A DNA stretch of 37,161 nt from Planctomyces sp. (GTDB taxonomy: Bacteria; Planctomycetota; Planctomycetia; Planctomycetales; Planctomycetaceae): positions 1 through 37,161 of the forward strand of contig JAEUIH010000074.1 in the NCBI GenBank assembly GCA_016795105.1, written 5' to 3'. Below, piece by piece: positions 1 through 37,161 of the stretch. The notes below the pieces were generated by a model that was given only the letters and a program-made list of their open reading frames with translations, was not told the origin of the DNA and did not search any database. Positions within the stretch are counted from its first letter, which is position 1. The number at the start of each line of letters is the position of its first letter. The position numbers were made by a program, and so were the translations under genes.

Positions 1-174
1 AAGGCAACGGAAAAACAAAAACAAGCACTCAGGAAACTCAATTTGCAACACTCACTTTTTCCTTAACGGCGTTGCCCGTTGGGGTCAATCGCAGGTGACT
101 TCCCGGCGACATTCTGTGGTTGCTGCAGGATGATCAGGACACGGAAGCACGGATGGCAGGGACGGATCCAGGGC

Positions 175-209
175 TCGACATCACGGCGGAGCGTGATGAG
201 TACTTTTTT
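175..209 (-). repeat. Dispersed palindrome, family F4, copy 1
   Basis: Stem CATCACG/CGTGATG with six-base loop GCGGAG on the plus strand, followed by AGTACTTTTTT. It lies about 9 nt beyond the stop codon of the protoglobin gene, so on the coding strand it is a hairpin immediately 3' of that gene. Four further copies occur at 2960-2995, 9163-9193, 21974-22005 and 31325-31360. In this copy the outer stem is truncated: the left side reads CTCGA where the full copies read AAAGTACT. It could act as a terminator or mRNA 3' stabiliser, or be a REP-like mobile repeat. Confidence 0.8.
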
Positions 210-217
210 GGGGATGG

Positions 218-802
218 CTATTGATTGCAACTCGACGAATAATGGCGTGTGATGAAATCGTTTTGAATCCAGAGCAACTTGCTGAACGCTCGCAGTGTGG
301 ATTGCATCGTTGGGGGGTCGAGTGGTAACTGGAACAGGGTCTCCAGAAGGATGTCCGAAAGGTATCCCATCAGAGCATTCATCTGAACCAACGGAACATC
401 AATTTCGCTGTTGCCAGCCTGTGGTGTGTGGATCTTCCCGACCATGTCGAGGTAGGGAACCAGTTTCGTGTCGCAGGTTCTGCCAAGCAGCGTGCTGAGG
501 TAACGTGCCAGGTGCTCTTTGCGAAACTGAATCTGCGGGTGAGAAGCCGTGATCGAGGAAAGATTCGCCGGGGGCGATCCATCAAAGCCGGTCTGCCGAG
601 GTACAAAGTGACGGGCTGTTGCGTCGTATGTCAGCAGCTTCTGGTAGGTCCGATCCACGATTTCGGGGATCATCGGCCCAAGGTACATTGCCGCACCCTG
701 AACGGCCGAGGCATCCGACGACGAAAAGCCCATGAAGTCGGCCAGATACTGAAACCGATAGACAGAATCTGTTTCCAGTTTTTGTTCATCAATCTGCTGC
801 AT
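218..802 (-). CDS. Protoglobin-domain protein (single-domain heme sensor or NO/O2-binding globin)
   Basis: A 194-residue protein made of one domain resembling the protoglobin/globin-coupled-sensor family (about 195 residues). The N-terminal stretch around YRFQYLADFMGF, the central helix containing HPQIQFRKEHLARYL and the later VPLVQMNALMGYLSD segment fit that all-helical fold. A histidine in the central helix is the likely proximal heme ligand, but I cannot say which one without alignment. No kinase, cyclase or methyl-accepting domain follows, so this is a stand-alone protoglobin. Such proteins bind O2, CO or NO at a heme. It lies 117 bp downstream of hcp on the same strand, which points to a joint response to nitric oxide. 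No clear Shine-Dalgarno sequence precedes the ATG, so the start is less certain than the family call. Confidence 0.78.
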   Translation of the reverse strand: MQQIDEQKLETDSVYRFQYLADFMGFSSSDASAVQGAAMYLGPMIPEIVDRTYQKLLTYDATARHFVPRQTGFDGSPPANLSSITASHPQIQFRKEHLARYLSTLLGRTCDTKLVPYLDMVGKIHTPQAGNSEIDVPLVQMNALMGYLSDILLETLFQLPLDPPTMQSTLRAFSKLLWIQNDFITRHYSSSCNQ

Positions 803-919
803 GTGTCAACACCCGGTGAATCAGGACCTGTTGGATGAGGTTCGAAATCAAAGAATCGCCCCAATGCAGTCCTCGGACAGAACCGCATTGAGGCAAGGAC
901 CAGGTTGCAATGGGAACGA

Positions 920-2206
920 TCAGACGCTCAGCGTAACCAGTTCCGCAGGTGGTTCCGCTTCGATCAGTTTCAGATCAAACTTGTCCTGCAGAATTCGGAA
1001 GACATTGGGAGTCACAAAGGCCGGAGGCACCGGGCCAAGTCGGATTCCTTTTACGCCCAGGGCCAGCAGACTCAGCAGTACCGCGACGGCCTTTTGTTCA
1101 AACCAGGACAGGACGATCGACAGTGGCAGGTCATTGACCCCACAGCCAAATGCCTTCGCCAGTCCCAACGCCACCTGAACCGCTCCGTAGGCATCGTTGC
1201 ACTGGCCCATGTCAAGCAGCCGAGGCAGTCCTGCGACCGTGCCGTATTCATGATTTCGAATGCGGTACTTGCCGCAGCCCAGCGTGAGTACAACCGATTC
1301 ATGCGGTGTCTGCTGAGCCAGCTTGGTGTAATAGTTGCGCCCGAGCTCCGCGCCGTCGCAGCCACCAATCAGATAGAAGCGTTTGATGTCTCCCGACTTC
1401 ACCGCTTCCAAAACCTTGTCGGCCAGACCCAAAATCACACTATGATGAAACCCGATCGTTGACTCACGAACCTTCCGCTCAGACAACGGTGGAAGTGTCT
1501 TTGCCGCCGCGATGACCTGCGAGAAGTCGTTGGTCTTCAAACGGGTTCCTCCGGGAACGGCCGTCATGCGAGTCGTATAAAGTCGGTCTTTGTATGAATC
1601 CGGTGGAATCAAAACACAGTTGGTGGTGGCAACGATCGGGCCACTGAACGACGGAAACTCCCAGTACTGGTTTTGCCAGGGACCACCAAAATGTCCGGCA
1701 AGATGTGAATGCGCCTTCAGCTTCGGATAACTGTGAGCCGGCAACATTTCACCATGAGTATAAACGTTGATTCCCTGTCCCGCCGACTGTTCCAGTAGAT
1801 CAGACAGATCAAGCAGGTCGTGTCCTGTCACCAGGATTCCCGGTCCGGCCTTTGTACCTTCATAGACCGTCGTAGGTTCCGGAACCCCAAACTTTTCTGT
1901 ATGGCCCTCGTCCAGCAACTGCATCACTCGGACGTTCTGAAGTCCGCACTCAAGCACAATCTCCAGCAGACTCTCGAGATCAAAATTGACGTTGGTCATG
2001 GTGGAGAACAACGCTTCTTCAATAAAGGCACTCACATTGTCGTCGACCTTCCCAAGTCGCCTCGCATGGTTGGCGTAGGCAGCCATGCCCTTCAGGCCGT
2101 ACAGCAGGATTTCCTGAAGCGACTGCACGTCTTCATCTTTGCCACAGACTCCGACGTCCGTGCAACCACGACCGTTCTGGGTTTGCTCACACTGGTTACA
2201 GAACAT
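920..2206 (-). CDS. hcp: Hybrid cluster protein (hydroxylamine reductase / NO reductase), short class III type
   Basis: A 428-residue Fe-S protein. The N-terminal cysteines 3, 6, 15 and 21 have the C-x2-C-x8-C-x5-C spacing that holds the [4Fe-4S] cluster. Hybrid-cluster ligand motifs follow in order: TGHDLLDLSDLLEQ, HGEMLPAHSYPKLK, TTNCVLIPP, GGCDGAELGRNYY, TLGCGKYRIRN, MGQCNDAYGA and SWFEQKAVAVLL. Class I proteins such as that of E. coli are about 550 residues; here the segment after the first cluster is much shorter, as in class III proteins. Hcp reduces NO to N2O and hydroxylamine to ammonia, and sits in the cytoplasm. The start is supported by GAGGAG about 8 nt upstream of the ATG. The protoglobin gene follows on the same strand. 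Two palindromes sharing CAAAACAGGA lie 44-117 bp upstream and are candidate operators. Confidence 0.95.
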   Translation of the reverse strand: MFCNQCEQTQNGRGCTDVGVCGKDEDVQSLQEILLYGLKGMAAYANHARRLGKVDDNVSAFIEEALFSTMTNVNFDLESLLEIVLECGLQNVRVMQLLDEGHTEKFGVPEPTTVYEGTKAGPGILVTGHDLLDLSDLLEQSAGQGINVYTHGEMLPAHSYPKLKAHSHLAGHFGGPWQNQYWEFPSFSGPIVATTNCVLIPPDSYKDRLYTTRMTAVPGGTRLKTNDFSQVIAAAKTLPPLSERKVRESTIGFHHSVILGLADKVLEAVKSGDIKRFYLIGGCDGAELGRNYYTKLAQQTPHESVVLTLGCGKYRIRNHEYGTVAGLPRLLDMGQCNDAYGAVQVALGLAKAFGCGVNDLPLSIVLSWFEQKAVAVLLSLLALGVKGIRLGPVPPAFVTPNVFRILQDKFDLKLIEAEPPAELVTLSV

Positions 2207-2249
2207 TCAACGTTTCTCCTCGGCGAAAAACTCGGACGCGTTTAACTAT

Positions 2250-2277
2250 CAAAACAGGATGTCAGTATCTTGTTTTG
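2250..2277. promoter_or_regulatory. Candidate operator upstream of hcp (palindrome 1)
   Basis: Left arm CAAAACAGGAT, six-base spacer GTCAGT, right arm ATCTTGTTTTG; the arms match at 10 of 11 positions. It ends 44 bp before the hcp start codon. A second palindrome beginning with the same CAAAACAGGA starts 45 bp further upstream. The spacing and position suggest a dimeric repressor or activator of hcp. It does not look like the FNR/HcpR-type TTGA..TCAA site, and I cannot name the regulator. Confidence 0.5.
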
Positions 2278-2294
2278 TTGCCTGGCTGGGAGAG

Positions 2295-2322
2295 CAAAAC
2301 AGGACTCGTCAGTCCTGTTTTT
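2295..2322. promoter_or_regulatory. Second palindrome upstream of hcp (operator or bidirectional terminator)
   Basis: CAAAACAGGACT, loop CGTC, then AGTCCTGTTTTT. Eleven consecutive base pairs are perfect and T/A tracts flank both sides, so it could fold as a terminator on either strand. No gene reads into it from either side: the gene to its left (hcp) and the gene to its right both point away. Together with the shared half-site at 2250, this makes an operator at least as likely as a terminator. Confidence 0.45.
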
Positions 2323-2686
2323 CAAAAATGGGGTTGGTTTTCTCAAAAAGGGAGTGTTTTCCGCGGACGGGGTCTTTCAGAGACCACGAATGGTGTCAAT
2401 TGGCATCAAATGTTCTGGGCTAGTGTTTCGCGGATGAAACGACGATGTGGCGTGCCCACTGAAGAATGCAGGGCACCTGACCGGGGAATTACCCTGCCCT
2501 GTTTTTATCAAACGGGCGTGTTTCGAATCAGGAAACCCAATTTTTTCCGTACTGAAGGCTTTGGCCGTCAAAGCGGTACAGATGTTGCTTTTGAGGAAAT
2601 CCACTACAAAGACGGTTTGCCACGTTCATCAATGACGATGAACACAGTGTCTTCAGGGAAGAAGCGAGACTGAGAGGACACAGGTC
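2323..2686. other. Intergenic region between divergent hcp and a small secreted-protein gene
   Basis: No convincing gene here; the open frames lack ribosome sites and protein-like composition. One further hairpin is visible: CAGGGCA at 2469-2475 pairs with TGCCCTG at 2495-2501, followed by TTTTTA, a weak terminator-like shape on the plus strand. The CCCTGTTTTT at 2497-2506 also resembles a half-site of the hcp palindromes. Both promoters for the flanking divergent genes must lie in this gap or in the palindrome region to its left. Confidence 0.4.
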
Positions 2687-2959
2687 ATGAGATTTTCAAA
2701 GCGTATTGTTGCAGGGCTTTTGGCAGTCGCTTCATTTTCGGCCGCCGCGACAGTGGTGAGTGTGGTACCGGAAATCGTGGTCACCACAGACATCGCCAGC
2801 AGCTCAGAGATGGTCGCCAGTCGTTACCATCTGCGTTCGCGAACAAACAATTTCTATCAGCGAGCCTCTGGAAATTCGGGTCAGCGAAGTACGGTCCAGC
2901 GAACATCCTCCGGCAAATCACAATCCGGCGGCCTCCTGTTCTTCCGATTCTCGCGCTAA
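2687..2959 (+). CDS. Small secreted protein of unknown function
   Basis: A 90-residue protein starting with a clear Sec signal: two basic residues near the N-terminus (MRFSKR), then a hydrophobic run IVAGLLAVASFSAAATVVSV. The mature part is short, polar and basic, rich in Ser, Arg, Gln and Gly, and ends in GGLLFFRFSR. AGAGGA lies about 9 nt before the ATG. No family is recognised. A dispersed palindrome begins directly after the stop codon. The signal-like N-terminus, ribosome site and upstream promoter-sized gap favour a real gene, but the mature part has no recognisable conservation. Confidence 0.5.
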   Translation: MRFSKRIVAGLLAVASFSAAATVVSVVPEIVVTTDIASSSEMVASRYHLRSRTNNFYQRASGNSGQRSTVQRTSSGKSQSGGLLFFRFSR

Positions 2960-2995
2960 AAAGTACTCATCACGCTCCGCCGTGATGAGTACTTT
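2960..2995 (+). repeat. Dispersed palindrome, family F4, copy 2 (perfect hairpin)
   Basis: Arms AAAGTACTCATCACG and CGTGATGAGTACTTT are perfectly complementary over 15 bp around loop CTCCGC. It starts right after the stop codon of the small secreted-protein gene and ends 20 bp before the stop codon of the convergent gene, so it could end transcription from both sides. Confidence 0.85.
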
Positions 2996-3014
2996 GGGAT
3001 GCAGTCCAGCTGGA

Positions 3015-4331
3015 TCACGATTGGGCGAATGTAGATTCCTTTGGGGCGGTGTAGCGGACATTGAGATGTGGGGTCTCGAGGCGGATTTGGCCTTTGCCGA
3101 CCGCCTGAACGCCGGCTTCTGTCAGGCCCGAGGTCAGCAGAGTCCGCTCAAGCGGGCAAGGCGACTTGCCGTTGATGAACGTGGCTTCTGCCTTTGCCAT
3201 CAGTTCTGCGGAATAGACAACATTCGGTACGGGTGGCAGGTAGAACAGTGTCGACAATGGATCGGACTGTCCTTTCAGTTTTGCAGCGAACGTGAAGTCA
3301 CCAACGAGGCCATTCATCAGCAGCATGGTGGCTTTTGTTCCGTCAACGTATTCGATCCGGTAGGCAACGGGGTCCTTAACCCATTCCTGCATTTGTTCGC
3401 GTATGGGATAGCGGTGGCTGAAGGATTCGGGCTGAGCGAGAGTCTGCGAGCGTGACAGGCAGGCGGCCAAGAGTGACGGATCCCATCCACCATCGTTCCA
3501 GCTCCCGGAATCCATTGCCTTCCAGACGGAATCTCCCTTGAGACCATGAACAGCGGCGACTCCGGTTTCACCGCCCTTGCGTCGTTCGGCCATACATTGA
3601 ATGACTTCCAGAGCATGGAAGTCGTAACTGTCCATACCGCCCATTGCCAGGCACATCAACTCTTCGACCTCTGCACCGTATGGCATTTCCACCGACGGCA
3701 TCCGCCAGGTACCCGGAAGAGACGAACCCGCTGCGAACGGGATCTTCAGCTCCTGAGCAATGTCATACATTTCCTTTGCCCAGTCCCACTTCCATGACAA
3801 GTGCTTATCATTGAAGACCGGTGCAACTCGGCCACTTTTGCGGAACACATCTGTGACCTGTTTGAAGAATTCATAGCGAGGATACTTTGTCTGACCGTAT
3901 TCGCTGAGTTCATACTTTCCGTGTTCACCGATGATCAGGACAGCATCCACGGCCAGCGAATCGGTTCCGCAGCACAGAGCTTCAGCAACAGACTTATAGA
4001 TCGGGAATCCGAATTCTTCCGACCGACTTTTGCTCAGATCGTTTTCCGGGAACTGATCGACATAGGCAGAGACAACCTCAAGCTCGGGCTTGTGCCATCG
4101 CCCCTGAATGGGATATCCCACGAGGAACCGTTCCGCCATATGCCATGCATGGGAGTGATACCGCCACTCAGTGGTGATCACTGCCATTCGTTTTCGCTGC
4201 TTCGAAACTGGTTCGGTGACTGTGGGATCAGCGGCGAGCAATTCAGCTGCCAGGAGTTCTGCGGGTAATCCCTGACAGGAAGCCAAAAGCCCTGTGCCGG
4301 CGAGCTGAAAGAAGTGGCGTCGATTCAGCAT
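3015..4331 (-). CDS. Tat-exported planctomycete protein of unknown function
   Basis: 438 residues when started at the ATG whose product begins MLNRRHFFQLAGTGLLAS. The twin-arginine motif followed by a hydrophobic stretch marks export of a folded protein, and GGAAC lies a few bases upstream. A longer in-frame start (to 4427) adds 32 residues before the Tat signal and is unlikely. The mature protein opens with KRMAVITTEWRYHSHAWHMAER, and later contains DAVLIIGEHGKYELSEYGQ and PVFNDKHLSWKWDWAKEMYD, suggesting an alpha/beta fold with many His and Trp residues. I do not recognise the family and see no known catalytic signature. It is convergent with the small secreted-protein gene and divergent from the DUF1549/1553 gene. 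Confidence 0.85.
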   Translation of the reverse strand: MLNRRHFFQLAGTGLLASCQGLPAELLAAELLAADPTVTEPVSKQRKRMAVITTEWRYHSHAWHMAERFLVGYPIQGRWHKPELEVVSAYVDQFPENDLSKSRSEEFGFPIYKSVAEALCCGTDSLAVDAVLIIGEHGKYELSEYGQTKYPRYEFFKQVTDVFRKSGRVAPVFNDKHLSWKWDWAKEMYDIAQELKIPFAAGSSLPGTWRMPSVEMPYGAEVEELMCLAMGGMDSYDFHALEVIQCMAERRKGGETGVAAVHGLKGDSVWKAMDSGSWNDGGWDPSLLAACLSRSQTLAQPESFSHRYPIREQMQEWVKDPVAYRIEYVDGTKATMLLMNGLVGDFTFAAKLKGQSDPLSTLFYLPPVPNVVYSAELMAKAEATFINGKSPCPLERTLLTSGLTEAGVQAVGKGQIRLETPHLNVRYTAPKESTFAQS

Positions 4332-4786
4332 GGTTGTTCCTTTCGAACACGGGTTCTCGTTCGAGAAAGCATCATCTTGAGCAGGAGGGATGAGTGGGCA
4401 GGTTCCGCTGGACGTCGCGGAATGCACGCGGTCAAAAGAGATTGTGACAGAATCGACTTGATTCGTCCTGGTTGGAAATCCCTCAAAAGGCAGACTTCAG
4501 AATTCGCAGCGATTCGAGTCCTCTGTTCACTTGCACCGGAAGTGCACGCTTCACGACGGAGCCCTGTCAATGTGTTTCTGCTCGATCGGATTGTGCAAAG
4601 ACAGTTTTGGATAAACTGGCCTGCAGACAAGGAAAACTGGGGTGAAAAGCGTCTGTTGTCGAACTATAGTGATACCTTCCCTCCTGTTGATTTGCTGTTG
4701 TTGTCGGACCTGCCGTTCATTTCCCTGCCCCCGTTTTCCTGTCCGCTCACTGTAGAGGTGACGGACTGATCTGCGAGTTTGCTTCC
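4332..4786. other. Divergent intergenic region with a leader hairpin near the plus-strand gene
   Basis: No gene recognised in these 455 bases. Near the right end, GTCCG-C-TCAC at 4741-4750 can pair with GTGA-CGGAC at 4758-4766 across a seven-base loop, with one bulged C. The hairpin ends about 20 nt before the ATG at 4787. No good Shine-Dalgarno sequence precedes that ATG. The hairpin may therefore be part of the 5' leader and affect translation; this is inference. Confidence 0.4.
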
Positions 4787-7024
4787 ATGCGGATCATCCT
4801 TCATGTTGCACTGATGGCTTCTTTTGTCGCAGCCTTATTGCTGTTGACGCCGCCGCTTCAGGCAGGAGCTGGGGTACAGGCTGGAGCAGGAATACAGAGC
4901 GACTCGGAAGGGCCTGTTGACTTCGAAAACGAGGTCATGCCGATCCTTACGAAATTCGGTTGCAACAGCGGACCGTGTCACGGGAAGTCGCGAGGTCAGG
5001 GTGGGTTTCAGCTTTCTCTGCTGGGCTTTGATCCGGACTTTGACTTTGATGCGATCGTCAAAGAAGGTCGCGGCCGGAGGTTGTTCCCTGCCTCGCCAGA
5101 GAACAGTCTGCTGCTTCGCAAGCCAACGGGTCAGTCTCCGCATGGCGGAGGACGGCGACTGGACGCAGGAGGTGATGACTATCAACTTTTGCTTCGCTGG
5201 ATTCGTGAAGGCCTGCCTCGACATTCACCAAATGCGTCAAAGCTGATTCGAGTATCCGTGTCGCCGGAATCGCTGGTGCTGAAGTACAACGAATCGCAGC
5301 CTCTCACAGTGACGGCACACTACGAAGACGGGACCACCAGAGATGTGACTCGTTTGACGCAGTTTCAATCCAACGAATCTCCAATCGCCGGCGTCACGGA
5401 GAGTGGTGTTGTACAGGCAAGCATGATTACAGGTGAAGCTGCGATCATGGCTCGCTTCCTGGGTCACATCGCCGTCTGTGTGGCTTCTGTGCCAATGCCA
5501 GGCGAAGTTTCTCCGGACGTGTATGCTCAGCTGCCCGTTCGAAACTTTATCGACAAACTGGTCTACGACAAACTGGCGCGTCTTGGAATTACTCCCTCGG
5601 CGGTCTGCGACGACCACACATTTCTGCGACGAGTCACGACCGACATCTGTGGGCGGGTTCCGCGTCCGGATGAGGTGGAACGATTTCTTTCTGACACCGA
5701 CCCTGCCAAACGTTCGAAGCTGATTGATCAACTTTTGCTGGAACCCGACTTTGCTGACCACTGGGCCAACAAATGGGTCGACCTGCTGCGACCCAATCCG
5801 TACCGCGTCGGTATCAAGACCGTATTGAACTACGACAACTGGATTCGTCAATCGTTTCGTGAACGACGACCGTGGGATGAATTCGCCAGAGAGCTGTTGA
5901 CGGCGCAGGGAAGTACATTTCGAGAAGGTTCAGTAACGCTCTATCGAGACCGCCGGACTCCTGACGAACTGACAACAATGGTTAGTCAGCTGTTTCTGGG
6001 TGTACGACTGGAATGTGCAAAGTGCCATCACCATCCGTTTGAAATCTGGAGCCAGGACGACTTCTACAGCTTTGCGGCATACTTTGCGAAACTGGACCGC
6101 AAAGGCACAGGAGTATCTCCGCCGATTTCCGGTTCAGAGGAGTTTATCTTCGCCGGCAAATCCGGAGTCGTGAATCATCCCGTGAACGGCAAAGTCATGA
6201 CACCAAAGCCGCTCTTTGGACTGGCTGAAGTCACTGAGCAAACAGAAGACCCGCGTGAAGTTCTGGCGAACTGGATTGTTTCTCCCGACAATCACCTGTT
6301 CTCTCAGGTGATGGCGAATCGTGTCTGGGCGGACATGATGGGTCGCGGGCTTGTGGAACCGGTGGACGACTTCCGGGGAACCAATCCGCCGAGCAACGCG
6401 GAACTGATGACTGCTCTTGGTAATGCATTTCGGGACTCAGACTATTCTCTGACGGACCTGATTCGTCTGATCGCCAATTCACAGGTGTATCAGCTCAGTT
6501 CCCTGCCATCGGATCGAAACGTAGCAGACACTCGATATTATTCACGACACTATCGGCATCGTCTGCGAGCGGAAGTCCTGCTGGATGCCTTTGCGGAAAT
6601 CTCAGGAGTTCCCCAACGTTTTGCAGCAATGCCGCCGGACACCAATGCTCGACAGATTTGGACACATCGAACCGAATCTCTGTTTCTGGATACATTCGGC
6701 CGACCGGACCCCAATCAGGATCCCCCATGTGAGCGCACGTCGGACTCGACTGTTGTGCAAAGCCTGCATCTGATGAACAGCGAAGAGCTGCACAGAGATC
6801 TGACATCCGAGAACAGCTATGCGGCCCTGTTGTCGAAGTCTGAAAAGACGGCAGCAGAGATCGTGTCAGAGATCTATCGAAGAGTTTATGCCCGAAATCC
6901 GTCACCTGAAGAATCGGCCTTTGCAGAAGGTCTGTTTGCTGCTGAAGGTGCCGATCGTCGGATGGTGATTGAAGACCTGATGTGGGCCATGTTGAATTCT
7001 CCCGAATTTGTTCTGCAGGACTGA
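4787..7024 (+). CDS. DUF1549/DUF1553 protein with N-terminal cytochrome-like domain and Ig-like domain
   Basis: A 745-residue exported protein. Residues 1-26 form a Sec signal. Residues about 45-150 match the planctomycete cytochrome-like PSCyt1 domain, with C59-x4-C64-H65 as candidate heme site. Residues about 155-235 look like a bacterial Ig-like (Big2) domain (LTVTAHYEDGTTRDVT). DUF1549 follows (about 250-430), with ECAKCHHHPFE giving C410-x2-C413-H414. DUF1553 covers about 480-740 (ANWIVSPDNHLFSQVMANRVW). This architecture is abundant in Planctomycetota and is always paired with a DUF1501 gene; a role in oxidative or polysaccharide metabolism in the periplasm has been proposed but is not settled. 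The partner gene starts 12 nt downstream, clearly one operon. Confidence 0.93.
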   Translation: MRIILHVALMASFVAALLLLTPPLQAGAGVQAGAGIQSDSEGPVDFENEVMPILTKFGCNSGPCHGKSRGQGGFQLSLLGFDPDFDFDAIVKEGRGRRLFPASPENSLLLRKPTGQSPHGGGRRLDAGGDDYQLLLRWIREGLPRHSPNASKLIRVSVSPESLVLKYNESQPLTVTAHYEDGTTRDVTRLTQFQSNESPIAGVTESGVVQASMITGEAAIMARFLGHIAVCVASVPMPGEVSPDVYAQLPVRNFIDKLVYDKLARLGITPSAVCDDHTFLRRVTTDICGRVPRPDEVERFLSDTDPAKRSKLIDQLLLEPDFADHWANKWVDLLRPNPYRVGIKTVLNYDNWIRQSFRERRPWDEFARELLTAQGSTFREGSVTLYRDRRTPDELTTMVSQLFLGVRLECAKCHHHPFEIWSQDDFYSFAAYFAKLDRKGTGVSPPISGSEEFIFAGKSGVVNHPVNGKVMTPKPLFGLAEVTEQTEDPREVLANWIVSPDNHLFSQVMANRVWADMMGRGLVEPVDDFRGTNPPSNAELMTALGNAFRDSDYSLTDLIRLIANSQVYQLSSLPSDRNVADTRYYSRHYRHRLRAEVLLDAFAEISGVPQRFAAMPPDTNARQIWTHRTESLFLDTFGRPDPNQDPPCERTSDSTVVQSLHLMNSEELHRDLTSENSYAALLSKSEKTAAEIVSEIYRRVYARNPSPEESAFAEGLFAAEGADRRMVIEDLMWAMLNSPEFVLQD

Positions 7025-7035
7025 GGAAACTCACG

Positions 7036-8379
7036 ATGCCAAATCGACGCAACTGCGAAGGTACAACCCGAAGAGATTGTCTGCAGTTTGGACTCGGCGC
7101 TTTGCTGGGAACCGGACTTGTCGACGGGTTACGAGTCCGCGCGGAGGCTTCTCATGAGGGGGCCGGGCCAAAGGCTAAGGCCACGAGCTGCATTCTGATC
7201 TGGATGGATGGGGGCCCGACACACTTTGAGACCTTCGACCCAAAACCCGATGCCCCCGCAGAGTATCGCGGCGAGTTTACTCAGGTTCAGACATCTGTCC
7301 CGGGAGTACTTTATTCGGAGCACATGGTGAAGCTGGCAGCCAGCCTTGGCGACTATGCCATGATTCGCTCGATCCGCCATGATCAGGGTAATCACGGCGC
7401 CGGCAATCACTACATGATGACGGGCTCGCCACCACGAATTCCGGTGGGCTGCGGAGCGTTTGTCAGCTTCCATCCCAGTATGGGTTCCGTCGTTGCGAAA
7501 GAGCTGGGACGAGACAACGGTCTCCCAAATTACTTCAGCATGCCACAGATGTCTCGATCAGGCGGCCCGAACTTCCTGGGAGCACGCTACGCTCCGTTTG
7601 TGGTGGGAGATGACCCGAATCGGGACAAGTTCCGAGTTCGCGACGTTGCAATCCCGAGCAGTCTCGCAGAGGCTCGATTTAGTTCACGAACCGATCTGAG
7701 GTCGAAAATCGATCATATGATTCGGATCAATGATGAAGCCTCTGGTGATCCGGCTCTTGCGTTTGACGAATATTATCGGCAGGGCTTTGATCTGGTGACA
7801 TCTCCTGATGCTCAGAAGGCCTTCGACATCAGTCGCGAGTCTGAAGAAACCAGAACTCGCTACGGACGAAACGGTTTTGGTCAGAGATGCCTGCTAGCCC
7901 GACGACTTGTCGAAGCCGGTGTTCCCTTTATCACCGTTTACGATGGTGGCTGGGATCATCACAGCGATATCTTCGGAACGCTTCGAAAACGCCTGCCGGA
8001 CTGGGATAACTCCGTGGCAACGCTGATTCAGGATCTCAAAGAACGAGGGCTTCTGGAGAGTACTCTGGTTGTTGCACTGGGCGAGTTCGGTCGAACACCA
8101 ACGCTTTCTGTACTCAACGGTCAGACAACCGCTGGCCGCGATCACTGGGCAAATGCGATGTCCGTTCTAATGGCTGGCGGTGGTACGCCCGGTGGCACCG
8201 TTGTCGGAGCCACCGACCGAAAAGGTCATTCGGCCGTGGAAAACGTCCAGTCACCTGAGAACTTTGTCTCGACGATCTACTGGAAGCTGGGAATTGACCC
8301 CAACAAGATCCTCTACACCCCCCAGGGCCGCCCGGCACATCTCGTCAGCAACCCCCTCCCAATCCCGGAACTGATCTGA
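7036..8379 (+). CDS. DUF1501 Tat-exported protein (sulfatase-like fold)
   Basis: 447 residues from the ATG at 7036, preceded by GAGGAAA; a longer frame reaching back into the upstream gene is unlikely. TTRRDCLQFGLGALLG is a twin-arginine signal. The motifs ATSCILIWMDGGPTHFETFDP, near residue 50, and later GEFGRTP and AGRDHWANAMSVLMAGGG are typical of DUF1501. This domain shares the alkaline phosphatase/sulfatase fold, but no formylglycine Cys-x-Pro-x-Arg motif is seen, so sulfatase activity should not be assumed. It is cotranscribed with the preceding DUF1549/1553 gene, its regular partner. A GTAG-headed REP-like hairpin starts 4 nt after the stop codon. Confidence 0.93.
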   Translation: MPNRRNCEGTTRRDCLQFGLGALLGTGLVDGLRVRAEASHEGAGPKAKATSCILIWMDGGPTHFETFDPKPDAPAEYRGEFTQVQTSVPGVLYSEHMVKLAASLGDYAMIRSIRHDQGNHGAGNHYMMTGSPPRIPVGCGAFVSFHPSMGSVVAKELGRDNGLPNYFSMPQMSRSGGPNFLGARYAPFVVGDDPNRDKFRVRDVAIPSSLAEARFSSRTDLRSKIDHMIRINDEASGDPALAFDEYYRQGFDLVTSPDAQKAFDISRESEETRTRYGRNGFGQRCLLARRLVEAGVPFITVYDGGWDHHSDIFGTLRKRLPDWDNSVATLIQDLKERGLLESTLVVALGEFGRTPTLSVLNGQTTAGRDHWANAMSVLMAGGGTPGGTVVGATDRKGHSAVENVQSPENFVSTIYWKLGIDPNKILYTPQGRPAHLVSNPLPIPELI

Positions 8380-8382
8380 AAA

Positions 8383-8411
8383 GTAGCAGGCAGACTCCGT
8401 CTGCCGTCCGC
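8383..8411 (+). repeat. REP-like element, family F1, copy 1
   Basis: Left arm GTAGCAGGCA, stem bases GAC, loop TCC, stem bases GTC, right arm TGCCGTCCGC. It starts 4 nt after the DUF1501 stop codon. GTAG at the foot of the hairpin is the head sequence known for REP elements bound by RAYT transposases. A further small hairpin, CGCATTG/CAATGCG, follows directly at 8411-8428. Four other copies are at 20720, 20812, 36931 and 37059. Confidence 0.85.
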
Positions 8412-8461
8412 GCATTGGTTTCAATGCGTGTCCACACATGATTTGGCCCAAACTCGACGAA

Positions 8462-8785
8462 TCAGTCATCGCGTTGTCGGGTGGCATCTTCTCGCAGGCG
8501 CATCGGGATGTTCATGTTCTCGTGTAGCACGCTGATCACGCCGATAGCGTCTGGCGGGAGGGCGCGGAAGAAGATGAAGTGCCGCTCGTATTGGATGAAG
8601 TAAACGCCAGGGAGTTCGGCATCCATTACAGGTCGCCAACGATTACGAAAGCTCGCAGCCTCCTGAATCGAACCAACGAGCCCCCGAATGTATTTGTCGG
8701 CCTGCTCTTCTCCCCATGTACGTTCGGTATACCCCCAGATCTCAATCAGGCGGCTTTTGGCAGCCCGAAGGAACTTAACTTCCAC
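8462..8785 (-). CDS. parE: ParE/RelE-family toxin
   Basis: A 107-residue protein when started at the GTG at 8785, eight bases after a GGAG inside the antitoxin gene. A GTG three codons upstream (8794) is an alternative; an ATG much further upstream would run deep into the antitoxin. VEVKFLRAAKSRLIEIWGYTERTWGEEQADKYIRGL is split here into its features: a beta strand, then two helices with the aromatic-rich IWGYTERTWG turn, as in ParE. The C-terminal half has the usual GVYFIQYERHFIFFRAL strands and an IISVLHE-like ending (GVISVLHENMNIP). ParE toxins typically inhibit DNA gyrase; the target here is not tested. The gene overlaps the antitoxin by 11 bp, indicating translational coupling. Confidence 0.88.
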   Translation of the reverse strand: MEVKFLRAAKSRLIEIWGYTERTWGEEQADKYIRGLVGSIQEAASFRNRWRPVMDAELPGVYFIQYERHFIFFRALPPDAIGVISVLHENMNIPMRLREDATRQRDD

Positions 8786-9044
8786 GCTCTGCACTCCGCG
8801 ATCTGGCCTCGTCAAGCAGGCGGTTCGTATCGAGCGATTCAAACTCCGACTCCGACGCCTCCAGACCTTCCTTGAGTTCGTGTCGCAACCAAAGCCATTT
8901 GCGTTGTTCCTCGCGTTCGTAGTCACGTCTCACAAGGTCACGAATATATTCGCTCGCCGAGGCATAGACGCCCGTTGCACCCGTTCGTTCCTGGATAAAC
9001 CGCTGAAGTTCGCCCGAAAACCGTACATTCACGCCTTCTGCCAT
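8775..9044 (-). CDS. parD: ParD-like antitoxin
   Basis: 89 residues from the ATG at 9044, which follows GGAGGG at the right distance; an in-frame ATG further upstream lies inside the operator and is rejected. The N-terminal part (VNVRFSGELQRFIQERTG) is a ribbon-helix-helix DNA-binding fold, and YASASEYIRDLVRRDYERE is the hallmark of the ParD/CC2985 family. The charged C-terminal half (about residues 45-89) would wrap the toxin. The antitoxin precedes the toxin and overlaps it by 11 bp, the usual order. The palindrome and promoter immediately upstream imply autoregulation by the antitoxin dimer. Confidence 0.9.
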   Translation of the reverse strand: MAEGVNVRFSGELQRFIQERTGATGVYASASEYIRDLVRRDYEREEQRKWLWLRHELKEGLEASESEFESLDTNRLLDEARSRSAERGS

Positions 9045-9064
9045 GAGAATACCCTCCGCGGAAA

Positions 9065-9108
9065 ATTGTAGTTTTGTCCCACAGATTGTCAATACTGTGG
9101 GACAAAAC
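9065..9108 (-). promoter_or_regulatory. parDE promoter embedded in a perfect palindrome
   Basis: Arms GTTTTGTCCCACAG (9071-9084) and CTGTGGGACAAAAC (9095-9108) are perfect 14-bp inverted repeats around a 10-bp spacer. On the minus strand the spacer holds a consensus -35 TTGACA (9092-9087), and TACAAT (9070-9065) is a near-perfect -10 after a 16-bp gap; the gap is filled by the downstream arm. A bound antitoxin dimer would therefore cover the polymerase site. The predicted start of transcription is only some 15 nt before the antitoxin ATG. Confidence 0.85.
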
Positions 9109-9162
9109 CAGGGGCTCTCCGCGGCAAACGCTCATTACCACAATGGGACGTGGGCCGGGGTT

Positions 9163-9193
9163 CGACATCACGACGGAGCGTGATGAGTACTTT
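9163..9193 (-). repeat. Dispersed palindrome, family F4, copy 3
   Basis: TCGACATCACG, loop ACGGAG, CGTGATGAGTACTTT on the plus strand. It lies 8 bp beyond the stop codon of the CRTAC1-like gene, and so just 3' of that minus-strand gene. The left flank GGGGTTCGACATCACG resembles copies 1 and 5. Confidence 0.8.
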
Positions 9194-9200
9194 GGGGGGG

Positions 9201-12092
9201 CTACTTTTCGGCGATATGTAGTTTTCCCTGCGAGGGGATGTCATGGAGGACGGTTGTTGTGCCTGAGGGCCAGAGGACGGTGAGTTCATCCACGCGTTCG
9301 TTGTTGGCCAGTCCGAAGAACAGCCGACGCTCGTTAGTTGCCTGATAGCCGTCGCCGGCCGTCAGTCGCTGAGAAATGATTCGGTCACCCACTTTGAGTT
9401 TCACGACGGAGCCAACGGCATCACGGGATGATTGGGTCGCGTGAAGGCGGATGTCGAGGCTTCTGCCGACAACTTCCGTTTCATTGAATGCGATCACGGC
9501 TGGTGAAGCGAGGTTCGAAATCACAAAGTCGGTTCGTCCATCGGCGTTCCAGTCTGCCGTTGCCAGCGATCTGCCGAGTGCTGCGACAGCGAACAGTTCA
9601 CCGGCCCTTTCAGCAGGCACCAGCTCATACTGGTTCTGTCCGTTGTTCAGAAAAAGTTGCGAAGGCATCCGGTATTCGACACCTGGTTCTCCAAAGTCTG
9701 CAACGTGTCCATTCGTGACGACAATGTCCAGGTCACCATCATTTTCGACATCGATAAACTGAGTACCCCAGCCGACATAAGGAATACCGGCTGCCATCAG
9801 TCCGGAGCCGGCGATTCGATCGCGGAATAAACCTGCCGAATTCTGAAGATACAGACAGTTGGCTTCCCCCTCAAAGTTGGTCACAAACAGATCTGTGAAA
9901 CCATTCTGATCAGGATCACCGGAAGCAACCCCCATGCAGGCGGTTGGCTGGCCATCTTTGTTAACGGCAAGGCCGGACAGGACAGCATGATCTGAGTAGA
10001 CTCCACTGGCAGATTCCGGACGGAGATAAAAATTTGGAACCTGATCATTTGCAATGAAGAGACTCGGGCGTGGATCGCCGTCGTGATAGATCGAGACAAT
10101 CCCCAGTCCTTTGCAGTTGATTTTTGGAACAGCGTCGGGAACGGCTGCGAACGTTCCGTCTCCGAGCGACAGCTGCACCTGATCGGGGGCACCGGTGAAG
10201 CTTCGAACAGAACAACGGTCCGCACTGCATTCGACTCGATAAACGCGCTCGCCCTCAAGGTAATTGACATCATAGAGATCTGGCCAGCCATCCGCGTTCA
10301 GGTCGAGGATCAGACAGCTCGTCGTCCACGACGTTCCCTGAATACCGGATTCATCTGTGACGTCAGTAAATGTTCCGTCGCCGTTATTGAGCAGCAGCTG
10401 GTTGCGACCCACATTTGCGATATACAGATCCGGGAAACCGTCGTTGTTGAAGTCTCCGGCTGAACATCCCTGACTGTATGCGTCATTATCTGCAAGACCG
10501 CAGACATCAGAAACATCAGAGAACCGCCCGCCGCGATTACGGTAAATGTGATCCCGATATTTCGGCGAGCCTGCGGGCTGATCGCTCCCCTGCGGCCATT
10601 CTTCGCCCTGAGTCAGCAGTAGGTCCGGCCAGCCGTCGAGATCTATGTCGATGACACCTGCCCCTCCACCTGTTGATTCAAAGATCCGTACGCCTCCGGA
10701 TGTTGAATCCGGCCCCTGAAAATAGGTGAAGTCCACTCCGACTTCCGCCGCTCGATTTGCAAAGCGAACCTCACCGACAGCTGCTGCAGGCTGAGCAAGG
10801 CCAGCTGCTGCCCTGGCGATTGCTGCCCTGGGGTCGGGCAACTTTGAGAGGTCATATGTTCGAGTCAGATCGCGATCGACAAGAATGCGTGGGGGATTTG
10901 CAGAGGGGACTCGACTCAGAGCCGCCCATTCCGGCTGGATGGCCATTTCGCCTTCTGAGAGTTGTTCAATCTTGCCAACCCAGGCCCACGCCTCCCAGTC
11001 TCTGCCCATGAGTGTCAGCAGCTCGATCAGGCGCTTGACCTGATCCGGATCTTTTCCGGCACTGTTAAGAACCTTCTCGAGAAGTTCACTGTACTCATGC
11101 AGTTGCTCCGCGCGTTCTGAAAAGGCGATGGCAGCCTCAGGATGACTGGTCTGCAGGACCTGTCCCAGCTGATACATTGCTTTTCGATGTGTAGGACTCT
11201 TTCGGACGACTTCCCAGAAGCAGCGAGCAGCGGCTTCATCGAGTTCCAGTCTTTGAGCCCACAGACCTCGAACGTACCAGATACTTACCGAATTGCTGAC
11301 AACGGACGGCAGGTCTTCATGCCATTGAGTTACGGCGTTGAGATCGGTATCCAGAAGCAGTTCTCCCAGCAGAGCCTGGGCTTCCGCAAACTCTGGCATC
11401 GCTTTCACGACGAGATCTGTTCGACGTCGTGCTTCTGCGAATCGCTGCGACTGCATATCTTCGAGCGCAAGCCCAAAAATGACGAAGGGATCGGTATTAT
11501 TATCTTCGTCGCACTGATGCAGGAGTCGGGTCTGTCGAGGAGGTCTTTCGGGTTGAGTATATGTGACCAGATCTTCCATTTCGATTGCACCCGATTTCAG
11601 CAGTTTAAACAGGTGTGATTCGGCTCTGGCTCGCTGACCGGAGATGGTGAAGATGGAAGCCAGCGTTGAACGCATTGACGAGTCATCCGGTTTTGAGCCC
11701 ACCAGATATTCAAAGTTTTCCGCGGCCTTTGAAAGCTGACAGCGTCGAAGCCATGTGTTCGCCGATTCCTCCGCGGCTCGCAGAGACAGGGGAGACCCAT
11801 CGCGTTTTACGGCAGCAAAGTACTCCAAAACTCCGTCCGAATCGCCTCTGCCTTCGACGATTTTTGCGAGCAGCATCTGGGCATCATTCCACTCAGGATC
11901 CTCACGAATAATGGTCCTGGCAAATTTCTCTGCTTCTATGGAATCGCCCCGCTTCATTGCTTCGATGGCTGCATCCATTCGAGTGGTCGAAGTCTCGCTG
12001 CTGCAGCCCATCATGATACTGAGCAGCAAACTGATCGTGCTCAGAACGATCGATGACCGGGAAGACAGCGCAGATTGTTTTGAAATCAACAC
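9201..12092 (-). CDS. CRTAC1-like lipoprotein: TPR region, FG-GAP/VCBS repeats, ASPIC/UnbV domain
   Basis: A 963-residue protein starting at GTG. A lipobox SIMMGC puts the lipidated cysteine at residue 30, so the mature protein is membrane-anchored. Residues about 35-350 are helical TPR-like repeats. Residues about 440-870 carry FG-GAP/VCBS beta-propeller repeats, each with a calcium-site-like D-x-D/N-x-D motif (DIDLDGWPDLLL, DFNNDGFPDLYI, DLNADGWPDLYD, DVENDGDLDIVV, DWNADGRTDFVI). The C-terminal about 70 residues (DAVGSVVKLKVGDR to VLWPSG) are the ASPIC/UnbV domain. Such proteins are common in Planctomycetota and probably bind carbohydrate or protein at the cell surface; the substrate is unknown. 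It starts 20 bp after the priA stop codon, so the two may share a transcript. Confidence 0.92.
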   Translation of the reverse strand: MLISKQSALSSRSSIVLSTISLLLSIMMGCSSETSTTRMDAAIEAMKRGDSIEAEKFARTIIREDPEWNDAQMLLAKIVEGRGDSDGVLEYFAAVKRDGSPLSLRAAEESANTWLRRCQLSKAAENFEYLVGSKPDDSSMRSTLASIFTISGQRARAESHLFKLLKSGAIEMEDLVTYTQPERPPRQTRLLHQCDEDNNTDPFVIFGLALEDMQSQRFAEARRRTDLVVKAMPEFAEAQALLGELLLDTDLNAVTQWHEDLPSVVSNSVSIWYVRGLWAQRLELDEAAARCFWEVVRKSPTHRKAMYQLGQVLQTSHPEAAIAFSERAEQLHEYSELLEKVLNSAGKDPDQVKRLIELLTLMGRDWEAWAWVGKIEQLSEGEMAIQPEWAALSRVPSANPPRILVDRDLTRTYDLSKLPDPRAAIARAAAGLAQPAAAVGEVRFANRAAEVGVDFTYFQGPDSTSGGVRIFESTGGGAGVIDIDLDGWPDLLLTQGEEWPQGSDQPAGSPKYRDHIYRNRGGRFSDVSDVCGLADNDAYSQGCSAGDFNNDGFPDLYIANVGRNQLLLNNGDGTFTDVTDESGIQGTSWTTSCLILDLNADGWPDLYDVNYLEGERVYRVECSADRCSVRSFTGAPDQVQLSLGDGTFAAVPDAVPKINCKGLGIVSIYHDGDPRPSLFIANDQVPNFYLRPESASGVYSDHAVLSGLAVNKDGQPTACMGVASGDPDQNGFTDLFVTNFEGEANCLYLQNSAGLFRDRIAGSGLMAAGIPYVGWGTQFIDVENDGDLDIVVTNGHVADFGEPGVEYRMPSQLFLNNGQNQYELVPAERAGELFAVAALGRSLATADWNADGRTDFVISNLASPAVIAFNETEVVGRSLDIRLHATQSSRDAVGSVVKLKVGDRIISQRLTAGDGYQATNERRLFFGLANNERVDELTVLWPSGTTTVLHDIPSQGKLHIAEK

Positions 12093-12112
12093 GGCGATTT
12101 GTCCCCGTATTT

Positions 12113-14362
12113 TCAGCGAGAATTGATGGGGTCCACGTCGACCGCCATTTCGATATTTTCAGGTAGTGTCAGGTCCTCTTCCAGCTTCTGCCAGATTTCC
12201 CGGACAAGATCCTGAGTCTTTCCGCAAATCTGAAGATGAAATCGCCAGAGATTTCTGAGTCGTGTCACCGGGGCTGGAGCTGCTCCAAGGATGCGAATGT
12301 CCTTCAAATGATCCTTCCTCAGAGCTCGAAGTCGATCCGCTACGGCCTGAGCTGTCTGCAGGACCTGCTGTTCGACGGGTCCACGGAAAATGACGCGGGT
12401 TACAGAGCTAAAGGGGGGTGCAAAGTGTTCATGGCGTTCTGCCAGTTCATGCTGAGCAAACCCGACGTAGTCATGTTTTGATGCAAATTTGACTGCGGGA
12501 TCTTCCGGGCACGTTGTCTGAACAAGGACTCGCCCCCCGCGAGTTCCTCGTCCGGTTCGACCAGCGACCTGAGCAATCAGCTGAAATGTTCTTTCTGATG
12601 CTCTCATATCCGGTTGGCGAAGCATTGTGTCGGCATCGATGACTCCCACAAGTGTGACGTTGGGAAAGTCGAGTCCCTTAGCGATCATCTGAGTACCAAG
12701 CAGGATCTGAACTTCCCCGCTGCGAAATTTTTCGAGGGCCTCGTCATGGCTGCCCGGACGACGCATTGTGTCACTGTCCATTCTGAGAGACGTGGCATTG
12801 GGAAATGTCAGACGGACTTCTTCGTCGAGTTTCTGCGTTCCCGTTCCGAGATAGCGAATGGCCTGCGATTCGCAGACAGGACAGCGTTCCGGGGGAGGTG
12901 TTTCAAAGTCACAGCTGTGACAGATCGCAGAACCGCGATCACGATGCCAGGTCAGTGTGATATCACAGTTCGGACACTTCACTCCTGTCCCGCAGCTCCG
13001 ACACCACACGGTTGGCGAATACCCGCGAAGGTTCAGAAACAGAATGATCTGCCCGCGATCCTGAAGGGCTTTGGTAATCGCCTGAAACAGCGCCCTTCCG
13101 ATTGCAGAACCTCGTGCAATTCGGGGATCTGATCGCGTATCAACAATCACTACCGGAGGAAGTGGTCGTTCAGCGACGCGATGTGGCATAGAGATTAGGA
13201 TATCCTGTTTCCGCTGAGCTCTGAGCCAGGATTCGAGCGTTGGTGTTGCGGAACCAAGAATCAGAGGGACCTGCTCCTGACGACATCGATACCGAGCAAC
13301 CTCGCGGGCGTGATAGCGGGGAGTACTGTCCTGTTTGAATGACGGCTCGTGCTCTTCATCGATAATGATCAGCCCCAGATGCGGCGCAGGGGCAAATACG
13401 GCACTGCGGGCACCGACGACGACTTGAATTCGCCCCTCGGCAATTTGTTGCCACTGCCAGTGTCTCTCAGAATCAGACATATGGCTGTGAAGAACAGCAA
13501 CATCAGGAAAACGGCTGCGAAATCGTCGAATTGTCTGAGGAGTCAGGCTGATTTCAGGGACGAGGACAATAGCCTGACGTCCGAAGGACACAACTTCACG
13601 GATTGCTCGAATATAGACCTCCGTCTTTCCACTGCCGGTGACACCGTGAAGCAACAGTGTCGAGTGCTGACCGGAATTGACTGATTCGAGTATCTTCGTC
13701 AGTGCGGCCTGCTGTTCTTCGCCGAGTGACAGGTCGCTTTCCGGAATCGCGTCAGTCGTGTGACCGCCTTCAACTTCCGAACGAACCCTGATGGCTTCTA
13801 TCAGTCCCTTCTTTCGCAGTGTTGTCAATGGAGACGGCCCACACTGAGCTCGCTCACACAACTCGGTGGCAGAAACCGGACCAGACGCCCGGATCAAAAG
13901 TTGAATGATCTCGTTTTGCTGGCGACTGAGTTTGAGTGTTTCAAGTCGATCAGTGATACCGGGTTTCAGGATGTAACTCTGGATGAGCCGAGTTCCACTC
14001 CGCCGGCGGACACCCGCGGGAATCACGCTCTCGAGAACCTGTCCCCAGCCACAAAGGTAACGCTCTCCAATCCAGCGAGTCAGTTCAAGCATGCGGCTGT
14101 CAAGGAGCGGCTCGCGATCTATCAACTCCGCAATCGGTTTGAGCCTTCGCTGATCGTCGGGATTCTTCTGGCGAATTCCAACACAATACCCGATCACCGA
14201 ACGATCACCGCGACCGAGAGACGCTTTGACTCGCTGTCCGGCCCGCAGCATCCCGCGAAACTCTTCCGGGATCAGGTAGGTGTATGGTTTCTCCAATGGC
14301 AGATTGAAAACCACTTCGGCAACCTGCACGTCCTCCTGGGCCGCCCGTTCCCATTCGGGCAT
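12113..14362 (-). CDS. priA: Primosomal protein N' (replication-restart helicase PriA)
   Basis: 749 residues when started at the ATG giving MPEWERAAQEDVQ; a GTG further upstream (14449) would add 29 residues with no ribosome site and no family match. The N-terminal DNA-binding domain starts at VAEVVFNLPLEKPYTYLIPEEF. The helicase core has Walker A GVTGSGKTEV, the DEEH box (IIIDEEHEPSFKQ), GSATPTLESW and the motif V/VI region VAGRTGRGTRGG. Between them a zinc-binding insert with eight cysteines is complete (CRSCGTGVKCPNC, CHSCDF, CPVC). PriA reloads the replicative helicase at stalled forks. The gene lies downstream of the histone H1-like gene but is separated from it by a strong terminator, and CRTAC1 follows after 20 bp. 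Confidence 0.97.
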   Translation of the reverse strand: MPEWERAAQEDVQVAEVVFNLPLEKPYTYLIPEEFRGMLRAGQRVKASLGRGDRSVIGYCVGIRQKNPDDQRRLKPIAELIDREPLLDSRMLELTRWIGERYLCGWGQVLESVIPAGVRRRSGTRLIQSYILKPGITDRLETLKLSRQQNEIIQLLIRASGPVSATELCERAQCGPSPLTTLRKKGLIEAIRVRSEVEGGHTTDAIPESDLSLGEEQQAALTKILESVNSGQHSTLLLHGVTGSGKTEVYIRAIREVVSFGRQAIVLVPEISLTPQTIRRFRSRFPDVAVLHSHMSDSERHWQWQQIAEGRIQVVVGARSAVFAPAPHLGLIIIDEEHEPSFKQDSTPRYHAREVARYRCRQEQVPLILGSATPTLESWLRAQRKQDILISMPHRVAERPLPPVVIVDTRSDPRIARGSAIGRALFQAITKALQDRGQIILFLNLRGYSPTVWCRSCGTGVKCPNCDITLTWHRDRGSAICHSCDFETPPPERCPVCESQAIRYLGTGTQKLDEEVRLTFPNATSLRMDSDTMRRPGSHDEALEKFRSGEVQILLGTQMIAKGLDFPNVTLVGVIDADTMLRQPDMRASERTFQLIAQVAGRTGRGTRGGRVLVQTTCPEDPAVKFASKHDYVGFAQHELAERHEHFAPPFSSVTRVIFRGPVEQQVLQTAQAVADRLRALRKDHLKDIRILGAAPAPVTRLRNLWRFHLQICGKTQDLVREIWQKLEEDLTLPENIEMAVDVDPINSR

Positions 14363-14472
14363 CTCTGCAAACCCAAAAAGATTCTGCTGCTGAGTCACCT
14401 GAATGAGCCATTCGGAAAGCGGGCAATCGGAAAGAGAGCACTGCAGCACGAAATATAGGGAGACAGAAACGC

Positions 14473-14509
14473 AAAAACGACCGAGGTCCGTCAGGACGAC
14501 TCGGTCGTT
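14473..14509 (-). terminator. Intrinsic terminator of the histone H1-like gene
   Basis: AACGACCGAG pairs with CTCGGTCGTT, extended inward by GTCC/GGAC across loop GTCA with a two-base GA bulge. On the minus strand the hairpin is followed by TTTTT. It lies 47 bp after the stop codon of the H1-like gene and upstream of priA, so priA needs its own promoter or read-through. Confidence 0.9.
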
Positions 14510-14555
14510 GCAGTTCGAACAGAGAAACCGTTCGAAATCACAGCTGCTGCGAGAA

Positions 14556-14759
14556 TTACTTCTTCTTTGCAGGAGCCGGCTTCTTGGTTGCTGGCTTAGC
14601 AGCTGGCTTTGCGGTGCCAGTCTTCGCCTTTGTGGACTTTGCAGCAGCTGGCTTAGCAGCTGGCTTTGCAGCGCCCGTCTTTGCCTTCGTGGACTTTGCA
14701 GCTGCCGGCTTTGCGGTCGTCTTGGTAGCAGACTTTGCAGCGGTGCTCTTTGCGGCCAT
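14556..14759 (-). CDS. Histone H1-like / HctB-type Lys-Ala-Pro-rich DNA-binding protein
   Basis: 67 residues or fewer of almost pure Ala, Lys, Pro, Thr and Ser, starting MAAKSTAAKSATKTTAKP and ending PAPAKKK. GGAGGAA sits about 9 nt before this ATG; an ATG 42 codons further upstream would add unrelated sequence and is rejected. The composition and the AAKPA/AAAKSTKAKTG repeats match bacterial H1-like proteins that bind and compact DNA. The protein contains a 19-residue unit repeated twice, encoded by two 57-bp direct repeats. A strong terminator follows. It has no aromatic residues and no predicted globular domain, so it is probably disordered when unbound. Confidence 0.85.
   Translation of the reverse strand: MAAKSTAAKSATKTTAKPAAAKSTKAKTGAAKPAAKPAAAKSTKAKTGTAKPAAKPATKKPAPAKKK
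14590..14703. repeat. Two 57-bp tandem repeats inside the H1-like gene
   Basis: Units 14590-14646 and 14647-14703 both begin GCTGGCTTAGCAGCTGGCTT and differ only at scattered, mostly synonymous or Ala/Thr-changing positions. A decayed third unit starts at 14704. Repeat number is likely to vary between strains, changing the length of the basic tail. Confidence 0.85.
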
Positions 14760-15202
14760 TCCCAGGTTCCTCCGTGGGGGACTTCTTTGACACCAAAATT
14801 CGAAAAGCAGACTGTCTATCGGTGCCAAAATACAAACAGTTGCGAATGTCAAACACAACGCAGTTTTCTGAAAAGTTGTCACCAAAGTGAGTCTGGTGAA
14901 CTTCGTTCAACTGCGTCGAGTTGCTTTATAGGTGACTTGTGTCAAATCCGTCAAGCGGAAATCCTTGATGGATATAGGCTTCCTGAGAATCGTCGTTCAG
15001 TAACTTCCTGCTTGATCAGATTTCGACAAACTCAACTCAATTTTCCAAATCCTCAAATCCGGTATGTTTGCCATAGTCGTGGATCGCTCCGCGATCCCGC
15101 GTCCGATTACAGAGCAGCGTGCTGTGGCTGTGGCAATTGCTGTGGGACGCGGGGGATCGCGGGGGATCGCGGAGCGATCCACGACAATCGGTTCTTTGCT
15201 GG
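14760..15202. other. Intergenic region between msrB and the H1-like gene
   Basis: No gene is supported. Frames open on the plus strand here are Leu/Cys-rich antisense artefacts of the H1-like gene. The left half should hold the promoter of the H1-like gene; no convincing -35/-10 pair with normal spacing was found. The right half contains the inverted REP-like pair described separately. Confidence 0.5.
15077..15184. repeat. Inverted pair of REP-like palindromes, family F5
   Basis: Left copy (15077-15097) TCGTGGATCGC-TCC-GCGATCC is itself a hairpin, GGATCGC pairing with GCGATCC around loop TCC. The right copy (15164-15184) is its reverse complement. The inverse match extends outward to CGCGTCC on the inner flanks, except that the right side carries an extra GGGGGATCGC unit (15151-15160). 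Two head-to-head REPs like this resemble BIME modules. Confidence 0.85.
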
Positions 15203-15847
15203 CTATTCGGATTTCAGACGAACCACAGGCGGAAGCTTTTCACCCTTTGCCACAAACTTCATGGAAACAGAGTTCACACAGTGGCGAGTGTTCTTTTCCG
15301 TGAAGCCTTCGTCTTCAAACACATGTCCCAGATGTCCGCCACAATTTTGGCATGTGATTTCTGTTCTCCTTCCATCAGCGTCAACAGTTCGAGTCACTGC
15401 ACCTTTGATTTCGTCGTCGAATGCCGGCCATCCACATCCGCTGTGAAACTTCGACTCTGACTCATACAGGGGCAAATTGCACCGACGACAAATATACGTC
15501 CCTGCCTCCATCAACTCGGTGTACTCACCCTTGTAGGTGAAACTGTCAGGGGGTTCGGTGCCCTTTTGAAGAATCACGTACGCCTCAAGTTCGCTGAGTT
15601 TATTGTATTCTGTGGGGGCTGGCTCTGGGGCCATGTCAGTTCCTTCGGTCTGTAGTTCCGGTTCGGTCAGATTGACGGGGACTTCCTGATCGCCATTTTC
15701 CGGGGAGTTTGTCGCGGAAACAGGCGTGGATTCCAGTGCATTTGAGCAGCCGCCTGCAAACATCAAAGGGCAGCATACAGACAGCAAAAACAGGGGCTTA
15801 ATGGTCAGAGAACTCTTCACGTAGCCGGCCTTCCGTTTCATATTCAT
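15203..15847 (-). CDS. msrB: Lipoprotein peptide-methionine (R)-S-oxide reductase
   Basis: 214 residues. The N-terminus has a signal with lipobox MFAGGC (lipidated Cys34), then a Pro/Glu-rich linker to about residue 80, so the enzyme is tethered outside the cytoplasmic membrane. The MsrB domain covers about 83-210. Zinc cysteines C120/C123 (CRRC) and C166/C169 (CQNC) and the catalytic cysteine C190 in [12 protein letters not shown] are all present, along with SGCGWPAF and GGHLGHVF. It repairs methionine-R-sulfoxide in exported proteins. GGGAG lies 8 nt before the ATG. It is divergent from the SGNH hydrolase gene, with a 94-bp shared promoter region. Periplasmic MsrB with no fused MsrA is less usual than the cytoplasmic form. 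Confidence 0.95.
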
Positions 15848-15941
15848 GTCCTGATCTCCCGCATTATTTCCCTTATTATTGCAGTCTCTTTAGAATTGGG
15901 TAGCTCATTGAGAATCTTCCAGTACCCGCCAGGAGTTTGCC

Positions 15942-17045
15942 ATGATTCAACCTTCTCGCCGAAACTTCCTGTCCACTGCAGCAACAGCTGCTGCTGCCTT
16001 GTGTGTTCGACCGGCCCGTGCCGCACGTCAGGACGGGGTGAACTGGCATAATGTTCAGGACTGGGGGCTGGAAGGGCGTGGGTTCAACGACACGGAAAGC
16101 TATTTCGATCGCCTTCCAGGGCGAGCAAAGTCGGTTGTTCGCGATGCCGTTTGGAGCCTCAGTCGCCATTCCGCCGGGATGATGGTCCGATTTCGGACCG
16201 ATGCAACGGAAATCCAGGCCGATTATGGTTTGACGTCAGCCAACCTGGCAATGCCTCATATGCCCGCAACGGGAGTCAGTGGACTGGATCTTTACGGTCA
16301 GGACACGGATGGTTCCTGGAAATGGATCGCTGTTGCTGCACCGAATGCTCAACAGATGAAGCTGAGTCTGATATCGGGGCTCGCCCCCGGGATGCGAAAC
16401 TACACCATCTATCTCCCGCTGTATAACGGGACCACTCATCTCAAGATTGGTGTTGCCGCGGATCATGCGTTTGAACCCATCCAGCCTCGATCAGAGTCTC
16501 CGATTGTGTTCTATGGGACTTCGATTACCCACGGAGCCTGTGCGTCCAGACCCGGCATGCCGCATCCCGCGATTCTTGGCCGCCGGCTTGATCGTCCGGT
16601 CATCAATCTGGGATTTTCCGGGAATGGCCGAATGGAGAAAGAGGTGGGAGGATTTCTGACCGAGCTAAATCCGGCCGTGTACGTCATTGACTGCCTCCCA
16701 AACATGGGTGCTGCCGACGTCACGGAACGCACGATTCCTTTGGTTCAGCAGTTGCGAGCGGCTCATTCCAATGTTCCGATTGTGCTGGTCGAAGATCGGT
16801 CGTACTCGAATTCCTGGGTTATCCCGGCTCAAAAACAACGAAACGACTCCAGCCGCGTGGCACTCAAAGAACAGTACCACAAGCTTCTGGATGGCGGGGT
16901 TCAGCGACTCTACTACATCGACGGAGAATCATTGCTCGGCGCAGATCGCGACGACACCACCGATGGATCTCATCCATCAGATTTTGGTTTCGTACGCCAC
17001 GCCGATGCTATGGAACCGATTCTCAGAAAGGCGCTGGAAGCATAG
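15942..17045 (+). CDS. Tat-exported SGNH/GDSL hydrolase with GxDLY N-terminal domain
   Basis: 367 residues. PSRRNFLSTAATAAAALC is a twin-arginine signal. The N-terminal domain (about 35-180) ends in SGLDLY at 113-118, the signature of the GxDLY beta-sandwich domain. The C-terminal SGNH hydrolase has the nucleophile Ser194 in YGTSITHG, the oxyanion Gly/Asn in NLGFSGNG, and the catalytic pair D341-x2-H344 in TDGSHPSDFG. This is a likely periplasmic esterase acting on acetylated carbohydrates; the substrate is not known. CCAGGAG sits just before the ATG. The gene is divergent from msrB. Confidence 0.92.
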   Translation: MIQPSRRNFLSTAATAAAALCVRPARAARQDGVNWHNVQDWGLEGRGFNDTESYFDRLPGRAKSVVRDAVWSLSRHSAGMMVRFRTDATEIQADYGLTSANLAMPHMPATGVSGLDLYGQDTDGSWKWIAVAAPNAQQMKLSLISGLAPGMRNYTIYLPLYNGTTHLKIGVAADHAFEPIQPRSESPIVFYGTSITHGACASRPGMPHPAILGRRLDRPVINLGFSGNGRMEKEVGGFLTELNPAVYVIDCLPNMGAADVTERTIPLVQQLRAAHSNVPIVLVEDRSYSNSWVIPAQKQRNDSSRVALKEQYHKLLDGGVQRLYYIDGESLLGADRDDTTDGSHPSDFGFVRHADAMEPILRKALEA

Positions 17046-17518
17046 AACACCTGACAAAACCGGGGCCATCTCAGCGACTCTGCGATTCATTTTCTCCACT
17101 ACGTTCCGACACGGACGAAAACGATCTCTGCAAATGTGCTTGTGGTTGTCGGGAAAGAGAACGCAGAGACGCGGAGACGCAAGGACGCAGAGAAGGCATG
17201 CACAGAGCGAGTACAAGTACGAAGACCGGATATTGTGCGGTGAATGTGCGGTTCAATCCCGATGGAGTTTTGGAACAAGGCCCGAAGGCGCCATCAAACA
17301 GTGGACGTCAGGAACATCACAGAACGGATCTTTAATCGCAACGGCCCTGAAGGGGCATATCAAGGCAGCCTGGGGCAACGCCCCAGGGAATCAAGCCAAA
17401 ACCGCCGCAACCGCCCTGAAGGGGCAGCCCAAACTTGGCGATTCGGCCCCCACCGACCAATCAACCCACCCAGTTCGTCCTCGTGCGCGTACTCAATGAA
17501 ACGGTACTCGTACTCGCA
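17046..17518. other. Gene-free stretch rich in short repeats
   Basis: No gene is supported. Visible structure: an AACGCAGAGACG-type repeat run at 17160-17193 with ACGCAGAGA at both ends; two copies of GCAAC(G/C)GCCCTGAAGGGGCA at 17338-17358 and 17407-17426; between them the hairpin CCTGGGG-CAACG-CCCCAGG at 17369-17387; and a GAGTAC-type repeat on the minus strand at 17478-17518 that begins right after the rtcB stop codon. These look like intergenic repeat debris rather than a functional gene. Confidence 0.55.
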
Positions 17519-18916
17519 TTAGTCTTCGGCCCGGCTTCCGTCGCCGCACATTTTGACAATCTTTGGGTCAAAGCGTGCGACAATTTCAACCAGATCCGAC
17601 TGTTCTGCCATGACCTGTTCGATGTTTTTGTAGACCCCCGGTACTTCATCTGCGCCCGCGGACAGTACCTGGATACCTCGTTTTTCCAGAGTCTTCTGGA
17701 CTGAACGGAAGTTGTACAGGTCCATGGCCTTCGTTCGCGACATCACACGGCCGGCACCATGTGATGCGGACATCAGGCTTTCGGGATTTCCTTTTCCTCG
17801 AACAATAAACGCCGGATCAGCCATTGAGCCTGGGATCACACCCAGCTCTCCGGCTGCAGCCGGTGTTGCTCCCTTTCGATGCACGATGACGTCCTTTCCA
17901 TGATGCCGCTCCTTCCATGCAAAGTTATGGTGGTTTTCAACACCTGCCAGAATTCTTGCTCCCAGCAGATGCGTCACCAGCCGGTGAATCACCGCATGGT
18001 TTGCCGCAGCGTAGTTTCCCATCAGATTCATAGCCGCCCAGTATTCAGCGCCTGCCTGCGAATTAAGATCCAGCCATGCCAGACGATCAAAGTGCTGGTA
18101 GGCACGATGCAGTTTCTGACGAGCAATATCGGAGTAGGTTGAACAGACAGAGGCACCTGTTCCCCGGCTTCCGCTGTGGCTCAACAGTGCGACATAGGTT
18201 CCAGGCTCCAGCGGGAAATCGGGTGCTGCCTCCGTCAAAGTCAGAGTTCCGAACTCCACGAAGTGATTTCCCGATCCCGATGTTCCCAGCTGTCGACGTG
18301 CACGGTCTTTATTCTCACGAGTAATTCTGGACACGGTCCAGTCTTCATCCATCACTGGGTGATCGTGAGGTTTTGAATGAGTCACACCGACTCCGAACCG
18401 GGTTCCGTTTTCCAGCGCATTGCGATAATGCTGGAATTGCCGTTCCATGGATTCAACCGGCATATCGAGCACCGACAGCTTCATGCGGCAGGCAATATCC
18501 ACACCGACTCCATAGGGAATCACGGCATTGTCCAGTGCCAGTACTCCACCAATTGGCAGCCCGTACCCGACATGAGCATCCGGCATCAGCGCAGCGCCCG
18601 TTGCCAGCGGGATGCGACACGCTTCCCGCATCTGGTGATGCGCCGCCTCGTCAATCTGAGTCCCCCAGGTTCGATAGTTGAGTGGTCCGCTGTCTTCGAC
18701 CGGTATGGGAGCTTCCAGTTCAATCAGTTCCCGAGCCAGCGAGTCGAGGATTGGGTCGCCCACAAACATCCGCGGATTGTCAGCAACCAGCCGGAGTCGA
18801 TCCTGAACCTCTCGACGATTCAGCTCCTGATCACGGATCAGCAGCTGAATCGCCTGAATCGCAAGGTTTGCAGCGTCGCGAGGAATTCCCAGTTTTTCGA
18901 GTTGTCGAGCGTTCAT
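17519..18916 (-). CDS. rtcB: RNA-splicing ligase RtcB
   Basis: 465 residues from the ATG giving [12 protein letters not shown]; an ATG 15 codons upstream has no ribosome site. The metal-binding motif [16 protein letters not shown] holds the Mn ligand cysteine. [24 protein letters not shown] and NHHNFAWKE supply further ligands. The guanylated histidine lies in [15 protein letters not shown], and the C-terminus has the usual [16 protein letters not shown]. RtcB joins RNA 2',3'-cyclic phosphate or 3'-phosphate ends to 5'-OH ends using GTP, for tRNA or RNA repair. It is divergent from an RNase Z-like gene, an association consistent with RNA processing. No archease gene is nearby. Confidence 0.97.
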
Positions 18917-19127
18917 TGGAACCGTCCTTTTTTCATCAGTTTGGCTGGCAAAGCGACACAACCGAACTCAACTGGTTCGCACTTCTGCAGAATCAGCGAA
19001 ATCTAATCCATGGGACCATTGTGAACGCAGAGATCAAATTCGGTGTCTGCTATACTTTTCGGAACCACCGAATTACTCAGGTGGATTCTTCCGCGCCTGG
19101 TTTCATTCGGTCAATTCTTTATCGATC

Positions 19128-20018
19128 ATGCCTGAAAATCTGCCTCTGCATTCCGTTCGCCATAAGGCGATGACCATCGAAGGATATTCCCGGGCAGCTG
19201 TTCAGAGCTACTGGCGAATCCCGGAGTTAAAGCTCGGCTTTGAAGTCGGGGGAAGCCCCTGGTCCTTCATGGGAACAAAGACATTCTTTGCGACGCACGC
19301 CCACCTCGATCACCTGGCCGCGCTCCCCGTCTATGTGGCTCGGCGACGAATGATGAAAATGGAGCCCCCAGCGATCTACCTTCCTGAGGCTGTTGTTGAC
19401 AATGTCTGGAAGATGCTGAAGGCCTGGGAGAAACTGGATCGAGGTCGAATGGAGTGCGAACTGATCGGCGTTCGGCCCGGAGACATGATTAATCTGACTC
19501 GCGAACACCGCGTTTCCGTCTTCGCCACCAAACATACGGTACCCTCCGTGGGCTACATTATTTATGACTGCCGAAAGAAGCTGAAACCGGAATTCCAGGG
19601 ACTGACCGGTGACCAGATCCGCGACCTGCGACTCAGTGGTACCGAAGTTGCCAGCGAGAACCTGACCCCGCTGGTGGCCTTCACGGGCGACACGGCCCCG
19701 CCAGGACTCGACGCGGACCCAAATCTCTATAAGGCGCAGGTGTTGATCACCGAGATGACCTTCTTTCGGCCCGATCACCGCAAGGAGAAGATCCATAAGT
19801 TTGGCCACCTGCATCTGGATGACCTGCTGGAACGCGCAGATCGCTTCGAAAATGAATTGATCATTCTCGCTCACCTCAGTACACGCACCAATGAGATGGA
19901 AGCCCGGCGACGGCTCGAACAGAGATTGCCGGAAGCCATGAAGAGTCGAACTCTGCTCTGGAGAAGCGGCATCTCCGACCTCGGTCTCGAAGAATCCGGT
20001 GGTGATGAGCTGTTCTGA
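19128..20018 (+). CDS. Metallo-beta-lactamase-fold protein, RNase Z-like
   Basis: 296 residues. The metal site THAHLDHL (H-x-H-x-D-H) lies near residue 57. [26 protein letters not shown] and [10 protein letters not shown] follow in the order of RNase Z (tRNase Z), including the HST-R segment that resembles its HxSxRY motif. The exosite arm typical of RNase Z is not clearly visible, so a related nuclease or hydrolase remains possible. The start at ATG 19128 has no ribosome site; an internal ATG at 19170 is an alternative. The gene is divergent from rtcB and followed by the ferritin-like gene 30 bp downstream. Confidence 0.85.
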
Positions 20019-20048
20019 TCAGGATCGTGACACAATGGAGCCCGTCCA

Positions 20049-20642
20049 GTGAACATCCAGCATCCGAAACTTGTGAAACTCCTTCAACTGGCATACTCCG
20101 CCGAGAAAGCGGCCGCTTTTGCGTACATCGGTCATGCCGGCTCCGTCAGGGAAGCCGGAGAAAAGTCTGCCATCCGGCAGATCGAACTCGATGAATGGCA
20201 GCATCGAGAAACGGTGCTGTCCATCATGAAGCTCTACGACATTCGGCCGTTGAAGTATTTCGAAGTGAAGTATCACATCATCGGCCGAATCATTGGAGCC
20301 AGCTGCTATGTCATCGGATGGTTCATGCCATACTACTTCGCCGGGCGACTCGAAAGCGGAAACGTCTGCGAGTATTTCATCATGAGGCGTTACTTCAACG
20401 AGATCGGTATTTCCGATCACGACGAAGTGTTGTACGAGATGGGGATGAAGGAGAAAGAACACGAAGTCTATTTTCAGAAGGCTCTTGAGACCAATCGCCT
20501 GCTGCCGCTGTTCGAGAAGATCTTCGGCTGGGGCAACAAGGGCAGTTCAAACGACGTCGATCTCGAAAACCGAGTCTCCGTGGAAGAATCAAAACGGTAC
20601 TGCAGGAACCGACGCTCCGCGAGCGAGAAGGGGCACGAGTAA
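20049..20642 (+). CDS. Ferritin-like diiron protein (rubrerythrin/COQ7-like superfamily)
   Basis: 197 residues starting at GTG, with GGAG nine bases upstream. Four helices carry carboxylate/His metal ligands: AYSAEKAAAFAYIGHAG (helix 1), RQIELDEWQHRETVL (E-x-x-H type, helix 2), SGNVCEYFIMRRYFNEIG (helix 3) and EMGMKEKEHEVYFQKAL (E-x-x-H, helix 4). This matches a ferritin-like four-helix bundle. A hydrophobic segment IIGASCYVIGWFMPYYFAG lies between helices 2 and 3, suggesting membrane association like demethoxyubiquinone hydroxylase, but that assignment is inference. It lies 30 bp after the RNase Z-like gene and may be cotranscribed. Confidence 0.75.
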   Translation: MNIQHPKLVKLLQLAYSAEKAAAFAYIGHAGSVREAGEKSAIRQIELDEWQHRETVLSIMKLYDIRPLKYFEVKYHIIGRIIGASCYVIGWFMPYYFAGRLESGNVCEYFIMRRYFNEIGISDHDEVLYEMGMKEKEHEVYFQKALETNRLLPLFEKIFGWGNKGSSNDVDLENRVSVEESKRYCRNRRSASEKGHE

Positions 20643-20719
20643 GCACTGGACTCTGCCGTGACGAAGGCCCGGCATGGAGGGTGCTCGACGGCGTAAAGCA
20701 TTCGGAGAATGCGTCTTAC

Positions 20720-20840
20720 GTAGCAGGCACATTCCATGTGCCGTCCGCGACACGGTGGTTGGGCGGACAGCAGACAGGCGGGAGGCAGACGGCGGACGGG
20801 GGACGGGGGAGGCGGACGGCAGACGGAGTCTGCCTGCTAC
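20720..20840. repeat. Inverted pair of F1 REP-like elements (BIME-like)
   Basis: Plus copy 20720-20748 has stem bases CAT/ATG around TCC; minus copy 20812-20840 has GAC/GTC. The arms GTAGCAGGCA and TGCCGTCCGC are identical in both. The 63 bp between them is a G-rich run of GGCGGAC/GGCAGAC-like fragments that look like degenerate pieces of the element. The minus copy overlaps the end of the next gene: the TAG of its GTAG head is that gene's stop codon (20837-20839). Confidence 0.9.
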
Positions 20841-21727
20841 AGGAAGACAGTGTTCGCTTTCGATTGCATTTCCTGCTGTTCGAGCTCTGCCCGAAATGGA
20901 TTCCAGATTCCGATTCTCTCGCCGGCCTTTGTTGCCAGAAGCGGCTCGATAAGTTCAAACATTTCCCGTTTCATCTGAGTAAAATAGGCTGAATACTGCA
21001 TGGCGAATGCTGCATCGCCTTCCTGCCTTCCGGCTTCCTTCAAAGTACTGAACCTTTCGAGGTTATCTCCTCGCAACGGATCGCCGGGTCGAGTCTCTGA
21101 GACGTAAATATTAGAAAGCACGACGGCAAAGAATTCCTCACTCGCACGCCAGGTGTCACCCGTCGCCACGACTTCAAAAACTCCCTTCATTGCTCGCCAC
21201 GCATGAACACACTCATGAAACAGTACGTCGTCAGCACCGTAGCCATAACGCGAGGTGTCAAACCCACAAACCTCATCCACAGATCTCATCTGTCTGGATG
21301 AATTCCATGCACCAGGGTGGTAGTACAGTGTCACGTTCGAGCCAAGCCCGTTGCCAATCACCATCAGGTTGGAATGCGCTGGCATATCGATTGTTCCGGG
21401 CCGAGGGGCAGATGACCAGCGTTCGCCGTCTGCACCTGTTGTTTCATGGCCATTTTTCAGGGCATACGTCCAGTCGAACGGCTTTGCGCGAGTCTGTTGC
21501 TTATTCTGTCTGCGAATCGGCAGGACCTCGATATAACGCCCGCTGATCTCATTGATCAGTCCAATCAGCTTCCTTCCAATCCTGCTCTGTTCGATCTTGC
21601 GAAACACATTCTGAACGTCGACTTCCCATTGTTCAGCTTCCCATTTCGCCCATCGCGTTTCCGTCTGGTCTGCTTCCACCACGCAATATCCATCTATGCG
21701 GATGTTCTTCCCCCAATAACGCGGCAT
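20837..21727 (-). CDS. Putative zinc metallopeptidase with HExxH motif (M91/NleD-like)
   Basis: 296 residues from the ATG at 21727, which has GGAG seven bases upstream (an adjacent ATG at 21730 is equivalent). A longer frame exists but its added N-terminus has no ribosome site. The motif VLFHECVHAWRAM (H171-E-x-x-H175) is a zincin active site, and EEFFAVVLSNIYVSE about 22 residues later supplies a possible third ligand. The layout GYGADDVLFHE...EE resembles the M91 peptidase family (NleD-like), but I am not certain. No secretion signal is seen. The stop codon lies inside a REP-like element. Target unknown. Confidence 0.65.
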   Translation of the reverse strand: MPRYWGKNIRIDGYCVVEADQTETRWAKWEAEQWEVDVQNVFRKIEQSRIGRKLIGLINEISGRYIEVLPIRRQNKQQTRAKPFDWTYALKNGHETTGADGERWSSAPRPGTIDMPAHSNLMVIGNGLGSNVTLYYHPGAWNSSRQMRSVDEVCGFDTSRYGYGADDVLFHECVHAWRAMKGVFEVVATGDTWRASEEFFAVVLSNIYVSETRPGDPLRGDNLERFSTLKEAGRQEGDAAFAMQYSAYFTQMKREMFELIEPLLATKAGERIGIWNPFRAELEQQEMQSKANTVFL

Positions 21728-21860
21728 CATCGATCTCCGAGCAGTTTTCCCGGGCTTTTTGGCCTTGCTTGTCGGCGGCGGTTCGCGAAATTGCAAACCG
21801 CTCACGAGCCCCATCGAAGGCAAGTGCCGACCGCGGCCAAAATTTCTCTCAAAAAAAATC

Positions 21861-21884
21861 GTAGCTTGGGCATTCCTGCCCGAG
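21861..21884 (+). repeat. REP-like element, family F3 (single copy)
   Basis: GTAG head followed by CTTGGGCA, loop TTCC, TGCCCGAG: an 8-bp stem with one G-T pair. The GTAG head and CC-containing loop match the other families although the stem sequence differs. It lies between the M91-like gene's start and the end of the M16 gene. Confidence 0.7.
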
Positions 21885-21973
21885 CCGCCCCTGGCACCGC
21901 ATCCTGGCACGCCCCTGGCATCAATCGCCTGGCTGGCTGGATTTCATCCAGCGTGCGCAGCCGATTCCAGGAC

Positions 21974-22005
21974 TCGACATCACGACGGAGCGTGATGAGT
22001 ACTTT
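21974..22005 (-). repeat. Dispersed palindrome, family F4, copy 4
   Basis: TCGACATCACG, loop ACGGAG, CGTGATGAGTACTTT on the plus strand. It directly abuts the stop codon of the M16 peptidase gene (22006-22008), so on the coding strand the hairpin starts in the first bases after TAG. Confidence 0.85.
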
Positions 22006-24738
22006 CTATTCTGATTTGAAGTCACCGGCCGAAATGATGTAAAGCCGATTCGGGTCGATGTGCTTTTGCAGAGCAGCGTTCACTTCTTCTACCGTGAGAC
22101 TACGGACTCGATCTTCCAGTTGTGTCACAAATGCAAGATCACGCCCAATGAACCGATATGCTTCCAGCATCGATGCCAGACCTCGGTCGTTGGATCGGCG
22201 AACCTGCTGTTCCTGCAGATATCCGGCTACCGCATCCTTCAATTCCTTCTCTGTAATACCGTCTTTGATCAGCCGAGCCAGTTCTTCCTGAATGGCGGCA
22301 TGTACCTTGCGGGCATTTTCAGGATTCGAGATCGCAAAGATGTAGAAAACTGCTCGCTGATCTACTGCTGATGGCTGCAGCATCGACTGGACTGTGTATG
22401 ACAACCCATCCTGCTGACGAACTCGGTCACCCAGACGAGAGGACAAGCCGCTACCGCCGAGAATTGAGTTGCCGATCAGCAGAGCAGGGTAGTCCGGGTG
22501 ATCATCACGCATCGGCATAGTCATACCTGCAAAGTATGCAGCATTGGCCTTGTCCGGAGTCTTCACTTCCGCAAAGTCACCTTCGGTATTCGACTTTGCT
22601 TCTTTCGGAATTCGTTCAAACGGCACTGTCGACTTCCAGCCTGATGTCATGCGATCGACGGCAGGCATTGCAGTCTTTGGATCAAAGTCCCCGATGATTG
22701 TCAGTTCTCCGGTTTGTGAACTGACAAGTTCCTTGTAGAGGCTTCGAATCTGATCCACAGTGACTTCACGAACTCGCTGAAGTTCCTCTTCGAGCGTCGG
22801 CACGTAACGCGGATCATCCGCTGGGTACTGGCTGATCTTCCGCTGAACGGTGTTCGCCGCGATTGCTACTGGTTCCGAAATCTGTTGTCCGCCAGCTGCC
22901 AGTTGTTCTTCTCGAAGAGTTTCCAGTTCGGACTCAGGAAAGGCCGGGTTTCGGACGATGTCCTTGACGATGTCGAGGACCGGCACCAGGTTCTCTTTCG
23001 TGGTCTTCAGCGAGAGTGTCAGAACACCGGGTTCACCGGATGCTGAGAGTTGAGCCCGATAGTTATCGAGCTGATCGTTGATTTGCTGTCGAGTCATGTT
23101 GTCAGTTCCCCGCATCATCATCTCCGGGAGAAACTGAGCCGCCTGAGCACGACCTTTGAGGGATCCTAGATTGCCATATCGCAGCGTCAGCCGAAGCTCA
23201 ACCGCGTTTCCGCGAGTCTTCTTTGGCAACAACGTGACTTTCAGACCTGACTTGAGCTCGCTGCGTTCCAGACGAGCTTCAATCGCCGATGGTGCGACGT
23301 CGAACTCTTCGCCCTGAGCGATTTCCTGACGACCCTTGTAGTCACCAATCATCTCAGCGAGGTTCGGCGTCGGAGGAATCACAGTTCGAGACGGTGTTTT
23401 CGTCGGTGCAAACAGGCCCGCGGTACGGTTCGTCTGGACCAGATACGCATTGGCAACCCGCTGAACATCTTCCGGTGACACCTTCTCGAGCCGGTCGCGA
23501 TGCACAAAGAACAGACGCCAGTCACCCTGAGCCGCCCAGTCACTCAGCTCCACTGCGACCGATGACGTATTGGAGACCTGGATTTCTCTTCGACGAAGAA
23601 GTTCCTGTCGAGCTCGTTCGATTTCTTCAGGAGTAAACGGTGTCTGAGCTGCCGTCTCAACACCTTCAATCAGTGCCTCAAGAAGGGCTGACCCGTCCGT
23701 CCCCTGAGCTGCCTCAGCCATCATAAACAACACACCCGGATCGTGAAGCTGAAACGGCATTCCAGCAACGCTCGCTGCTATTCGACGTTTCACCAGAGAC
23801 TCATACAACCGACCCGATGGATCGCTGCTCATAACGGTTGCCAGCACTTCAATCGCTGCAAAATCCGGATGACCACCACTGGGAACGTGATACGCCACGG
23901 CCGCCAGAGGAACATCGCCCACTCGGCGAACAGTCACTATTCGCTCGCCGTCCTGAGCAGGTTCTTCTGTATAGGTATTCTCCAGCTTGCGCTCGGGACG
24001 CGGAATGGACCCGAAGTACTTCTGTGACAGTTCGAGGGCCTTCTCCGGCGAGAACTTGCCCGCAACAATCAGCATTGCATTGTCGGGTTGATAAAACTTC
24101 TGATAGAAGCGACGCAGATTTTCTACAGGGACTCGTTCGATGTCCGCCCGGTTTCCGATCGTGTCTTTCCCATAGTTGTGCCATTCAAAGGCACCACTCA
24201 TGACTCGCTGCATCAGCACCTGCTGAGGACTGTTTTCACCACTTTCGAACTCGTTTCGTACAACGGTCATCTCTGAGGCAAGGTCTTCAGCTTTAATGAA
24301 GCTGTTGATCATGCGATCGGCCTCCATCCGAATCGCAAATTCCAGATTCTCATCGGATGCTGACATCGTTTCGTAGTAGTTCGTACGATCCAGCCATGTC
24401 GTCCCGTTAAACTGTGCGCCTCGCTCCTGCAACATTGCCGGAATCGTCGGATGGTCGGGCGTTCCTTTGAAGACCATGTGTTCCAGCAGATGAGCCATAC
24501 CGGCTTCGCCATAGCCTTCATGACGTGATCCAACAAAGATCGTGACGTTGACTGTCACTGTGGGTCGCGAAGCATCCGGGTAGAGCAATACTCGCATCCC
24601 GTTTTTCAACTCGAACTCGGCGATGCCTTCCACAGCCCGCACCATCCGAATATCCTGGGCCAGGACGGTGGATGTGAGTTCCAGAAGCAGCAGACCGCAG
24701 CACATCAGACCAGCGATAAAGTTTCGCTTTGTGTTCAT
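22006..24738 (-). CDS. Exported M16 (insulinase/pitrilysin-type) zinc protease
   Basis: 910 residues from the ATG giving MNTKRNFIAGLMCC; an ATG 17 codons upstream puts extra sequence before the signal and is rejected. Residues 1-28 form a Sec signal. The first M16 domain carries the inverted zinc motif MAHLLEH (H83-x-x-E86-H87), with a further glutamate ligand near EMTVVRNEFESGENS. The second half (from about residue 490) repeats the M16 fold without the HxxEH motif, as in the two-domain single-chain proteases that degrade peptides in the periplasm. The length fits. It is divergent from the paralogous secreted-protein pair. A dispersed palindrome starts right at its stop codon. Confidence 0.95.
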   Translation of the reverse strand: MNTKRNFIAGLMCCGLLLLELTSTVLAQDIRMVRAVEGIAEFELKNGMRVLLYPDASRPTVTVNVTIFVGSRHEGYGEAGMAHLLEHMVFKGTPDHPTIPAMLQERGAQFNGTTWLDRTNYYETMSASDENLEFAIRMEADRMINSFIKAEDLASEMTVVRNEFESGENSPQQVLMQRVMSGAFEWHNYGKDTIGNRADIERVPVENLRRFYQKFYQPDNAMLIVAGKFSPEKALELSQKYFGSIPRPERKLENTYTEEPAQDGERIVTVRRVGDVPLAAVAYHVPSGGHPDFAAIEVLATVMSSDPSGRLYESLVKRRIAASVAGMPFQLHDPGVLFMMAEAAQGTDGSALLEALIEGVETAAQTPFTPEEIERARQELLRRREIQVSNTSSVAVELSDWAAQGDWRLFFVHRDRLEKVSPEDVQRVANAYLVQTNRTAGLFAPTKTPSRTVIPPTPNLAEMIGDYKGRQEIAQGEEFDVAPSAIEARLERSELKSGLKVTLLPKKTRGNAVELRLTLRYGNLGSLKGRAQAAQFLPEMMMRGTDNMTRQQINDQLDNYRAQLSASGEPGVLTLSLKTTKENLVPVLDIVKDIVRNPAFPESELETLREEQLAAGGQQISEPVAIAANTVQRKISQYPADDPRYVPTLEEELQRVREVTVDQIRSLYKELVSSQTGELTIIGDFDPKTAMPAVDRMTSGWKSTVPFERIPKEAKSNTEGDFAEVKTPDKANAAYFAGMTMPMRDDHPDYPALLIGNSILGGSGLSSRLGDRVRQQDGLSYTVQSMLQPSAVDQRAVFYIFAISNPENARKVHAAIQEELARLIKDGITEKELKDAVAGYLQEQQVRRSNDRGLASMLEAYRFIGRDLAFVTQLEDRVRSLTVEEVNAALQKHIDPNRLYIISAGDFKSE

Positions 24739-24914
24739 AAAAGATATCCCTTTGAAAGATTCTGGCAGTTTAGTCCTGAAATTGCCCAAAATGTAGCCAT
24801 GGCGAAATAATCTCAGGGTGGCACGTTTTTCCTGCCATTTGTGGAAATCCGTGCGGATCTTTGGATCTCAAATTCGTTAACCTGCACTGAGCACATGTCA
24901 AGGAGAACCGACTA

Positions 24915-26135
24915 TTGAAGTACTCAACCATCTTTCTGCTGGTGCTTATCCCCAGCACCTCCTTACTTTTGACGGGAGCAATTCCCGGTATTTTGTATAC
25001 GACTTTCAGGGGTACCGCCGATCCGGACCCGGATGAACGCGGCAATGCAGATTCGCCAGCTGCTGCCAATCAAGCCGGCGGTCGCCCTCTGCAGAATGCC
25101 GCCACCCCATCGGCCACAGACTCTCTACAAGACGCAGCTGAGCGGGCGCTCGACCTTCCGTTTCTGATCGAATTGCCCGCTGATCATGGAGATCATCCGG
25201 TGAGTCTGTCGGAATTGACGGATTCGATTTCCGTGTGGATCTCCCGGGCTGCAGGAACTCGTATCCACTTCTACACGACTCCCGACGACGTTTATGCGCT
25301 TCGTAAGCGTTCGCTTGAGAACTTCAATGTCCGGCTTCCTTCCATTACTCCGGGTACTCACACATATCGAGATGTTCTGAATTTAATCAGTCCCGTCGAT
25401 GGCAATACGTTTCATATTTCGTTTGTGCCCGACAAGAATCTGATTCGCATCTGTGGACAGTCTTTCGTTTCCTCCGTAGACCCGATCTTCATGCATTCTG
25501 AAGAAGCAGTCTTCACCCGAACCTATGACATCACAGGGCTCATCCCTGTTGTACGCAAGACGACAATTCTGAAGGCTGCGCCCGAACAGCTGATCAATTG
25601 GGGACTCGCTCCAGTACCGCCGATTGATGTCGTATCACCGTCTTTTGTGATTCGAAAGCCAGGTGATCTGACGATTCCGGATGACAATCAACTGAAACAG
25701 TTCAATCCCGACTCAATTCCTGATGGAACTGTGCTCGTGGATGCACACTGGTATCACAATGCGGTCGCCGCGCTACGCGAGAGAGAACAACGGATGATGA
25801 AGGAGCAACTCATACAAAACCCAACTCCTGCCATCGCTCAGCTCCCCGACCTGATTCCCGATGAAGGCGCCTTTATGGAACTGATCCTGCATCACACATC
25901 GCCTCATGTTCGCTGGATGCGACTGGACGCGGAGGGAGGTGCTCTTCAAGTTCAGAACAACCGGCTGCTCGTCAGCCAGACAATTCATGGTCACAAGGTT
26001 GTCGAGGATCTTCTTGCTCTTCTTCGTGATACTGTTCCGCCAGATGAACATGTCGTGAATTCTGAGCCGTCACCCTATTCAAAAGCGCAGGTGTTCCCTC
26101 ACGGACCTACTCTGTTTCAGGAACAAAAGGATTAG
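24915..26135 (+). CDS. Secreted protein with two repeats of a secretin-N-like fold (paralogue of next gene)
   Basis: 406 residues from a TTG start; AAGGAG lies 9 nt upstream and no other start fits. The N-terminus KYSTIFLLVLIPSTSLLLTGA is a signal or membrane anchor, followed by a Pro/Ala-rich linker. Residues about 75-200 (AERALDLPFLIEL to FVPDKNLIRI) and about 310-380 (FMELILHHTSPHVRW to LLVSQTIHGHKVVEDLL) resemble the short alpha/beta domains found in secretin N-regions and in many planctomycete secreted proteins. Both parts align by eye with the next gene. No enzyme motif is seen. The pair is separated by 10 bp and must be one operon. Confidence 0.8.
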   Translation: MKYSTIFLLVLIPSTSLLLTGAIPGILYTTFRGTADPDPDERGNADSPAAANQAGGRPLQNAATPSATDSLQDAAERALDLPFLIELPADHGDHPVSLSELTDSISVWISRAAGTRIHFYTTPDDVYALRKRSLENFNVRLPSITPGTHTYRDVLNLISPVDGNTFHISFVPDKNLIRICGQSFVSSVDPIFMHSEEAVFTRTYDITGLIPVVRKTTILKAAPEQLINWGLAPVPPIDVVSPSFVIRKPGDLTIPDDNQLKQFNPDSIPDGTVLVDAHWYHNAVAALREREQRMMKEQLIQNPTPAIAQLPDLIPDEGAFMELILHHTSPHVRWMRLDAEGGALQVQNNRLLVSQTIHGHKVVEDLLALLRDTVPPDEHVVNSEPSPYSKAQVFPHGPTLFQEQKD

Positions 26136-26145
26136 TGGTGGAACT

Positions 26146-26799
26146 ATGAACGTTCGGTATCTCCTCGTTGTGTGTGCTCTGTCGGTTCTTTCCTTCGTCT
26201 CGTCGGCTCCGGCGGTGCAAAAGTCCAGTCTGATCACTCGCGAAGATTTGGAACGTGCGCTGGATATGCCCTGCCCGGAGCTCACTGACGAGACTGAACA
26301 AATCTCAGTCCGCGACCTTATTCGTCTTCTCTCAGATCATATGACTAAACAACATGGAAAGCCCATCCAGATCTTCCCTGAATACATGGAACTGGATGTC
26401 GCCGGAATCAAAAGTCTCAACGATGTCAAAATTACTCGAATGAACATCACTGCGGGAACTCACACCAACCGGGAGTTCTTTGATCTGATGCTGTCTCAAA
26501 CGACCGATCCCACGCTCACCTGGATTCCTCGACAGCGACATATCCTGCTCTCAACGACCGATCATGCAGAAAGTGATGACTGCCTCGAAACGGTCGTCTA
26601 CGATGTCAGCACTCTTCGCATGGACCCTGAATCGCTCATCGATCTCTTTCAGGAACACACTTCGCCTCCGGCCACCTGGTTCGACATCGATCAGGAAGGC
26701 GGGCGAATTTCCGCATATGGTTCACGACTGGTCATCAGCCAAACCTATCGTGTTCATCGCCGGATTCAGCAGATCCTGAAAGACCTCGGCGAGCCGTGA
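26146..26799 (+). CDS. Secreted secretin-N-like protein, paralogue of the preceding gene
   Basis: 217 residues with a Sec signal (MNVRYLLVVCALSVLSFVSSAPA). LERALDMPCPELTD to TWIPRQRHILL matches the first part of the previous protein, and LIDLFQEHTSPPATWFDIDQEGGRISAYGSRLVISQT is the counterpart of its C-terminal part (given here in pieces: LIDLFQEHTSP, TWFDIDQEGG, RLVISQTYRVHRRI). The middle insert of the first paralogue is absent. Both have TPGTHT/TAGTHT followed by a short helix. GGTGGAAC precedes the ATG. Function unknown; possibly subunits of a cell-surface complex. The two REP-like elements of family F2 lie just downstream. Confidence 0.8.
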   Translation: MNVRYLLVVCALSVLSFVSSAPAVQKSSLITREDLERALDMPCPELTDETEQISVRDLIRLLSDHMTKQHGKPIQIFPEYMELDVAGIKSLNDVKITRMNITAGTHTNREFFDLMLSQTTDPTLTWIPRQRHILLSTTDHAESDDCLETVVYDVSTLRMDPESLIDLFQEHTSPPATWFDIDQEGGRISAYGSRLVISQTYRVHRRIQQILKDLGEP

Positions 26800-26820
26800 A
26801 CGATCCTCGTTGGTCAATCT

Positions 26821-26845
26821 GTAGATCAATTGTCCTCAATTGATC
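26821..26845 (+). repeat. REP-like element, family F2, copy 1
   Basis: GTAG head, then arm ATCAATTG, loop TCCT, arm CAATTGAT, C. The stem is perfect over 9 bp counted from GATCAATTG. It lies 21 bp after the stop codon of the paralogue gene. Confidence 0.85.
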
Positions 26846-26881
26846 ACGAACCACGCCCAAATTGATCACGAACCACGCCCA
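26838..26881. repeat. 22-bp perfect tandem duplication overlapping the F2 element
   Basis: AATTGATCACGAACCACGCCCA occurs twice without a gap (26838-26859 and 26860-26881). The first copy begins in the right arm of the F2 element, so this looks like slippage or replication duplication of the element's tail. Confidence 0.9.
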
Positions 26882-26912
26882 CGCTCTGCCGAAAACTACA
26901 ACCACGGGGTTT

Positions 26913-26937
26913 GAACGATTGAGGACAATCGTTCTAC
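26913..26937 (-). repeat. REP-like element, family F2, copy 2 (inverted)
   Basis: On the minus strand: GTAG, arm AACGATTG, loop TCCT, arm CAATCGTT, C. Compared with copy 1 the stem differs at two base pairs and both differences are compensated. The TAG of its GTAG head is the stop codon of the kinase-FGE gene (26934-26936). Confidence 0.9.
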
Positions 26938-29540
26938 TGTTTTGAGAGAACCGGCGGCACTTCAACCAGAATCCGAAATGCGCCGTGGGATGTTGACTGC
27001 AGAGGATTTGAGCTGCGAACCCAGCAGCGAGTCTCATCAATGGGCGAATAGAACCCTCCACCTCTTACCGTCCCTTCGCCTGAGTATTCGCGTTCTGCGG
27101 CATCTTCCGTCAAACACCATTCACTTTCATTCCCGTGCAGATCAAACAGTCCCCATGGCGAAGGTCGTTTGCTGCGAACGGGAAGAAGTCTCAGGCCGGA
27201 GTTTTCCCGAGTCGATGCATAGTCGGCCGAGAGGGCCGGGTCGTTGCCGAAACACCAACTGATGTTTCTGCCACTTCTGCACGCATATTCCCACTCCTCC
27301 TCAGATGGTAGTCTTACGGTTCGCCCGCTGATCGTACTCATCCAGAGACAATATGCCTCTGCATCCTGATAAGCGATGCTGGCTGCCGGAAGCTGTTCTG
27401 AAGGAGCCTGGTCGCCAAGTGATTTCCACGAGTAACCCGGACGCTGAACCCATTGTCCGGACTCTGCATCCACACCCCAGCCTGTACCGTCTCGCTCGGC
27501 AATACTCACCCACGAACGGGATTCCGCAAACCTGCGAAATTCGCCAACCGTAATCTCTGCTGTTCCCAGATAAAACGGCGCTGTGATCGTTGCTGACACT
27601 GCAGAGTCCGGTGGTCCAAACTGAAATTCTCCTGGCGGCACAAGTTCCAGACTGACACCTTCAAGAGTCAATGTAAGAGGCAACTTCGCGAGGTTCGCCC
27701 ATTCGCTGCGATAACGCTGCACGTCCGCTTCGGCCATCTCTGTAAGATTCTGTGTGGCTGGCCAGACACTCGGTGATGACTTGCCATCAGTGCCTCCTCT
27801 GCCAAAGTATAAACCCACTGCCGTGATTCCGGCGAAAAACGCTATGCCGATCAAAATCGCCTTTTGTCCGGTGCCTGAACTTCCCTGAGACTTCTTCTTT
27901 GTCCGGAGTTTTGCTTCAGGGCCTGGAGCGCCCTGGATCAGTGCTGGTGATTCCCGGACAATCGGTTCCGGGAATCGACTGTCAATGACAGGAACAGTGT
28001 CTTCGTTGATTGACCGCCTATCGAGGGGAACAAAGTGTTGTTCAGCGACTGAGGCTTCGGGATCGCGGCTCTGTAAAGTCTGTTCCGCAATCGAAGCGGC
28101 GGTCGCGATCTCGTCGCTGACCGCATCCAATGGCAAGGTCACATCCGGAAGTCCGGACGAACGGATGTTGTCGATCTGTTCTACCAGCTTCTTCATCGTG
28201 GGTAGTCGGTCTTTGACCGATTTGGCGAGCATTTGATGGAGAAGTCGATCAACAACTGCGGGAATCTGATCGTTCAGCGACTGGAGGCGGGGTATGGGCG
28301 TTTCGCGATGAGCCAGCAAACGTTCCATCGTCGACCCGCGACCATACGGTGGACGTCCGGTAATCAGAAAGAACAGTGTGCAGCCGAGGCTGTAAATGTC
28401 GGAGGGTTCGCCGGCCAGCCGAGTATTCAGGGCCTGCTCGGGTGACATGTAATCGGGTGTACCCATCACCATTCCGGTGGTTGTCAGATCGGAATCATTC
28501 GCATCGGGCTGGTCATCCGGCTGATTCATTCGTGCCAGTCCGACATCCAGCAGCTTCACCGTGCCGGCATCGTCAATCAGCAGGTTGGACGGCTTAATGT
28601 CGCGATGTATGATGCCTTCGCCATGAGCATAAGCAAGAGCTCGAGCCGCCTGATGAATCACATCAAAGGCAACCGTCAGAGATAATGGGCCGTATTGACG
28701 AACCAGGTCTGAAAGATTCTGTCCGTCAACATACTCGGTCACCAGATAGCTCACACCCTGAGACTCGCCCGCATCAAATGCAGTGACGATGTTGGGGTGA
28801 CAAAGCTTTGCTGCGACCTCAACTTCCCGAAGGAAACGCTTCGCCACCATTTCCGCATTCTGAATGTCTCGACGAAGAACCTTCAGAGCAACGATCCGCT
28901 TCATTCGACGATGTCGAGCCCTGTAGACTGTTCCCATGCCACCGCGACCAATCTGGTCGACCAGCACATATTCGCCCAGCAGCAGAGGATCATCGCAGCG
29001 GCCCGAGATCGCCTGACACTGCCATGGTGTCAGCAGGCCGGACGTCACAAATCGCGCTGCAACATCCGTCGGCAATTCTGCCGGATCCGAAGATGTGACA
29101 ACCGTTGATATCTCCTGCTCGCTCAGAAGTCCTCGCTGACGAACACGCTGCAGGAACTCCGCCGGCGGAACAGTGACTTCCGGGTGAGCCTTTCCCGATG
29201 CACCGGAAAGCTGAGTTGTCGGGAGACTCATCGAGACCGATGTCTCCGAATCCGACGCTTCCAGAACTTCTCTCAGTGCTGCCTCGTTCAAATCAGGCCA
29301 TCGAACAAGATAGGACTCGATTTCAACCACTTCACCCCGAGCCGCGCGGTATTCGATGTCGAGTTCGGCGAGATGCTGGATCAGGGAACGTCGAATTGTT
29401 GATTCCGCTCCGGCAGCTGCTGCTTCAATTGACAATGGCTCATTTGCCTTCCACGCGCGCTCGAATCGGTTGCAAATCACATTGATGCGATTGAACTGGT
29501 TGCGATCTGAAGCATTGTCGGGCGAAGCTGGCTGAGTCAT
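26934..29540 (-). CDS. Ser/Thr protein kinase fused to a formylglycine-generating-enzyme-like (SUMF1) domain
   Basis: 868 residues from the ATG giving MTQPASPDNASD, whose ATGA overlaps the sigma-factor stop codon; a longer in-frame start lies inside the sigma gene. Residues about 188-460 are a Hanks-type kinase: glycine loop GRGGMG 198-203, catalytic Lys220 (VALK), HRD at 312-314, and DVG in place of DFG at 332-334. A transmembrane helix spans about 561-580. The exported C-terminus (about 630-862) is an FGE/SUMF1-type domain (PGEFQFGPP, EEEWEYACRSG, FDLHGNESEWC). Active sulfatase-modifying enzymes use a pair of cysteines; this domain's cysteines were not aligned, so activity is open. The gene is translationally coupled to an ECF sigma factor, implying a shared signalling role. 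Confidence 0.95.
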   Translation of the reverse strand: MTQPASPDNASDRNQFNRINVICNRFERAWKANEPLSIEAAAAGAESTIRRSLIQHLAELDIEYRAARGEVVEIESYLVRWPDLNEAALREVLEASDSETSVSMSLPTTQLSGASGKAHPEVTVPPAEFLQRVRQRGLLSEQEISTVVTSSDPAELPTDVAARFVTSGLLTPWQCQAISGRCDDPLLLGEYVLVDQIGRGGMGTVYRARHRRMKRIVALKVLRRDIQNAEMVAKRFLREVEVAAKLCHPNIVTAFDAGESQGVSYLVTEYVDGQNLSDLVRQYGPLSLTVAFDVIHQAARALAYAHGEGIIHRDIKPSNLLIDDAGTVKLLDVGLARMNQPDDQPDANDSDLTTTGMVMGTPDYMSPEQALNTRLAGEPSDIYSLGCTLFFLITGRPPYGRGSTMERLLAHRETPIPRLQSLNDQIPAVVDRLLHQMLAKSVKDRLPTMKKLVEQIDNIRSSGLPDVTLPLDAVSDEIATAASIAEQTLQSRDPEASVAEQHFVPLDRRSINEDTVPVIDSRFPEPIVRESPALIQGAPGPEAKLRTKKKSQGSSGTGQKAILIGIAFFAGITAVGLYFGRGGTDGKSSPSVWPATQNLTEMAEADVQRYRSEWANLAKLPLTLTLEGVSLELVPPGEFQFGPPDSAVSATITAPFYLGTAEITVGEFRRFAESRSWVSIAERDGTGWGVDAESGQWVQRPGYSWKSLGDQAPSEQLPAASIAYQDAEAYCLWMSTISGRTVRLPSEEEWEYACRSGRNISWCFGNDPALSADYASTRENSGLRLLPVRSKRPSPWGLFDLHGNESEWCLTEDAAEREYSGEGTVRGGGFYSPIDETRCWVRSSNPLQSTSHGAFRILVEVPPVLSKQ

Positions 29541-30184
29541 TTCGATTTTGGGTCTTCGTCTGAATCCGTACCGGGATCTGATGCCCAGTTGATATAGATC
29601 ACCTTCAGTTTCCTCTCTATTGATCGCTTTGAACAATCCAAAACCCTGGAAATCTCGTCAGCCGAGTAACCTTCGAGCTTCATAAGGGCGATTTTGCGGA
29701 GATCCGGATCACCACATTTGTTCAGCCTCTGCAGCTGATATTCCAGTTCGTCAGACATTCGAGCAGTGAATTCGGGGTCTGGTTCGCGACTGATGAGGTC
29801 GCTGAGAGATTCCGGGTCCAGGCGCCGAGACCGCTGCTGGTCTCCTGCTTCTTTCGACCCTGTTCCGCCCCGCCGCTGCCGGTTGGCTCTACGAATCAGG
29901 TCAATCGACTTATTGGCGGTGATCACCATCAGCAGTGGCCACAGATTTGAACTGTCCTGAAGCTGAGTAAACTGGCCCTGCTGGGCTCGCTGACAGAAGC
30001 TGTGGAATGCGCTGAGCGCCACATCTTCCTCATCCGCTGATGCACGCGGCATTTCTCCAAGTTTGGTTCGAGCCAGGTGCACCATTCGCAAAAAGTAGGT
30101 CTCCCACAACTTTTGCGCCGCTGTCTGGTCTCCCTTCCTGAGCTGCTGGATCCACGCGGTTATCGATTCTTCATGGTCCCCCAC
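29537..30184 (-). CDS. ECF RNA polymerase sigma factor (planctomycete type)
   Basis: 215 residues. Region sigma-2 (about 15-105) contains the DEEDVALSAFHSFCQRA core element and WPLLMVITANKSIDLIRRANRQRRGG; region sigma-4 (about 140-205) has LRKIALMKLEGYSADEISRVLDCSKRSIERKL, a helix-turn-helix shown here as LMKLEGYSADEISRVLDCSK. This type (Sigma70_ECF-like) is abundant in Planctomycetota and often encoded next to a Ser/Thr kinase, which has been proposed to replace an anti-sigma factor. The sigma gene ends in TGA overlapping the kinase ATG (ATGA), the tightest form of coupling. The 123-bp gap upstream is shared with the divergent surface-protein gene. Confidence 0.95.
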   Translation of the reverse strand: MGDHEESITAWIQQLRKGDQTAAQKLWETYFLRMVHLARTKLGEMPRASADEEDVALSAFHSFCQRAQQGQFTQLQDSSNLWPLLMVITANKSIDLIRRANRQRRGGTGSKEAGDQQRSRRLDPESLSDLISREPDPEFTARMSDELEYQLQRLNKCGDPDLRKIALMKLEGYSADEISRVLDCSKRSIERKLKVIYINWASDPGTDSDEDPKSK

Positions 30185-30307
30185 CGGTACACCTGTAGTT
30201 CTGAATCAAAATTGATGTAACACTTTACTTTGAGGTCAGTACATGGGGCGTGGGGTTAAGAAACCCAAAAAAATCCTCAAACTATCATATATAAAGGAAC
30301 TCGTCCC

Positions 30308-31216
30308 ATGCCACGCCGCAATGCTCGTCGCCAGTCTGTCGCCTCAAATTTTAATCGACCAGCAGAAATCCTGGAAACTCGACAGGTACCTGCCGGTTTC
30401 GTCCTCGCCAGCGTCTCAGCGGGTGTCCTGACAATTACCGGAGACAATCAGGCCAATAACATCCAGGTGAATCCGAATGCTGATGGTTCAGTTACTGTCA
30501 GAGGTCGTAGCCTAACCTCCGTTAACGGTTCGCTTTTCAGCGCCGCCACCTTCACCGGAGTCCAGAATATCACCGTGCAGATGAACGGAGGAAATGACAC
30601 CGTTGCTGTTGGAAATGGTGACGTTGACTCAACTATTCCAGTGGACCTCAACATCGATATGGGTGCAGGGGCCGACACCGTCGATCTGCGACGTCTGACG
30701 GTGGGCGACGATGTTCAGATTCTGACTGGTGATGGAAATGACCTCGTCCGTCTGGAACAGCTGAAAGTCGGCGGTCTGGGCGTCAACAGCAACCAGAACG
30801 ACCTTCTGGTCGATACAAGCCGAGCGAGTTCAACGGGCAGCGATGTGGATCAGGTGCTGATGTATCGCCTGACCGTTGCACGAAATGCAACCATCCTCAC
30901 TGGTGCTGATGCCGACAATGTGGTCAACGACGACCGATCTCTGTTTGTTGTTGGCTTCCCGACCTCGACTCCCTTCACCGACGTCGCCGGCGATCTCTCA
31001 ATTCAGACCGGTGACGGAAACGACGTCGTTGACCTCGACCTTGTCCGAGTAATCCATGATCTGAATGTCGACCTGAATGATGGCAATGACCGTCTGGCGA
31101 TTCGACGATCGGTGGTCGTCAACGAAGCAAATCTCGACGGCGGTGACGATAACGACACCCTGTTACTGATCGATTCCTTTTTCGGTGACCTCGATCTCGA
31201 CAGCTTCGAACTCTAA
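30308..31216 (+). CDS. RTX/hemolysin-type calcium-binding surface protein
   Basis: 302 residues with AAAGGAA 9 nt before the ATG. The N-terminus RRNARRQSVASNFNRPAEI, then LETRQVPAGFVLASV is a planctomycete surface-protein signature (a LExR-type motif), not a classic signal peptide. From about residue 95 to the end there are repeated GxGxDxhx-like loops: NGGNDTVAV, GAGADTVDL, GDGNDLVRL, GADADNVV, GDGNDVVDL, NDGNDRLAI, DDNDTLLLI. These resemble RTX parallel beta-roll repeats that bind calcium. No enzymatic domain is seen. The gene is followed by two hairpins, the second a strong terminator, and then by a dispersed palindrome. Confidence 0.85.
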   Translation: MPRRNARRQSVASNFNRPAEILETRQVPAGFVLASVSAGVLTITGDNQANNIQVNPNADGSVTVRGRSLTSVNGSLFSAATFTGVQNITVQMNGGNDTVAVGNGDVDSTIPVDLNIDMGAGADTVDLRRLTVGDDVQILTGDGNDLVRLEQLKVGGLGVNSNQNDLLVDTSRASSTGSDVDQVLMYRLTVARNATILTGADADNVVNDDRSLFVVGFPTSTPFTDVAGDLSIQTGDGNDVVDLDLVRVIHDLNVDLNDGNDRLAIRRSVVVNEANLDGGDDNDTLLLIDSFFGDLDLDSFEL

Positions 31217-31237
31217 TCACACAACATGATTTCCGGG

Positions 31238-31302
31238 ACGCGATGCGATGATGCATCGCGTATGAGGGCCGCCGCAGTCGGGGATCTGCGGCGGCCCTTT
31301 TT
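31238..31302 (+). terminator. Tandem hairpins with strong intrinsic terminator after the RTX-like gene
   Basis: First hairpin: ACGCGATGC (31238-31246) and GCATCGCGT (31253-31261), perfect 9-bp arms, six-base loop. Second: GGGCCGCCGCAG (31266-31277) and CTGCGGCGGCCC (31286-31297), perfect 12-bp arms, loop of 8, then TTTTT. The second is a textbook Rho-independent terminator; the first may be a stabilising stem. Confidence 0.95.
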
Positions 31303-31324
31303 CTATTTGAGGTCCCTCATCAGC

Positions 31325-31360
31325 AAAGTACTCATCACGCTCCACCGTGATGAGTACTTT
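31325..31360 (+). repeat. Dispersed palindrome, family F4, copy 5 (perfect hairpin)
   Basis: Arms AAAGTACTCATCACG and CGTGATGAGTACTTT are perfectly complementary over 15 bp around loop CTCCAC. Compared with copy 2 only one loop base differs. It stands 108 bp beyond the RTX-like gene's stop codon, after the terminator, so here it is not needed for termination. Confidence 0.9.
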
Positions 31361-31506
31361 GGGTCTATCGTGGTTCAAACGACTATTTGCCTGGATTTCA
31401 GGAAGCCTGCCGATTCGAACATCGAGTATCCTGCGGTATAATGCTGAAGTCAGCTTCGGATTCATGACTCCACGGGTCTCTGTATTCTCATTAGCAGTTC
31501 TCCAGA

Positions 31507-33252
31507 ATGACAAATCAACGACGTCAGACCGACAACGACCTGAAAGACGAACGTCTTGCTGTCATTCTTGAACAACTGATGGAACAGTCAAAAGACGGTC
31601 CCCGCCTTGACGTTCTCGAAGCCGCCATCCGGGAGAACCCGGAACTGGAACGCGATCTCAGAGAACTTTTTGCAACAGCGATGATCGCCAGTGACGCTGC
31701 CTTCTTCGAACAATCCGATGCTCTGATTCGAATTACTCGCAACCCTGGTCATTCCACTGTTCCTTCGGACTCGGTCTTTGGGTCCGCCATTGGAACTCGG
31801 ATCGGCGACTATGAACTGAGGCAGGAACTTGGGCGCGGCGGTATGGGGGTTGTTTATCGCGCCTGGCAGAATACTCTGCAGCGAACAGTGGCTCTGAAGA
31901 TGATTCCCAATGCGGCGTTCGCGTCCCCACAGGACCTGGCGCGCCTCCGAGCAGAAGCACTCGCCGCTGCCCGACTCAGCCACCCCAATATTGTTCCTGT
32001 CTACGATGTCGGCGAATACAACGGGCAGCCGTGGTTCAGCATGCAGTTCGTGGAAGGCGTCACTCTTTCTCAGCGACTTGCCGATGGACCGATGCCAGCC
32101 CGCGATGCCGCTGAACTGCTGCTACCGGTTGTCGAAGCCATCGGTGCTGCACATCGAGCAGGGGTGCTCCATCGAGATATCAAGCCATCCAATATCCTGA
32201 TTCGTTTTGACGGTGTTCCGTTTGTTACTGACTTCGGACTCGCCAAACGTGTGCCGGTTGCCGACGACAATCTGCTGACTGGCCCTCGAGATGCCAGCCT
32301 CACTCAGAGCGGCGCGATCCTCGGCACCCCCGCCTGGATGTCGCCCGAACAGGCGGCCGGTCAAACCAACGCCATTGATGTTGCTACCGACATCTATAGC
32401 CTGGGTGCCGTACTTTATGCCATGCTGACCGGTCGTCCGCCGTTTCAGGCTGCCTCACCATTCGACACTCTGCTGATGGTGATGGAACAGGACCCGCCAG
32501 CCCCCAGATTACTCAACCCTGCTGTGGATCCGGATCTCGAGATGATCGTTCTCAAGTGCCTGCAGAAGCCAGCAGACCTGAGATACCCATCCACCCTGGC
32601 ACTTGCCGGTGATCTGCAGGCATGGCTCAATAATGAACCCGTCAGCGCTCGTTCGTCGACTATCGCTCAGGTTATGACACGACTCTTTCGAGAATCCCAC
32701 CACGTCACGATTCTCGAAAACTGGGGCCTGTTGTGGATGTGGCACAGCCTTGTTCTGCTCCTGCTGTGTCTGACGACAAATGGGTTCCAGTTCTCCGGAG
32801 TCGATTCACGGTGGCCATATGTTGGACTCTGGGTCGTAGGACTTGGACTCTGGGCAGCGATCTTCTGGAACCTGCGTCATCGAGCCGGGCCGATCACGGC
32901 CATCGAACGACAGATCGCTCACGTCTGGGCCGGCAGTATGGTGGCCTCGTCCATGCTGTTTGCCGTTGAGTCCATCATGGATCGTCCGGTGCTCGAATTT
33001 TCGCCGGTTCTGGGGACCATCGCCGGTATTGTGTTCCTCGTCAAAGGCGGGATGCTCTCCGGAAGCTTCTATATTCAGGCCGTTGCTCTGTTCACCACGT
33101 CTCTTCTGATGGCCGCCATCCAACGTAGTGGGCTCCCCAATTTCAGCATCTCCCTGTTCGGGGTTGTCTCTGCACTCACCTTCTTTATCCCGGGCCTGAA
33201 GTATTATCGACAACAGAAGATCCGTCGGCCCCATGCATCAAATCGACTTTAG
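31507..33252 (+). CDS. Membrane-anchored Ser/Thr protein kinase with multi-pass C-terminus
   Basis: 581 residues. Residues about 100-375 are a complete Hanks-type kinase: GRGGMG 109-114, VALK Lys131, HRD 222-224 with KPSN, DFG 242-244, and GTPAWMSPEQA. An N-terminal helical region (1-95) with ERDLRELFATAMIAS precedes it, a layout common in planctomycete kinases. The last about 175 residues contain about five or six hydrophobic helices (for example MWHSLVLLLLCLTTNG, LWVVGLGLWAAIFW, SPVLGTIAGIVFLVKGG), so the kinase is cytoplasmic and tethered by a membrane bundle. There is no extracellular sensor domain. The start ATG is close to the end of the preceding palindrome and has no clear ribosome site. 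Confidence 0.93.
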   Translation: MTNQRRQTDNDLKDERLAVILEQLMEQSKDGPRLDVLEAAIRENPELERDLRELFATAMIASDAAFFEQSDALIRITRNPGHSTVPSDSVFGSAIGTRIGDYELRQELGRGGMGVVYRAWQNTLQRTVALKMIPNAAFASPQDLARLRAEALAAARLSHPNIVPVYDVGEYNGQPWFSMQFVEGVTLSQRLADGPMPARDAAELLLPVVEAIGAAHRAGVLHRDIKPSNILIRFDGVPFVTDFGLAKRVPVADDNLLTGPRDASLTQSGAILGTPAWMSPEQAAGQTNAIDVATDIYSLGAVLYAMLTGRPPFQAASPFDTLLMVMEQDPPAPRLLNPAVDPDLEMIVLKCLQKPADLRYPSTLALAGDLQAWLNNEPVSARSSTIAQVMTRLFRESHHVTILENWGLLWMWHSLVLLLLCLTTNGFQFSGVDSRWPYVGLWVVGLGLWAAIFWNLRHRAGPITAIERQIAHVWAGSMVASSMLFAVESIMDRPVLEFSPVLGTIAGIVFLVKGGMLSGSFYIQAVALFTTSLLMAAIQRSGLPNFSISLFGVVSALTFFIPGLKYYRQQKIRRPHASNRL

Positions 33253-33435
33253 GCGCCATCATTTTGATGTCGAATCGGCGAATATTGCCGACGACCAAAA
33301 ATCAACATAACACCATATGCTACAGCAGTTTAAATCATTCGGAGTCATATTGGCATAAGACGTGTTCCAGATGGGGCTAGAGGCGAACAAGTACAGTCGC
33401 CCTCAAAACCCCAACTCAAGACGAGGACCACAGTC

Positions 33436-34317
33436 ATGACTCGAACAACTCTCAAAGCCGCCTGCTTAGTCTGGCTGCTGGCTTGTTCAGGATCTCGAGT
33501 CGCCGCAAACGATATCGAGAATTTTTTCCGGGGACTTCGGGGCGGATCAGGTCCGCAACATTCCGGAGTCCCTGTCGTACCGGTGAGTGATCACCATGGA
33601 ATGCACGACCGATCCGGTATGCACGACCGATCCGGCCGCAATTTTCAGGGAGGCGGGCGCGGTGGAGTGTCTGGGCTCAGCAGCCGGGACACTTACAAAA
33701 TTCAGCAGCGAATTGCTGAAAACTACCATGATGGCCGAGGTCATGGTCGAGGAGCTGGTTACCAGCATTCCGGCATGGACCGAGATCGGTATCAGCTGCG
33801 GGACGACTATCGCCATGATCGACATTTCGGAAGTCAGCCCGTTGCGATTGGCGGACGAAGCGGTACCCGAATCTCCTTCAGTTTCGGCAGCGGCGGTTAC
33901 AATTCAGCGTACCGAGGTGGCTACGATCCGGGCTATCAGGTGCCGGTCACACCGGTCTATCAGCAGCCAGTGCTGCCTTACGTACCTGCACAGCCTCCGA
34001 TGGTGATTATGCCTCATGAGCTTGGTGAAATCGTCACCTGTCCGGTTCCACTCGCGACTTGTATCCGAGTGGAAGATCCTGAAAAGATTGCTCCAAACTC
34101 TGTTCCTGTCGTCGTAGCGGTCCGCGATCCAAACCTTCCGCCACACGCGTCGGGCTGTGTCGAACGATTGGTCTACGTCGAAGTCTGTGTTCCGTCGTGT
34201 CCGATGCAGAAGCTCGTGATTTCACCGTGCAAGACACGAATTCAGATGGAATTCGGTCACTATCAGGTTGATATCCGGTCCTGCCACGGCGAGATCGTAA
34301 TTGATTACGACAACTAA
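33436..34317 (+). CDS. Secreted His/Gly/Arg-rich protein of unknown function with Cys-rich C-terminus
   Basis: 293 residues; GAGGA precedes the ATG. A Sec signal (TLKAACLVWLLACSGSRVAA) is followed by a region rich in His, Gly, Arg, Tyr and Asp (about 40-180) that could bind metals or polyanions. It contains an exact tandem repeat GMHDRS-GMHDRS encoded by two 18-bp units. A Pro/Tyr/Val linker leads to the C-terminal domain (about 195-293) with six or more cysteines (TCPVPLATC, SGCVERLVYVEVCVPSCPM, SPCKTRI, RSCHGE), probably disulfide-bonded. No family recognised. It lies between the membrane kinase and pheT, with no evident functional tie. Confidence 0.8.
   Translation: MTRTTLKAACLVWLLACSGSRVAANDIENFFRGLRGGSGPQHSGVPVVPVSDHHGMHDRSGMHDRSGRNFQGGGRGGVSGLSSRDTYKIQQRIAENYHDGRGHGRGAGYQHSGMDRDRYQLRDDYRHDRHFGSQPVAIGGRSGTRISFSFGSGGYNSAYRGGYDPGYQVPVTPVYQQPVLPYVPAQPPMVIMPHELGEIVTCPVPLATCIRVEDPEKIAPNSVPVVVAVRDPNLPPHASGCVERLVYVEVCVPSCPMQKLVISPCKTRIQMEFGHYQVDIRSCHGEIVIDYDN
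33601..33636. repeat. 18-bp tandem duplication inside the secreted-protein gene
   Basis: ATGCACGACCGATCCGGT at 33601-33618 and the same with final C at 33619-33636, encoding the repeated hexapeptide MHDRSG. Length remains a multiple of three, so the frame is preserved. Confidence 0.9.
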
Positions 34318-34328
34318 GGGTTGAACGT

Positions 34329-34364
34329 GCCAAATCCCGCGGGAAAGCCAAATCCCGCGGGAAA
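34329..34364. repeat. 18-bp perfect tandem repeat containing CCCGCGGG palindromes
   Basis: GCCAAATCCCGCGGGAAA occurs at 34329-34346 and 34347-34364 without a gap. Each unit contains the self-complementary octamer CCCGCGGG. It lies just after the secreted-protein gene. Confidence 0.9.
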
Positions 34365-34441
34365 AACGACGCAGACGACAAAGAACGCATTTCCTGAGAG
34401 CCACTGTAGCCGCTACAATTCGGGGGAAATACTCAACTTCG

Positions 34442-34473
34442 CACCTGCTGTTCGCAGCAGGTGTTCTTTTTTT
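34442..34473 (+). terminator. Terminator-like UUCG-loop hairpin directly upstream of pheT
   Basis: CACCTGCTG and CAGCAGGTG form a perfect 9-bp stem with a TTCG tetraloop, followed by TTCTTTTTTT. It ends 22 nt before the pheT ATG. It could terminate the upstream secreted-protein transcript, 125 nt after its stop codon. A possible promoter with -10 TACAAT at about 34412-34417 would place the hairpin in the pheT leader, as an attenuator; the -35 (TTCCTG) is weak. Confidence 0.7.
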
Positions 34474-34495
34474 CCCCTTTGATCGTTTGACGCCC

Positions 34496-36520
34496 ATGAT
34501 TGTCAGTCGCAGCTGGCTTAACGACTACGTTCCACTCACAATGCCTGTCGCAGACTGGACAGACCGCCTCACCATGTCCGGCCTGAATCTGGAAGAATTC
34601 CATGATGTCGGCAGCGACGTGGCCGCAGACGTGGAAGTCACCAGTAACCGCCCGGATTGTCTTGGACACATCGGGGTTGCTCGAGAAATCAGCGTCCTGT
34701 ATCAGCTGCCGCTCACCATTCCGCAGGCCCAGGTCGCGGAGTGTTCATCACCCGCCGCTTCCGCGGTTTCTGTTGTTAACGAGTGTCCGGATCTCTGTCA
34801 CGAATACCATGCCCGCGTGATTCGAGGTGTGAAAATCGGACCGAGCCCGGCGTGGCTGCGAGATCGGCTGAACGCTGTTGGAATCAACTCTGTCAACAAT
34901 GTCGTCGATGTGACGAACTATGTCATGCTGGAATGTGGCCAGCCACTGCATGCATTTGATTTCGATAAACTGAACGGTCAAAAAATCATCGTTCGTCGAA
35001 GCCGAAAAGGTGAAACGATCACAGCCATCGATCAGCGACAGTATGTTCTCAACGATGACGTCTGTGTCATCGCCGATGGTACTCGACCTGTCGCTGTTGC
35101 CGGAGTCATGGGTGGTCTTGATACCGAAATCAGCCCATCAACGACAAATGTCCTGATCGAAACAGCCTCCTTTGCACCACTCTCCGTTCGCGCGACTGCC
35201 CGAACGCTGAAGCTGCACAGTCCGTCATCTTACCGTTTTGAGCGCAAGGTTGACCGTCGCCAAATGGACTGGGCTTCTCGAAGATGCTGTGAACTCATCC
35301 TGCAGGTGGCGGGCGGTGAACTTCTGAAAGGCTCTGTCGTTGCCGGCGATGCTCTTCCGCCCCACCGAGAGTCCATCACTCTGCGGTTCGAAAAAGTCTC
35401 GCGACTACTGGGCATTGAGATCCCTGCAGCAACCTGCGTAGATATCCTCAAACGTCTGGGACTAACGTGTACTGGTGAGACTGCCGATCAGGCAACGTTT
35501 GAACCACCTTCGTGGCGCCCCGACCTTCTTCGCGAATGTGACCTGATCGAGGAAATTGCTCGGATTCACGGTTACGAAAACATTCCAACCGATGCCATGC
35601 TGCCCGTCGTATCGACGTCACGCACAGTTCGCGAACGCGTATTAGATGGGATCCGCTCCCACCTGACCTCCTGCGGACTTTACGAAGCTCTGACACTGTC
35701 TTTCGTCAGCGACGCTCAAAGAAACCTGCTGCGACTTCGAGGTGACCTGCCTCCGGTCGGTGTGTCTCATTCCAGTCGAAGCCTCGAAAGCCAGCTGCGA
35801 CAAACGCTGATTCCCAGTCTGCTGCAGTGTCGTCGTCAAAACGAGCGTCACGGAAATCTGAACGCTGAACTCTTTGAGGTCGCCAAAGTCTACCTGGCGG
35901 CCGGGACAGGGCAGGCTGAACACATCGCGGAGCCAACGGTTGCCGGTCTTGTCTGCGGCCGACCATTTCTAATCGTGAAGGGACTCGTCGAATCGCTCGT
36001 CAGAAGCCTCGCGCCTCATGCCAAACTGACATCCGTTCCATGTAGTCTGCCCGAGTTTCTGGCCGGTCGCGGAGCTCAACTGTCGCTGAATGGCCAGCCC
36101 TTCGGATGGATTGCCGAACTGGATTCAAAAGTACTTGAAGCGGCCGATCTTCAGGACCCGGTCACAATGGCCGAAATCGACGTCTATCTTCTGGAACAGG
36201 CCTTTGAAATGTACCGCCATTTCACTCCTCTGCCTCGATTCCCGGCGATCTCACGCGACCTGAACTTTGTCCTGCCGGAAGACACTTCCTGGGATCAGCT
36301 CTCAAAAACGGTTACTGAAGCCGCCGGTGAATTGCTGCATGATGTCAGCTTCGGCGGCCAGTACCGCGGCAAACAGATTGATGCCGACAAAAAGTCATAT
36401 GTGATCACCTGCCGTTTCATGGCTCCGGAACGTACACTCACGGCAGATGAGGTTGAAAACGCGGTTGCGAAAATCCTGACTGCCTGCGAATCTCGATTAA
36501 CGGCCAGACTGCGAGCCTGA
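34496..36520 (+). CDS. pheT: Phenylalanine-tRNA ligase beta subunit lacking the tRNA-binding OB-fold domain
   Basis: 674 residues from the ATG at 34496; a TTG three codons upstream is possible, and no Shine-Dalgarno sequence is visible for either. The N-terminus MIVSRSWLNDYVPL runs only about 40 residues before VEVTSNRPDCLGHIGVARE, so the OB-fold/EMAP-type tRNA-binding insert, which normally sits between them (about 110 residues), is absent. Usual full-length PheT is about 800 residues. The B3/B4 editing domain (about 75-270), B5 (about 285-365), catalytic-like core, and C-terminal FDX-ACB domain (PLPRFPAISRDLNFVL, about 580-672) are present. It charges tRNA-Phe with the alpha subunit, but no pheS lies next to it here. 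panD follows after 48 bp. Confidence 0.95.
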   Translation: MIVSRSWLNDYVPLTMPVADWTDRLTMSGLNLEEFHDVGSDVAADVEVTSNRPDCLGHIGVAREISVLYQLPLTIPQAQVAECSSPAASAVSVVNECPDLCHEYHARVIRGVKIGPSPAWLRDRLNAVGINSVNNVVDVTNYVMLECGQPLHAFDFDKLNGQKIIVRRSRKGETITAIDQRQYVLNDDVCVIADGTRPVAVAGVMGGLDTEISPSTTNVLIETASFAPLSVRATARTLKLHSPSSYRFERKVDRRQMDWASRRCCELILQVAGGELLKGSVVAGDALPPHRESITLRFEKVSRLLGIEIPAATCVDILKRLGLTCTGETADQATFEPPSWRPDLLRECDLIEEIARIHGYENIPTDAMLPVVSTSRTVRERVLDGIRSHLTSCGLYEALTLSFVSDAQRNLLRLRGDLPPVGVSHSSRSLESQLRQTLIPSLLQCRRQNERHGNLNAELFEVAKVYLAAGTGQAEHIAEPTVAGLVCGRPFLIVKGLVESLVRSLAPHAKLTSVPCSLPEFLAGRGAQLSLNGQPFGWIAELDSKVLEAADLQDPVTMAEIDVYLLEQAFEMYRHFTPLPRFPAISRDLNFVLPEDTSWDQLSKTVTEAAGELLHDVSFGGQYRGKQIDADKKSYVITCRFMAPERTLTADEVENAVAKILTACESRLTARLRA

Positions 36521-36568
36521 TTCGGCCTGGTTTTTTTTGTTCTTCATTCTGCCGAACGGCTGAGTACC

Positions 36569-36928
36569 ATGAAACGGATGATGTTGAAGTCCAAGATCCA
36601 TCGAGCGACAGTAACCGAGGCAAACCTGCATTACGAAGGCAGTATCACCATCGATCCGCTGCTGATGGAAGCCACCGATATCGTTCAGTGGGAACAGGTC
36701 GATGTTTATGACATCACCAACGGCAACCGTCTGACAACTTATGCCATCAGCGGCGAACGAGGTTCCGGCGTCATCTGCCTCAACGGTGCTGCCGCTCGAC
36801 TGATCGAAGTCGGTGACCTCGTCATTATCTGCAGTTACGCGGAATTCAGCGAAGAAGAACGTCTCAAGCATCATCCAAAAATCGTGCTCGTCAACGAAAA
36901 CAACGTCGCCTGCGGCTCCGCTGTATAA
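36569..36928 (+). CDS. panD: Aspartate 1-decarboxylase precursor
   Basis: 119 residues. It makes beta-alanine from aspartate for pantothenate and CoA. The self-cleavage site is Gly24-Ser25 in [11 protein letters not shown], exactly the usual position; Ser25 becomes the pyruvoyl cofactor. Also conserved are [35 protein letters not shown] (as ISGERGSG and ICLNGAAA) and the [12 protein letters not shown] strand. The start at MKRMMLKSK aligns with the common MIRTMLQGK start. It lies 48 bp after pheT, possibly cotranscribed. A REP-like element starts 3 nt after its stop codon. Confidence 0.97.
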
Positions 36929-36930
36929 AA

Positions 36931-37087
36931 GTAGCAGGCACTCTCCGAGTGCCGTCCGCCACGTCCCTGAACCGCGTAAGCATGCGATGTCAGGGGATTG
37001 CTACGAAGAACATCGCTGCGCGCATTATGCGTGACGAGGGAATCCGGGCGGACATCGAGCGGACGGCAGACGGAGTCTGCCTGCTAC
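36931..37087. repeat. Inverted pair of F1 REP-like elements (BIME-like) after panD
   Basis: Plus copy 36931-36959 has stem bases CTC/GAG around TCC; minus copy 37059-37087 has GAC/GTC. Both keep the arms GTAGCAGGCA and TGCCGTCCGC. The 99 bp between them contains a further inverted repeat, GCGATGT (36984-36990) with ACATCGC (37010-37016), but no gene. The sequence from 37088 to the window end shows nothing recognisable. Confidence 0.9.
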
Positions 37088-37161
37088 TGATAGGGGTAGG
37101 GAGGACCGATTGATATCGGCTCCCCCCTCCCTCCGAACCGGACTGGCGGATCTCCCGCATC

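Follow-up and report, generated by a model that had tools for sequence, protein, structure and literature searches.

The window analysed here, a stretch of 37,161 nt, holds five exact copies of a short hairpin family, F1, each with a GTAG foot, the same outer arms, complementary inner triplets and a TCC loop (Table 1). Four of these copies form two inverted, BIME-like pairs with GTAG facing outward, CAT/GAC and CTC/GAC. The TAG stop of a 357-aa ORF at 20837-21910(-) is part of the GTAG of the right arm of REPIN 1. The initial annotation had listed the five copies and the two pairs correctly, but it overlooked a sixth, degenerate copy, in which 6 of the 20 fixed sites have changed while the TTC/GAA triplets and the TCC loop are intact; this copy was left out of the pair statistics. 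The chance expectation for such 20-base matches in the window is ~7e-8, assuming equal base frequencies, and no Rfam model matched the window or five loci at its gathering threshold.

Table 1. F1 REPs and REPIN linkers in the 37,161-nt window
Feature	Position	Strand	Remarks
F1 REP, GAC allele, solo	8383..8411	+	exact copy; begins 3 nt (AAA) past the stop of ORF 6982-8379(+)
Degenerate F1 REP, TTC allele, head GTAAGACGCA	20691..20719	-	abuts the copy at 20720; array remnant
F1 REP, CAT allele, left arm of REPIN 1	20720..20748	+	exact copy
REPIN 1 linker, 63 nt	20749..20811	.	
F1 REP, GAC allele, right arm of REPIN 1	20812..20840	-	exact copy
F1 REP, CTC allele, left arm of REPIN 2	36931..36959	+	exact copy; starts 2 nt past the stop of ORF 36569-36928(+)
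REPIN 2 linker, 99 nt	36960..37058	.	
F1 REP, GAC allele, right arm of REPIN 2	37059..37087	-	exact copy

A search of the host genome for GTAGCAGGCA-NNN-TCC-NNN-TGCCGTCCGC, with exact arms and loop, returned 374 matches, several hundred rather than the few copies that would have spoken against a repeat family, and a reversed-pattern control returned 0. Allowing the middle any length and letters raised the count to 383. The exact copies comprise 121 of the CAT allele, 82 of GAC and 142 of CTC and TTC together, the last figure including at least one CTC/GAA copy. In the 2.18 Mb of host DNA scanned, the inner triplets are complementary in 387 of 409 copies, and nearly all complementary copies carry one of the four alleles CAT, GAC, CTC and TTC. 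The proposed covariation is thus present, although the word "always" applies to the five window copies only, and the triplets come as about four cassettes, not as independently varying base pairs. The further suggestion that the hairpin, and not the sequence, is maintained is too strong, since the GTAG foot, the outer arms and the loop are conserved in their exact sequence (342 of 409 copies are unchanged at all 20 fixed sites, and 391 have the TCC loop) and only the inner triplet varies.

The initial annotation had also suggested looking for the gene of a REP-associated tyrosine transposase (RAYT) flanked by the same element. A RAYT gene with an open frame lies on host contig C42, and F1 REPs begin at its stop codon; the 174 bases on its 5' side, where the contig starts, contain no F1 REP. 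Its product scores 27.6 bits against Pfam Y1_Tnp (PF01797), over the 23-bit cut-off, and 63.6 bits against NCBIfam REP_Tyr_transpos (NF047646), under the curated 80-bit cut-off, which is an annotation threshold and not a biological feature. Judged by its sequence, the protein is a divergent member of REP_Tyr_transpos. All eight aligned sequences share both HUH-motif histidines and the tyrosine. A search of the PDB with the protein sequence found no RAYT; when the fold predicted for a homologue (L200, 68% identical) was compared with the PDB, the best match was 4er8, a RAYT in complex with a REP hairpin (E 9.6e-6, TM-score 0.54 by target length, rmsd 9.4).

Homologues of this RAYT, 54-69% identical, are adjoined by F1-like hairpins in several genomes, and many relatives in other planctomycetes are flanked by elements with a GTAG foot, a covarying stem and a TCC loop. 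Such hairpins occur on both sides of some of these genes and at none of the sides of others, and exact F1 copies are found in two genomes lacking a match to the host RAYT (G009, three copies; G054, 14 copies). A comparison across species, at 15 of 80 RAYT loci, gave 64 inner 4-bp stems, of which 58 are complementary, with ten distinct complementary stems. This is better evidence of covariation than the copies within the host genome, which count few independent events.

A distinctive property of F1 lies in its pairing. We scored 129 GTAG-outward pairs in the host genome, with linkers of variable length, and the two arms share an allele in only one of them, where 33.5 would be expected. When a single pair per locus is counted, the figure is one of 92 against 22.9 expected, and in neither data set did any of 20,000 shuffles fall as low as the observed count. 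GTAG-outward F1 pairs are therefore almost strictly heterotypic. In arrays, the GTAG-inward junction between neighbouring REPINs is 1 bp in 76 of 77 cases. Adjacent units of equal length differ at 14 of 920 fixed arm sites and 61 of 744 linker positions. Furthermore, an arm can change allele as a block within an array, and in the five readable cases it remains unlike its partner. Heterotypy is not a general requirement, as relatives with similar RAYTs tolerate homodimers, both at 11 of 22 scorable loci and as exact 56-bp palindromes in genome G051.

Copy number, complementary triplets, a RAYT with an adjoining F1 element, and BIME/REPIN-like pairs and arrays together support the original reading of a GTAG-foot REP. 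We conclude, with a probability of roughly 0.85 for the explanation as a whole, mechanism included, that F1 is a RAYT-associated GTAG-type REP family living as REPINs/BIMEs.

Such elements have precedents. GTAG-type REPs in REPIN/BIME arrangement have been reported from the Planctomycetes/Verrucomicrobia/Chlamydiae (PVC) superphylum (Di Nocera et al. 2013, PMC3733652), and that GTAG superfamily shares with F1 the GTAG foot, the short palindrome, GTAG-outward dimers, heterodimers of different stems, the use of TAG as stop of the neighbouring ORF, a linked RAYT and presence in PVC bacteria. F1 appears to differ in its four interchangeable stem cassettes and its near-absolute exclusion of like pairs, a comparison that draws on the text describing the 24 families of that report, among which F1 may itself be. 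The REPINs of Pseudomonas fluorescens SBW25 (Bertels and Rainey 2011, PMC3116915) resemble F1 in their inverted REP doublet unit, variable spacer with paired ends, tandem arrays and RAYT linkage. However, they are reported to be symmetrical and their REPs to be better conserved in doublets than as singlets, whereas F1 arms are unlike and paired and other copies are kept about equally (0.205 and 0.229 changes per 20 fixed sites); singlet decay of the SBW25 kind was not seen. In the E. coli BIMEs, unlike REPs (Y, Z1, Z2) alternate as in F1, but E. coli REPs depend on a bulge in the stem and their loop is non-specific (PMC8266576), while the variable F1 stem is unbulged and its loop fixed as TCC. 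F1 is nearer to the group 3 REPs of Stenotrophomonas; group 3 TnpA-REPs recognise GTAG, the loop and a stem without mismatch (PMC8266576). Literature queries combining REPIN or repetitive extragenic palindrome with planctomycetes yielded only PMC3733652 and PMC6006769 as relevant by title, Fuerstiella with transposase yielded nothing, and "planctomyc" is absent from the main text of RepRanger (PMC12306157).

By analogy with the TnpA-REP systems of E. coli, Stenotrophomonas and Marinomonas, each REPIN arm would fold into a short hairpin in single-stranded DNA, and the RAYT would read the GTAG foot, the TCC loop and an intact stem, then cleave and transfer strands, allowing REPINs to spread. If the stem is recognised by its shape, the inner three base pairs would be free to change as long as they still pair, and four inner-triplet cassettes could circulate. 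With identical arms, the whole REPIN would become one perfect long hairpin that may rival the two small hairpins needed by the transposase and may also provoke deletion; unlike triplets would weaken it, and hence the arms would have to differ. The inner triplet may then be a self-avoidance tag: cassettes are swapped as blocks, and only unlike arms persist, because a weaker long hairpin keeps RAYT-readable hairpins available or prevents deletion of the element. We consider this idea possible, at rather less than even odds.

Predicted folding bears on it. The mean predicted minimum of 50 short-linker REPINs is about -28 kcal/mol as found, about -42 kcal/mol when one arm is swapped in silico for a copy of the other, and about -15 kcal/mol for two separate hairpins. 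Over the ten allele combinations, pair frequency rises with the weakness of the long hairpin (Spearman 0.68, p 0.03); restricted to the six unlike combinations, the relation to energy does not reach significance (Spearman 0.66, p 0.16), and GAC-CTC pairs are frequent although their energy is intermediate. Even with unlike arms, none of 105 distinct REPINs has the left arm's own hairpin in its predicted minimum, so the two-hairpin state should be rare whether the arms are like or unlike.

It is possible, though less likely than not, that heterotypy is history, in that founder REPINs CAT-TTC, CAT-GAC and GAC-CTC were amplified and no same-allele founder existed. These three combinations do account for 112 of 129 pairs, and direct neighbours, possible products of local duplication, share an allele in 42 of 48 cases. 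However, arms switch allele within arrays yet stay unlike their partner, and short linkers are almost without type signal (identity 0.626 within types, 0.610 between and 0.570 shuffled; 36 loci), values so near the shuffled level that they are not decisive.

Alternatively, like pairs may form and be lost, with perfect palindromes stalling replication or being cut by SbcCD while unlike pairs survive; Di Nocera et al. 2013 (PMC3733652) already proposed that heterodimers may be protected from clearance. The near absence of like pairs (one of 129), the presence of SbcD in the host genome and the predicted long-hairpin energies agree with this possibility. It is nonetheless doubtful, as G051 retains its exact palindromes though its SbcD match is over the cut-off, and the same-genus genome G001, which also has SbcD, has homotypic pairs of another GTAG family among 100 of 187 places listed. 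SbcD presence as a separator of homodimer from heterodimer genomes gave no separation.

The location of the arrays raises the question of whether the hairpins work chiefly at the mRNA level, stabilising 3' ends, terminating transcription or braking translation, with transposition a thing of the past. Arrays are mostly extragenic (one of 104 testable arrays lies inside a called ORF of at least 120 aa under greedy ORF calling). With simple ORF calling, the arrays show a preference for gene 3' ends, 68 of 126 facing gene ends lying no more than 10 nt away, and they are over-represented in gaps between convergent genes (39 of 102 arrays versus 125 of 604 gaps). In E. coli, REPs no more than 15 nt away from a stop codon reportedly cause ribosome stalling (PMC12306157, citing Liang et al. 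2015). The outer REP end supplies the TAG stop of an ORF of at least 120 aa in 41 of 164 cases, the other two frames running on in 1 and 0; this overlap was set aside as a new observation, TAG-of-GTAG stops being already stated in PMC3733652. Of 40 of these 41 proteins scanned, 13 matched no NCBIfam model and several others matched only in part, while those with a full-length match (for example hisS, alaDH, dapA, truA, moeB and Dpp7, the last below its cut-off) reach or nearly reach the model end, so that the REPs there sit at natural gene ends. The flank outside the pair shows AAA/TTT, at three positions only. A predominantly mRNA role is rather unlikely, however, as the 14 bases 3' of REPs of all four alleles contain no T-run of the kind that defines Rho-independent terminators, the conserved GTAG and loop sequence have no obvious need in an mRNA hairpin, and a RAYT with an open frame is linked to F1 REPs. 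Finally, an assembly artefact, in which perfect inverted repeats break contigs and hide like pairs, is very improbable: 28 of 143 arrays do lie within 400 bp of a contig end, including the one with the sole homotypic pair, but if all 28 concealed a like pair, the count would rise only to 29 of 157 (18%), still under the 26% shuffled expectation, and assembled homotypic pairs do occur in the draft genomes G001 and G051.

This kind of REP is already known, and F1 is distinctive in that its paired hairpins almost never share a stem. RAYT/REP co-evolution is documented across planctomycetes and neighbouring phyla, with stems that change, a constant GTAG foot and a loop that is mostly TCC. The preference of REPs for heterodimers has been known since 2013, with "no obvious explanation" in the words of that report (PMC3733652). 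F1, with four alleles and one like pair among 129 scored, and the like pairs at the RAYT loci of its relatives form a natural contrast that could separate transposition, clearance and founder explanations of this preference. A self-avoidance tag, if true, would answer why REP heterodimers are preferred.

All five F1 copies of the window, GTAG-footed hairpins with fixed arms, a TCC loop and a variable inner triplet (the allele, or cassette), were found exactly as the initial annotation described them. Its interpretation of these hairpins as a REP family is upheld: the F1 repeats are a GTAG-type family linked to REP-associated tyrosine transposases (RAYTs) and organised as REPINs, that is, pairs of inverted REPs with GTAG outward. 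GTAG REP-type repeats have already been reported from the phylum of the host. The full F1 pattern has 374 matches across the host genome (8.9 Mb in 391 contigs, the window being contig C363), against none for a reversed-pattern control, in keeping with the proposed genome-wide family. For the analyses below, 120 stretches were examined around F1 copies among the matches listed, around RAYT matches and at five further contig starts. Together with the window they amount to 2.18 Mb, a chosen rather than random sample that holds 342 F1 copies free of changes at the fixed sites, or about nine in ten of all exact copies.

Allowing up to five changes at the 20 fixed sites, 409 copies were counted in this sample, 391 of them with the TCC loop. 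The inner triplets are complementary in 387 copies (CAT 132, GAC 96, CTC 76, TTC 74, CTT 5, GTC 2, GAT 1, CAC 1), with 22 exceptions. Since there are only four main cassettes, the host genome offers few independent stem changes, and the case for covariation is stronger between species. When pairing was not required in the search, 64 inner stems of 4 bp were collected close to RAYT genes and 58 proved complementary; ten distinct complementary stems occur, at 15 of 80 loci, the other 65 being without such F1-like arms. Against this, in a planctomycete of another family (G054), 8 of 14 copies with exact F1 arms and TCC loop have non-complementary triplets, and a search with the RAYT of host contig C42 gave no match in that genome. 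Decay without a transposase would fit this, but another genome (G009) has three intact F1 copies and likewise no match to this RAYT.

The arrangement of copies was analysed after dropping 12 (more than four changes, or non-complementary with more than one), and the remaining 397 fall into 143 arrays of copies at most 300 bp apart. Neighbouring copies form 129 GTAG-outward pairs, 77 GTAG-inward junctions (exactly 1 bp in 76) and 48 direct pairs. The two arms of a GTAG-outward pair share an allele in 1 of 129 cases, compared with 33.5 in shuffles, and in 1 of 92 compared with 22.9 when one pair per locus is taken; on either count, none of 20,000 shuffles was as low. Like alleles occur at 2 of the 77 inward junctions and in 42 of the 48 direct pairs. 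Among the 129, CAT-TTC (51), CAT-GAC (35) and GAC-CTC (26) are common, while CAT-CTC (4), GAC-TTC (3) and TTC-CTC (1) are rare; another nine pairs carry minor alleles, and the single like pair is CTC-CTC. Relative to expectations from 84 loci of the four main alleles, with like pairs excluded, TTC-CAT (32 versus 19.4) and GAC-CTC (19 versus 7.4) are over-represented, and CAT-CTC (4 versus 13.5), TTC-GAC (2 versus 10.5) and TTC-CTC (1 versus 5.1) under-represented.

Folding in silico of 105 distinct REPINs with intact heads, using DNA parameters, placed the left arm's own hairpin within the predicted minimum in none. For 50 short-linker REPINs the mean predicted minimum was -27.9 kcal/mol as found and -42.3 kcal/mol with the arms made alike, two separate hairpins being predicted at -15.1 kcal/mol. 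Across ten allele combinations on one backbone, a weaker long hairpin accompanies a higher observed-to-expected ratio (Spearman 0.68, p 0.03); for the six unlike combinations alone, the relation of energy to pair frequency is not significant (Spearman 0.66, p 0.16). Bertels and Rainey suggest, in the Figure S11 legend of PMC3116915, that RAYTs are unlikely to recognise the long hairpin and recognise a less stable clover form. The predicted energies agree with this suggestion, as a fit rather than as proof.

Array units with a linker identity of at least 0.75 kept both alleles in 32 comparisons and differed in 10. Read by eye, point changes explain three of the latter (locus L026 twice, L034); the other seven, from four arrays, are whole-cassette changes. 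With a further case at L035, none of five cassette switches produced a like pair, which is weak evidence on heterotypy. Neighbouring equal-length units differ at 14 of 920 fixed arm sites and 61 of 744 linker positions. Some REPs that lie between normal copies in arrays are variants whose head is ATAACACGCA or TTAACACGCA; in every case the changes fall at the same three positions of the head.

Features located in the window and in host-genome loci (L-numbers)
Feature	Location	Strand	Detail
Second GTAG hairpin family, pair	window 26821-26844 / 26914-26937	+ / -	GTAGATCAATTGTCCTCAATTGAT / GTAGAACGATTGTCCTCAATCGTT
Group II intron 3' end, candidate	window 37090-37161	-	matches Rfam RF00029 with 32.3 bits (E 3.2e-5), short of the 40-bit gathering score; sequence cut off at window end
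Whole-cassette change	L019		CTC/CAT
Whole-cassette change	L066		TTC/GAC
Whole-cassette change	L093		CAT/CTC
Whole-cassette change	L117		CAT/GAC
Whole-cassette change	L035		one of three units GAC, not TTC; linkers below 0.75 identity threshold
Variant-head REPs	L018:881-909, 961-989; L026:9018; L027:14933	-, -; +; -	

Greedy ORF calling (at least 120 aa) placed 1 of 104 testable arrays inside an ORF. Arrays prefer convergent gaps (39 of 102 arrays versus 125 of 604 gaps), and where the 3' end of a gene faces an array, the two lie within 10 nt of each other in 68 of 126 cases. The outer REP flank is AAA in 117 of 209 cases. A TAG stop codon is supplied by 41 of 164 outer REP ends examined; PMC3733652 already reports that GTAG REPs often supply the stop codon of a neighbouring ORF. 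The candidate intron end and the GTAG of the F1 REP at 37059 are 2 nt apart, a spacing repeated at L084 between the same intron-like sequence and an F1 REP; this sequence also occurs, with no REP next to it, at L085 and where the RAYT contig L018 begins. Beside the solo REP at 8383, two short overlapping ORFs (window 8462-9092, minus strand) resemble, by eye, a ParE/ParD-type toxin-antitoxin pair.

The host genome contains nine Y1_Tnp matches. A RAYT gene beside the same element, as the REP reading anticipated, is present on C42 (L018:175-834, 219 aa), where the adjoining F1 REPs begin inside its stop codon; among eight stretches around Y1_Tnp matches, this is the only gene that F1 REPs adjoin. 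For the RAYT of contig C33, F1 REPs are ~10 kb distant, and that of C353 carries its own GTAG repeats, similar to the second-family pair in the window. The arms of that window pair are unlike, as in F1 pairs; GTAGAACGATTGTCCTCAATCGTT and a near relative of GTAGATCAATTGTCCTCAATTGAT flank the C353 gene (L195). Among 80 RAYT-homologue loci, mostly from planctomycetes but also from Verrucomicrobia, Poribacteria-labelled genomes and others, 36 have a GTAG hairpin whose loop is TCC, and TCC fills 122 of the 153 three-base loops of GTAG hairpins found there; several of the 43 loci inspected individually have no GTAG/TCC hairpin near the gene. For one homologue, L200, a structure was predicted with a mean pLDDT of 80.9; its best PDB match is 4er8, in which a REP hairpin is bound by a RAYT (TM-score 0.54 by target length and 0.42 by query length; E 9.6e-6).

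At 22 of the 80 loci, a GTAG-outward pair whose loops are TCC could be scored, with 11 unlike and 11 alike; L217 and L218, which show an identical pair, are possible duplicates. In G051, whose RAYT is 54% identical, all 50 exact-arm copies are CAC/GTG, and 22 of them overlap two by two to give 11 palindromes of 56 bp. In the two pairs beside the RAYT of G007 (10 copies in total) the arms differ by a single base pair (CCC versus CAC), and the same-genus G001 has one GTAG family with unlike pairs and another with like pairs among 100 of 187 places listed. Since the RAYT loci of relatives include like pairs, the strictness belongs to the host lineage or its allele set rather than to the RAYT clade. 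The near-absolute rule of unlike arms, testable on four alleles, is the part of these findings most worth following.
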